DNA of 46,066 nucleotides, taken from Polaromonas sp. (GTDB taxonomy: Bacteria; Pseudomonadota; Gammaproteobacteria; Burkholderiales; Burkholderiaceae_C). How positions within the stretch are numbered: the first letter of the stretch is position 1; each line of letters starts with the position of its first letter. This document shows positions 1-46,066 of this stretch, piece after piece. Both the position numbers and the translations under genes were made by a program. The notes under the pieces are model-generated. The model worked only from the letters and a program-made list of their open reading frames with translations, searched no databases and was not told where the DNA came from. The stretch covers positions 1 to 46,066 of the forward strand of contig JANYED010000237.1 in the NCBI GenBank assembly GCA_025363315.1, given 5' to 3'.

Positions 1-2
1 GT

Positions 3-146
3 TACTTTTTTGGCAACATTCCAGTGGTCAAGGCCAATCTTGAAAAAATCATCTGGGCGATGATTTTGATTCCGGGCCTGTTTGTGATTTACGGCGCGTG
101 GAAAGCTGGGCGTAACTCCCAAATGCAGCCTTCGGTTAAACTCTAG
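3..146 (+). CDS. DedA-family membrane protein, C-terminal fragment
   Basis: An open frame from the window edge to a TAG at 144-146 encodes 47 residues beginning YFFGNIPVVKANLEKI. The FFGNIPxVK segment followed by one hydrophobic helix (WAMILIPGLFVIYGAW) and a short basic tail matches the C-terminal end of DedA/SNARE-associated inner-membrane proteins, which are linked to membrane homeostasis and undecaprenyl-phosphate recycling. The start lies outside the window. The assignment rests on this short motif only. The next gene begins 31 nt downstream and is functionally unrelated, so no operon is implied. Confidence 0.6.
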   Translation, partial: YFFGNIPVVKANLEKIIWAMILIPGLFVIYGAWKAGRNSQMQPSVKL

Positions 147-177
147 CGCACGAACCGCTAAGTAATTTTATTATCTT

Positions 178-1527
178 ATGATGACTTCTACGTTAGATCT
201 GACCCGCTGGCAGCAAGACGGCTCAAGCAGGGTGCCGTTTTGGGCCTACACCGACGCGCAGCTTTACCAGCGTGAGTTGGACAAAATTTTCTACGGCGCG
301 CACTGGTGCTATGTCGGCCTAGAGATAGAAATACCCAACACAGGTGATTACAAACTGAGCTACGTGGGCGAGCGGCAAGTCATCATGGTGCGTGACCGGG
401 TTGCACCTAAAGACCGGGCTACAGACACTGGGGTGAGGGTGGTTGAAAACCGCTGCGCCCATCGCGGCGTGCGCTTTTGCCAAGAACCCCACGGCACAGC
501 CCGCAGCTTTGTTTGCCCCTACCACCAGTGGACGTACAAACTGAACGGTGACCTGGCTGGACTGCCTTTTAAAGACGGCGTGAAAGACGGCGATTGCCTT
601 GACTCTAAAGTACACGGCGGTATGCCCGAAGGCTTTGACTTAAAAGACCACGGCTTGACCAAGTTACGCGTTGCGGTGCTGCATGGCCTTGTGTTTGCCA
701 CTTTCAGTGCTGATACAGAGCCACTTGAAGATTACCTTGGCCCCAGCATCATGCCGTGGATCAACCGTATCTTCAAGGATGAAAAAGGTACACGCAAGTA
801 CACACTGCTCGGTTACAACCGCCAGCGCATTCCCGGTAACTGGAAGCTGATGATGGAAAACATCAAAGACCCCTACCACCCCGGTCTGCTGCACACCTGG
901 TTCGTAACGTTTGGCTTGTGGCGTGCCGACCAAAAAAGCCGCATGGTGAGGGACGAGCACGGCAGGCATGCGGTAATGCTCTCGCGCCGCAATGATGGTG
1001 GCCAAAACAAGGCAGTGACTGAAGGCGTGACCAGCTTCAAGGCTAATATGGCGCTGCATGACGACCGCCTGCTTGATGTGGTGCCAGAGGCGTGGTGGAC
1101 CATTGATGACCCGTCCCAACCGGGTACACCCATCACACCCACTGTGACCATGATCACGTTGTTCCCCAGCCTCATCATTCAGCAGCAGGTCAACTCAGTC
1201 AGCACCCGCCATATCGTGCCGCGTGGGCAGGGTGAGTTTGACTTTGTCTGGACGCACTTTGGCTATGCGGACGACACGCCCGAAATGACCCAGCGCCGCT
1301 TGCGCCAAGCCAATTTGTTTGGCCCAGCGGGTTATGTCAGTGCTGACGATGGCGAGGTAATTGAGTTCAGCCAAGCTGGCTTTAACCAGGCAGGCGATAC
1401 AGGCAGCACCCTGTGCGAGATGGGCGGCACAGGCACTGAAGGTGCTGAGCACATGGTGACCGAAACTTTGATTCGCAGCATGTACGTGTATTGGCGCAAA
1501 GTTATGGGTTTGGGTGCGGCGAAATGA
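178..1527 (+). CDS. Rieske aromatic ring-hydroxylating oxygenase, alpha subunit
   Basis: This is the catalytic large subunit of a Rieske non-haem iron oxygenase, 449 residues, which inserts oxygen into an aromatic ring. The [2Fe-2S] motif is visible as C93-x-H95 and C113-x2-H116. The mononuclear iron site is D231-PYH234-x4-H239, with the third ligand probably D390 or D391 in FGPAGYVSADD. The NIKDPYH and VTFGLWRADQ wording resembles the salicylate 5-hydroxylase / anthranilate / terephthalate oxygenase group, but the substrate cannot be fixed from sequence. The start is one of two adjacent ATGs, with no strong Shine-Dalgarno sequence. The beta-subunit gene overlaps the stop by 4 nt. No ferredoxin or reductase gene follows, so electron-transfer partners must be encoded elsewhere or upstream. 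Confidence 0.88.
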   Translation: MMTSTLDLTRWQQDGSSRVPFWAYTDAQLYQRELDKIFYGAHWCYVGLEIEIPNTGDYKLSYVGERQVIMVRDRVAPKDRATDTGVRVVENRCAHRGVRFCQEPHGTARSFVCPYHQWTYKLNGDLAGLPFKDGVKDGDCLDSKVHGGMPEGFDLKDHGLTKLRVAVLHGLVFATFSADTEPLEDYLGPSIMPWINRIFKDEKGTRKYTLLGYNRQRIPGNWKLMMENIKDPYHPGLLHTWFVTFGLWRADQKSRMVRDEHGRHAVMLSRRNDGGQNKAVTEGVTSFKANMALHDDRLLDVVPEAWWTIDDPSQPGTPITPTVTMITLFPSLIIQQQVNSVSTRHIVPRGQGEFDFVWTHFGYADDTPEMTQRRLRQANLFGPAGYVSADDGEVIEFSQAGFNQAGDTGSTLCEMGGTGTEGAEHMVTETLIRSMYVYWRKVMGLGAAK

Positions 1528-2000
1528 ACGAGTCCATGCTGCTGCACCATCAGCTTGACCAGCTGAACGCGGCCTATGCTGCGGCGCTTGATCAGAAACG
1601 ATTTGACGACTGGCCACTTTTCTTTACTGAAGATGGTCACTACAAAGTGCAGGCACGTGAAAACTTTGACCGCAACCTGCCGCTGGCGTTGATGGCGCTT
1701 GAAAGCCAGGGCATGATGAAAGACCGCGTGTACGGCATCGCGCAAACGATTTTCCACGGGCCGTATTACATGCGTCACATCATCAGTCCGGCACGCATCA
1801 TTTCGCACGAAGGTGAATCACTGATGGCCGAAGCAAACTACGCGGTTTTTCGTACCAAACCTGGCAGCATCAGTGAGGTCTACAACGTTGGACGTTATGT
1901 TGACGAACTTATAAAAAAAGGCGACTCCTGGAAGTTCAGGAGTCGCCTCTGCGTATACGACAGCGAGATGATTCTCAACTCACTAATCTACCCGGTCTGA
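1524..2000 (+). CDS. Aromatic ring-hydroxylating oxygenase, beta subunit
   Basis: This is the small, non-catalytic subunit that packs under the alpha trimer, 158 residues, in the usual size range. The cone-fold family is recognised from FDDWPLFFTEDGHYKV near the N-terminus, YYMRHIISPARI mid-protein, and a C-terminus of the form SRLCVYDSEMILNSLIYPV. I chose the ATG at 1524 because it overlaps the alpha-subunit stop as ATGA, the standard coupling arrangement; an in-frame start 33 nt upstream is unlikely. The pair forms a two-gene operon that ends here. The next gene is convergent. Confidence 0.88.
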   Translation: MNESMLLHHQLDQLNAAYAAALDQKRFDDWPLFFTEDGHYKVQARENFDRNLPLALMALESQGMMKDRVYGIAQTIFHGPYYMRHIISPARIISHEGESLMAEANYAVFRTKPGSISEVYNVGRYVDELIKKGDSWKFRSRLCVYDSEMILNSLIYPV

Positions 2001-2061
2001 TCGGGTCGTTCGGGGCATTTCGTACTCGCAATAATGCAGCGCTTGCCAGGCGCGCCTTCAC

Positions 2062-2274
2062 TTACTTTTTCTTGCCGACTTCGTTACCGATGAGTGCACC
2101 GGCTGCCGCGCCGCCGACCGTGCCCAACGTGCCGCCAAGTACTGCATTGCCCACCAGGCCGCCTGCAACAGCGCCAACGCCAGTGCCGATCTGTGCATTG
2201 GTGGGGCTGGTGCTGCAGCCGGTAAGGGCGATCAGGCAGGCAGTGGCAGTGGAGAGTAAGAATGTTTTCGTCAT
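2062..2274 (-). CDS. Small glycine-zipper lipoprotein (OsmB-like)
   Basis: The 70-residue precursor has a basic MTKT start, a hydrophobic stretch and the lipobox LTGC, giving acylation at Cys20. The mature part is almost entirely glycine-zipper: GxGxGAVAGGLVGNAVLGG followed by TVGGAAAGALIGNEVG, ending KKK. This matches the glycine zipper 2TM family of osmotically induced or outer-membrane-associated lipoproteins. Function is not established beyond envelope association. A good Shine-Dalgarno sequence (AAAGGAT) precedes the ATG. It lies downstream of amiC on the same strand, separated by about 165 bp containing two palindromes, so it probably has its own promoter. Confidence 0.75.
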   Translation of the reverse strand: MTKTFLLSTATACLIALTGCSTSPTNAQIGTGVGAVAGGLVGNAVLGGTLGTVGGAAAGALIGNEVGKKK

Positions 2275-2322
2275 GGTGAAATCCTTTGTGGAGCTTTGAA
2301 AAATTACAGACTGTATGGCGCA

Positions 2323-2338
2323 AGCTGATTTATCAGCT
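2323..2338. repeat. Intergenic palindrome AGCTGAT-TT-ATCAGCT
   Basis: A perfect 7-bp inverted repeat with a 2-nt centre lies about 50 bp upstream of the small lipoprotein start and downstream of amiC. A second palindrome, ACACA-C-TGTGT, follows at about 2352-2364. Neither has a T-tract, so they look more like operator-type dyads than a terminator. No binding protein can be named. Confidence 0.4.
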
Positions 2339-2441
2339 CTAGTAAAAGTTTACACACTGTGTGTGCAGGTGCGTGTAGGAAAAAACCTGCTTTTCCCGTA
2401 CGACTTGCGACGGTTTGTAACCACATTGTGCACCAGCCCGG

Positions 2442-3797
2442 CTACAACGGCCGGTTTCTGGCCAACGGTGGGTTGCGCGCGAAGTAGCGTTGTACGCCGC
2501 GCATGATCGCATCAGACAGTTGTACCTGATACGCCTCCCCACGCAGTTTTGCCTCTTCGTCCGGGTTGCTGATGAACGCTGTTTCAACCAGCACACTCGG
2601 GATGTCTGGCGCTTTCAGCACAGCAAAACCCGCTTGCTCAACTCGCGGTTTGTGCAGTTTGCCAACTGCCCCAATTTCGCCCAGCATCGCGCTGCCCAGT
2701 TTCAGGCTGTCGTTGATTTGCGCGGTGGTGCTCATGTCCAGCAGCGCTTTTTGCACCTGCGCGTCCTTGGCCTTCACGTTTACGCCGCCCACCAGGTCGG
2801 CCGAGTTTTCTTTGTCTGCCATCCAGCGTGCTGCGCTGCTCGAGGCGCCTTTGTCGCTCAGTGCAAAAACGCTGGCACCCTGCGGCCGGTCGGTAAAAAA
2901 CGCGTCCGCGTGAATGCTGATGAACAGGTCTGCGCTGACTTTGCGCGCTTTTTGAACGCGAATGTGCAGCGGCACAAAAAAGTCGGCATCGCGCGTCAAA
3001 TACGCCCGCATGTTGGGCTGCTGGTTGATGCGGTCACGCAGGCGCAGGGCGATCTGCAACACCACATCTTTTTCGCGCGTGCCACCTGGTCCGACCGCAC
3101 CTGGATCCTCGCCGCCATGGCCAGGGTCGAGCGCCACAATGATGAGCCTGTCGGTTTTGCCTGCAGTAGGCACAAGGGTTTCTGGTGGGGGTTTGACGGC
3201 TGCCGTTTTGTTTTGCGCAGGCGGCGGTGCTGCCGCGGCATTGCTGGTTGCTGGCTTGCCTGATTGCCTGGTGATCAGTTCGCCGAGCGGGTCGGGTGCA
3301 GGAGGACTGGTTGAAAAAGGGACGGGCTGTGTCTGGCTTTTATCAGCCAGCCGCTCGGCAATCAATGTCTCCAGCGGGTCTGCAACTTGCACCGGGTAAA
3401 AGTCAAACACCAGCCGGTACTGGTAGGCCGCAACCGGCGGTAGCGTAAAAACTTGCGGCGTGATGGGCTGCTTTAAATCAATCACCAGCCGCACCACGCC
3501 GGGTGCGTTTTGCCCTGCCCGAATGCCAGAAATATTCGGGTCGTCAGACTTGACTTTGGCGACCAGCTCGCGCAGCGCTGGTATGAGGTCAATGCCTTCA
3601 ATGTCGACTGCCAGGCGCGGCGGCTCGGCAATAAAAAACTGCCGCGCCTTGATTTCGCCGTCTGATTCAATCGTCAGCCGGGTGTAGTCCTTGGACGGCC
3701 ACACCCGCACAGCAACAATCGTGGCACCCCGGGCGATGTGCTGCTTGCCCAGCAGCAATACAAGCGTGCCTGATTGCAATAAGTCACGTCTGTTCAT
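2442..3797 (-). CDS. amiC: N-acetylmuramoyl-L-alanine amidase AmiC
   Basis: This is a zinc amidase that cleaves septal peptidoglycan during daughter-cell separation, 451 residues. The N-terminus (MNRRDLLQSGTLVLLLG) looks like a Tat-type signal with a short RR motif. Residues about 28-135 form an AMIN domain for septal targeting. A Pro/Ala-rich linker (about 155-215) leads to an Amidase_3 domain with zinc ligands H227 (DPGHGG), E242 and H296 (SIHADAF) and catalytic E405 (LVETAF). Its ATG overlaps the tsaE stop by 4 nt, the tsaE-amiC order common in proteobacteria. Length and motifs are intact. Confidence 0.95.
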   Translation of the reverse strand: MNRRDLLQSGTLVLLLGKQHIARGATIVAVRVWPSKDYTRLTIESDGEIKARQFFIAEPPRLAVDIEGIDLIPALRELVAKVKSDDPNISGIRAGQNAPGVVRLVIDLKQPITPQVFTLPPVAAYQYRLVFDFYPVQVADPLETLIAERLADKSQTQPVPFSTSPPAPDPLGELITRQSGKPATSNAAAAPPPAQNKTAAVKPPPETLVPTAGKTDRLIIVALDPGHGGEDPGAVGPGGTREKDVVLQIALRLRDRINQQPNMRAYLTRDADFFVPLHIRVQKARKVSADLFISIHADAFFTDRPQGASVFALSDKGASSSAARWMADKENSADLVGGVNVKAKDAQVQKALLDMSTTAQINDSLKLGSAMLGEIGAVGKLHKPRVEQAGFAVLKAPDIPSVLVETAFISNPDEEAKLRGEAYQVQLSDAIMRGVQRYFARNPPLARNRPL

Positions 3798-4252
3798 GGC
3801 AGAAGTTTAGCGCCCACGTCGGTCAGTGCTGTCGCAGTGACGCGGCGCGAATTGTTTTCGTCCACATCAATGGCCAGCCGCAGGTCGGCTGGCGGAAGGT
3901 ACTTGCCCGCCTTGGCCGGCCATTCCACCAGTTTCAGGCCGGTGCTGGCAAAAATATCGCGAAAACCTGCTTCTTCCCACTCACTTGGGTCGCTAAAGCG
4001 GTAAAAGTCAAAGTGCCAGACCGCGTTGCCGCTTTGAAGCGTGTACGGTTCGACAATTGCATAGGTTGGGCTTTTGATGCGGCCCTGCACACCCAGCGCC
4101 CCAAGCAGGTGGCGCACAAACGTTGTTTTACCCGCGCCCAGATCTCCTTTCAGCTCAATGAACGCGTTGACCACGACGGGCTGCGCAGCCAGCGCCTGCG
4201 CAAAGGCGCGCGTCGCCGCTTCATCAGGCCAAACAATAGTTTTTACAATCAT
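3794..4252 (-). CDS. tsaE: tRNA threonylcarbamoyladenosine biosynthesis ATPase TsaE
   Basis: TsaE is the P-loop ATPase of the TsaBDE complex that makes t6A37 on ANN-decoding tRNAs. The protein has about 152 residues. The Walker A motif GDLGAGKTTFVR is followed by KSPTYAIVEPY and HFDFYRFSDPSEWEE, the standard TsaE signatures, then the LVEWPAKA strand. I chose the ATG at 4252. A TTG six codons upstream (4270) is in frame but would add residues not typical of the family. The start region overlaps the likely queG start on the other strand, so the two genes share a very short divergent promoter region inside each other's 5' ends. Confidence 0.93.
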   Translation of the reverse strand: MIVKTIVWPDEAATRAFAQALAAQPVVVNAFIELKGDLGAGKTTFVRHLLGALGVQGRIKSPTYAIVEPYTLQSGNAVWHFDFYRFSDPSEWEEAGFRDIFASTGLKLVEWPAKAGKYLPPADLRLAIDVDENNSRRVTATALTDVGAKLLP

Positions 4253-4255
4253 GGG

Positions 4256-5335
4256 GTGCTTCACAACCAATCTTCTGCCGAATCGCTGCTAGTCGAACAA
4301 ATTCAGACTTGGGCTCGCGAACTTGGATTCTCGCAAATCGGCATTGCAGGGGTTGATCTGTCGTCGGCAGAGGCCGGATTATCCGCGTGGCTGGCGGCAG
4401 GTTTTCATGGCGACATGCACTACATGGCGGCGCATGGGCTCAAACGCGCCCGCCCCGCAGAACTGATCCCCGGTACTGTCAGTGTGATCACCGCCCGGAT
4501 GGATTACCTGCCCGCCAGTACGCCTGACGACTGGCAGGCCGTTGAATTCAGCCGGTTGCAACGGCCGGCTGAGGCGGTCGTGTCAAGCTACGCCCGGGGC
4601 CGGGACTATCACAAAGTGATGCGCGGCCGGTTGCAAAAACTCAGTGGAAAAATTGCCGCTGAAGTCAAGCAGCTGGGCCACCGTGCCTTTACCGACTCAG
4701 CTCCCGTACTGGAGGCTGAACTGGCCGCCAGAAGTGGCCAGGGCTGGCGCGGCAAGCACACGCTGGTGCTGAACCGTGAGTCCGGATCGACGTTTTTTCT
4801 GGGCGAAATTTACGTTGACATGGTCCTGCCGCTGAGTGAACCCGTGACCGCGCACTGCGGCAGTTGCACTGCCTGCATCGATGTCTGCCCAACCCGGGCG
4901 ATCATCGCGCCCTACAAGCTGGATGCGCGGCGCTGCATTTCTTACCTGACGATTGAGCACGCCGGGCCGATCCCCCATGATCTGCGCCACTTGATGGGCA
5001 ACCGCATTTATGGCTGCGACGATTGCCAGCTTGCCTGCCCGTGGAACAAGTTCGCCCAGCGCAGCGCGCTGCCAGACTTTGACGAACGGCGCGGCCTGAC
5101 AGGCCAGCAGCTGGTCACGCTGTTTGCGTGGGATGAACAGGCGTTTTTGAAATGGACCGAAGGCAGCGCAATACGCCGCATTGGCCATGAGCGCTGGCTG
5201 CGCAACACCGCGGTGGCGATGGGCAATGCGCTGCGGGCCAAAGATACGCCAGAGATTCGCGCGGCGCTTGAAAACCGCTTGCAAAATGCGTCAGAGCTGC
5301 TCAAAGAGCATATAAACTGGGCTCTAGCCCAATGA
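4256..5335 (+). CDS. queG: Epoxyqueuosine reductase QueG
   Basis: QueG is a cobalamin- and Fe-S-dependent enzyme that converts epoxyqueuosine to queuosine at tRNA position 34. Visible signatures are ELGFSQIGIAGVDLS at the N-terminus, the YMAAHGLKRARP and ITARMDYLP segments, and two 4Fe-4S motifs, CGSCTACIDVCPTRAI and CDDCQLACPWNKF. HEAT-like sequence follows at the C-terminus. No ATG lies in frame near the expected N-terminus, so the GTG at 4256 is the best start. The last residues and the TGA (5333-5335) fall inside a copy of the 42-nt dispersed repeat, so the present C-terminus (WALAQ) is partly repeat-derived. Confidence 0.92.
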   Translation: MLHNQSSAESLLVEQIQTWARELGFSQIGIAGVDLSSAEAGLSAWLAAGFHGDMHYMAAHGLKRARPAELIPGTVSVITARMDYLPASTPDDWQAVEFSRLQRPAEAVVSSYARGRDYHKVMRGRLQKLSGKIAAEVKQLGHRAFTDSAPVLEAELAARSGQGWRGKHTLVLNRESGSTFFLGEIYVDMVLPLSEPVTAHCGSCTACIDVCPTRAIIAPYKLDARRCISYLTIEHAGPIPHDLRHLMGNRIYGCDDCQLACPWNKFAQRSALPDFDERRGLTGQQLVTLFAWDEQAFLKWTEGSAIRRIGHERWLRNTAVAMGNALRAKDTPEIRAALENRLQNASELLKEHINWALAQ

Positions 5336-5367
5336 ATACGGGCGCAAGCAGCTCCTGAATTAATAGT
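5326..5367 (+). repeat. 42-nt two-hairpin dispersed repeat, copy 1 (queG 3' end)
   Basis: This copy begins AGCCCAATGAATACGGGC (stem GCCC/GGGC), has the GCAAGCAGCT linker, and ends in TGAATTAATAGT, where the second stem is weak. The queG stop codon lies in the first loop. Confidence 0.8.
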
Positions 5368-5374
5368 AACCAGA

Positions 5375-6289
5375 CTACCGCAGACCGCCCAGCATGCCCA
5401 ACGCAAACGACAAACTGACCACCCCCAGCAGCGTCGACAGCGTGACCAGGCCAGCCACATAGCCGCCGTTGTAGCCCATGCGCGCCGCCAGCACGTAAGC
5501 GCTCGACGCTGTGGGCAGGGCTGAAAACGCCAGCAAAATGGTGGTTTGCTGCAGCGGCAGATTGAACAGTTTTGCAAGCAACAGGCCCACGACCGGCGTC
5601 AAAAGATGACGAATTGACAACACCGACACAGCCAGCGTCCTGGCCTGGGACAAGTGGCCAAACTGCATGCCTGCGCCTGCGGCCATCAACCCCAATGCCA
5701 GCGACGCCGCGCCGATGCGGGTGATGGTCGGCTCCAGCCAGAACGGCATGACAAAGCCCAGCACATTGGCTACCAGCCCGGTGGCAGTCGCCAGGATGAG
5801 GGGGTTGCGCAGCAGCTCGCGGGCAAAGCCGCGCTGTGAATGGCGCGTCATCGGCCAGACGGCCGCCACATTAAACAGCGGCACGCATACGCCAATCAGC
5901 ACCGCAATCAGCTGCAGCCCCTCGGCCCCGGCCAGCCTGTCAGCCAACGCCAGGCCAATGAATGAGTTGAAGCGAAACGCCACCTGCGCACTGGCTGCGT
6001 GGTCGCGCTTGTTGATGTGTTTGCCGAGCCACGGCAGCCACGGCAGACTGTAGGCCATCGCGATGCCTGCCACGCCCATCAGGACGCCGGCGCTGATGAG
6101 GCTTGACGCAGCCACCAGGTCAAGTGGGCTTTTGACAATCGAATGAAACAGCAGTACGGGAAACAAAAAGTAATACACCAGGCTTTCAACCTGCTCCCAG
6201 ACGGTGCGGTTCAGCGCGGTGTAGCGGCAGACCAGATAGCCACAAATGATGAGCGAAAAGTCGGGGAAGAGGAGTTGGGCATAGTTCAC
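5375..6289 (-). CDS. AEC family permease (auxin efflux carrier-like)
   Basis: This integral membrane protein of 304 residues has about ten hydrophobic segments in two halves, as in the AEC/bile-arsenite-riboflavin transporter superfamily. Recognisable pieces are FLFPVLLFHSIVKSPLDL near the N-terminus, FNSFIGLALADRLAG, and NPLILATATGLVANVLGF with the typical second-half NP motif. It presumably exports or takes up a small organic acid; the substrate is unknown. A TGA lies directly before the GTG at 6287-6289, so that GTG is the only start that keeps the N-terminal helix. It is convergent with queG, with a repeat copy between them. Confidence 0.8.
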   Translation of the reverse strand: MNYAQLLFPDFSLIICGYLVCRYTALNRTVWEQVESLVYYFLFPVLLFHSIVKSPLDLVAASSLISAGVLMGVAGIAMAYSLPWLPWLGKHINKRDHAASAQVAFRFNSFIGLALADRLAGAEGLQLIAVLIGVCVPLFNVAAVWPMTRHSQRGFARELLRNPLILATATGLVANVLGFVMPFWLEPTITRIGAASLALGLMAAGAGMQFGHLSQARTLAVSVLSIRHLLTPVVGLLLAKLFNLPLQQTTILLAFSALPTASSAYVLAARMGYNGGYVAGLVTLSTLLGVVSLSFALGMLGGLR

Positions 6290-6392
6290 TCATGAAGAAT
6301 AACCCACGGGTTTGCCCTAATGCGTAATCCACAACTGAAGACGGCGGCATAACGCTTAACATTCGGGCTGCTTTGTATTCAAGGATTCCATC

Positions 6393-7358
6393 ATGCAATG
6401 TCGCTTTTTATTCGCTGTGCCTGCTTTGGCTTTGGCCTTCAGCGCTGTGCTGGCCCAAAGTTATCCCAACAAGGTTATCAAGCTTCAGGTGCCTTTTGCG
6501 CCTGGCGGCACGACTGACATTGTCGGCCGCGTGATTGCCGAGCCGCTGGGCAAGGTACTGGGGCAAACCGTGATTGTGGAAAACCGGGCCGGCGGCGGCG
6601 GTGTGGTTGGCGCAACCGAGCTGGCGCGCGCTGTGCCGGATGGCTATACGCTGGGTGTAGCCACGGTGTCGACCACGGCGGCCAACCCGGCCATCAACCC
6701 TAAAATCACCTACAACACGCTGACCGATTTCACCCCCATCATTAACATTGCGGCCACGCCCAACCTGATTGCGGTGCATCCAAGCTTTCCGGCCAAGAAC
6801 TACAAAGAGTTCATTGCTGAAGTCAAAAAGAACCCTGGCAAGTATTCGTATTCTTCGTCGGGCACTGGCGGCATTGGCCACCTGCAGATGGAGCTGTACA
6901 AAAACCTGAGCGGCGCGTTCATTACCCACATTCCGTACCGCGGCGCTGGCCCGGCTTTGAACGACACCGTGGCCGGCCAGGTCAACATGATTTTTGACAA
7001 CATTCCGTCGGCGCTGCCTTTCATTCAGCAAAAACGCCTGATCCCGATTGCGGTGGCCGCGCCGCAGCGTCTGGCGGTGCTGCCTGATGTGCCCACCTTC
7101 AAAGAGCTCGGCCTGGAGCCTGTCAACCGCATGGCTTACTACGGCATCATCGGGCCCAAAGGCTTGCCGAAAGACGTGGTGGACAAGGTCAATGCAGGCG
7201 TTAAAAAATCGCTGGAAGACCCGGCCATTCGCAAGCGGATTGAAGACACCGGCTCGATCGTCATCGGCAACACGCCCGACCAGTTCACAGCGCAAATCAA
7301 GGCTGAGTACGAGGTGTACAAAAAAGTCGTGGACACCGCCAAGCTAAGACTTGAATAA
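6393..7358 (+). CDS. Bug/TctC-family periplasmic substrate-binding protein
   Basis: This is a 321-residue tripartite-tricarboxylate-transporter-type receptor. A cleavable Sec signal (about 22 residues, ending AVLAQS) precedes the Bug core: [34 protein letters not shown] and the PxGYTLG motif in the first lobe, then [18 protein letters not shown] and [19 protein letters not shown] in the second. These proteins bind carboxylates or amides in the periplasm and are very abundant in Burkholderiales, often as orphans. No TctA/TctB membrane genes are adjacent, so the cognate permease is not apparent. The gene is followed immediately by a strong terminator, which indicates a monocistronic unit. Confidence 0.9.
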
Positions 7359-7373
7359 ATCCTTTTACATTTA

Positions 7374-7401
7374 AAAAGCCGCTTTTTCAGGCGGCTTTTT
7401 T
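7374..7401 (+). terminator. Rho-independent terminator after the Bug protein gene
   Basis: The stem is AAGCCGC / GCGGCTT with loop TTTTTCAG, followed by a run of six Ts. It begins 15 nt after the stop codon and ends just before the xerD start at 7416. Confidence 0.85.
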
Positions 7402-7415
7402 GTTATCGTCGGGCG

Positions 7416-8318
7416 ATGCATATCAACAGTTTATCCAGCATCGACAGCTTTATCGATGCGTTGTGGCTGGAAGACGGCTTGAGCAAAAACACACTGGCGG
7501 CCTATCGGCGTGACTTGTCGCTGTACGGCAATTGGCTGGCCGAAAGCGCCCAGGGTCAACGCAGTCTGAATGAAACGCTGCAAGCCCATCTGGACGGCTA
7601 CTTTTCGGCGCGTCACAGCGTCACCAAAGCCACGTCGGCCAATCGCCGATTGACGGTGTTCAAGCGTTACTTTGCCTGGGCGCTGCGTGAAGGGCTTGTC
7701 AGCGCAGACCCTACGCTGAAGCTGCAATCGGCCAGGCAGGCGCTGCGGGTGCCTAAGGTAATGAGCGAGGCGCAGGTTGAAGCGCTGCTGGCCGCACCCA
7801 GTAACGACACGGCGCTGGGCCAGCGCGACCGCGCCATGCTGGAGCTGATGTACGCCAGCGGGTTGCGTGTCAGTGAGCTGGTGGGGCTAAAGACTTTTCA
7901 TTTAAGCCTGAACGAAGGTGTGCTGCGGGTGCTGGGCAAGGGCAATAAAGAGCGGCTGGTGCCTTTCGGCCAGCTGGCGCGCGAGGCTATTGTGCGGTAC
8001 CTCAAAGACGGCAGACCTGATATTTTGAAAGGCCAGCAAACCGAGGATCTGTTTGTGACGAGTCACGGCCACGGCATGAGCCGGGTGATGTTTTGGATGC
8101 TGGTGAAAAAGTACGCGATTGTTGGCGGCATCAACTCGCCGTTGTCACCGCACACCCTGCGCCACGCCTTTGCGACGCATCTGCTCAATCACGGAGCGGA
8201 CCTGCGCGCGGTGCAAATGCTGCTGGGCCATGCCGATATATCCACCACAACGATTTATATCCACGTGGCGCGGGAGCGGCTGAAAAAAATTCTGGAAGAA
8301 AACCACCCACGTGGTTGA
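7416..8318 (+). CDS. xerD: Site-specific tyrosine recombinase XerD
   Basis: XerD resolves chromosome dimers at dif together with XerC near the septum. The protein has 300 residues, typical of the family. A SAM-like core-binding domain occupies about residues 5-95 (GLSKNTLAAYRRDLSLY), followed by the catalytic domain. The active-site residues are R151 (ASGLRVSEL), K175, H246-xx-R249 (SPHTLRHAFATHLL), H272 (LLGHADIST) and nucleophile Y281 (TTIYIHV). All are present, so it should be active. No phage or integron genes are near it, which supports the housekeeping role. Its ATG is 14 nt past the preceding terminator, so its promoter must overlap or lie within that terminator region. Confidence 0.93.
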   Translation: MHINSLSSIDSFIDALWLEDGLSKNTLAAYRRDLSLYGNWLAESAQGQRSLNETLQAHLDGYFSARHSVTKATSANRRLTVFKRYFAWALREGLVSADPTLKLQSARQALRVPKVMSEAQVEALLAAPSNDTALGQRDRAMLELMYASGLRVSELVGLKTFHLSLNEGVLRVLGKGNKERLVPFGQLAREAIVRYLKDGRPDILKGQQTEDLFVTSHGHGMSRVMFWMLVKKYAIVGGINSPLSPHTLRHAFATHLLNHGADLRAVQMLLGHADISTTTIYIHVARERLKKILEENHPRG

Positions 8319-8346
8319 GCCTGTTTACGTTTAGGCCAGGCTTCGT

Positions 8347-9162
8347 CTAGGCTTCGAGCAGCGTGAGTTCCGCGTCCTCAAAACCCGCTTTTCGGCGCGC
8401 CACCAGATTCAGCGGGCCTTTGATACGCGGTGCGTTGTACTGTTGAGCCAGCACGGCGTAGTGCGTTACCGGGTCTAGCCCGCGCTGGCTGCACAGGTGG
8501 CGGTACCAGTGGTTGCCAATCGCCACATGACCAATCTCGTCGCGCAAGATAATGTCCAGAATCTCCATTGCTCGCAGCGCGTGGGGTGTCCCCACTTTTC
8601 GCAGCTTGGCTTGCATCGGCGGCGTGGCGTCCAAGCCACGCGCCTCCAGCGTGCGCGGCACCAACGCCATGCGGGCCAGCACGTCGAGCTTGGTTTTTTT
8701 GGTCATGTCCCACAGCCCGGTGTGGGCCGGGAACTCGCCATAGTCGTAGCCCAAGCTTTGCAGATGCGCACGCAGCAAGCTGAAGTGATGCGCTTCCTCT
8801 GCTGCCACAGTGAGCCAGTCGAGGTAATACTGGCGCGGCATTCCGCCAAAGCGCCAGATCGCATCCAGTGCCAGGTTGATGGCGTTGAACTCGATATGCG
8901 TGACGGCGTGCAGCAGCGCGGCGAGGCCTTCGGTGGTGAAGGCAGAGCGTTTGGGAACGTCCAGGTGCGAGCGTAATTCTGGTCTGGCCGGACAGCCAGG
9001 CACACCAGTTGGTTCGTCAAAGGTGTCATCAACTGCTATAACTATAATAGCTGCTTGCGCCCGTATCCATTGGGTTAAAGCCACTTTTTTGCCTGGATTG
9101 GTGGCCAAAAGTGCGTCGAGCGCAAGTTTTCTGAGTTCGGGTACTTGCAGGGCGGTCATCAT
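8347..9162 (-). CDS. DUF455 ferritin-like protein
   Basis: The protein belongs to the DUF455 family, predicted ferritin-like di-iron four-helix proteins of unknown role. Signatures are LLHAVTHIEFNAINLALDAIWRF, WLTVAAEEAHHFSLLRAHL, MALVPRTLEARGLDATPP and ILDIILRDEIGHVAIGNHWY; the E/H pairs in these helices would ligate metal. The start is uncertain: ATGATG at 9157-9162 gives the family-like MTALQVPELRKLAL, while in-frame starts upstream (ATG 9180, TTG 9219) are possible. An in-frame copy of the 42-nt repeat lies near the N-terminus (9035-9076), encoding TQWIRAQAAIIVIA ahead of the conserved core. It is divergent from the carbonic anhydrase gene. Confidence 0.82.
   Translation of the reverse strand: MMTALQVPELRKLALDALLATNPGKKVALTQWIRAQAAIIVIAVDDTFDEPTGVPGCPARPELRSHLDVPKRSAFTTEGLAALLHAVTHIEFNAINLALDAIWRFGGMPRQYYLDWLTVAAEEAHHFSLLRAHLQSLGYDYGEFPAHTGLWDMTKKTKLDVLARMALVPRTLEARGLDATPPMQAKLRKVGTPHALRAMEILDIILRDEIGHVAIGNHWYRHLCSQRGLDPVTHYAVLAQQYNAPRIKGPLNLVARRKAGFEDAELTLLEA
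9035..9076 (-). repeat. 42-nt two-hairpin repeat, copy 2 (inside DUF455 gene)
   Basis: Read on the minus strand, this copy carries ACCCAATGGATACGGGC, GCAAGCAGCTATTATAG and the closing ATAGC. It lies wholly within the coding region in the sense orientation. The usual TAG of the first loop is TGG here, which keeps the frame open. Confidence 0.88.
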
Positions 9163-9228
9163 GCCGTGATTGTGCGGCATCCTTACAATCAGGGTCACAC
9201 CCACTTTTGACCCGCTCAAGCAAACACC

Positions 9229-9753
9229 ATGGCCATTTACCAGCTCGATGATTTAAAACCCAGTGTGCACCCCAGCGCCTGGGTGGCTGAAAACGCTCAG
9301 GTCATGGGCAACGTCACGTTGGCTGAAAACACCAGCATCTGGTTTGGTGTGGTGATTCGCGGCGATACATCTACCATCACGGTAGGCAAAGGCTCTAACG
9401 TGCAAGACAACAGCGTTTTGCACGCAGACGTTGGCATGCCGCTGGTGATTGGCGAGGGCGTGACGGTTGGCCACCAGGTCATGCTGCACGGCTGCACGGT
9501 GGGCGATAACGCGCTGATTGGCATCGGTGCCATCGTGTTGAACGGCGCAAAAATTGGCAACAACTGCCTGGTGGGCGCAGGCGCACTGGTGACCGAGGGC
9601 AAAGAGTTTCCCGATGGCGCCATGATCATCGGCAGCCCAGCCAAAGCAGTGCGCATGCTGTCGCCCGAGCAAATCGAGGGTTTAAAAATGAGCGCGCAGC
9701 ATTACATAGGCAATGCGAAGCGCTACAAAACCGGGCTCAAGAAATTACGCTGA
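9229..9753 (+). CDS. Gamma-class carbonic anhydrase-like hexapeptide protein
   Basis: This 174-residue left-handed beta-helix protein is of the YrdA/PaaY/CaiE type. Hexapeptide repeats run from about residue 20 to 140 (NVTLAENTSIWFGVVIRGD, VIGEGVTVGHQVMLHGCTVGD, ALIGIGAIVLNGAKIG). The zinc-binding histidines of the gamma-carbonic anhydrase fold are present: H65 (LHADVG), H82 and H87 (VGHQVMLHGC). The C-terminal helix with YIGNAKRYKTGLKKL is typical. Whether it hydrates CO2 or acts on a CoA thioester cannot be told from sequence. Confidence 0.9.
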   Translation: MAIYQLDDLKPSVHPSAWVAENAQVMGNVTLAENTSIWFGVVIRGDTSTITVGKGSNVQDNSVLHADVGMPLVIGEGVTVGHQVMLHGCTVGDNALIGIGAIVLNGAKIGNNCLVGAGALVTEGKEFPDGAMIIGSPAKAVRMLSPEQIEGLKMSAQHYIGNAKRYKTGLKKLR

Positions 9754-9808
9754 AAGATTTTTATCGTGAGCAATTTAAAACACCACACAAGCCCAATTCA
9801 AACAGGGG

Positions 9809-9895
9809 CCGCGGAACTGGCTTTGCCAGGCCGCAGGCGCAGCGACCCCCTCGGGGGGCAGGAAGCTACACGCAGTGAGCGACCGTGGGGGCGAC
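9809..9895 (+). repeat. GC-rich multi-hairpin repeat abutting the hslO start
   Basis: This block contains CTGGC-TTT-GCCAG (9817-9829) and CCCCC-TC-GGGGG (9846-9857), then ends in CAGTGAGCGACCGTGGGGGC directly before the hslO ATG. I recognise the style as a dispersed Comamonadaceae intergenic repeat, from memory only. It is a single copy in this window. The GGGGG at 9887-9891 lies 4 nt from the ATG and can serve as a Shine-Dalgarno-like sequence. Confidence 0.6.
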
Positions 9896-10864
9896 ATGTC
9901 TGAACTTCATAAATTTATTTTCGACGGCTTGCCGGTACGCGGCATGCTCGTGCGGCTGACCGACTCCTGGCAAGAGATTTTGAAACGCAGGCAAGCCGCT
10001 GGCGGCTACCCGGTGGAGGTGATGCACCTGCTGGGCGAGATGACAGCTGCGGGCGCGTTGATGCAAAGCAATATCAAGTTTAATGGCGCACTGGTTTTGC
10101 AGATTTTTGGCGATGGCCCGGTCAAGCTCGCGGTCGCTGAAGTGCAGCCTGACTTGAGTTTGCGCGCCACCGCCACCGTGACGGGCGTGGTCGACCCAGG
10201 CAGCACCCTGAGCCAGCTGGTCAACGTCAATTTTGAGGGCCGCTGCGCCATCACGCTGGACCCGAAAGACAAATTCCCCGGCCAGCAGGCTTACCAGGGC
10301 GTGGTTCCGCTGTTTGGTGACAACCGCGAAAAAATTGAAAACATCAGCGAGGTGCTGGAGCATTACATGCTGCAAAGCGAGCAGCTGGACACCAAATTGA
10401 TACTAGCTGCCGATGGCAAGGTGGCGGCGGGGCTGCTGATTCAACGCCTGCCTGTCAAGGGGCAGGGCAACCTTGAAGGGCAAAGCCAGAGTGACGCCAA
10501 TGAAGATGAAATTGGCAAAAACGAGGACTACAAGCGTATTTCTATTTTGGCTTCCACACTCAAGCGTGAAGAGTTGCTCACACTTGATGCCGACACGATT
10601 TTGCATCGCCTGTTTTGGGAAGAACCGATCACTCGTTTTGAAGTTCTGCAGCCCAGTTTTGCCTGCAGTTGCTCGCGCGAGCGGGTCGCCAGCATGTTGC
10701 GAAGTTTAGGCACAGATGAGGTGGAGGGAATCATTGCCGAGCAGGGAAAGGTCAGTGTGACGTGTGAGTTTTGCGGTGCGCAGCAAGAGTTTGATCCGGT
10801 CGATGCGGCGCAGATTTTTACTCAGGCGGACCGTCAGTTGCCACCGCCAACGGCAGTTCAGTAG
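9896..10864 (+). CDS. hslO: Redox-regulated chaperone Hsp33
   Basis: Hsp33 is a cytoplasmic holdase activated by oxidative disulfide formation. The protein has about 322 residues. The N-terminal domain starts ELHKFIFDGLPVRGMLVRL, and the C-terminal redox switch carries the zinc cysteines in SFACSCSRERV (CxC) and TCEFCGAQQEF (CxxC). A 20-residue acidic/polar insertion (GQSQSDANEDEIGKNED) in the middle domain makes it somewhat longer than the E. coli protein. I chose the ATG at 9896. A GTG seven codons upstream lies inside the repeat and would add MSDRGGD, which is unlikely to be native. Its stop is immediately adjacent to the stop of convergent ftsB, leaving no intergenic space. Confidence 0.93.
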   Translation: MSELHKFIFDGLPVRGMLVRLTDSWQEILKRRQAAGGYPVEVMHLLGEMTAAGALMQSNIKFNGALVLQIFGDGPVKLAVAEVQPDLSLRATATVTGVVDPGSTLSQLVNVNFEGRCAITLDPKDKFPGQQAYQGVVPLFGDNREKIENISEVLEHYMLQSEQLDTKLILAADGKVAAGLLIQRLPVKGQGNLEGQSQSDANEDEIGKNEDYKRISILASTLKREELLTLDADTILHRLFWEEPITRFEVLQPSFACSCSRERVASMLRSLGTDEVEGIIAEQGKVSVTCEFCGAQQEFDPVDAAQIFTQADRQLPPPTAVQ

Positions 10865-12435
<1,571 letters not shown>

Positions 12436-12476
12436 TTATTGGTTTCCAAAAAGTACTTAAAAAATAAAACGGCAAC

Positions 12477-12767
12477 TTAAACGCCTTCAATCACCACCAT
12501 GCGCATCACCGCTGCGCCCTGGCGTGCTTTGATGGCAGCTTGGTATTCAACCGAGTGGTAATAGGCTTTGGCTTGTTCCACAGACGGAAATTTCAAAATC
12601 ACCACACGGTCTGGCGTCCAGTCACCTTCCAGCACTTCAACCGAACCGCCGCGCACGCAAAACTCTGCTCCGTGTGCTTGAACCGCAATGGTCGACAGCT
12701 TTCGGTACTCAGCGTATTGCTCCGGGTTCGTCACGGTGACGTTGGCGATGATGTAGGCGGATGGCAT
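12477..12767 (-). CDS. DUF1330 domain protein
   Basis: This 96-residue dimeric alpha-beta barrel-type protein shows the DUF1330 pattern: MPSAYIIANVTVTNPEQYAEYRK at the N-terminus, GAEFCVRGG, LEGDWTPDRVVILKFPSVEQAKAYYHS and YQAAIKARQGAA. The family has no agreed biochemical role. Its position between kdsA (4 nt upstream) and eno (about 40 nt downstream) is recurrent in Burkholderiales and suggests co-transcription rather than a shared pathway. Confidence 0.88.
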   Translation of the reverse strand: MPSAYIIANVTVTNPEQYAEYRKLSTIAVQAHGAEFCVRGGSVEVLEGDWTPDRVVILKFPSVEQAKAYYHSVEYQAAIKARQGAAVMRMVVIEGV

Positions 12768-12770
12768 GAA

Positions 12771-13637
12771 TCAGGCTCCAAAGTTGTTTTCCAAAAAGCC
12801 GTTTTTCTTGGTGACACGGTCCAGCTCAAGCAATGTCTCCAGCAGCGCTTTCATGTGCTTGAGCGGCACGGCGTTCGGCCCGTCGCTCATGGCTTTGTTA
12901 GGGTCGGGGTGCGTTTCCATAAACAAGCCCGCCACGCCGACTGCCACTGCTGCACGTGCCAGTACCGGTACCATTTCGCGCTGGCCGCCGCTGCTGGTGC
13001 CTTGCGCGTTTCCAGCACCCGGAAGCTGCACGGAATGCGTGGCGTCAAAAACCACCGGCGCATGGGTTTCACGCATGATCGCCAGGCTGCGCATGTCAGA
13101 AACGAGGTTGTTGTAGCCAAAGCTTGCACCGCGCTCGCAGGCCATGAAGCGGTCTTCGCTCAGCCCTTTGTCACGCGCTGCGGCACGGGCTTTATCGATG
13201 ACGTTTTTCATGTCACCCGGCGCGAGAAACTGGCCTTTTTTAATATTGATTGGTTTGCCCGACTGAGCAACGGCTGTGATGAAGTCGGTCTGGCGGCATA
13301 AAAACGCCGGGGTTTGCAGCACGTCTACCACTGCGGCAACGGCAGCGATGTCGGCTTCAGAGTGCACGTCGGTCAGGATGTGTAGACCCAGGTCGCGTTT
13401 GACCTTGGCTAGTATTTCAAGCCCCTTTTGCATGCCGGGCCCGCGAAATGTGGTGCCGCTGGAGCGATTGGCCTTGTCATAGCTGGACTTGAAAATAAAT
13501 GGAATCCCCAGGCGGGTGGTGATTTCCTTGAGCGTGCCTGCGGTGTCCATCTGCAATTGCTCAGACTCGATCACGCACGGTCCGGCTATTAAAAAGAAAG
13601 GTTGATTCAGGCCAACTTCAAATCCACACAATTTCAT
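12771..13637 (-). CDS. kdsA: 3-deoxy-8-phosphooctulonate synthase KdsA
   Basis: KdsA condenses arabinose 5-phosphate with phosphoenolpyruvate to give KDO-8-phosphate for the lipopolysaccharide inner core. The 288-residue protein has the family order: [90 protein letters not shown] and [20 protein letters not shown]. It begins 1 nt after the pyrG stop, so it is operonic with pyrG. Confidence 0.97.
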
Positions 13638-13638
13638 C

Positions 13639-15333
<1,695 letters not shown>

Positions 15334-15440
15334 TTAGTCGTTTCTGGCACGAGCTTTTGCTCGCTTAGGTGGGAAATGTTGATTATAGGCGGTGAGTGTT
15401 TGACGAAATGCTAGCGGCGCAAACTGATACATTGCTTGGC

Positions 15441-16697
15441 ATGACTCCTCAAACTGATCTTGTAGATGCCGCCCAGACGCTTGAGCTGTCTGGCAAACAC
15501 ATCGTTTTAGGCCTGTCTGGCGGCATTGCCTGCTACAAGTCCGCCGAGCTGTGCCGCGCGCTCATCAAAGCCGGTGCCACCGTGCAGGTGGTGATGACCG
15601 AGGCGGCTGAACAGTTCATCACGCCCGTGACGATGCAGGCACTCAGTGGTCGAGCAGTGTTTACCAGCCAGTGGGACGCTAGAGAAGACAACAACATGGC
15701 GCACATCAATTTGTCGCGTGAAGCCGATGCCATTTTGATTGCGCCCTGCAGCGCCGACTTCATGGCCAAGTTGCTGCACGGCCGGGCTGATGACTTACTG
15801 CGTTTGATGTGTCTTGCCCGACCCATTGACACCGTGCCATTGTTGCTGGCGCCGGCCATGAACCGCGAGATGTATGCCCACCCAGCTACCCAGCGCAACC
15901 TTACGCAATTGCAAAGCGATGGCGCAACCGTGCTGGGTGTGGGCAGCGGCTTTCAAGCCTGCGGCGAGACGGGCGACGGCCGCATGCTGGAACCTGATGA
16001 ACTGCTGCAAGACATCATTGCTTTTTTTACCCCCAAAGTGATGGCGGGGCAGCGCGTACTGATCACTGCCGGGCCGACCTATGAGGCCATCGACCCGGTG
16101 CGCGGCATCACCAATTTATCAAGCGGCAAGATGGGTTTTGCCATCGCTCGCGCTGCGCGTGAAGCGGGGGCTGATGTGACACTGGTAGCTGGGCCGGTTG
16201 GCTTGTCGACACCGCGCGGAGTGAGCAGAATTGACGTCAAATCAGCATCAAATATGCTTGAAGCCGTTATTTTACGGCTGCAAGCAGCTACTGTATTTAT
16301 AGCAACCGCAGCGGTGGCAGACTGGCGACCCGCAGCCTTTGAAAGCCGAAAGATCAAAAAAGACAGCTCTGGTGTGCCGCCGCAGCTGGCGTTTGCTGAA
16401 AATCAGGATATTTTGGCAACCGTCGCGCAATCGGAAGCCGCCAAAAATGGCAAGTTGTTTTGTGTCGGTTTTGCCGCTGAAAGCCACGACTTGCATGAAA
16501 ACGCCCAAGCCAAGCGCATGCGCAAAAACGTGCCACTGCTGATCGGCAACATTGGCCCCGACACCTTTGGCCAAGACCACAATGCGCTGCTCCTTGTTGA
16601 TAGCCAAAGCACAACTGAAATGCCCAGAGCCAGCAAGCTGACGCTGGCGCGGCAGCTGGTCAAAGAGATTGCCAACCGTATGAAAAAATCAAAATGA
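15441..16697 (+). CDS. coaBC: Bifunctional phosphopantothenoylcysteine decarboxylase/synthetase CoaBC
   Basis: CoaBC performs two consecutive steps of coenzyme A synthesis: ligation of cysteine to 4'-phosphopantothenate (CoaB) and decarboxylation (CoaC). The N-terminal flavodoxin-like CoaC domain shows [31 protein letters not shown], the [13 protein letters not shown] motif and [11 protein letters not shown]. The CoaB domain follows from about residue 200: [32 protein letters not shown] and [11 protein letters not shown]. Several in-frame starts exist (GTG 15396, ATG 15408, ATG 15441). I chose 15441 because it leaves the shortest extension before the KHIVLG strand. The segment just before the AAVADW motif overlaps a repeat-like sequence at 16262-16303. 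The stop overlaps dut. Confidence 0.95.
16262..16303 (+). repeat. Degenerate 42-nt repeat-like segment inside coaBC
   Basis: AGCCGTTATTTTACGGCT forms a 6-bp stem at the place of the repeat's first hairpin. GCAAGCAGCTA matches the linker exactly, and the segment ends ATTTATAGC. The length is exactly 42 nt. It is read in the same frame as the DUF455 and methyltransferase copies. The encoded residues also fit the CoaB family, so this could be an old, adapted copy or a coincidence. Confidence 0.4.
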
Positions 16698-17140
16698 AAA
16701 TCGACGTCAAAATTTTGGATTCACGCCTCGAAGGCAACCTGCCGAACTACGCCACACCCGGCAGCGCAGGGCTGGACTTGCGGGCTTGCCTGAGTGAGCC
16801 GTTAACGCTGGCCGCCAACGCTTGGCAACTCGTGCCCACAGGCATCGCTATTTACCTGCACAACCCCGGCTACGCCGCACTCATCCTGCCGCGCTCGGGC
16901 TTGGGTCACAAGCACGGCATTGTGTTGGGCAATCTGGTGGGGCTGATTGACAGCGACTACCAGGGCCAGTTAATGGTCAGCGCCTGGAACCGCAGCGATG
17001 TGCCTTTCGCCATAGCCCCAATGGAGCGGATCGCGCAGTTGATGATTGTCCCTGTGGTGCAAGCTGAATTTAATGTGGTGCAAGACTTTCCTGCGAGTGA
17101 GCGCGGGGAGGGTGGGTATGGGTCTACGGGGAAGGCGTGA
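16694..17140 (+). CDS. dut: Deoxyuridine 5'-triphosphate nucleotidohydrolase
   Basis: dUTPase hydrolyses dUTP to dUMP and keeps uracil out of DNA. The 148-residue trimeric-type enzyme shows all five motifs: [52 protein letters not shown] and the C-terminal P-loop-like [10 protein letters not shown] that closes over substrate. Its ATG overlaps the coaBC stop by 4 nt, the conserved coaBC-dut arrangement of many proteobacteria. Confidence 0.97.
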
Positions 17141-17303
17141 AAGTGCTATTTGGACATCAAATTGCCACCACATTTGTCCGTCAATTCCGTATCAATACGC
17201 GCAAGGTCTGATGGCGTTTAGTTAATTCAACACGTATGTGAAAAATGTAAATCTTCATTGTGAGAAGTGGGTCGGGGTATCGCAGCCAGGCCCGACAGTC
17301 GCC

Positions 17304-17699
17304 TCAAATCTTGCAAACCACGCTTGGCTGCCAGCCTAGTTTCGCAGCCTTGCTCGCGAACTTTTTGTCTAGTGTGACAAATTCGTGTTGCACTGGCGCT
17401 GCTGCCCACAACAAAGCATCAAACCAACCCACGCCAGCTTCAACCCCTGCCATGGCTTGTAGAACGCGACTTTCATGCTCAAAGCGCAGTTTCTTCTGTT
17501 GCATCAGGCGTTTTGCGTAAGCTACGACGTCTGCGGGTTTCGCTTCATAGACAAAGCCCAAAACAAAACCCAACTCCGCCAGTGCAAGCAAGGGTACGTA
17601 GCAGGTGTTGCCTTCAATGATTTCCTTGGCTCTGGCTGACAGCTTTGGGTTGTCGTTCAGCGCATAGCGCAGCATGATGTTGGTGTCGATTGTCAGCAT
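17304..17699 (-). CDS. PIN-domain toxin (VapC-like)
   Basis: This is a 131-residue PIN-domain ribonuclease, the probable toxin of a type II toxin-antitoxin pair. Acidic metal-binding residues sit where the fold needs them: D5 (MLTIDTN), E42 (ALAELGFVLG), D94 (GWFDALLWAAA) and D111 (FVTLDKKFA). The C-terminal FxTLDKKFA then KLGW is typical of VapC-type toxins. The gene starts 5 nt after the antitoxin stop, consistent with one transcript. The RNA target (tRNA, rRNA or mRNA) cannot be told from sequence. Confidence 0.85.
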   Translation of the reverse strand: MLTIDTNIMLRYALNDNPKLSARAKEIIEGNTCYVPLLALAELGFVLGFVYEAKPADVVAYAKRLMQQKKLRFEHESRVLQAMAGVEAGVGWFDALLWAAAPVQHEFVTLDKKFASKAAKLGWQPSVVCKI

Positions 17700-17704
17700 G
17701 TGGC

Positions 17705-17953
17705 TTAACCCAGCTGCTTGGCTGCGTAGCGCTGTTCCATGTACCGGCGCTTAGCCTGGGCTGCTTGGTCAGCGCTAACGGGTTTGGCCAGGTGCGACAG
17801 CGCGCCGAACGCCGTGACAGCTGTTCCTGCCTCCGGGCTTCGCAAGTGCGGCCGAATCGCATCAGACACAAAACGGCCGATGCTGCCGCGACCGATTTGG
17901 TTGTGCAGCATGGCATAGAGTTCATCGTCAATGGAAAGAGTAAGTTTTTGCAT
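17705..17953 (-). CDS. Ribbon-helix-helix antitoxin
   Basis: This 82-residue protein precedes the PIN toxin gene. The N-terminal MQKLTLSIDDELYAMLHN and GSIGRFVSDAIRPHL fit a ribbon-helix-helix DNA-binding fold (strand, then two helices). The C-terminal half (AKPVSADQAAQAKRRYMEQRYAAKQL) is a charged helix suited to wrapping the toxin. Such antitoxins normally repress their own promoter. A perfect palindrome at 17962-17973 overlapping a TATAAT box lies directly upstream, as expected. The order antitoxin-toxin with a 5-nt gap supports the pairing. Confidence 0.8.
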   Translation of the reverse strand: MQKLTLSIDDELYAMLHNQIGRGSIGRFVSDAIRPHLRSPEAGTAVTAFGALSHLAKPVSADQAAQAKRRYMEQRYAAKQLG

Positions 17954-17960
17954 GCCTGCG

Positions 17961-17973
17961 ATTATACGTATAA
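17961..17973 (-). promoter_or_regulatory. Putative toxin-antitoxin promoter with operator palindrome
   Basis: A perfect 12-bp palindrome TTATACGTATAA (17962-17973) overlaps, on the minus strand, a consensus -10 box TATAAT (complement of 17961-17966), 8 bp before the antitoxin ATG. No good -35 hexamer is visible at 16-18 bp. The overlap suits autorepression by the RHH antitoxin. The very short leader means the true start point needs mapping. Confidence 0.5.
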
Positions 17974-18052
17974 AAAATTAGTCTACGTGAAAACTTCAAA
18001 ACTCAAAACTCACCAGTGGATAGTTTGGACGCGGCCAGATATTAGCCCCTAC

Positions 18053-18203
18053 GGCGACTGGGCCATGCGCTGCGGTTTTGGGGCGAAAACATACGCGGGG
18101 TTGAAAAAAAGGCCCAAGCTTTCACTTGGCCATTTTTTGTGTGATCGAAGCGTCGCTGCCGCGCGTCTTTCACCCCAAAGCCCGGTCGCATGACCCCATC
18201 ACC
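18053..18203. repeat. Imperfect inverted repeat, 45-bp arms
   Basis: The left arm 18053-18098 and right arm 18159-18203 are inverted copies with many single-base differences. Read outward-in, the left arm on plus encodes GDWAMRCGFGAKTYA and the right arm on minus encodes GDGVMRPGFGVKDAR, so the two differ largely at codon third positions over the shared residues. The 60-bp centre is a hairpin terminator plus flanks. Confidence 0.6.
18104..18139. terminator. Bidirectional rho-independent terminator
   Basis: The stem GGCC(C)AAG / CTTGGCC has a 6-nt loop and one bulge. Seven As precede it and six Ts follow, so it can work in either direction. It is the core of the surrounding inverted repeat and is not directly downstream of any recognised gene. 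Confidence 0.7.
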
Positions 18204-18294
18204 GCGCTCAGCTCGCGATTGATTCAAGCTGGTAAGGGGTTAAAACGGGACTAAATTGCTCGCAGATATACTTTTAGTTGTTAAATAAGGCTGT

Positions 18295-18336
18295 AGCCCA
18301 ATAGATACGGGCGCAAGCAGCTCCTGAAAAAATAGC
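18295..18336 (+). repeat. 42-nt two-hairpin repeat, copy 3 (intergenic)
   Basis: A near-consensus copy: AGCCCAATAGATACGGGC (stem GCCC/GGGC), GCAAGCAGCT, then CCTGAAAAAATAGC. It lies in the gap upstream of the glycine-zipper lipoprotein gene. Confidence 0.88.
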
Positions 18337-18535
18337 AAACTAGTGCACTCAGCATACCCTTCGCGCGACGTTCTAGCGCTTTCCCACGGCAAGACGGCAC
18401 GCACCCCTACGCCTGCCTTGATGTGTTGAGCCTGTTATAAAAAGCAAGGGTTGAATCCGTGGCGTCAAACCTTGGAAACAGGAAAGTTTTGGGCTCCATA
18501 CCGCTACCCGTTTTTTCTCAGTTGCATCGTCAGCG

Positions 18536-19027
18536 GTGGTTCTTGGCAGCTTGATGGCCTGCGCACCCATGAACCCGTCTGGCCCGGTATCGACCTATCC
18601 GTCAAGTTATCCTTCAAGGTATCCGGCGGCGTATCCAGCGGGCACGTATCCGGCGCCGAATCAACAGGGTGAGTATGTTGAATACGGGCGTGTCAGCAAC
18701 GTAGAAGTTGTGCGCTTGCAGCAGCCCAGTGCGGGCCCGGGCATCGGTGCTGTGATTGGCGACGTCGCTGGTGCAGTGCTGGGCACCCAGATTGGCTCAG
18801 GGGGCGGTCGCACTGCCGCGACGGTTTTGGGTGCAGTTGGCGGCGCGGTTGCCGGCAATGCTGTTGAGCGGAGCCGAACCGCAAATGCGAGCGCGGACGA
18901 AAGCTATCGGGTGTCGGTTCAGATTGATAATGGCCCCATGCGGGCCTACGACATGACACCTTACGGTGAACTGCAAATTGGCGACCGCGTCAGAATTAAA
19001 AACGGACAGCTTTGTCGTGTGATGTAG
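18536..19027 (+). CDS. Glycine-zipper outer-membrane lipoprotein, start unresolved
   Basis: The mature protein resembles SlyB/Pcp-type lipoproteins: a Pro/Tyr-rich N-terminus (PSSYPSRYPAAYPAG), YVEYGRVSNVEVVRL, a glycine zipper (GPGIGAVIGDVAGAVLG to VLGAVGGAVAGNAVE) and a C-terminal YRVSVQIDNGPMRAYD with DRVRIKNGQLCRV. The lipobox is GSLMAC. From the first usable start (GTG 18536) only eight residues precede the Cys, too short for a signal peptide. The frame stays open upstream to a TGA at 18452 and encodes a plausible signal (TATRFFSVASSAVVLGS), but it has no ATG, GTG or TTG there. An ATC at 18455 or a frameshift at the T6 run (18511-18516) may explain this. Confidence 0.7.
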   Translation: MVLGSLMACAPMNPSGPVSTYPSSYPSRYPAAYPAGTYPAPNQQGEYVEYGRVSNVEVVRLQQPSAGPGIGAVIGDVAGAVLGTQIGSGGGRTAATVLGAVGGAVAGNAVERSRTANASADESYRVSVQIDNGPMRAYDMTPYGELQIGDRVRIKNGQLCRVM

Positions 19028-19035
19028 CCGCGCTG

Positions 19036-19566
19036 TCAATGAAGTGTGGCGTCGGGAGGCAGGGAATCGAGGGCCTGGAGCTTGAAAAACCCTGTCCCCA
19101 TGGAGCCCTGACCCACTTCAGCTTCAGTGGCTTCGCGTACTGACTCAACTTTCAAGCTCAGGCGTAGCGCAATGCCCGCCAACGGATGGTTTCCGTCAAG
19201 CACAACGTGCTCTGGGTAGATCTCGGTCACGGTGTAAATTTTGTCTTTGGGTGTGTCCGTGTTGGCGCCCGTGGGCAAGGCCGCACCGTCGAAGGTCATG
19301 CCTTCTTCCAGCTCGGCAGGGAAGATCACGCGTTGCTCTAAAAATACAAGGTTTTCGTCGTAGTCGCCAAAGGCTTCTTCGGGTTCCATCTGAAACGCCA
19401 ACTTGTCGCCAGCTTCGTGGCCTTGCAGTTGCTGCTGTATGGTGACCAGCAAGTCATCGCCGCCCAATAAAAACTCAACCGGCTCGTCAAGTTCGTCCAG
19501 AACGTCGCCCAAAGTGTCTTGTAGCGTCCAGCTTAAGCCAGCAACGCATGTAGGTGTGATTTTCAT
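19036..19566 (-). CDS. SlyD-type FKBP peptidyl-prolyl isomerase
   Basis: This 176-residue prolyl isomerase and chaperone has the SlyD layout: an FKBP half (MKITPTCVAGLSWTLQD, PVEFLLGGDDLL), an inserted flap domain in the middle (EPEEAFGDYDENLVF to EEGMTFDGAAL), and the closing VVLDGNHPLAGIALRLSLKV. There is no histidine-rich metal-binding tail. An upstream in-frame start (19623) would add 19 residues and overlap the divergent roxA start, so the ATG at 19566 is preferred. Only 14 bp separate it from the roxA ATG, so the two promoters overlap each other's 5' ends. Confidence 0.88.
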   Translation of the reverse strand: MKITPTCVAGLSWTLQDTLGDVLDELDEPVEFLLGGDDLLVTIQQQLQGHEAGDKLAFQMEPEEAFGDYDENLVFLEQRVIFPAELEEGMTFDGAALPTGANTDTPKDKIYTVTEIYPEHVVLDGNHPLAGIALRLSLKVESVREATEAEVGQGSMGTGFFKLQALDSLPPDATLH

Positions 19567-19580
19567 CGGACAATTGTCCC

Positions 19581-20855
19581 ATGGATGTACATATCGCTTT
19601 GCCGCTCCTTGCAGGACTTTCACCCGCGCAATTCATGCGCCGCCACTGGCAAAAAAAGCCATTGCTGGTGCGTGGTGCCATCGCTGGTTTTACACCGCTG
19701 CTTAACCGGGCTGAACTTTTCGGGTTGGCGGCAAGTCAGGATGTGGAGTCTCGGCTGATTGCTAAAAATACCCACAAAACCGGCGATGACGCTCGTGATT
19801 CGTGGCGCATGAAGAGTGGGCCCTTTTCGCGGCGCGGCCTGCCGTCCATCAGCCAGGAAGGCTGGACGCTGCTGGTGCAGGGCGTTGATGGACATCAGCA
19901 GTCGGTGCATCAGTTTCTCCAGCAGTTCCGGTTTGTGCCTGATGCGCGGTTAGACGATGTGATGATTTCATTTGCAACCGCTGGCGGCGGCGTAGGCCCT
20001 CACTTTGACAGCTATGACGTGTTTTTATTTCAGGCCAGTGGCCGCCGCCGTTGGCGCATCAGCCAACAAAAAAACCTGAGTTTGCAGGCGGACGTGCCGC
20101 TCAAAATCTTGCAAAATTTTGAGCCAGATGAGGAGTTTGTTCTTGAAGCTGGTGACATGCTCTACCTGCCGCCGCGCTACGCGCATGATGGCGTGGCTGA
20201 GGTCTGCGTAGGTGCAGACGGTAAGGCGCAGGACTGCATGACTTATTCGATTGGCTTTAAAGCACCTGTGCAAACTGAGCTGACTGCTGAACTGCTGCAC
20301 AAGCTGGCGGAGTTCAGTGAAGAAGCCGGCGAGGATGCAGATGCAAGCTCGGTAGCGGAGCGACCTAAAACGATGTACCGTGACACCAACCAGACCGCAA
20401 CGGACCGGCCAGCTGAATTGCCTGCTGCGCTGCTTGCATTTGCAACCGACGCGGTGCGCCAGGCGTTGCAGGATCCGCTGGCGATTGCGTGTGCTTTGGG
20501 CGAGACAATGACCGCGCCCAAAGCTCAGGTGTGGTTTGAGCAGACGGGCGTCGACTGGGATGGGGAAGTGGCGGGAAACCCGATTGGGAAGTGCCTGGCC
20601 CTGGACGCAAAAAGCCGCATGATGTATGACGCCCACCACGTATTCATAAACGGCGAGAGTTACCGCGCCAAAGGTAGTGATGCCGCGCTGATGCGATTGC
20701 TGGCGGACCAGCGTGTCTTGCCAGCTGTTGCGCTGGCCAAGGCCAGCCCAGACGCGCTGCATTTGCTGGCTGACTGGCATGCTGAGGGCTGGTTGCATTT
20801 GATGGCGCCAACACTTGAGAGGCTAAGCCGTGACACCGAACGACGTAACATCTGA
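19581..20855 (+). CDS. roxA: Ribosomal protein uL16 3-hydroxylase RoxA
   Basis: RoxA is a JmjC/cupin 2-oxoglutarate- and Fe(II)-dependent oxygenase (YcfD type) that hydroxylates an arginine of ribosomal protein uL16. The 424-residue protein has the iron triad H141-x-D143 (GGVGPHFDSYDVFL) and H202 (LPPRYAHDG), the substrate-domain start LSPAQFMRRHWQKKPLLVRGA, and GRRRWRIS. The C-terminal half (about 220-424) is the dimerisation and winged-helix region. A 26-nt overlap with the next gene suggests translational coupling. Confidence 0.92.
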   Translation: MDVHIALPLLAGLSPAQFMRRHWQKKPLLVRGAIAGFTPLLNRAELFGLAASQDVESRLIAKNTHKTGDDARDSWRMKSGPFSRRGLPSISQEGWTLLVQGVDGHQQSVHQFLQQFRFVPDARLDDVMISFATAGGGVGPHFDSYDVFLFQASGRRRWRISQQKNLSLQADVPLKILQNFEPDEEFVLEAGDMLYLPPRYAHDGVAEVCVGADGKAQDCMTYSIGFKAPVQTELTAELLHKLAEFSEEAGEDADASSVAERPKTMYRDTNQTATDRPAELPAALLAFATDAVRQALQDPLAIACALGETMTAPKAQVWFEQTGVDWDGEVAGNPIGKCLALDAKSRMMYDAHHVFINGESYRAKGSDAALMRLLADQRVLPAVALAKASPDALHLLADWHAEGWLHLMAPTLERLSRDTERRNI

Positions 20856-21345
20856 GCGCCCAGGCGCTTTGCCGCAGGGCCGATTCAACGGGCCAACAGA
20901 GTTTGGTGAACTGGTACGAAGCGCCTTTGCCGCTGCTGCTGCCCAAGGCTGGCGCGAGATCATCATTTGCGACAGCACCTTTGAAGACTGGCCGCTAGGC
21001 GAAAGAACGGTGGCCCAGTCGCTGCAGGACTGGTCAAAGTCTGGCCGCAAGCTGACCATGCTGGCCAGAAATTACAACGAAGTGATGCGCCGCCATGCAC
21101 GCTTTGTCGCCTGGCGACGAACCTGGTCGCATATTGTTGACTGCCGGGCTCATGCTGCGGTGGCCGCGGGCGACGTGCCCAGCGCGCTGTGGAGTCCAGC
21201 CTGGGTGTTTCAACGTCTTGATCTGGCGCGCAGCACCGGCGTTGCGGGTGCAGAGCCCGCGCGGCGTGTTGCCCTGCGAGAACAACTCGCAGAATCCCTG
21301 AAGCTCAGCTCACCAGCATTTGCCGCCACCACGCTAGGCTTGTGA
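20830..21345 (+). CDS. Conserved hypothetical protein overlapping roxA
   Basis: I do not recognise a characterised family with confidence. The 171-residue protein starts at a GTG inside roxA (26-nt overlap). Its middle reads GWREIIICDSTFEDWPLGERTVAQSLQDWSKSGRKLTMLARNYNEVMRRHARFVAWRRTWSHIVDCR. That alternation (short strand, long helix, strand, basic helix) resembles a small Rossmann-like or phospholipase D-like alpha/beta fold, without an HKD motif. There is no signal peptide or TM segment, so it is cytoplasmic. Coding looks genuine: codon use matches its neighbours and the frame has no competitor. The overlap suggests a role linked to RoxA or simply co-expression. Confidence 0.65.
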   Translation: MTPNDVTSERPGALPQGRFNGPTEFGELVRSAFAAAAAQGWREIIICDSTFEDWPLGERTVAQSLQDWSKSGRKLTMLARNYNEVMRRHARFVAWRRTWSHIVDCRAHAAVAAGDVPSALWSPAWVFQRLDLARSTGVAGAEPARRVALREQLAESLKLSSPAFAATTLGL

Positions 21346-21393
21346 GCCGGCTGTACAGCGGCGGCAACATTTTTTGGGGGGAGAGGCAACTTT

Positions 21394-21421
21394 TTTAACG
21401 ATGAATAATCCGGGCTATAAT
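21394..21421 (+). promoter_or_regulatory. Promoter of the alanine-rich lipoprotein gene
   Basis: A consensus -10 TATAAT lies at 21416-21421, with TTTAAC 16 bp upstream as the -35. The predicted start point (about 21428-21430) coincides with the first base of a hairpin, AGACGTAAG / CTTGCGTCT (21430-21457), giving a roughly 130-nt leader with structure at its 5' end. Confidence 0.6.
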
Positions 21422-21516
21422 CGACAGCTAGACGTAAGAGCTCGAGTCCTTGCGTCTGGTCAATTTGCTGTTGGTAAATACGCCTGTATTGGTTGAATTT
21501 GCACAGACTGATTTTG

Positions 21517-21534
21517 ACAATTTCCGGAAATTGT
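21517..21534. promoter_or_regulatory. 18-bp perfect palindrome in the 5' leader
   Basis: ACAATTTCCGGAAATTGT is a perfect 18-bp dyad, followed by a T-rich tract, 28 bp before the ATG. It could be an operator or a weak intrinsic terminator/attenuator. Both readings are inference. Confidence 0.5.
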
Positions 21535-21562
21535 TTTCTTTTTTAATTTTAAGGATAGTGAA

Positions 21563-21904
21563 ATGAACAAATCTCTCGTTTTGGCCGCCGTGGTTGCTGC
21601 CGTTGCTCTGGCTGCTTGCGGTAAAAAAGAAGAAGCGCCTGCTGCTGCTCCAGCAGTCGTTGTCGTACCAGCGCCCGCACCTGTCGCAGCTCCTGCTGCT
21701 GACGCAGCTGCTGTTGCTGCAAGTGGCGCCGCCGCTGTCGCTTCTGGCGCAGCTTCAGCCGCCACCGGCGCCATGGACGCCGCCAAAGACGCAATGGGCG
21801 CTGCCAAAGACGCTGCTGGCGCCGCCAAAGACGCCGCTGGTGCTGCTGGCGACGCAGCCAAAAAAGCTGCTGATGCTGCCAAAGACGCAATGCCTAAAAA
21901 GTAA
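21563..21904 (+). CDS. Alanine-rich small lipoprotein with KDA repeats
   Basis: The 113-residue precursor has a signal peptide ending in the lipobox LAAC (Cys19), then GKKEEAPAAAPAVVVVPAPAP, a Pro/Ala-rich spacer. Residues about 70-113 are a lysine-alanine helix built from near-repeats of AAKDAxGAAKDA, ending AAKDAMPKK. It should be a surface-tethered or outer-membrane amphipathic rod, in the manner of Lpp- or LEA-like repeat proteins; no function is known. A good Shine-Dalgarno (AAGGA, 8 nt upstream), a strong promoter and a clean terminator show a monocistronic, probably highly expressed gene. The long antisense frame across it is an artefact of the GCN codons. Confidence 0.8.
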   Translation: MNKSLVLAAVVAAVALAACGKKEEAPAAAPAVVVVPAPAPVAAPAADAAAVAASGAAAVASGAASAATGAMDAAKDAMGAAKDAAGAAKDAAGAAGDAAKKAADAAKDAMPKK

Positions 21905-21920
21905 TTTTCTGGCTTGTTCA

Positions 21921-21948
21921 AAAAACCGCTGCGAGGCGGTTTTTTTTC
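21921..21948. terminator. Rho-independent terminator after the alanine-rich lipoprotein gene
   Basis: The stem ACCGC / GCGGT has loop TGCGAG, flanked by A6 and T8. It can also serve the convergent MBL hydrolase gene, whose stop is 11 bp away. Confidence 0.85.
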
Positions 21949-21958
21949 GTCCGTCGTT

Positions 21959-22726
21959 TTACAGCCGTGTCCACGAACAGCCATCTGTCGCGGTGGCTAT
22001 GGTTATGTCTGTGTTCAGGCCTAATACTTGGCCAAGACAGTCCCGCACCAGCTCCGGCCGATTGTTCTCTTGACTGAGGTGCGCCGCAACAACGTGATAA
22101 AGATCAGCATGTTGGCAGTTGGCCGCGATGTCAGCCGCTGCCGTATTGGAAAGGTGCCCATACGCGCCGCCGACCCGCTTTTTTAAAAACGCTGGGTAGA
22201 CAGAGTTGTCAAGCAGCTCGGTGTCGTGGTTGCATTCCAGAACAATCGCGTTGCAGTGCTCCAGGTGGCGGGCCACATGCGCCGTGGCATGCCCGAGGTC
22301 AGTCAGCACGCCAAGCTTGTGCAGCCCCTGAGAGCAGGTCAGTTGCAACGGCTCGCGCGCGTCGTGCGGCACGGTAAACGGGGTCACTTGAAGGTCATTT
22401 AAACAAAAGACTTCAGCGTCCTTGGCTAGCCTCAGCAGGCCCTTCAGATCGGGCGAAAAAATAGCTTCGTAGGTGCCTTGGCTCATCCAGACAGGTATGC
22501 TGAATTTCAACGCCAGTGCAGCGGCGCAGCCGATGTGGTCGCCGTGCTCGTGGGTGATGAAAATCGCGTCGATGTCTGTAGGCGCCAGCTGGGCATGAGC
22601 CAGGCGCTCAGTCAGCTGTCTGAGCCCAAAACCGCAATCAACCAGCAGCCTGGTCGGCGTGGTGCCAGAGGTTTCAACAACTGTGGCGTTGCCCGTGCTG
22701 CCGCTGCCCAGATTTTTGAAGCGCAA
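21959..22726 (-). CDS. MBL-fold metal-dependent hydrolase (WalJ/YycJ-like)
   Basis: This 255-residue cytoplasmic metallo-beta-lactamase-fold protein carries the motif H59-EHGD63-H64 (FITHEHGDHIG), the opening LGSGSTGNATVVE and the closing ECNHD with GAYGHLSN. These are characteristic of the YycJ/WalJ group, some members of which act as exonucleases in DNA repair. The substrate here is unproven. It starts 9 nt after the bamC stop, in the order dapA-bamC-MBL on the minus strand, which is the common Burkholderiales arrangement. Confidence 0.87.
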   Translation of the reverse strand: MRFKNLGSGSTGNATVVETSGTTPTRLLVDCGFGLRQLTERLAHAQLAPTDIDAIFITHEHGDHIGCAAALALKFSIPVWMSQGTYEAIFSPDLKGLLRLAKDAEVFCLNDLQVTPFTVPHDAREPLQLTCSQGLHKLGVLTDLGHATAHVARHLEHCNAIVLECNHDTELLDNSVYPAFLKKRVGGAYGHLSNTAAADIAANCQHADLYHVVAAHLSQENNRPELVRDCLGQVLGLNTDITIATATDGCSWTRL

Positions 22727-22735
22727 CCGGCCGCC

Positions 22736-23893
22736 TTACTTCAGGTCGTCAGAGATCACTTGCACAATGCGCTGCGCATTGACCGAGCTTTCAGGCACGC
22801 CCTGCGCATTTAGTACAGATACCTGTGTGGCCTCGCCCTGGCTCTTGACCGTGATACGGTACTTCAAGGGTGGCGTTGTCGGGGTGGCAGCACTGAAAAT
22901 TTTGGTCAAAAAGCCGGGCTCTTTCTTGTCAGACGTGATGTCCACATAGCGCACAAAATACGTGCCTTGCGCCCTGTCGCGGTCTTCTACCGTGAAGCCA
23001 GTGCGGTCAAGCGTCAAGCCGACGCGCCGCCAGGCACGGTCAAAACCCTCGTCAATTTGTACAACCGGCGCGCCGTTGACGCTGCTGATTCGCGAAATTG
23101 TTTTTTGTACGCCAGATGCCACCAGCGCTTTGGACTGCTCTTGAGAAACGCCCAGCTTGACCATCAGGCGGCGCAAAAATTCGGCTTCCAGTTCAGGGTC
23201 GGCAGGGCGCGGTTGCCAGACAGTGTCGCCTGCGGTGTCGGCACTTTTGCCGCCTGTGCCGTTGCGCGTGTTCACCGTCTCTATCATGCCGCGATGGCTG
23301 ATGTAAATCTCGGTGCCGCCGGCGGCGTTGCGCTCCAGACGGGTGCGAAACTTGTCACGCTCACCGGTTGAATACAGGCTGTCAAACACCTTGCCAAGCG
23401 TGTTGCGCAGGAAGTCCTGCGGGATTTTGGCCCGGTTCTCGGCAAAGTCGGTTTCCATGATGCCCAGGTTTTCCTGGTCCAGGCTGAGCAAAAAACCGCC
23501 TTCAAGCCAGAAGTCACGAACCGGCGTCCAGAGCTTTTCCGCCGGGCGGTTCACGACTAGCCAGCGCTGGTTGCCAGCCCGTTCAATGCGCACGTCGCCC
23601 ACGTTCACTGCGGCGACCGGAACCGCTTGCGAAACCTGACCGACCTGATAGGCGCTAGCGCTGACAGAAGAGCCGGGTACCACATAGCGTGTTTCGCGGC
23701 TTAGCTGGCTGAGGTCGGGCGGCACGTCCAGCGATGGGCCTGCCCTGCCACTGGTTTTGTAGTCAATCTTGTCGCCTTGCATCAGGTTGCTGACGCTTGA
23801 GCATCCGGTGACCAGCAGCAGAGAAGTCGCCAACGTGACGGCAGTCAAGCGGCTGAAAAAATGGGGGCTAAAGACGCGTTTGGGCAAAGTCAT
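22736..23893 (-). CDS. bamC: Outer membrane protein assembly factor BamC
   Basis: BamC is a lipoprotein of the BAM complex that inserts beta-barrel proteins into the outer membrane. The precursor has about 385 residues with lipobox VTGC, then an unstructured BamD-binding start (LMQGDKIDYKTSGRAGPSLDVPPDLSQL) that is diagnostic for the family. Two helix-grip domains follow (RNTLGKVFDSLYSTGERDKF; IDEGFDRAWRRVGLTLDRTGF). I chose the ATG at 23893; a GTG one codon upstream is also possible. It lies about 30 bp downstream of dapA, as in many proteobacteria. Confidence 0.92.
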   Translation of the reverse strand: MTLPKRVFSPHFFSRLTAVTLATSLLLVTGCSSVSNLMQGDKIDYKTSGRAGPSLDVPPDLSQLSRETRYVVPGSSVSASAYQVGQVSQAVPVAAVNVGDVRIERAGNQRWLVVNRPAEKLWTPVRDFWLEGGFLLSLDQENLGIMETDFAENRAKIPQDFLRNTLGKVFDSLYSTGERDKFRTRLERNAAGGTEIYISHRGMIETVNTRNGTGGKSADTAGDTVWQPRPADPELEAEFLRRLMVKLGVSQEQSKALVASGVQKTISRISSVNGAPVVQIDEGFDRAWRRVGLTLDRTGFTVEDRDRAQGTYFVRYVDITSDKKEPGFLTKIFSAATPTTPPLKYRITVKSQGEATQVSVLNAQGVPESSVNAQRIVQVISDDLK

Positions 23894-23923
23894 CACGTGG
23901 AGGTCCTTAAAGATCAGATCCGG

Positions 23924-24808
23924 TTAAATCAGGTGACAGGCGCGCAATGCGCCTTCAACCGCAGCTTCATTTGACGCTTCAAGCGGCGTCATCGGCAGGC
24001 GCAGCGTGGGGCCGCACAGCCCCATGCGGGCCATGGCCCATTTGACGGGAATCGGGTTGGCTTCAACAAACAAATGCTTGTGCAGCGGGAGTAACTTCAT
24101 TTGCAGTTGCATGGCCTTTTTGGCGTCGCCAGCGACTGCGGCCACACACAGCTCATGCATCAACTTTGGCGCGACGTTGGCTGTCACGCTGATGTTGCCC
24201 TGACCGCCGCACAGCATCAGCGCCACTGCAGTGGGGTCGTCGCCTGAATACACCGCAAAACCTTTCGGCACTTCCCGGATCAGCCATTGGGCGCGCTCGA
24301 TGTTGCCGGTGGCTTCCTTGATGCCCACGATGCCGGGCACCTGCGCCAGGCGAAGCACGGTGGCGTGCAGCATGTCGGCAACCGTGCGGCCCGGCACGTT
24401 GTACAGCACGCAGGGCAGGTCGCCGGTGGCCTCCGCAATAGCCTTGAAATGCTGGTACTGGCCTTCTTGCGTTGGCTTGTTGTAGTAGGGGACCACTTGC
24501 AGCTGGCAATCAGCACCGACCTGGCGCGCAAACCTGGCCAGCTCGATCGCCTCGGCGGTTGAATTGGCGCCGCAACCTGCCATGATGGGCACCCGCTTGT
24601 TGGCTTGCTCGACAGATACGCGAATGATCTCGCAGTGTTCCTCAACGTTTACCGTGGGCGACTCGCCCGTGGTACCCACCACGCCAATGCAGTCGGTGCC
24701 CTCGGCCACATGCCAGTCCACCAGCTTGCGCAGCTTGGGGTAGTCCACGCTGCCGTCGGGGTGTAAGGGTGTTGCCAGAGCAACAATGCTGCCTGTGATG
24801 GGTTTCAT
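23924..24808 (-). CDS. dapA: 4-hydroxy-tetrahydrodipicolinate synthase
   Basis: DapA condenses pyruvate with aspartate semialdehyde, the first committed step to lysine and diaminopimelate. The 294-residue TIM-barrel enzyme has the Schiff-base lysine K164 (VGIKEATGN), Y136 (LYNVPGRT), R141 and the T46-T47 pair in GTTGESPT. The [11 protein letters not shown] motif is intact. It heads the dapA-bamC-MBL cluster. Confidence 0.97.
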
Positions 24809-24868
24809 GTCTTGAATTGGGTGTGCGTGAACTGATTGGCAATGCGCAAACGCGAGCCACTATTCTAC

Positions 24869-25534
24869 CTAGCCGGCGCGACATTTTGACGTCAGCCTGT
24901 AGCGCGTGGGAGCAGGGTTTACCGTATCTTCACGCACGGCAGCAATGCGCTGGATGAAACGCGGCTGCTTGCCTAGCGCGCCGTCGACAAAACCGTCTTC
25001 AAACGCCACCACCCGCAAGTCCTTGCAAACCTGCAGCAGCTCTCCGGGTTGCAGTAAAAAATCCGCGCGTGATGGTTTGCCAACCGTTTCGTTTCCCTTT
25101 GCAAAGGTTTCGTAAATCAACACGCCGCCCGGCGCCAGACTTGCCAGCAGTGTCGGCATGAGGGGCCGCCACAGGTAGTTGGTCACCACCACGGCATCAA
25201 ACTGCTGCTGCGCAAATGGCCACGGCCCGTTTTCAATGTCGGCCGTCACCTTTTGGCAGGCAGCTGCTGGAATCGCTATGGAATCAATAGCTGCTGGCGC
25301 CCGATCTACAAGGGCTTGTGTGTGATTTAGTCCGTAAAACCAGTAGGCGTGCCGACCAAAGCCGCAGGCGACGTCGAGCACACGACCTTCGGGTGCGACC
25401 AAGTGTGACCAGCGCTGAACCCACGCCGAGGGCGGCTCTGTGCCGCGCGGGCTAAAACTGGTTAAAGGGTCGGTCAAAAGGGCTTTACCCCATGGCTCGC
25501 CGCAGCCCGTACGATGTAGTTGCGCCTGCCGCAC
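24869..25534 (-). CDS. Class I SAM-dependent methyltransferase
   Basis: This is a Rossmann-fold methyltransferase of about 221 residues from the GTG at 25534. Motif I is VLDVACGFGRHAYW, motif II is the acidic VDRA, then ADIENGPWPF, FDAVVVTNYLWR and APGGVLIYETFAKGNETVGKPSRADFLLQPGEL; the last is characteristic of a Burkholderiales group of unassigned methyltransferases. The frame extends upstream to a GTG at 25627, but that extension is a 42-nt repeat copy (25547-25588), so the shorter start is preferred. A second repeat copy lies within the gene (25275-25316) and encodes ALVDRAPAAIDSIA at the SAM-binding strand. The substrate is unknown. Confidence 0.82.
   Translation of the reverse strand: MRQAQLHRTGCGEPWGKALLTDPLTSFSPRGTEPPSAWVQRWSHLVAPEGRVLDVACGFGRHAYWFYGLNHTQALVDRAPAAIDSIAIPAAACQKVTADIENGPWPFAQQQFDAVVVTNYLWRPLMPTLLASLAPGGVLIYETFAKGNETVGKPSRADFLLQPGELLQVCKDLRVVAFEDGFVDGALGKQPRFIQRIAAVREDTVNPAPTRYRLTSKCRAG
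25275..25316 (-). repeat. 42-nt two-hairpin repeat, copy 4 (inside methyltransferase gene)
   Basis: On minus it reads AGCCCTTGTAGATCGGGC, GCCAGCAGCTATTGATT and the closing ATAGC, about 85% like the best intergenic copy outside the loops. It lies in the sense orientation and in the same frame as the DUF455 copy. Confidence 0.75.
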
Positions 25535-25546
25535 TGGTGTGTCGTC

Positions 25547-25588
25547 ACTATTAATTTCATAGCTGCTCGCGCCCGTATTTATTGGCTT
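25547..25588 (-). repeat. 42-nt two-hairpin repeat, copy 5 (upstream of the methyltransferase gene)
   Basis: On minus it reads AAGCCAATAAATACGGGC, GCGAGCAGCTATGAAAT and TAATAGT. It overlaps the possible N-terminal extension of the methyltransferase, in a different frame from copy 4. Confidence 0.85.
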
Positions 25589-25656
25589 ATAGGTATAAAT
25601 GGTACTCAAATGATGCCTAAATCGCACTCAAAATGACCCTAAACGGCCGCTGCGCG

Positions 25657-25791
25657 TTAAAAGCAGGCCCACACCTGATTGGCCAGCACGACCAGAAAGT
25701 CGGGCTGGATGTACAGCCCAAAGATGCCCAGCAAAGTCGCCACGGCGGCCAGCCATGCGGCAGCGTGCATCAGGCGCTGGCGCTGCATCAT
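25657..25791 (-). CDS. Small conserved-looking membrane protein, 44 residues
   Basis: A 135-bp frame follows the MFS transporter with an ATGA overlap (ATG 25789-25791, MFS stop 25788-25790). It encodes MMQRQRLMHAAAWLAAVA, one hydrophobic helix continuing TLLGIFGLYIQPDF, and ends LANQVWACF before TAA. The basic start, single TM helix and tight coupling argue that it is real. The QPDFLVVLANQVWACF ending looks like a defined motif, but I cannot tie it to a named family. A second in-frame ATG follows immediately (25788). It may be an accessory subunit or simply co-expressed with the transporter. Confidence 0.55.
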   Translation of the reverse strand: MMQRQRLMHAAAWLAAVATLLGIFGLYIQPDFLVVLANQVWACF

Positions 25792-27029
25792 CCAGCCACC
25801 GGCTGCGGGGCGATTGCCGGCCGCGCGATCGGCGCTTCGCGCACCGGCAAATTGATCAGCCCGGCGAACACGCCAAGCGCAATCGTGATGTACCAGACGA
25901 TGTCATAACTGCCGGTGCGGTCGTACAAAAAGCCGCCAAGCCAGACGCCTAAAAAAGAGCCAATTTGATGGCTGAAAAACACAAAACCGCTGAGCATGGA
26001 CAAATGCGCCACGCCAAAAATCTGCGCGACCGCCGCGTTGGTGGGCGGCACTGTCGACAGCCACAAAAACCCCATCACTGCAGCAAAAATATACACGCTC
26101 ATGGAGCTGAGCGGCGCTGCAATGAACACGCTGATAACCACCGCCCGTGCAAAGTAAATAAAAGCCAGAATATTCTTTTTGGCCATGCGCTGGCCCAGAA
26201 CGCCTGCCGTGTAGGTGCCAAATACATTGAACAAACCAATCAGCGCCAGCGCGTAACCCGCCACTTGCGGCGACAAACCTTTGTCTTTCAGATAGCTGGG
26301 CATGTGCACGCCAATAAACACGACTTGAAAACCGCACACAAAGTAGCCCGCCATCAGCAGCTGAAAACTCGGGTATTTGAAGGCCTCCTTCAGCGCCTGC
26401 AAGATGGTTTGCTCGCGCACGGGTGCGTGGCCACCCGCAAACCCGCTTTCGCGCAAGCCGAGTGCCAGCGGCATGATCAGCAGCACCGCGCCCGCCAATA
26501 TCAACAAAGCCTGCTGCCAGCCGATGTTGTTGATCAAAAAGCTCTCAATCGGCACCATCAAAAACTGACCGAAAGAGCCTGCCGCCGCGGCCACGCCCAT
26601 GGCCCACGAGCGCTTGTCAGCTGAAATGTTGCGGCCGATGATGCCGTAAATCACGGCGTAGGTCGTGCCGGCCTGCGCCGCGCCAATCAGCACGCCCGCC
26701 GTTAAGGTGAATAAAAAGCCGGTTGGCGACAGCGCCATGCCCGCCAGGCCCAGCGCATAAAGCGCCGCGCCGCCCAGCAGCACTTTGAAGGCACCCAGCC
26801 TGTCGGCCAGCATGCCGGCAAATATGCCGCAAACGCCCCAAGACAGGTTTTGGATGGCAATCGCAAAAGCAAAGGTTTCGCGCGTCCAGCCCTGCGTTTG
26901 AGTAATTGGTTGCAGCCACAAGCCAAAGCCGTGGCGAATGCCCATCGACAGCGTGACAATGGCCGCGCCACAAACCAGAAGTTGGGCGACGGATAATTTT
27001 TTCACAGAAGATGCCGCGTGTGAAGTCAT
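25788..27029 (-). CDS. MFS transporter (OFA-like)
   Basis: This is a 413-residue major facilitator with twelve predicted TM segments. The loop 2-3 signature is GMLADRLGAFKVLLGGAAL. The N-terminal GIRHGFGLWLQPITQTQGW and QAGTTYAVIYGIIGRN resemble the oxalate/formate antiporter-like or monocarboxylate branch of MFS. The C-terminal half contains FGTYTAGVLGQRMAKKNIL and SHQIGSFLGVWLGGFLYDRTGSYD. The substrate is probably a small organic anion, by inference. It is divergent from parE, with about 125 bp between. Confidence 0.85.
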   Translation of the reverse strand: MTSHAASSVKKLSVAQLLVCGAAIVTLSMGIRHGFGLWLQPITQTQGWTRETFAFAIAIQNLSWGVCGIFAGMLADRLGAFKVLLGGAALYALGLAGMALSPTGFLFTLTAGVLIGAAQAGTTYAVIYGIIGRNISADKRSWAMGVAAAAGSFGQFLMVPIESFLINNIGWQQALLILAGAVLLIMPLALGLRESGFAGGHAPVREQTILQALKEAFKYPSFQLLMAGYFVCGFQVVFIGVHMPSYLKDKGLSPQVAGYALALIGLFNVFGTYTAGVLGQRMAKKNILAFIYFARAVVISVFIAAPLSSMSVYIFAAVMGFLWLSTVPPTNAAVAQIFGVAHLSMLSGFVFFSHQIGSFLGVWLGGFLYDRTGSYDIVWYITIALGVFAGLINLPVREAPIARPAIAPQPVAG

Positions 27030-27153
27030 GCACTGACTTTAACTTGACTGCGGTCTGGCCGCCTCAGGCAACACAGCGCGCACCGCAAAAGCTGTTGTTT
27101 TATCCAGCTTCTTTTGCTGCGCCGTCTACAATTGCATCAAAATATTGATTGCC

Positions 27154-29160
27154 ATGGCTTCCAAACTGTCTCCCACAACACCCTCATCGCTGGCTACGCC
27201 AGAATATTCCGAAAGCTCGATACGCGTTCTCAAAGGCCTGGAGCCGGTCAAGCAGCGCCCGGGAATGTACACCCGCACCGACAACCCGCTGCACATCATT
27301 CAAGAGGTGCTAGACAACTCCGCTGACGAAGCGCTGGCGGGTTACGGCAAAAAGCTCAAAGTCACACTGCACACCGATGGCTCAGTGAGTGTGGACGACG
27401 ACGGGCGCGGCATACCTTACGGCATGCACCCGGAAGAAAAAGCGCCGGTAGTTGAAATCGTGTTCACCCGGCTGCACGCAGGCGGCAAGTTTGACAAAGG
27501 CAAGGGCGGTGCCTACAGCTTTTCCGGCGGTCTGCATGGCGTTGGCGTGAGCGTGACGAACGCGCTGTCCAAGCGGCTAGAGGTCACGTCTTACCGTGAA
27601 GGCATGGTCGCCAAACTGGTGTTTTCAGGCGGCGATGTGATTGAAAAATTACATTTGCGCAAGTTCGATTCATCCGTTGAAGGCGACCGCAAATCAGGCA
27701 CTTCGGTGCGCGCCTGGCCTGATGCCAAGTATTTTGAATCGTCGGCGCTGCCTATTAATGAACTGACGCACCTGCTGCGCAGCAAGGCAGTGCTGATGCC
27801 CGGCGTGTCGGTAACGCTGGCCGTCGAAAAAACCAGAGACAGCCAAACCTGGCTGTACAAAGGTGGCCTGCACGATTACCTGGCCCAAACGCTCAATGGC
27901 GATCTGGTCATTCCGATGTTTGAGGGCAAAGGCTTTGCCGATGCCTCGCACGAGACCTTTGCCGAAGGCGAGGGTGCGGACTGGTGCGTGGCCTTTACCG
28001 AAGACGGCCAGCCGGTGCGTGAAAGTTATGTCAATTTGATCCCGACCAGCGCGGGCGGCACGCATGAAAGCGGCTTGCGCGACGGGCTGTTTACCGCGGT
28101 CAAAAGTTTTATCGAACTGCATAGCTTGTTGCCCAAAGGCGTGAAGTTGCTGCCCGAAGACGTGTTTGCGCGTGCGAGCTATGTGTTGAGCGCCAAGGTG
28201 CTGGACCCACAATTTCAGGGCCAGATCAAGGAACGCCTGAATTCGCGCGACGCGGTGCGGCTGGTGTCCAGCTATGTGCGCCCGGCGCTTGAGCTGTGGC
28301 TGAACCAGCATGTGGACTACGGCAAAAAGCTCGCAGAATTGGCGATTCGGGCTGCACAAACGCGGCAAAAAGCCGGGCAGAAGGTTGAAAAACGCAAAGG
28401 CTCTGGCGTGGCTGTGCTGCCCGGCAAGCTGACCGACTGCGAAAGTAAGGACTTGGCCCACAACGAAGTCTTTCTGGTCGAGGGTGATTCAGCAGGTGGC
28501 AGCGCCAAAATGGGCCGTGACAAGGAAAGCCAGGCCATCTTGCCCCTGCGCGGCAAGGTGCTGAACACCTGGGAGGTCGAGCGCGACCGCCTGTTTGCCA
28601 ACACCGAGATTCACGATATCGCTGTGGCGATTGGTGTGGACCCGCACGGGCCAGATGACACGCCCGACATGAGCGGGTTGCGCTATGGAAAAGTGTGTAT
28701 TTTGAGCGATGCGGATGTGGATGGCTCTCACATTCAAGTGCTGTTGCTGACGCTGTTCTTCAGGCATTTCCCCAAGTTGATCGATGCGGGCCATGTGTAT
28801 GTGGCACGTCCGCCGCTGTTCAGAGTCGATGCGCCCGCGCGCGGCAAGAAGCCCGCTTCGAAGGCGTATGCGCTGGATGACGGCGAGTTGACTGCTATTC
28901 TTGACAAACTACGCAAAGAGGGCGTTAAGGAAGGCTCGTGGAGCATCAGTCGCTTCAAAGGCCTGGGCGAAATGAATGCGGAACAATTGTGGGAAACCAC
29001 ACTCAATCCAGACACTCGCCGTTTGTTGCCTGTGCAACTGGGAAATCAGAGTTTTTTGCAAACGGAGGGCTTGATCACCAAACTCATGGGCAAAGGCGAA
29101 GCTGCTGCCCGCCGCGAATTGATGGAACTGCACGGCGATGCCGTAGAAATTGACGTTTGA
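27154..29160 (+). CDS. parE: DNA topoisomerase IV subunit B
   Basis: ParE is the ATPase subunit of topoisomerase IV, which decatenates daughter chromosomes. The protein has about 668 residues. The GHKL ATPase signatures are QEVLDNSADEALAG, DDGRGIPYG and SGGLHGVGVSVTNALS. The transducer follows, then the TOPRIM domain with EGDSAGGSAKMGRD, ILPLRGKVLNTW and DADVDGSHI, and the C-terminal FKGLGEMNAEQLWETT. The ATG at 27154 is preferred; a TTG three codons upstream is also in frame. The stop shares one base with the next gene's ATG (TGATG), giving coupled translation. Confidence 0.96.
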   Translation: MASKLSPTTPSSLATPEYSESSIRVLKGLEPVKQRPGMYTRTDNPLHIIQEVLDNSADEALAGYGKKLKVTLHTDGSVSVDDDGRGIPYGMHPEEKAPVVEIVFTRLHAGGKFDKGKGGAYSFSGGLHGVGVSVTNALSKRLEVTSYREGMVAKLVFSGGDVIEKLHLRKFDSSVEGDRKSGTSVRAWPDAKYFESSALPINELTHLLRSKAVLMPGVSVTLAVEKTRDSQTWLYKGGLHDYLAQTLNGDLVIPMFEGKGFADASHETFAEGEGADWCVAFTEDGQPVRESYVNLIPTSAGGTHESGLRDGLFTAVKSFIELHSLLPKGVKLLPEDVFARASYVLSAKVLDPQFQGQIKERLNSRDAVRLVSSYVRPALELWLNQHVDYGKKLAELAIRAAQTRQKAGQKVEKRKGSGVAVLPGKLTDCESKDLAHNEVFLVEGDSAGGSAKMGRDKESQAILPLRGKVLNTWEVERDRLFANTEIHDIAVAIGVDPHGPDDTPDMSGLRYGKVCILSDADVDGSHIQVLLLTLFFRHFPKLIDAGHVYVARPPLFRVDAPARGKKPASKAYALDDGELTAILDKLRKEGVKEGSWSISRFKGLGEMNAEQLWETTLNPDTRRLLPVQLGNQSFLQTEGLITKLMGKGEAAARRELMELHGDAVEIDV

Positions 29161-30056
29161 TGCCTTTTGCCCTGACTCAATTAAAAAACCGCCTTGCGGG
29201 CGCACTGGTTGCGCTGGTGCTGGGGGTAATTGCAGTGCCAGCCGTGGCCGATGTGTGGGGCTACATTGATGCAAGAGGCGTGGCACATTTTTCAAACGAC
29301 AAACTGGACGAGCGTTACGAGCTTTTTTTCAAGGGTGGCGAGAGTTTTTCTACTGAAAAATCTGACAAATCGTCCCTGTTATGGGAAGGTAAAAGTGCAA
29401 CCAACGATGGGCTGAATGCCCGCAGCGCGCGGGCTCCCGCCAAATTGCTGGCTTACTTCGACGTGTCGCCCAATTACAAGGCGGTCAAACATTTGCTCAA
29501 GGATGCGGCACAAATTCACGGAATTGACTACGAACTGCTGCAAGCGTTGATCGCTACTGAATCCGGTTTCGACACCTTTGCCGTATCCCCCAAAGGGGCG
29601 GTAGGCTTGATGCAGCTGATGCCGCCAACCGCCGAGCGTTACGGTGTGAAGGCCGACAAAAAGTCGCCCGTGGAGAAAAAGTTGACGGATCCCAAAACCA
29701 ATATCAAGGCAGGCTCGTCCTACCTGCGCGATTTGATCGCCATGTTTCCAGGCCAGCTTGAACTTGCGGTGGCTGCGTACAACGCGGGTGAAGGCGCGGT
29801 GCAGCGGGCGGGTAACAAAATCCCGAATTACCCCGAAACCAGGAACTACGTCAAAACCGTGATGCAGCTGTATGGTCATCTGAAGCCCCCCGCGGGCCTG
29901 CTCGAGGCACGCAAAACATCGGGCAGGGTGCGGATGGAGATGATGGGCGGCGTATCCAGCGGTTCGCCTGGCGCTCAGGGCCGCGGTAACATGCCGCCGC
30001 TGATGGTCGCCATGCCCGCAGAGCAGCTGACTTTCCCAGACCCCATCGCCAAATAA
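29160..30056 (+). CDS. Lytic transglycosylase (SLT domain) with N-terminal DUF4124-like segment
   Basis: This is a periplasmic murein lytic transglycosylase, 298 residues. A signal peptide (VALVLGVIAVPAVAD) precedes a short DUF4124-like region (VWGYIDARGVAHFSNDKLD, residues 32-60) and an SLT domain at about 108-235. The catalytic Glu is E134 in LIATESGFD, followed by SPKGAVGLMQLMPPTAERYG and AVAAYNAGEGAV. It lies between parE and the GGDEF-like gene, coupled to parE by a 1-nt overlap. This parE-slt-parC grouping is recurrent in Burkholderiales. Confidence 0.92.
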   Translation: MPFALTQLKNRLAGALVALVLGVIAVPAVADVWGYIDARGVAHFSNDKLDERYELFFKGGESFSTEKSDKSSLLWEGKSATNDGLNARSARAPAKLLAYFDVSPNYKAVKHLLKDAAQIHGIDYELLQALIATESGFDTFAVSPKGAVGLMQLMPPTAERYGVKADKKSPVEKKLTDPKTNIKAGSSYLRDLIAMFPGQLELAVAAYNAGEGAVQRAGNKIPNYPETRNYVKTVMQLYGHLKPPAGLLEARKTSGRVRMEMMGGVSSGSPGAQGRGNMPPLMVAMPAEQLTFPDPIAK

Positions 30057-30063
30057 GCCAGAC

Positions 30064-31302
30064 ATGGCGCTGGTTTTTAATCTGGATGTTTTCGCGCTCG
30101 GCATAGCTGTGGGTGTGCTTGGCCTGGTGCTGCTTCTCAGCGTGCTGGTGGCTTACGCATACGACGAACCGACCTTATGGGTTTTGGCGGCTTATCTGGG
30201 GCTGATGGTCGGCGCTCTGGTGGCTGGACAGCGTTGGCCGTCGGGCGCCGTCATGACTCAAAACCTGCTACTTGTGGCAGGCCCGGCGCTTGCGAGCATG
30301 TTCATGATGTGGCTGCTGCGCAAGCGCAGCAACAGCGTGGCAGACAAGTCGCTGATTGTTGTACTGCTGTTTGCAGACATTGGCCTGCTGGCCTACTTTC
30401 TGGCCATCGGTCTGGGCGCGGTCAAGGCCAGTTCAGCGCCTGGCCTGACAACACTGATCAGTCTGGCGTGGGGCGGCCTGCTTGGATTGGGTTTTGCGTA
30501 CCGCTCCATTCAGGCACTGGAAACGGCAGGCCCCTGGAAATGGTGGCTGATGTTGGGCCATGCATCCGGACTGGCGGTGGCCTTGCTGTTTTTGACCGAC
30601 GCCGTCAATGCACGGCAAGTTCATTGGCCCGTGGCGCTCATGCTGCTGGTGCAAATTCCGCCGATTTACCTGTCGCTCGTATGGCGTAGCCGACTGCTCA
30701 ATGAAGCCCGGCTGCGCAGCGCTGCGGCGGGCGTGGCGGACCCGCTAACCGGCTTGTCCACGACGCCGGTGTTGCTTGAGCGGCTGATGCGCATCATGGC
30801 GCGAAGACAGCACGCTAAAGAGCAAGCCAAAGCAGCGCAAACCAGCAACGCGCTGTATTTGATTGAGGTACAAAACTGGCAGGGTTTGCTGGCTGAACTC
30901 GGGCCTGATTTCAGTGAAAAGCTGTTGCTGGAGGCAGCCATGCGCCTGCGCCGTTCGGTCGGTGACAACGACATGGTTGCCCGCATCACGGGCGGCCGTT
31001 TTGCGGTGGTGGCGCAAGAGCTGGCCAATCAAAACGACGTCACCTCTCTGGCGACCCGACTGGTGGTCAGTGGTTTGCGTATCGACAGCCCGTTGTTACC
31101 GGGTGTTGAGCTGAAGTTCAGAGTGCTGGTGATTAACCTGAAGTTGTCTGCTCCACTGCCGCTGCCGGTGGCTCAGGCCTGGTTGGACGCCTTGACCAGC
31201 CGGTTTCAGGCCTGGCCGTCCACGCATCGTTCGCGCAGTATTTTGCAGGTTCATGAAAGCGACGATATCCCCGAACGGTTCGACGTCGATTCCAATTATT
31301 AA
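30064..31302 (+). CDS. Membrane protein with a degenerate GGDEF domain
   Basis: The 412-residue protein has about seven hydrophobic segments in residues 8-207 (7TM sensor-like) and a cytoplasmic GGDEF-type domain from about 222 on. The domain keeps DPLTGL (226-231) but the catalytic motif reads G310-G-R-F313 instead of GGDEF/GGEEF, so the metal-binding acidic residue and the catalytic Glu are both gone. It is therefore unlikely to make c-di-GMP and may act as a receptor or regulator. It sits 7 nt after the lytic transglycosylase and 21 nt before parC, so it is part of the topoisomerase IV transcription unit. Confidence 0.75.
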   Translation: MALVFNLDVFALGIAVGVLGLVLLLSVLVAYAYDEPTLWVLAAYLGLMVGALVAGQRWPSGAVMTQNLLLVAGPALASMFMMWLLRKRSNSVADKSLIVVLLFADIGLLAYFLAIGLGAVKASSAPGLTTLISLAWGGLLGLGFAYRSIQALETAGPWKWWLMLGHASGLAVALLFLTDAVNARQVHWPVALMLLVQIPPIYLSLVWRSRLLNEARLRSAAAGVADPLTGLSTTPVLLERLMRIMARRQHAKEQAKAAQTSNALYLIEVQNWQGLLAELGPDFSEKLLLEAAMRLRRSVGDNDMVARITGGRFAVVAQELANQNDVTSLATRLVVSGLRIDSPLLPGVELKFRVLVINLKLSAPLPLPVAQAWLDALTSRFQAWPSTHRSRSILQVHESDDIPERFDVDSNY

Positions 31303-31323
31303 TTTTTCAGCATTCATTTTTCG

Positions 31324-33690
31324 ATGGACCTCTTTACCCCCGACAACGCGCCCGCCAGCCCTGAATCCGCTGACCAGGATTCACTCAGCGCTTACGCCCA
31401 GCGTGCTTACCTTGAATACGCGCTCAGCGTTGTAAAAGGCCGTGCGCTGCCCGACGCCTGTGATGGCCAAAAACCAGTGCAGCGGCGCATTTTGTACAGC
31501 ATGTCGCGCATGGGCCTGGGCTTTGGCGGCGCAAACGGTGCCAGCGGTGCCAAGCCCGTTAAAAGCGCCCGCGTCGTTGGCGATGTGCTGGGCAAATACC
31601 ACCCGCATGGCGACAGCGCTGCTTACGACGCGATGGTGCGCATGGCGCAAGACTTCAGCCAGCGCTATCCGCTGGTCGATGGCCAGGGCAACTTTGGCAG
31701 CCGTGACGGCGACAGCGCCGCCGCCATGCGTTACACCGAGGCGCGTCTGGCCCGCATCACCAGCCTGCTACTTGACGAGCTGGACGAAGGCACTGTGGAC
31801 TTTATTCCCAACTACGACGGCTCGTTTGAAGAGCCGCGCCAGTTGCCCGCGCGCCTGCCGTTCACGCTGCTCAACGGTGCCAGCGGTATCGCGGTCGGCC
31901 TTGCCACGGAGATCCCCAGCCACAACCTGCGCGAGGTGGCTGACGCCTGCATTGCCCTGATCAAAACGCCCAAGCTGCCAGACAACGAGCTGTACAGCAT
32001 CATTGCCGGGCCCGACTACCCCGGCGGTGGGCAAATTATCTCCAGCGCTACTGAAATAGCAGCAGCCTACAGCACCGGCCGTGGCTCGCTCAAGGTGCGC
32101 GCCCGATGGAAGATTGAAGACCTGGCGCGTGGCCAGTGGCAGCTGGTGGTGACTGAATTGCCGATTGGCGTCAGCACCCAAAAGGTGCTGGAAGAAATTG
32201 AAGAGCTGACTAACCCGAAAATCAAGGTGGGTAAAAAAGCGCTGGGTCTCGAGCAATTGCAGCTAAAACAAACGTTGCTGTCGGTGCTTGACGTGGTGCG
32301 TGACGAATCAGGCAAAGAAGCCGCCGTGCGCCTGGTGTTTGAACCCAAAACCAGCCGCATTGAGCAAAGCGAGCTCATCACCACGCTGCTGGCCCACACC
32401 AGTCTGGAAAGTTCATCGCCCATCAACCTGACCATGATTGGCCTTGATGGCCGGCCCGCGCAAAAATCACTCAGGCAAATGCTCAACGAGTGGATTGAGT
32501 TCAGGCAAACCACCATCGCCCGGCGCTCGCAATACCGGCTAACCAAGGTGCTGGACCGCATCCACATTCTGGAAGGCCGCGCGCTGGTGCTGCTGAACAT
32601 TGACGAGGTGATTGCCATCATCCGCCAGTCAGATGAGCCTAAAGGCGCGCTGATTGGGCGCTTCAAGCTCAGCGACCGGCAGGCTGAAGATATTCTGGAA
32701 ATCCGCCTGCGCCAGCTTGCGCGGCTGGAAGCCATCAAGATTGAGCAAGAGCTCAAAAGCCTGCGCGAAGAGCAAGTCAGGCTGGAAGAAATTCTGGGTA
32801 ATCCGGCGTCACTCAAGCGCCTGATGGTCAAGGAAATTGAGGCGGATGCCAAACAGTTTGCCGACCCGCGCCGCACCCTGATCCAGGCCGAGAAAAAAGC
32901 TGTACTAGAAGTCAAGGTTCTCGACGAGCCTGTCACGGTGGTCGTCAGCAGCAAGGGCTGGATACGCGCTAGATCCGGCCACGGCCACGACGCTGCGAGC
33001 TTCGCATTTAAAGAAGGCGACGGACTTTACGGCACGTTTGAATGCCGCACGGTTGACACGCTGCTGGTGTTTGGCAGCGCCGCCAAAGGCACGGGCCGCG
33101 TTTACTCAGTGGCCGTGTCTCTGCTACCTGGCGCACGCGGCGACGGCCAGCCTGTCACTACACTGATCGAACTCGAATCTGGCACACAGCCCCTGCATTA
33201 CTTTGCGGGCCCCGCGAGTGCCACCCTCCTGCTGTCCAGTAGCGGCGGCTACGGCTTTTTGGCCAGTGTCGAAACCATGACCTCCAGACCCAAGGCAGGC
33301 AAGGCCTTCATCAGCTGCGCAGAAGGTGAGTTCATCTGCAAACCATCGCATGCATCAGGCGCATCGGGCAGCACGCCGCGCAACCCCGCCACCCACGTGG
33401 CTTGTGCCTCTACCGCAGGCAGAATTCTGACGTTTGAGATCACAGAACTCAAACAAATGGCTGGCGGCGGTCGCGGCTTGATGTTGATTGACCTGGACGA
33501 CAAAGACACCCTGGCAGGCGCTGCAGCCTATACCCGTAGCGTTCGGATCGAAGGTATTGGCCGCGGCGGTAAAGCCAGAGACGAAACGCTGGAGATCCGC
33601 AGCCTGAACAACGCCCGAGCCGCCAGAGCACGCAAAGGCAAGGCGGCTGACCTGGGGTTCAAGCCAACGTCTGTGACACGTGTGGAGTAA
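31324..33690 (+). CDS. parC: DNA topoisomerase IV subunit A
   Basis: ParC is the DNA-cleaving subunit of topoisomerase IV, 788 residues. The winged-helix core has [40 protein letters not shown] (the quinolone-determining Ser97 and Asp96 are wild type) and the active-site Tyr137 in [11 protein letters not shown] long coiled coil (about 440-510, [18 protein letters not shown]) leads into the beta-pinwheel C-terminal domain with GRG-like blades. The gene is the last of the parE-slt-GGDEF-parC unit. Confidence 0.96.
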
Positions 33691-33724
33691 CTTTTTATTA
33701 GTTTCAGCTATGAAAAGTGCCTGC

Positions 33725-33766
33725 AGCCCAATTAAATCGGGCGCGAGCAGCTATTTATTTAATAGC
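33725..33766 (+). repeat. 42-nt two-hairpin repeat, copy 6 (parC/MFS gap)
   Basis: AGCCCAATTAAATCGGGC, GCGAGCAGCTATTTATTT, then AATAGC. Its second stem GCTATT/AATAGC is perfect. It overlaps the 3' end of the MFS gene on the minus strand and supplies that gene's TAG stop (33751-33753) and its last codons. Confidence 0.9.
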
Positions 33767-34989
33767 AGTTTGCGCTTGCCCAGCGCCATTGAAAAGTAAA
33801 CGCCGACCGCCGTCACCAGCATGCCGCCGGCCGCTACCACAGCGGGTGAGCCGACACGGTCAATCAGCTTGGCAGCGAAAAACACGCCGACCGATTGACC
33901 CAAAAACAGCGATGCCGCAAACAGCGACACCGCAGTGCCGCGCGCCTGCGGGGTCATTTGGGCAGCGTTGGCCTGCAGTGTGTTGTGCAGCATGAAAAAG
34001 CCGAACCCCCCGAACAGACAAGCGGGCAGCGCCAGCGTCCAGTACGGGGTAAAGGCCACCACCAGCGCGGCCACACCCACAAGGCCAGCGCCAAGCAGGG
34101 TCAGGCCGGGTTGCCCCAGGCGGCTGATCAGGTGCCGGGCTGTTGCCATGTAGGCGACGCCGCCCAGGCCAAACAGCGCCACAATGGCGCCCGCACTGGT
34201 CAGCGACAAGCCCAGGCAATTGTGCAGATGCGACGCCCACACTGCCAGCACGCCAAAGCCGGTGGCGCCCTCAATGAAAGCGACCGTCAGCACCACGCGC
34301 GACCACGGCCCGGTGACGATGCTCAAAGCCTGGGCCACAAAGCCGGGTCGCGGGGCTTGATTGTCGGCCTGTGCTTCCGCATTGGCGGCGCCAGCACGGG
34401 CCAGAGCCTGCTGGGCACGCCAATTGAGGTACAGCAAACCCCCGACCACGGTAAAAAGCACCGCCATGAAGGCAAACGCCCAGCGCCATCCGAGCGTGTC
34501 GGTCAGCACGCCGCCCAACAGCTGGCCGCTGACCAGGCCCAGCGTGCTGCCCAGGCCAACCCGGGCCAGCGTTTCTTGCAGCTGGTCGTGCGGCGCCACA
34601 TCTCCGGCCCAGGCCATCGCCAGCGGAATGATCGCCGCCGCGCCCAGCGCTACCATCATTCTGGCGATGACCAGGGTGCTTAACGTGCCCGCAAACACCG
34701 CCAGCATACTGCCGACACTGCAGGCCAGCGTGGCGTAAGTCACGATGCGGAACTTGCCCAGCCGGTCGCCCATCGGCCCATAAAAAAGCTGCGCTGCGCC
34801 ATACACCACGGCAAACACCGATATCACTTGCGCGGCCTGCCCCAGGCTGACCGAGAACACCCGCGCCAGCTCGGGCAACATGGCATCACAAATCCGCTGC
34901 GCCGCCATGCTGGAAAAGGTCGCAAACGACAGCAGCAAAATCGATTGTTTGGCAGCGACTGAAAGGGGGGCGGTGGTGTGGGTTGTCAT
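33751..34989 (-). CDS. MFS transporter
   Basis: This 412-residue major facilitator has twelve TM segments. The loop 2-3 motif is GPMGDRLGKFRIVTYA; VGLGSTLGLVSGQLLGGVLTDTLGWRWAFAFMAVL is characteristic of the drug/efflux branch (multidrug or arabinose-efflux type). The substrate is unknown. The C-terminal residues LLLNK and the TAG stop fall inside a 42-nt repeat, so the native C-terminus has been replaced or extended. It is convergent with parC. Confidence 0.85.
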   Translation of the reverse strand: MTTHTTAPLSVAAKQSILLLSFATFSSMAAQRICDAMLPELARVFSVSLGQAAQVISVFAVVYGAAQLFYGPMGDRLGKFRIVTYATLACSVGSMLAVFAGTLSTLVIARMMVALGAAAIIPLAMAWAGDVAPHDQLQETLARVGLGSTLGLVSGQLLGGVLTDTLGWRWAFAFMAVLFTVVGGLLYLNWRAQQALARAGAANAEAQADNQAPRPGFVAQALSIVTGPWSRVVLTVAFIEGATGFGVLAVWASHLHNCLGLSLTSAGAIVALFGLGGVAYMATARHLISRLGQPGLTLLGAGLVGVAALVVAFTPYWTLALPACLFGGFGFFMLHNTLQANAAQMTPQARGTAVSLFAASLFLGQSVGVFFAAKLIDRVGSPAVVAAGGMLVTAVGVYFSMALGKRKLLLNK

Positions 34990-35325
34990 GAAGTCTGATG
35001 GGTGTTTGTGCTTGCCCGGGGTGCTTCAGGCATTATTGAAGAAAACCAGCGCAGGCATTGCGGCTTGTTCAATGAGGGCGTTGCAACGCTTGGTTTCCTT
35101 TTAGCGGTGTTTCACGGGGTTTGAGACGAATTGTAGGTGACGTTTCGCCTGCAGGCCAATCGATTCGGGCGCGAACAGCTCCTTATTTTATAGCATTTTA
35201 AGATCATCAAGTAACGCTGGTGACCACCACAGCTGAAGGCGCTGGCTGACAGACCAACGCTCTGTTGCCCCGCCGCAAAAGCCCCGGCGAGTGCGCAAGA
35301 TGGGGGTTTATCCACAAGGAGATGT
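34990..35325. other. Intergenic region between MFS and HPF-like genes
   Basis: The 336-bp divergent region contains one 42-nt repeat copy (35153-35194). It must hold the promoters of both flanking genes, but I find no clear -10/-35 pair. Near the right end a strong Shine-Dalgarno AAGGAG (35316-35321) precedes the HPF-like ATG. No gene is supported here. Confidence 0.5.
35153..35194 (+). repeat. 42-nt two-hairpin repeat, copy 7 (intergenic)
   Basis: AGGCCAATCGATTCGGGC, GCGAACAGCTCCTTATT, then TTATAGC. The first stem has one change from consensus. Confidence 0.8.
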
Positions 35326-35676
35326 ATGCAAGTTTTGCTCAATACCGATCACCACACAGACGGCGGCCACGAGATGGCCGACCATTTGAGCGTGGTCGTC
35401 AAGGATGCAGTAGCCCAATTCGGCGAGCACGTCACCAAAGTCGTGGCCTACATTGCCGACGAAAACGGCAGCGCAAAAGCTACTCCAGACGACATTCAAT
35501 GCACGCTTGAGGCACGCCTCGTTGGGCACGACCCGGTGGTGGTCAAAGACCGTGCTGGCAGCGCGCACCAGGCCATTGCAGGTGCGGCCAGCAAGCTCAA
35601 GCGTGCCGTCGCTACTGTGCTGGCAAAGCAGCATCCACGGCAAACGCAGCAACGCGGCGCTGATGCGGCAGACTGA
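35326..35676 (+). CDS. HPF/RaiA-like ribosome-associated protein
   Basis: The 116-residue protein shows the beta-alpha-beta-beta-beta-alpha pattern of ribosome hibernation factors: MQVLLNTDHHTDG, a helix ADHLSVVVKDAVAQFGEHVTKVVAYIADENG, CTLEARLVGHDPVVVKDRAG and AIAGAASKLKRAVATVLAK. It is an atypical, short HPF/RaiA relative of the kind present in extra copies in Burkholderiales. The Shine-Dalgarno is strong (AAGGAG, 4 nt spacing), which fits high stress-phase expression. It is probably monocistronic; the next gene starts 170 bp on. Confidence 0.75.
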   Translation: MQVLLNTDHHTDGGHEMADHLSVVVKDAVAQFGEHVTKVVAYIADENGSAKATPDDIQCTLEARLVGHDPVVVKDRAGSAHQAIAGAASKLKRAVATVLAKQHPRQTQQRGADAAD

Positions 35677-35846
35677 CGGGCCTGATCAATGCCCTTTGGG
35701 GGCTGCTGCCTGGCCGGATTCTCTGTGAAAGTTCCTTGCGCTCGACCTGTCTTGACTGTGTTTTCCCTAGGCTGCATTTGCTGCGGCAAGGCCTACGATT
35801 TGGGCGTGCCGATGGGCGCAAAAACAGTCAAAACACGGGAATTACC

Positions 35847-37325
35847 ATGAAAACTCACTTTTTGGCCGTCGTCTGCCGGTCAGCAACTTGCGCGGCGGTC
35901 GCCATCACTCTCATATCATGCGCCAACATGCCTCAGGAAAGTGCCGATGCCGCCCTGCAGCGCGCCAACATCGCTATGGGCGGCGCAGCGGTCAAGAGCA
36001 TTTCTTTTGCTGGCAGCGGCACAGGCAGCACCTTTGGTCAGGCGTTTCAGCCCGGCCAAGCCTGGCCCAAAATCACGTATTCAAGCTTTTCACGCGTGGC
36101 CGACTACGAAAACGCCGCCTTCAGGGAAGACGCGGCCCGCAGCCGGGCCGAGCCAACCGGCGGTGGCGCAGTTCCGCTGATGGGCACCGGCGAGCAGCGT
36201 ACCAGCGGCTTCATGCGCGGTACGGCCGCCTGGAACGTGGCGGGCACTGCGCCCGCCGCAGCCCCTGTGGCTTACGACATGCGGGTACACGACCTGTGGA
36301 CCACGCCGCACGGCGTCATCAAAGCGGCCCTGGCTAACCCAGCAACAGCCGAGACGCGCATGTTGGGCGGCAAGCCCATGACGGCGGTCTCGTTTGCGGT
36401 GCCGGGCCGCTACCGCGCTACCGCATTCATCAATGCACAGGGACTGGTTGAGCAAATTGACTCGGTTCAGCCGCATCCAGTGATGGGCGATACCCCGTCA
36501 ACGATTGTTTTTTCAGACTACAAAGACACGGGGGGCATCAAGTTCCCGATGCGCATCCGGCAAAGCATGGGCGGCTTCCCGGTACTGGACTTGACGGTCA
36601 ACGATGTCAAACCCAACTCAGCTGCAGGCATCGACATGCCTGCAGCGGTCGCCGCCTTTGCAGAGCGCCCCGTGGCCACCAAGGCGGCTGAAGGCGTGTG
36701 GTTTTTGGCGGGCGGCTCGCACAACAGCGTGGCCATTGAAATGAAAGACCACATCATCGTGGTCGAAAGCCCGCTTTACGATGGCCGCGCAGTGCCAACA
36801 CTGCAAGAGGCTAAAAACCTGGCGGGCAACAAGCCCATCCGCTTTGTTATCAACTCTCACCATCACTTTGACCACGCGGGCGGCCTGCGCAGCGCGGTGG
36901 CCGAAGGCGCAACGCTGGTTACCAGCGAGCAGGCGCGGCCGTATTTTGAAACCACGCTGGCTAACCCCAACAGCATCAAACCCCACGCAATGCAGGCATC
37001 GGGTAAAAAAGCCGTAGTTACGGGTGTCAACGGCAAACGCACTTTTACCGACGGTGAACGTGTGGTCGAAGTCTTCTACATTGAAGGCAGCGTGCACGCC
37101 GAAGGCTTCATGATGGTGTATTTGCCGAAGGAAAAAATCCTTATTGAAGCCGACGCCTTTACGCCCGGCGCGCCGAATGCACCGGCACCAGCCGCGCCAA
37201 ACGCCTTGCATGTAAACCTCGTGCAAAACATCGAGCGCCTAAAGCTTGATGTGGCGCAAATCCTGCCGCTGCATGGCCGCATGGTGGCTTTGACTGAGCT
37301 TTACACGGCGGTTGGTAAAAAGTAA
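35847..37325 (+). CDS. MBL-fold hydrolase lipoprotein with an N-terminal extra domain
   Basis: The 492-residue protein has a signal with lipobox LISC (Cys25), so it should be a periplasm-facing lipoprotein. Residues about 30-265 form an outer-membrane-lipoprotein-carrier-like region (YRATAFINAQGLVEQIDSV, FSDYKDTGGIKFPMRI). The metallo-beta-lactamase domain follows with H338-x-H340-x-D342-H343 (NSHHHFDHAGG), EGSVHAEGFMMVYLPKEKILIEADAF and the final LPLHGR. The substrate is unknown. The ATG at 35847 gives a good signal peptide; the frame is open upstream, but that segment is not signal-like. Confidence 0.8.
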   Translation: MKTHFLAVVCRSATCAAVAITLISCANMPQESADAALQRANIAMGGAAVKSISFAGSGTGSTFGQAFQPGQAWPKITYSSFSRVADYENAAFREDAARSRAEPTGGGAVPLMGTGEQRTSGFMRGTAAWNVAGTAPAAAPVAYDMRVHDLWTTPHGVIKAALANPATAETRMLGGKPMTAVSFAVPGRYRATAFINAQGLVEQIDSVQPHPVMGDTPSTIVFSDYKDTGGIKFPMRIRQSMGGFPVLDLTVNDVKPNSAAGIDMPAAVAAFAERPVATKAAEGVWFLAGGSHNSVAIEMKDHIIVVESPLYDGRAVPTLQEAKNLAGNKPIRFVINSHHHFDHAGGLRSAVAEGATLVTSEQARPYFETTLANPNSIKPHAMQASGKKAVVTGVNGKRTFTDGERVVEVFYIEGSVHAEGFMMVYLPKEKILIEADAFTPGAPNAPAPAAPNALHVNLVQNIERLKLDVAQILPLHGRMVALTELYTAVGKK

Positions 37326-37402
37326 ACCGAACTGAAGCGGCCTTGTTTTTTAAAACGATGCCGCCATCTCCCTACTTGTAACTCTTACGGACTGGGGCCA
37401 TC

Positions 37403-38335
37403 ATGCTGAAAAATTTCTTGCGTTTGTTTGTTGCTTGCCTGGCGCTGGCGGGCGCTGCCGTCATGGTGAACGCCCCCGCCATGGCGCAGGCCGAGCCAAC
37501 CATCAACCAGATTTACGACGCGGCGCAGTCTGGCAAGCTGGACCAGGCGCAAACCATGGTGCAGCAGGTGCTGGTCTTGCACCCGAAAAGCGCCAAAGCG
37601 CACTACGTGCAGGCCGAGCTGTTTGCGCGCCAGGGCTTGCCCGCTAAGGGCCGGGAAGCGCTGGCCGAGGCCGACAAGCTGGCGCCCGGCTTGCCGTTTG
37701 CCAAGCCTGACGCCGTGCAAGCCCTGCGCACGCAACTGACCGCCAAGTCCGCGGCCGCGACCACGCCAGCCAAACAAAGCTTTGGCATGGACACGCCAGC
37801 GACTGCCACCTCATCTGTTTCACCTGGCCTGATACTGCTCCTGGGTGCGGCCGTGGTTGGCGTGGTGGTGTGGCTGATTCGCCGCAAGCCCGCTGCAGCC
37901 TTGCCCAACGCCATGCCTGCGGCCATGCCGGCAACCATGGGAAATGGAATCAATGGCCTGAACGGCCCGCAAACCTTTGGCACAGGCGCCACACCTGCTT
38001 TTGGCCAACCTGGCTATGCGCAGCCAGGCTATGCGCAGCCCGGCTACGGCCAATCCGCAGGTACCGGCATGGGCGGCCGCGTGATGGGCGGCCTGGCGAC
38101 TGGCCTTGCGGTTGGCGCAGGCGTGATGGCTGCGCAGGCGATTGGTAAAAACTTGATGGGCAACGACGACCACAACTCAAACAATGCCGGGCATTTGAAC
38201 GACAACGCCGGCAATCGACTTGAGCCTCTGCCCGGCAATGCTGATCTGGGTGGCCAGAACTTCGGCATGAACGACAGCACGTCCTGGGACGACGCGGGCG
38301 GCGACATCGGCGGTGGCGGCGACTGGGACAGCTGA
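37403..38335 (+). CDS. TPR-like exported/membrane protein with Gly-rich acidic tail
   Basis: The 310-residue protein has a signal peptide (ACLALAGAAVMVNAPAMAQA), a tetratricopeptide-like pair of helices at 32-95 (TINQIYDAAQSGKLDQAQTMVQQVLVLHPKSAKAHYVQAELFARQG), one TM segment (about 137-155, GLILLLGAAVVGVVVWLIRRK) and a low-complexity tail. The tail contains three tandem PGYAQ-like 15-bp units (38009-38053), a glycine zipper (GGRVMGGLATGLAVGAG) and a Gly/Asp-rich end. The form suggests a membrane-anchored scaffold. I cannot name a family; similar genes are common in Comamonadaceae. Confidence 0.65.
   Translation: MLKNFLRLFVACLALAGAAVMVNAPAMAQAEPTINQIYDAAQSGKLDQAQTMVQQVLVLHPKSAKAHYVQAELFARQGLPAKGREALAEADKLAPGLPFAKPDAVQALRTQLTAKSAAATTPAKQSFGMDTPATATSSVSPGLILLLGAAVVGVVVWLIRRKPAAALPNAMPAAMPATMGNGINGLNGPQTFGTGATPAFGQPGYAQPGYAQPGYGQSAGTGMGGRVMGGLATGLAVGAGVMAAQAIGKNLMGNDDHNSNNAGHLNDNAGNRLEPLPGNADLGGQNFGMNDSTSWDDAGGDIGGGGDWDS
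38009..38053 (+). repeat. Three tandem 15-bp units encoding PGYAQ
   Basis: Units begin at 38009, 38024 and 38039. The first two differ by one base; the third encodes PGYGQ. The period is a multiple of three, so copy-number change keeps frame. Confidence 0.75.
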
Positions 38336-38394
38336 TTGCTAATAAAGCTGCTAGGACATCGGTTTCGGTTATTTTTAGGCGTCATCAGGCTGCA

Positions 38395-38435
38395 AGCCAA
38401 TAGATACGGGCGCGAGCAGCTATATAATTTATAGT
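38395..38435 (+). repeat. 42-nt two-hairpin repeat, copy 8 (intergenic, 1 nt short)
   Basis: AGCCAATAGATACGGGC, GCGAGCAGCTATATAATT, then TATAGT. It lies between the TPR-like gene and uvrD. The rest of the 267-bp gap (38336-38602) shows no gene; a TACAAT at 38592 is a possible but poorly supported -10 for uvrD. Confidence 0.85.
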
Positions 38436-38602
38436 CATTAAAACGTCTGCAGCAGCGCTGTGACGTACCCGCCCCGCGTGACCGTCCAGTCGTCTTGACA
38501 ACAACAGTCGCCAGCTCTGAGGCGATGTTGCATAAGCCGAACCAGTAACCTCAAAGTTGGGTGCCGCCCCTTGGCAAGCCAGGGTTCTTTCTACAATGGC
38601 TC

Positions 38603-41056
38603 ATGCTTTTTGATCACGCGCCGACTTCGCCCCTGCTTCATAACCTCAACCCCGAGCAACTCGCCGCTGTTACGCTGCCAGCCACCCACGCCCTGATCCT
38701 GGCCGGGGCAGGCTCTGGCAAGACCCGCGTGTTGACCACCCGTATCGCCTGGCTGCTGCAAACCGGGCAGGTGTCGCCCGGCGGTGTTTTGGCTGTCACC
38801 TTTACCAACAAGGCCGCTAAGGAAATGATGCTGCGGCTGACCAGCATGCTCCCCGTCAATGTGCGCGGCATGTGGATTGGTACTTTCCACGGACTGTGCA
38901 ACCGGTTTTTGCGGGCGCACTACAAGCTTGCCAATTTGCCATCGACGTTTCAGATTCTGGACACGCAAGATATGCTGTCGAGCATCAAGCGGCTGTGCAA
39001 GCAGTTCAACATAGACGATGAGCGCTTTCCGCCCAAGCAGCTGATGTACTTTATCTCTAGCTGCAAGGAAGACGGCCAGCGGCCCAAAGACGTGCAGGCG
39101 CGGGATGAAGATATGCGCAAAAAAATCGACCTGTACGCGCTGTATGAAGAGCAATGCCAGCGCGAAGGTGTGGTCGACTTTGGCGAGCTGATGCTGCGCA
39201 GCTATGAACTGCTACGAGATAACGCGCCAATACGTGAACACTACCAGCGGCGCTTCCGGCATATCCTGATTGACGAATTTCAGGACACCAACAAGCTGCA
39301 ATACGCGTGGATCAAAATGCTGGCCGGGCAGGGTGCAGAAGGGGAGCTGCCCACCATGCAAGGCGGCTCGGTGATTGCCGTGGGTGATGACGACCAGAGC
39401 ATCTACGCCTTCAGGGGCGCACGGGTTGGCAACATGGCTGATTTTGTGCGTGAATTTGCGGTGACGCATCAGATCAAACTTGAGCGCAATTACCGCAGCT
39501 TCGGCAATATTCTTGATTCAGCCAACGCACTGATTGGCCACAACACCAAACGCCTGGGCAAAAACCTGCGAACCGAGGCCGGGCCAGGCGAGCCAGTGCG
39601 GGTGCATGAATCGCCCAGCGATTTTGCCGAGGCGCAGTGGTTTGTGGATGAAGTCAAGCAACTCGTGCGGGACGGCACCGAGCGTAAAGAAATCGCGCTG
39701 CTGTACCGCAGCAACGCGCAAAGCCGGGTGATGGAAACGGCGCTGTTCAATGCTGGTTTGCCGTACCGCGTGTATGGCGGCCTGCGGTTTTTTGAACGCG
39801 CCGAGATCAAGCATGCGCTGGCCTATTTGCGCCTGCTGGAGAACCCGAACGACGACACCAGCTTTATGCGGGTGGTGAACTTTCCGCCGCGCGGCATTGG
39901 CGCGCGCAGCCTGGAGCAACTGCAAGACATTGCCAAAACCTCGGGTTGCTCGCTGCACGATGCGGTGAGTGCTGTGGCAGGCAAAGCCGGCACCAACATT
40001 GGCGCGTTTGTTGCCAAAATTGATGTGATGCGCGAGCAGACGACGGGCAGCACACTGCGCGAAATTATCGAGCTGGTGCTGCAGCACAGCGGGCTGGAAG
40101 AGCATTACAAGCTGGACCGTGAAGGCCAGGACAGGCTGGAGAATTTGGCTGAACTGGTCAATGCTGCGGAGTCGTTTGTCGGCCAAGAAGGCTTTGGGCG
40201 GGACGCGGTGGCGCTGCCGGTGGATGAGCTGGGCGCATTATCCAATTTGGCGATGACCCAAAGCCCCGCCAGCCAAGGTTTGACGGTGGATGCCCTTGAA
40301 AACCCCACACCAGAATTTTTAGCCCCTGATTTTGAAACCGGCGAAACGCTCAGCCCACTGGTCGCTTTTCTGACCCATGCCGCGCTCGAATCTGGCGACA
40401 ACCAGGCCAAGGCTGGGCAAGACGCGGTGCAGCTCATGACGGTGCATTCGTCCAAAGGGCTGGAGTTTGACTGTGTCTTCATCACGGGGCTGGAAGACGG
40501 TATTTTTCCGCACGAAAACTCACTGCTAGAGGCCGGCGGTATTGAAGAAGAACGCCGCCTGATGTACGTGGCCATCACTCGGGCGCGCAAGCGCTTGTAT
40601 CTGTCACATTCGCAAACCCGCATGCTGCACGGCCAGACGCGGTACAACTTGAAAAGCCGGTTTTTTGCCGAGTTGCCCGAGGCGGCATTGAAGTGGATCA
40701 CGCCGAAGAACCAGGGCTTTGCGTCCGGCTTGTCCATGGGGCAGAGCCCATGGGGCGATGCTACGCAATCAGGAGCTGGTGGCGCCCGTAAAGACTGGGC
40801 CAGCAGCGTATTTGCATCTCAAAAAGGGCAGTCTTATGGCAATTTGGAGCGCTTTGCCTATCCCGCAGTGCCGCCCCAGCGCGACGCGCCGGCCCATGGC
40901 ATCACGGTTGGCATTAACGTGTTTCACGCCAAGTTTGGCGAAGGCCGCGTGCAGATGCTGGAAGGCACGGGGCCAGATGCGCGTGCGCAAATCAATTTCA
41001 CCCGGCACGGCATCAAGTGGCTGGCATTGAGTGTCGCCAAGCTGACGGTTGTTTAA
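38603..41056 (+). CDS. uvrD: ATP-dependent DNA helicase UvrD (PcrA type)
   Basis: This superfamily 1A 3'-5' helicase acts in nucleotide excision and mismatch repair. The protein has about 817 residues. Motif Q/I is NPEQLAAVTLP then LAGAGSGKTRVLTTRI; Ia is VTFTNKAAKEM; II is ILIDEFQDTN; III is VGDDDQSIYAFRGA; IV is LERNYRS; V is TVHSSKGLEFD; VI is EERRLMYVAITRARKRL. The C-terminal GINVFHAKFGEGRV and WLALSVAKL are the Tudor-like domain typical of UvrD/PcrA and absent from Rep. The ATG at 38603 gives the family-like N-terminus. It is convergent with the BPSS1780-type gene, 3 nt apart. Confidence 0.94.
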   Translation: MLFDHAPTSPLLHNLNPEQLAAVTLPATHALILAGAGSGKTRVLTTRIAWLLQTGQVSPGGVLAVTFTNKAAKEMMLRLTSMLPVNVRGMWIGTFHGLCNRFLRAHYKLANLPSTFQILDTQDMLSSIKRLCKQFNIDDERFPPKQLMYFISSCKEDGQRPKDVQARDEDMRKKIDLYALYEEQCQREGVVDFGELMLRSYELLRDNAPIREHYQRRFRHILIDEFQDTNKLQYAWIKMLAGQGAEGELPTMQGGSVIAVGDDDQSIYAFRGARVGNMADFVREFAVTHQIKLERNYRSFGNILDSANALIGHNTKRLGKNLRTEAGPGEPVRVHESPSDFAEAQWFVDEVKQLVRDGTERKEIALLYRSNAQSRVMETALFNAGLPYRVYGGLRFFERAEIKHALAYLRLLENPNDDTSFMRVVNFPPRGIGARSLEQLQDIAKTSGCSLHDAVSAVAGKAGTNIGAFVAKIDVMREQTTGSTLREIIELVLQHSGLEEHYKLDREGQDRLENLAELVNAAESFVGQEGFGRDAVALPVDELGALSNLAMTQSPASQGLTVDALENPTPEFLAPDFETGETLSPLVAFLTHAALESGDNQAKAGQDAVQLMTVHSSKGLEFDCVFITGLEDGIFPHENSLLEAGGIEEERRLMYVAITRARKRLYLSHSQTRMLHGQTRYNLKSRFFAELPEAALKWITPKNQGFASGLSMGQSPWGDATQSGAGGARKDWASSVFASQKGQSYGNLERFAYPAVPPQRDAPAHGITVGINVFHAKFGEGRVQMLEGTGPDARAQINFTRHGIKWLALSVAKLTVV

Positions 41057-41059
41057 ACC

Positions 41060-41848
41060 TTACGCGGTGGGAGTTGCACCAGTTTGCGTGTCGTCAAAAC
41101 TGCCTGCAAACGTGAAGTAAATCGAGGTGAAGAACATTGCAAATATCACCAAAGCGATAGGAAACATCGCCACACCCGCAATCGCAGGGTTACCCAGCAG
41201 CGCGGCTATCACGGTGATGCCCAGCAACGCCAGCACGAAAATACCGGCCCACACCATGCCGTAAACCGTGAAAGCGCCAAAATTTTTGTAACACGCCGTG
41301 AAGCTGAAAAATAGGCTTTTGACAGGCGAGACGCCGTACCAGTGCACCAGCGCCGGCGCATGCCAAAACATCAGCGACAAAGGCAAATACAGGGCCAGCG
41401 TTACCCACATGGCGGCCTGAAAACTGCTTTGCAGCACCAGCTCTTCCGTGATCTTGCCGCCCACCAGATACAGCTTGGCGAACTGACCGCCGTCGATCAG
41501 GCTGGAGATGGCCATGATGGCCAGAAACCCCACGGCATACAGCGCGCCCAGCTGCATCATGGCATTCAGGCGCTGCCTGCCCGCTCTAAACGCGCTGATC
41601 AAAATCGATGGCATTGGAAACTTGCCTTTGGTAGCTTCTTGCGTGGCGGCCATCAAGCCCAGCGTGGCTGCGGGCAGCAAACCCAAAGCCAGTGCGGCGC
41701 CAATCAACGGCAGCATGGAAGCCACAGACAGCAGCGCCATGAACATGAAAAACAGCCCCGACATGGCCAGCGGTTGCTGCAAAAAAGTCTTGAAACCCAG
41801 CTTGACCCAGGTGATGCCCGTGCGTGCGGGAACGATATGTAGTTTCAT
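41060..41848 (-). CDS. BPSS1780-family membrane protein
   Basis: The 262-residue integral membrane protein has about six hydrophobic segments. The N-terminus (MKLHIVPARTGITWVKLGFKTFLQQPLAMSGLF) and the FWHAPALVHWYGVSPVKSLFFSFTACYKNFGAFTVYGM block are the hallmark of the BPSS1780 family of Burkholderiales inner-membrane proteins. The function is not known. Its ATG overlaps the thrB stop (ATGA), a recurrent pairing that suggests co-expression. Confidence 0.85.
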   Translation of the reverse strand: MKLHIVPARTGITWVKLGFKTFLQQPLAMSGLFFMFMALLSVASMLPLIGAALALGLLPAATLGLMAATQEATKGKFPMPSILISAFRAGRQRLNAMMQLGALYAVGFLAIMAISSLIDGGQFAKLYLVGGKITEELVLQSSFQAAMWVTLALYLPLSLMFWHAPALVHWYGVSPVKSLFFSFTACYKNFGAFTVYGMVWAGIFVLALLGITVIAALLGNPAIAGVAMFPIALVIFAMFFTSIYFTFAGSFDDTQTGATPTA

Positions 41849-42882
41849 GTGTTGAGTTTCAAGCTGCTGGAGTTTGCTCGGCTGACAGGCTTAGCGCTTG
41901 GCATCGTGACGGGCTTCGGATGAATGGCAGCCAGCAACAGCGCAGGGTGAGCAACCCGCTCGCGCAGCACCCTTTCAAAATGGCCAGGGTCATGCGCTTT
42001 AAGGATGGCCGCTTCGCGCGGCAGATAAAAGTCCCACAGCCGCGATATCCAAAAGCGCAGCGCACCAGCCCGCGCCATGGCCGGCAGAAGCGCGCGTTCT
42101 TGCATGCTCAAAGGCCGCACAGCCTGATAAGCCGCCAAAAACGCGACGGCCCGCGCCGCGTCGTGCTGGCCGGTCGGCAAGTCAATGCACCAGTCATTCA
42201 GGCACACGCCGATGTCGAACAAAAATGTGTCGCGACCGGCAAAGTAAAAATCAAAAAAGCCGCTTAACTGGCCCGCTTCAAACATCACGTTGTCGCGAAA
42301 CAGGTCGGCGTGTATCACCCCAACCGGCAGAGCCGTGTAGGCGGACGATGCCCCAATGTGGTTCTGGTAGGCCAGCTCGCTCATCAACAGGCTGCGCTGC
42401 TCCGGCGTGACGTGCGGCAATACGGCAGGTAGAACGCTGTTCCACCAGGCTATTCCGCGCAAATTGGGTTGTTGCATGGCGAAGTCGCGCCCCGCCAGAT
42501 GCATGCGCGCCAGTGACTCGCCGACGCTTGCGCAGTGGGCTGCACCAGGCAGCAGCTCGCTGGCACCGCGCAACTTGTTCACCACAGCGGCTGGTTTGCC
42601 TTTCAGGCAATGCAAGATGTTGCCACCTTGGTCTGGCGCTGGGTCTGGCACTGCAATGCCGCGTTCGGCCAGGTGTTTCATCAGGTGGAGGTAAAACGGC
42701 AATTGCTCGAACGTCAGCCGTTCAAACAGCGTCAGGACATAGCTGCCGCTGTCGGTGTCAGCAAAATAATTGGTGTTTTCAATACCGCCAGCGCAAGCTC
42801 TGAGCGATTGCAGTGGGCCAAGGCTGAGTGAGTTGAAGAAGTCTGCAGCCTCGTCAAACGAGACCTCGGTGTAAACGGCCAT
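41845..42882 (-). CDS. thrB: Homoserine kinase (choline kinase-like type)
   Basis: This enzyme phosphorylates L-homoserine in threonine synthesis. The 345-residue protein belongs to the ThrB2/aminoglycoside-phosphotransferase-like superfamily rather than the GHMP type, as usual in betaproteobacteria. The N-lobe shows GPLQSLRACAGGIENTNYF and YVLTLFERL. The catalytic loop is VIHADLFRDNVMF (Brenner motif) and the metal Asp lies in GFFDFYFAGRDTFLFDIGVCLNDW. An unusual short C-terminal tail (PKPVTMPSAKPVSRANSSSLKLNT) follows the fold. Confidence 0.92.
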   Translation of the reverse strand: MAVYTEVSFDEAADFFNSLSLGPLQSLRACAGGIENTNYFADTDSGSYVLTLFERLTFEQLPFYLHLMKHLAERGIAVPDPAPDQGGNILHCLKGKPAAVVNKLRGASELLPGAAHCASVGESLARMHLAGRDFAMQQPNLRGIAWWNSVLPAVLPHVTPEQRSLLMSELAYQNHIGASSAYTALPVGVIHADLFRDNVMFEAGQLSGFFDFYFAGRDTFLFDIGVCLNDWCIDLPTGQHDAARAVAFLAAYQAVRPLSMQERALLPAMARAGALRFWISRLWDFYLPREAAILKAHDPGHFERVLRERVAHPALLLAAIHPKPVTMPSAKPVSRANSSSLKLNT

Positions 42883-42907
42883 GCCTGAAACGTCGCTTCG
42901 AAAAAAA

Positions 42908-43297
42908 CTAAAACTTCAGCACGTTCCAGACGCGCGAGCCGTTCGTGTCGCCCTTGGACGAAGAAGGTGCGCTGCCTTTGGTGCTGTCCGATGGCTTGAC
43001 TTCATAAGCCGGCATGTTGCTGCCCGTTTTGGGTTGCACGGTGATGCTTTGCGTTTCGCCGCCAACCCGTACTTCGTCGATGCGGCTGCCAGCGTCTTCG
43101 GTGCGGATGCGCTCGGTGGCTTTTTGCGGCAGCGCCCTGGCGGCAGGTGCGGTGCTGGCAGCATCTGGCGCTGCCGCGGGCGTCTGCGCCGGTGATGCCG
43201 TTTGCGCGCTGACCATGGTGCCCAGCGTCAGCAACAAGGCAACAACGGCGGCGCGGGGTGGGGACGGCATGGCATAAATCATGGTGACATTAATCAT
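42908..43297 (-). CDS. Small exported protein, DUF2782-like
   Basis: The 129-residue protein has a signal peptide (AAVVALLLTLGTMVSAQT) and a Pro/Ala-rich spacer. The folded part reads TERIRTEDAGSRIDEVRVGGETQSITVQPKTGSNMPAYEV, which resembles the DUF2782 pattern (small periplasmic proteins encoded next to polA in betaproteobacteria); this is a by-eye match. Three in-frame ATGs compete (43297, 43282, 43270). The first two sit in a 15-bp tandem duplication, so the start is ambiguous. It is divergent from polA. Confidence 0.5.
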   Translation of the reverse strand: MINVTMIYAMPSPPRAAVVALLLTLGTMVSAQTASPAQTPAAAPDAASTAPAARALPQKATERIRTEDAGSRIDEVRVGGETQSITVQPKTGSNMPAYEVKPSDSTKGSAPSSSKGDTNGSRVWNVLKF

Positions 43298-43313
43298 GGT
43301 GATATTGTAGGCT
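43284..43313. repeat. 15-bp tandem duplication over a start codon
   Basis: AATCATGGTGACATT is followed directly by AATCATGGTGATATT. On the minus strand each unit carries an ATG ATT pair, giving two possible starts for the DUF2782-like gene. Confidence 0.7.
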
Positions 43314-43394
43314 TGCTGCCCATTTTGTAGCCTTGGAGCCGCCTAAAAAATCGCAGGGTGAGCATCTGTCCCAAATCCCGGACAATCGTGCAGC

Positions 43395-46066
43395 ATGAGC
43401 ACTGACATCCCAATCGATCCTCCTTTACCTAAAGCGACGCTGCTGCTGGTCGACGGTTCCAGCTACCTGTACCGCGCTTTTCACGCCATGCCCGATTTGC
43501 GGGCTGACCCAGCTGACCCCAGCAGCCCCGCGACGGGTGCCATACGCGGCATGGTCAACATGCTGCAAAAGCTGCGCAAAGACTTCCGTGCCGATTACGC
43601 CGCCTGCGTGTTTGACGCCAAAGGCCCAACGTTTCGGGACGACATGTACCCGGCCTACAAGGCCACCCGCTCTCCCATGCCGCCTGATTTGCGCAGCCAG
43701 ATCGAGCCTGTACACGAAGTAGTCGGCTTGATGGGCTGGCCCGTGCTGACCGTGCCCGGTGTGGAGGCCGACGATGTAATTGGCACATTGGCGTGCATGG
43801 CCTCCGCGCAGGGCATTGAAGTCATCATCTCCAGCGGGGACAAAGACTTGAGCCAACTGGTGGACCAGCACATCACGGTGATTGACACCATGAACAACAA
43901 GCGCCGTGACTTGGCAGGTGTGGAGGCAGAATTTGGCGTGCCGCCGCGTCTGATGGTCGACTACCAGGCGCTGGTGGGCGACACGGTAGACAACGTGCCC
44001 GGCGTGCCCAAATGCGGGCCCAAAACGGCTGTCAAGTGGCTGCTCGAATACGGATCGCTCGACAACCTGGTGGCGCATGCGGCAGACATCAAAGGCGTGG
44101 TGGGCGACAACCTGCGCGCGTCGCTTGACTGGCTGCCGCAAGGCAAGGCGCTGGTCACGATTAAAAAGGACTGCGAGCTGGGTGGCTATGTGATTGGCCT
44201 TCCCGCTATGGATTCAATAGCTATTGGCGCTCATAAACAGCCGGATCTGGCCGTTTTTTATGAAAAATATGGGTTCAAGGGACTGGCCCGGTCCGTGGAA
44301 GGCGCAGCACCGGCAGCGGTGGCCGAAAAACCTGCTGCCACGTCTGAACCCGGCCTGTTCGATGAGCCAGAGGCCACGCCAATTGTGGCCCGGCCGGCCA
44401 GTGCGCTGATTTGTGAGACTGTCTTGACATGGGAAGCCTTTGACGCATGGCTTGCCAGATTGCAAGCGGCCGACCTGGTGGCGCTGGACACTGAGACCAC
44501 CTCCATCGATGAAATGCGCGCCGAAATTGTCGGCATTAGTTTTTCCATCGTGCCTGGTGAAGCGGCCTATATTCCGTTGACGCACGATTACCCTGACGCG
44601 CCCGCGCAATTGCCGCGTGACGAGGTACTGGCCAAGCTCAAGCCGTGGTTAGAAAACCCCGCCAAACACAAACTCGGCCAGCACATCAAATACGACCGTC
44701 ATGTATTCGCCAACCACGGCATCGAGGTGCAAGGCTATGCGCACGACACCATGCTGCAAAGCTATGTGCTCGAAGTGCACAAACCGCATGGTCTCTCAAG
44801 CCTGGCCGACAGGCACCTGGGTCGCAATGGCATCACGTTTGAAGATTTGTGCGGCAAGGGGGCTACACAAATCAAATTCAACCAGGTTGACATCGCCAAA
44901 GCGGCTGAATATTCATGTGAAGACGCGGACCAGACGCTGGGTGTGCATAACGTGTTGTGGCCGCAATTGCAGGCGATCGATAAGCTGCGTTTTATTTACG
45001 AGCTGGAGATTAAAAGCAGTGAATCTTTGTACCGGATCGAACGCTACGGCGTGCTGATTGACGGCCCGATGCTGGCCAAGCAAAGCGGCGAGCTGGGGCT
45101 GCGCCTGGTGCAGCTGGAAACTGACGCCTACGAGATTGCAGGCCAGCCCTTTAACCTGGGCAGCCCCAAACAGTTGGGTGAAATTTTCTTTGACAAGCTC
45201 GGCATGCCGGTGATTAAAAAAACGCCCAGCGGCGCGCGCAGTACCGACGAAGAAGTGCTCGAAAAACTGGCCGAAGACTACCCGCTACCCGCCAAGCTGC
45301 TGGAGCACCGCAGCCTGTCAAAACTAAAGGGTACCTACACCGACAAATTGGCCCAGTTGGCCTTGCCCAGGACTGGCCGCGTCCACACCCATTACGCGCA
45401 AGCTGTGGCCGTCACAGGTCGTTTAAGCAGCAACGACCCCAACTTGCAAAACATACCGGTCAAAACCGCTGAAGGCCGCCGCGTGCGAGAAGCGTTCGTT
45501 GCAGCGCCTGGAAACGTTATCGCCAGCGCCGACTATTCACAAATTGAGCTGCGCATCATGGCCCACATCAGCGAAGACGCCGCGCTGCTTAAAGCTTTCA
45601 CCGACGGCATTGACGTGCACCGCGCCACCGCGGCAGAGGTGTTCGGCGTGGCGGTGGACCAGGTTAGCGGCGAGCAGCGCCGCTATGCCAAGGTGATCAA
45701 CTTCGGGCTGATTTACGGCATGAGCAGCTTCGGCCTCGCGCGTAATCTGGGCATTGAAACGAAGGCCGCCGCAGCGTACATCGACACTTATTTTCAGCGT
45801 TACCCCGGCGTTAAAAACTACATGGACGAGACCCGCCTGTCAGCCAAAAGCAAAGGCTATGTCGAAACTGTTTTTGGCCGTCGCCTGTACCTACCCGAGA
45901 TCAATTCGCCCAACGGGCCGCGCCAAAAAGGCGCAGAACGCGCCGCCATCAACGCGCCCATGCAAGGCACCGCAGCGGACCTCATCAAGCTCAGCATGAA
46001 TGCGGTGTTGGGCGTGCTGGACGCTGAAAAACGCCAAACCAGAATGATCATGCAGGTGCATGACGA
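43395..46066 (+). CDS. polA: DNA polymerase I (3' truncated by window end)
   Basis: PolA removes primers and fills gaps in replication and repair. The first 890 codons are present. The 5'-3' exonuclease domain starts LLLVDGSSYLYRAFHAM and has VEADDVIGTLA and SGDKDLSQLV. The 3'-5' proofreading domain has the active DxE of LVALDTETTSIDEM (about residue 350). The polymerase domain has motif A ASADYSQIELRIMAH and the O-helix RYAKVINFGLIYGMSSFG. Motif C (VHDE) is at the very window edge. The linker between the first two domains contains a repeat-like segment (44205-44246). The ATG at 43395 fits the family N-terminus. Confidence 0.96.
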   Translation, partial: MSTDIPIDPPLPKATLLLVDGSSYLYRAFHAMPDLRADPADPSSPATGAIRGMVNMLQKLRKDFRADYAACVFDAKGPTFRDDMYPAYKATRSPMPPDLRSQIEPVHEVVGLMGWPVLTVPGVEADDVIGTLACMASAQGIEVIISSGDKDLSQLVDQHITVIDTMNNKRRDLAGVEAEFGVPPRLMVDYQALVGDTVDNVPGVPKCGPKTAVKWLLEYGSLDNLVAHAADIKGVVGDNLRASLDWLPQGKALVTIKKDCELGGYVIGLPAMDSIAIGAHKQPDLAVFYEKYGFKGLARSVEGAAPAAVAEKPAATSEPGLFDEPEATPIVARPASALICETVLTWEAFDAWLARLQAADLVALDTETTSIDEMRAEIVGISFSIVPGEAAYIPLTHDYPDAPAQLPRDEVLAKLKPWLENPAKHKLGQHIKYDRHVFANHGIEVQGYAHDTMLQSYVLEVHKPHGLSSLADRHLGRNGITFEDLCGKGATQIKFNQVDIAKAAEYSCEDADQTLGVHNVLWPQLQAIDKLRFIYELEIKSSESLYRIERYGVLIDGPMLAKQSGELGLRLVQLETDAYEIAGQPFNLGSPKQLGEIFFDKLGMPVIKKTPSGARSTDEEVLEKLAEDYPLPAKLLEHRSLSKLKGTYTDKLAQLALPRTGRVHTHYAQAVAVTGRLSSNDPNLQNIPVKTAEGRRVREAFVAAPGNVIASADYSQIELRIMAHISEDAALLKAFTDGIDVHRATAAEVFGVAVDQVSGEQRRYAKVINFGLIYGMSSFGLARNLGIETKAAAAYIDTYFQRYPGVKNYMDETRLSAKSKGYVETVFGRRLYLPEINSPNGPRQKGAERAAINAPMQGTAADLIKLSMNAVLGVLDAEKRQTRMIMQVHD
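44205..44246 (-). repeat. Degenerate 42-nt repeat-like segment inside polA
   Basis: GCTATGGATTCAATAGC forms the second stem exactly, and TATTGGCGCTC follows the linker. It differs from the methyltransferase copy at four of the first 28 positions. The part corresponding to the first hairpin is eroded. It runs antisense to polA. The encoded linker keeps about the expected length, so chance cannot be excluded. Confidence 0.4.

Follow-up and report, generated by a model that had tools for sequence, protein, structure and literature searches.

The repeat family carried by the 46,066-nt stretch of Polaromonas DNA analysed here (the window) is very probably a DNA motif with dialects and not mainly an insertion-borne element. 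The coding copies examined are not inserted units, and the motif is a matter of recognition at the DNA level, not of an RNA hairpin. By analogy with DUS and USS it may be a DNA-uptake signal, which is the favoured reading but a tentative one. With slightly more reserve still, it is suggested that Comamonadaceae evolved such a signal independently of Neisseriaceae and Pasteurellaceae: long, with its phased arm on one side, six or more centre dialects, and genome-wide rewriting of the centre at fixed sites, including sites in genes. We infer that one sequence-specific factor reads the motif and that its sites multiply by a drive.

A profile search finds ten clear copies in the window, each scoring at least 30 bits, and one doubtful copy. 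The preliminary description had listed eight; all of these are found where it placed them, but its total is too low, with two copies absent from it. The copies are as follows.

5274..5370, plus strand: copy (-63 to +33) overlapping the 3' end of queG (product identified through NCBIfam as QueG), 60.2 bits
9032..9128, minus strand: copy lying in the 5' portion of the DUF455 frame 8347-9204, whose start codon is uncertain, 53.5 bits
16210..16306, plus strand: copy within the coaBC frame, absent from the preliminary description, 36.7 bits
18243..18339, plus strand: intergenic copy with the top score of the window, 68.5 bits
25272..25368, minus strand: copy in the 5' portion of a methyltransferase frame (24869-25627), 31.5 bits
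25544..25640, minus strand: second copy in that methyltransferase frame, close to its start, 55.3 bits
33673..33769, plus strand: copy overlapping both ends of the convergent parC/MFS gene pair, 62.3 bits
35101..35197, plus strand: intergenic copy, 49.4 bits
38342..38438, plus strand: intergenic copy, 50.3 bits
40757..40853, minus strand: copy in the 3' part of uvrD, on the strand opposite to the gene, absent from the preliminary description, 38.5 bits
44202..44298, minus strand: weak, doubtful eleventh copy inside a long frame, 12.4 bits (masked score 18.8)

The profile matches themselves cover 16242-16306 (plus strand) in coaBC, 40824-40758 (minus strand) in uvrD and 44200-44271 (minus strand) at the doubtful copy. 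The two copies in the methyltransferase frame are spaced 272 bp apart, and the one at 25272..25368 has a counterpart with shared flanks at another Polaromonas locus (L054). At the site corresponding to 33673..33769, the nearest relative by ParC (L053) also has a copy, with a different centre.

The family is as dense and dispersed as had been proposed. With up to two mismatches, ACGGGCGCNAGCAGCT has 301 forward and 312 reverse matches (613) in the 3.57-Mb genome, a near-equal strand balance; the reversed control pattern has 3 forward and 10 reverse (13). The profile search of 1,096,536 bases of the same genome (the window plus loci L033-L052 and L133-L192) gives 236 matches of at least 12 bits, against none in the reversed sequence; copy density in this sample is biased upward because the contigs were mostly picked from those with matches.

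The unit was originally taken to be 42 nt long. Base conservation in fact runs from about -34 to +32, and AT tracts at -63, -53, -43, -33 and -21, spaced by about 10 bp on one side, extend the element to about 95 bases (about -63 to +33). Positions +14 to +16 are almost invariant. The layout comprises an outer framework of about GSCTNYAGCCCAATAAA ... AGCAGCTATTAAAT.AATAGCAA, a short centre which varies between clades, and one phased AT arm; five phased tracts lie upstream and one weak tract downstream, and one-sided phasing is seen in two species. Dependence between distant positions is nearly nil (excess mutual information of 0.0018 and 0.0000 bits beyond 20 nt), so there are no subfamilies. 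There is a slight surplus of similar pairs among the copies of this genome; the closest pair has 61 of 72 positions identical, compared with a shuffled maximum of 59.

Genes were called with a custom codon-bias caller, which gave 978 genes in 1.10 Mb. About a quarter of the copies (60 of 222) lie at least 60 nt inside reading frames, and these have a preferred frame (31 of 37 on the same strand as the gene, 17 of 23 on the opposite strand). Between genes, copies are commonest in convergent regions, with 49 copies in 76 such regions, 77 in 357 tandem regions and 15 in 128 divergent regions. The median distance from a copy to a gene 3' end is 48 nt; in tandem regions 37 copies are on the gene strand and 40 on the opposite strand. 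Thirteen close pairs fall within 400 bp in the sample, ten with their AT arms facing, 63-191 bp apart; the arms face in only one of three such pairs in the congener G053. Pairs within 400 bp are no more numerous than expected by chance, and an inverted-repeat terminator form was not found among them. Copies also occur in the MutS, MutL, LigA and UvrD genes, an anecdotal observation.

In TruB, all 30 orthologues examined (the best 30 of 51 genomes with a match) have 36 residues between the anchors, with motif scores from -31.9 to 57.8; the motif is present or absent without any change in length, and the TruB copy therefore changes by substitution, not insertion. The four of these with at most 12 matches genome-wide score -13 to -26; as the genomes are related, the p-values of this comparison are not independent. 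G024 has a TruB without the motif despite being rich in matches. The copies in LigA and CoaBC add no residues (CoaBC was compared with the E. coli and mycobacterial proteins), and coding copies compared with homologues generally show little or no change in length; the exception is GpsA, which has 13 more residues in the region of the copy than its homologue. Insertion of a mobile unit, as implied earlier, does not agree with the equal lengths in TruB, LigA and CoaBC. In-frame insertion was considered because of the share of copies inside frames and their preferred frame. Rickettsia palindromic elements are in-frame insertions; a similar origin was discarded here, as the homologues do not fall short by about 24 residues. 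In alignments with G053, 25 of 35 copies are gap-free in the relative, one is opposite a 49-nt gap and several are opposite shorter ones of 9 to 25 nt, so that some insertion or deletion is possible.

The dialects are seen most directly at sites shared with G053, which has 103 copies in 800 kb. Allowing 250 nt around the projected position, a counterpart exists for 26 of 35 copies of the window's genome, and for 25 of 28 copies of G053 in the reverse comparison. The own-centre score at shared sites is 19.2 in the window's genome and -6.3 in G053; the centre thus differs while the motif is kept. Further centres are found in five other genera; the dialect examples are drawn from the best-scoring matches only (20, 10, 10, 10, 6 and 4 copies). 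Similar repeats had been proposed for Comamonadaceae, and matches are indeed present in 46 of the family's 126 genera; none came from 97 of its 150 genomes or from the other families sampled, although dialects distant from the model may be missed in all these surveys. Match numbers per genome in the genus, family and outside-family surveys are to be read as "at least". Of 87 congeners, 80 have ComEC, and some of these are motif-free; it is also present in 17 of 19 genomes without a match, and competence genes therefore do not separate the two groups.

On the favoured reading, copies are gained and lost by substitution at existing sites, within the limits of the encoded protein, and hundreds of sites per genome have one common centre. 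The likeliest drive would be natural transformation. Fragments bearing the motif would be taken up better and would overwrite homologous motif-free sites, the centre would track the receptor, and the motif would be an uptake signal. The family has several traits of known uptake signals, namely hundreds of dispersed copies on both strands, genic copies arising without insertion (with GpsA as the exception) and clade-specific dialects. Inverted terminator pairs, a trait that is frequent in DUS and USS but not required, are lacking among the close pairs. Several observations sit less well with uptake: the motif greatly exceeds DUS and USS in length, close pairs do not resemble terminators, similar pairs are in slight excess, GpsA has its 13 added residues and G053 its 49-nt gap, TruB is motif-free in G024, and ComEC occurs in match-free genomes.

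The main rival, which is rather unlikely, is that DNA gyrase, or a nucleoid protein specific to the lineage, wraps or bends the DNA at these sites. The arm of AT tracts would wrap on the protein, the protein would read the centre, and sites near gene 3' ends would handle supercoils, as proposed for BIME-2. The spacing of the tracts resembles the periodic flank described for the gyrase motif in E. coli, which runs from -63 to -17 with a period of 10.75 (PMC6379681); with this motif, the Mu strong gyrase site and BIME-2 as a group, the present family shares an AT/GC flank phased at about 10 bp and the link to gene 3' ends. Cleavage preference of type II topoisomerases varies by species (PMC12324340), and the abundance of copies between convergent genes also fits. 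However, the gyrase motif is degenerate and symmetrical, with periodic flanks on both sides of the cleavage site, whereas the motif here is sequence-specific, with nearly invariant positions +14 to +16, and phased on one side. Gyrase is general, whereas most genomes of the family are match-free. Selection on hundreds of single sites in conserved genes also seems weak without a drive; should the reader turn out to be gyrase or a nucleoid protein, the in-step rewriting of hundreds of fixed sites, some of them in such genes, would still need explanation. An IHF site was dropped after a partial match by eye. Less probable again is concerted evolution by another bias, in which centres are rewritten without uptake, through ectopic gene conversion or through a repair enzyme that reads a recombination-linked motif. 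Shared sites with altered centres and the lack of subfamilies fit any drive, but ectopic conversion should leave linked tracts, and mutual information at a distance is nearly nil.

It is improbable that the family is an old mobile repeat (a RAYT-mobilised REP, or a MITE) whose copies were fixed and then decayed. The hundreds of copies and the 49-nt gap in G053 would suit such an origin, as would the two Y1 transposase genes which a check of the genome revealed, each with copies within a few hundred bases; three close relatives, G053, G074 and G014, also have in common one copy beside the Y1 gene. However, copies are present at only 7 of 31 Y1 loci in the genus (8 in all, or 0.082 per kb, compared with 103 in 800 kb of G053), and the Y1 gene is present in 60 of 61 congeners, motif-free ones included. 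The link to RAYT was dropped since copy density at Y1 loci is not raised. Like REP/REPIN, the copies are short, dispersed and mostly intergenic, but those of this genome and G053 have no conserved palindrome, which bears out their proposed distinction from paired REP/REPIN units, and the coding copies examined show no insertion adding its own length, as a MITE would. A structured RNA element of 3' UTRs (a terminator, stabiliser or processing site), following from the two stems of the preliminary description, is the most improbable of these alternatives. The short distance to gene 3' ends and the outer three pairs of stem 2, which are almost always there, speak for it. The architecture is far from fixed, however: all four pairs of stem 1 are intact in 43% of 233 copies of this genome and 2% of 103 in G053, which retains the element while nearly always lacking the intact stem, and all five pairs of stem 2 in 31% and 39%, respectively. 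Paired cells amount to 68.2% against a shuffled mean of 68.0%, 101 of 500 shuffles reach the covariation score, and a Watson-Crick signal is absent from the top covarying position pairs; the two-hairpin RNA was dropped on these grounds. Copies in tandem regions favour neither strand, and an Rfam search of the window gave no match. Missing covariation had been expected to mean trivial similarity, yet the DNA-level motif is strong.

The accessible literature on uptake signals names two families with them, Neisseriaceae and Pasteurellaceae. In both DUS and USS, dialects differ by clade (PMC3630211, PMC12616744). The DUS of Neisseriaceae shares with the present motif its high copy number, its genic and intergenic copies and its dialects (PMC3630211), but has about 10-13 bases and thousands of copies, often in inverted terminator pairs, in contrast to about 95 bases with an AT arm and hundreds of copies here. 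The USS of Pasteurellaceae likewise combines a core with one-sided bent AT tracts and has two dialects (PMC7811141, PMC12616744); it differs in its extended form of about 17 bases and in its unrelated core, whereas the arm here has five tracts. A literature search, largely without subscription papers, found no uptake signal reported for Comamonadaceae or Burkholderiales, and none of six taxon names was found in the accessible text of PMC3733652. If the uptake reading is true, this would be a further signal, long, probably bent and rich in dialects, from a large family of environmental bacteria; it would become testable how uptake signals arise and shift their specificity, and also whether they are for self-recognition or a by-product of biased uptake.

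The betaproteobacterial repeat element BRE is also about 90 bp, mostly intergenic and found in Betaproteobacteria, but has at most 29 copies per genome, a mean GC of 69% in Bordetella and tandem arrays (PMC3110155); it was set aside on copy number, GC and arrangement, by that description. The spaced pairs GCTTAT(N)5AAGCG, with 114 copies, and ATAGCT(N)22CAAAAG, with 125, reported from Acidovorax ebreus, Polaromonas CJ2 and Rhodoferax ferrireducens, are probably pieces of the present motif, judging from the published patterns; the available part of that paper (PMC5217627) gives fragments and not the full element or its dialects, and describes the pairs as mostly intergenic, often between convergent genes, and unexplained.

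The preliminary description reported eight copies in the window, and all eight lie at the positions it gave. A search of the 3.57-Mb assembly bears out a dispersed family, with 613 core matches (301 on one strand, 312 on the other) against 13 for the reversed pattern. A 72-nt profile built from 92 copies of this genome finds ten window copies of at least 30 bits, and a centre-masked matrix adds an eleventh, weak one. In 1,096,536 bases of the genome there are 236 profile matches of at least 12 bits; the reversed sequence gives none. The window has no match in Rfam at gathering scores. A methyltransferase gene has two copies in and before it, spaced by 272 bp (window 25272-25640); a Polaromonas MAG carries one copy at the equivalent site, and its flanks resemble those here (L054:2205-2273). 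Among named ParC sequences, the nearest belongs to a Comamonadaceae MAG (94%) and the next to a Polaromonas MAG (87%).

Numbering is from the T of TACGGGCGC, which is position 0. Base conservation spans about -34 to +32. On one side AT tracts peak at -63, -53, -43, -33/-32 and -21, and on the other there is a small AT tract at +33; the pattern is the same in this genome and in the congener G053. The two conserved hairpins proposed earlier are not upheld. In 100 copies (50 from each of these genomes), 68.2% of cells are paired against a shuffled mean of 68.0%, and the covariation score is reached in 101 of 500 shuffles. Stem 1 has its four pairs intact in 43% of 233 own copies and 2% of 103 G053 copies; for the five pairs of stem 2 the figures are 31% and 39%. 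The strongest linked positions in own copies are mostly near each other and have no Watson-Crick excess.

Excess mutual information is 0.08 bits between neighbouring positions (0.07 in G053) and 0.0018 bits beyond 20 nt (0.0000 in G053). With this loss of long-range linkage, nothing points to recent copying. A contrary observation is that similarity among own copies is more uneven than in shuffles, the closest pair agreeing at 61 of 72 positions against a shuffled maximum of 59; the excess probably reflects a mix of strong and weak copies. The closest G053 pair (52) is below its shuffled maximum (54).

At E 0.01 the motif is matched in 68 of 87 genomes of the genus and absent from 19; 52 genomes have at least 57 matches and 16 have 1 to 55. 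Matches occur in 53 of 150 genomes of the family (46 of 126 genera). In the order two of 120 match: this genome and one other of the same family.

Sites are largely shared with G053 (40 stretches, 800 kb), a counterpart being a site with a masked score of 10 or more that is no further than 250 nt from the projected position. Of the 35 own copies whose flanks align on both sides, a counterpart is present for 26, and eight score below 5; conversely, 25 of 28 G053 copies have one here. The G053 sequence is ungapped in 25 of the 35 alignments, and the largest gap is 49 nt. Identity at shared sites is 84-86% from +14 to +31 and 50-51% in the centre (+2 to +9). Copies are spelled TACGGGCGCRAGCAGCT in this genome and about TACNTGGGCNAGCAGCT in G053 (103 matches; reversed control 0). 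G082, of the same genus, has the G053-type spelling.

Spellings of the motif in genomes of five other genera, read from the best copies only
G159: ATATCGCGGGAG
G209: TACCTGCGCAAG
G227: TACRRGCGCTAG
G232: CACCTGCGCAAG
G139: TACCTRCGCTAG (four copies)

The coding copies examined are not insertions. In-frame insertion was first suggested by the frame preference of intragenic copies (31 of 37 on the same strand, 17 of 23 on the opposite strand); it was dropped on the homologue lengths, as a 72-nt insertion would add 24 residues. Compared with solved homologues, LigA and CoaBC gain no residues, an ABC transporter is one residue shorter in the copy region, and the gains are 4 residues in MCC-beta, about 4 in TruB and 13 in GpsA; the UvrD copy is outside the aligned part. 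TruB was matched in 51 genomes of the genus; in the 30 best orthologues, 36 residues always separate YEYAR from CSKGTY, and motif scores form a graded series between -31.9 and 57.8. Scores of -13 to -26 belong to the four genomes that have no more than 12 matches genome-wide; among the remaining 26 the median is 26, and G024 (-31.9) and G058 (6.5) are low. Motif presence or absence in TruB changes via substitutions, many of them synonymous. Some intragenic copies are in genome-maintenance genes, namely mutS, mutL, ligA and uvrD (L035:10243-12870, L144:711-2555, L167:14185-16386, window 38603-41056).

Context was classed for the 222 own copies scoring 20 bits or more, using our own gene caller and intergenic regions of at least 40 bp. 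There are 49 copies in 76 convergent regions, 77 in 357 tandem regions (37 on the gene strand, 40 on the opposite strand) and 15 in 128 divergent regions. A further 60 lie 60 nt or more within a frame, nine are inside near a frame end, and 12 are at contig edges. Of the 101 copies no more than 150 nt from a gene 3' end, 64 have the tail directed to that gene. Thirteen neighbouring pairs are separated by 400 bp or less, the chance expectation; ten have AT arms facing, 63-191 bp apart, and three are direct. G053 has only three such pairs, each of a different kind, and does not repeat the arm-facing bias.

Examples of close pairs in this genome
L036: copies at 13815 and 13927
L149: copies at 12591 and 12728
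L181: copies at 1793 and 1941

Mobilisation by a RAYT-type (Y1) transposase keeps a small chance. Y1 genes are present in this genome (two) and in 60 of 61 congeners. At both own loci the motif lies some hundreds of bases upstream of the Y1 frame; the congeners G053, G074 and G014 have one copy in common beside a Y1 gene. These two observations keep this chance alive. Across the genus 7 of 31 Y1 loci are positive (8 copies in 97.7 kb), with no concentration of the motif at these 31 loci. One own Y1 gene (contig C186, L032:1375-2460, gene 1465-2346) is flanked on either side by GGGGTCAGGTCT-type repeats and resembles a RAYT that has a repeat family of its own; two motif copies lie just upstream of it.

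Biased uptake with recombination is thought to produce the DNA uptake signals of Neisseriaceae and Pasteurellaceae (DUS/USS), according to PMC3630211, PMC7811141 and PMC12616744. The present motif would fit that pattern: its copies are rewritten at sites that stay put, in either orientation and as far as the encoded protein allows, and its spelling differs by clade. An uptake signal is the leading, though tentative, reading. It is rather unlikely that gyrase or a nucleoid protein reads the motif. Both are graded in this way because ComEC presence does not split motif-rich from motif-free genomes of the genus (17 of the 19 match-free genomes have it above the cut-off), because uptake is read from the pattern of the motif, and because the AT-arm spacing equally recalls the gyrase motif, as PMC6379681 describes it. 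The literature searched, which covers few subscription journals, yielded no uptake-signal report for Comamonadaceae or Burkholderiales.

Spaced motifs between genes are described in PMC5217627 for Acidovorax ebreus and Polaromonas CJ2, as are 140 pairs for Rhodoferax ferrireducens; we infer that these are probably pieces of the present motif. The betaproteobacterial repeat element BRE is set apart from it by its description in PMC3110155. ComEC of several congeners (e.g. G053:C28, G074:C6, G013:C12) gives a two-piece match in a single frame of about 912-951 aa, the pieces being separated by additional sequence that falls between about 274 and 296-301 of the model; in other congeners the match is in one piece, about 853-900 aa.
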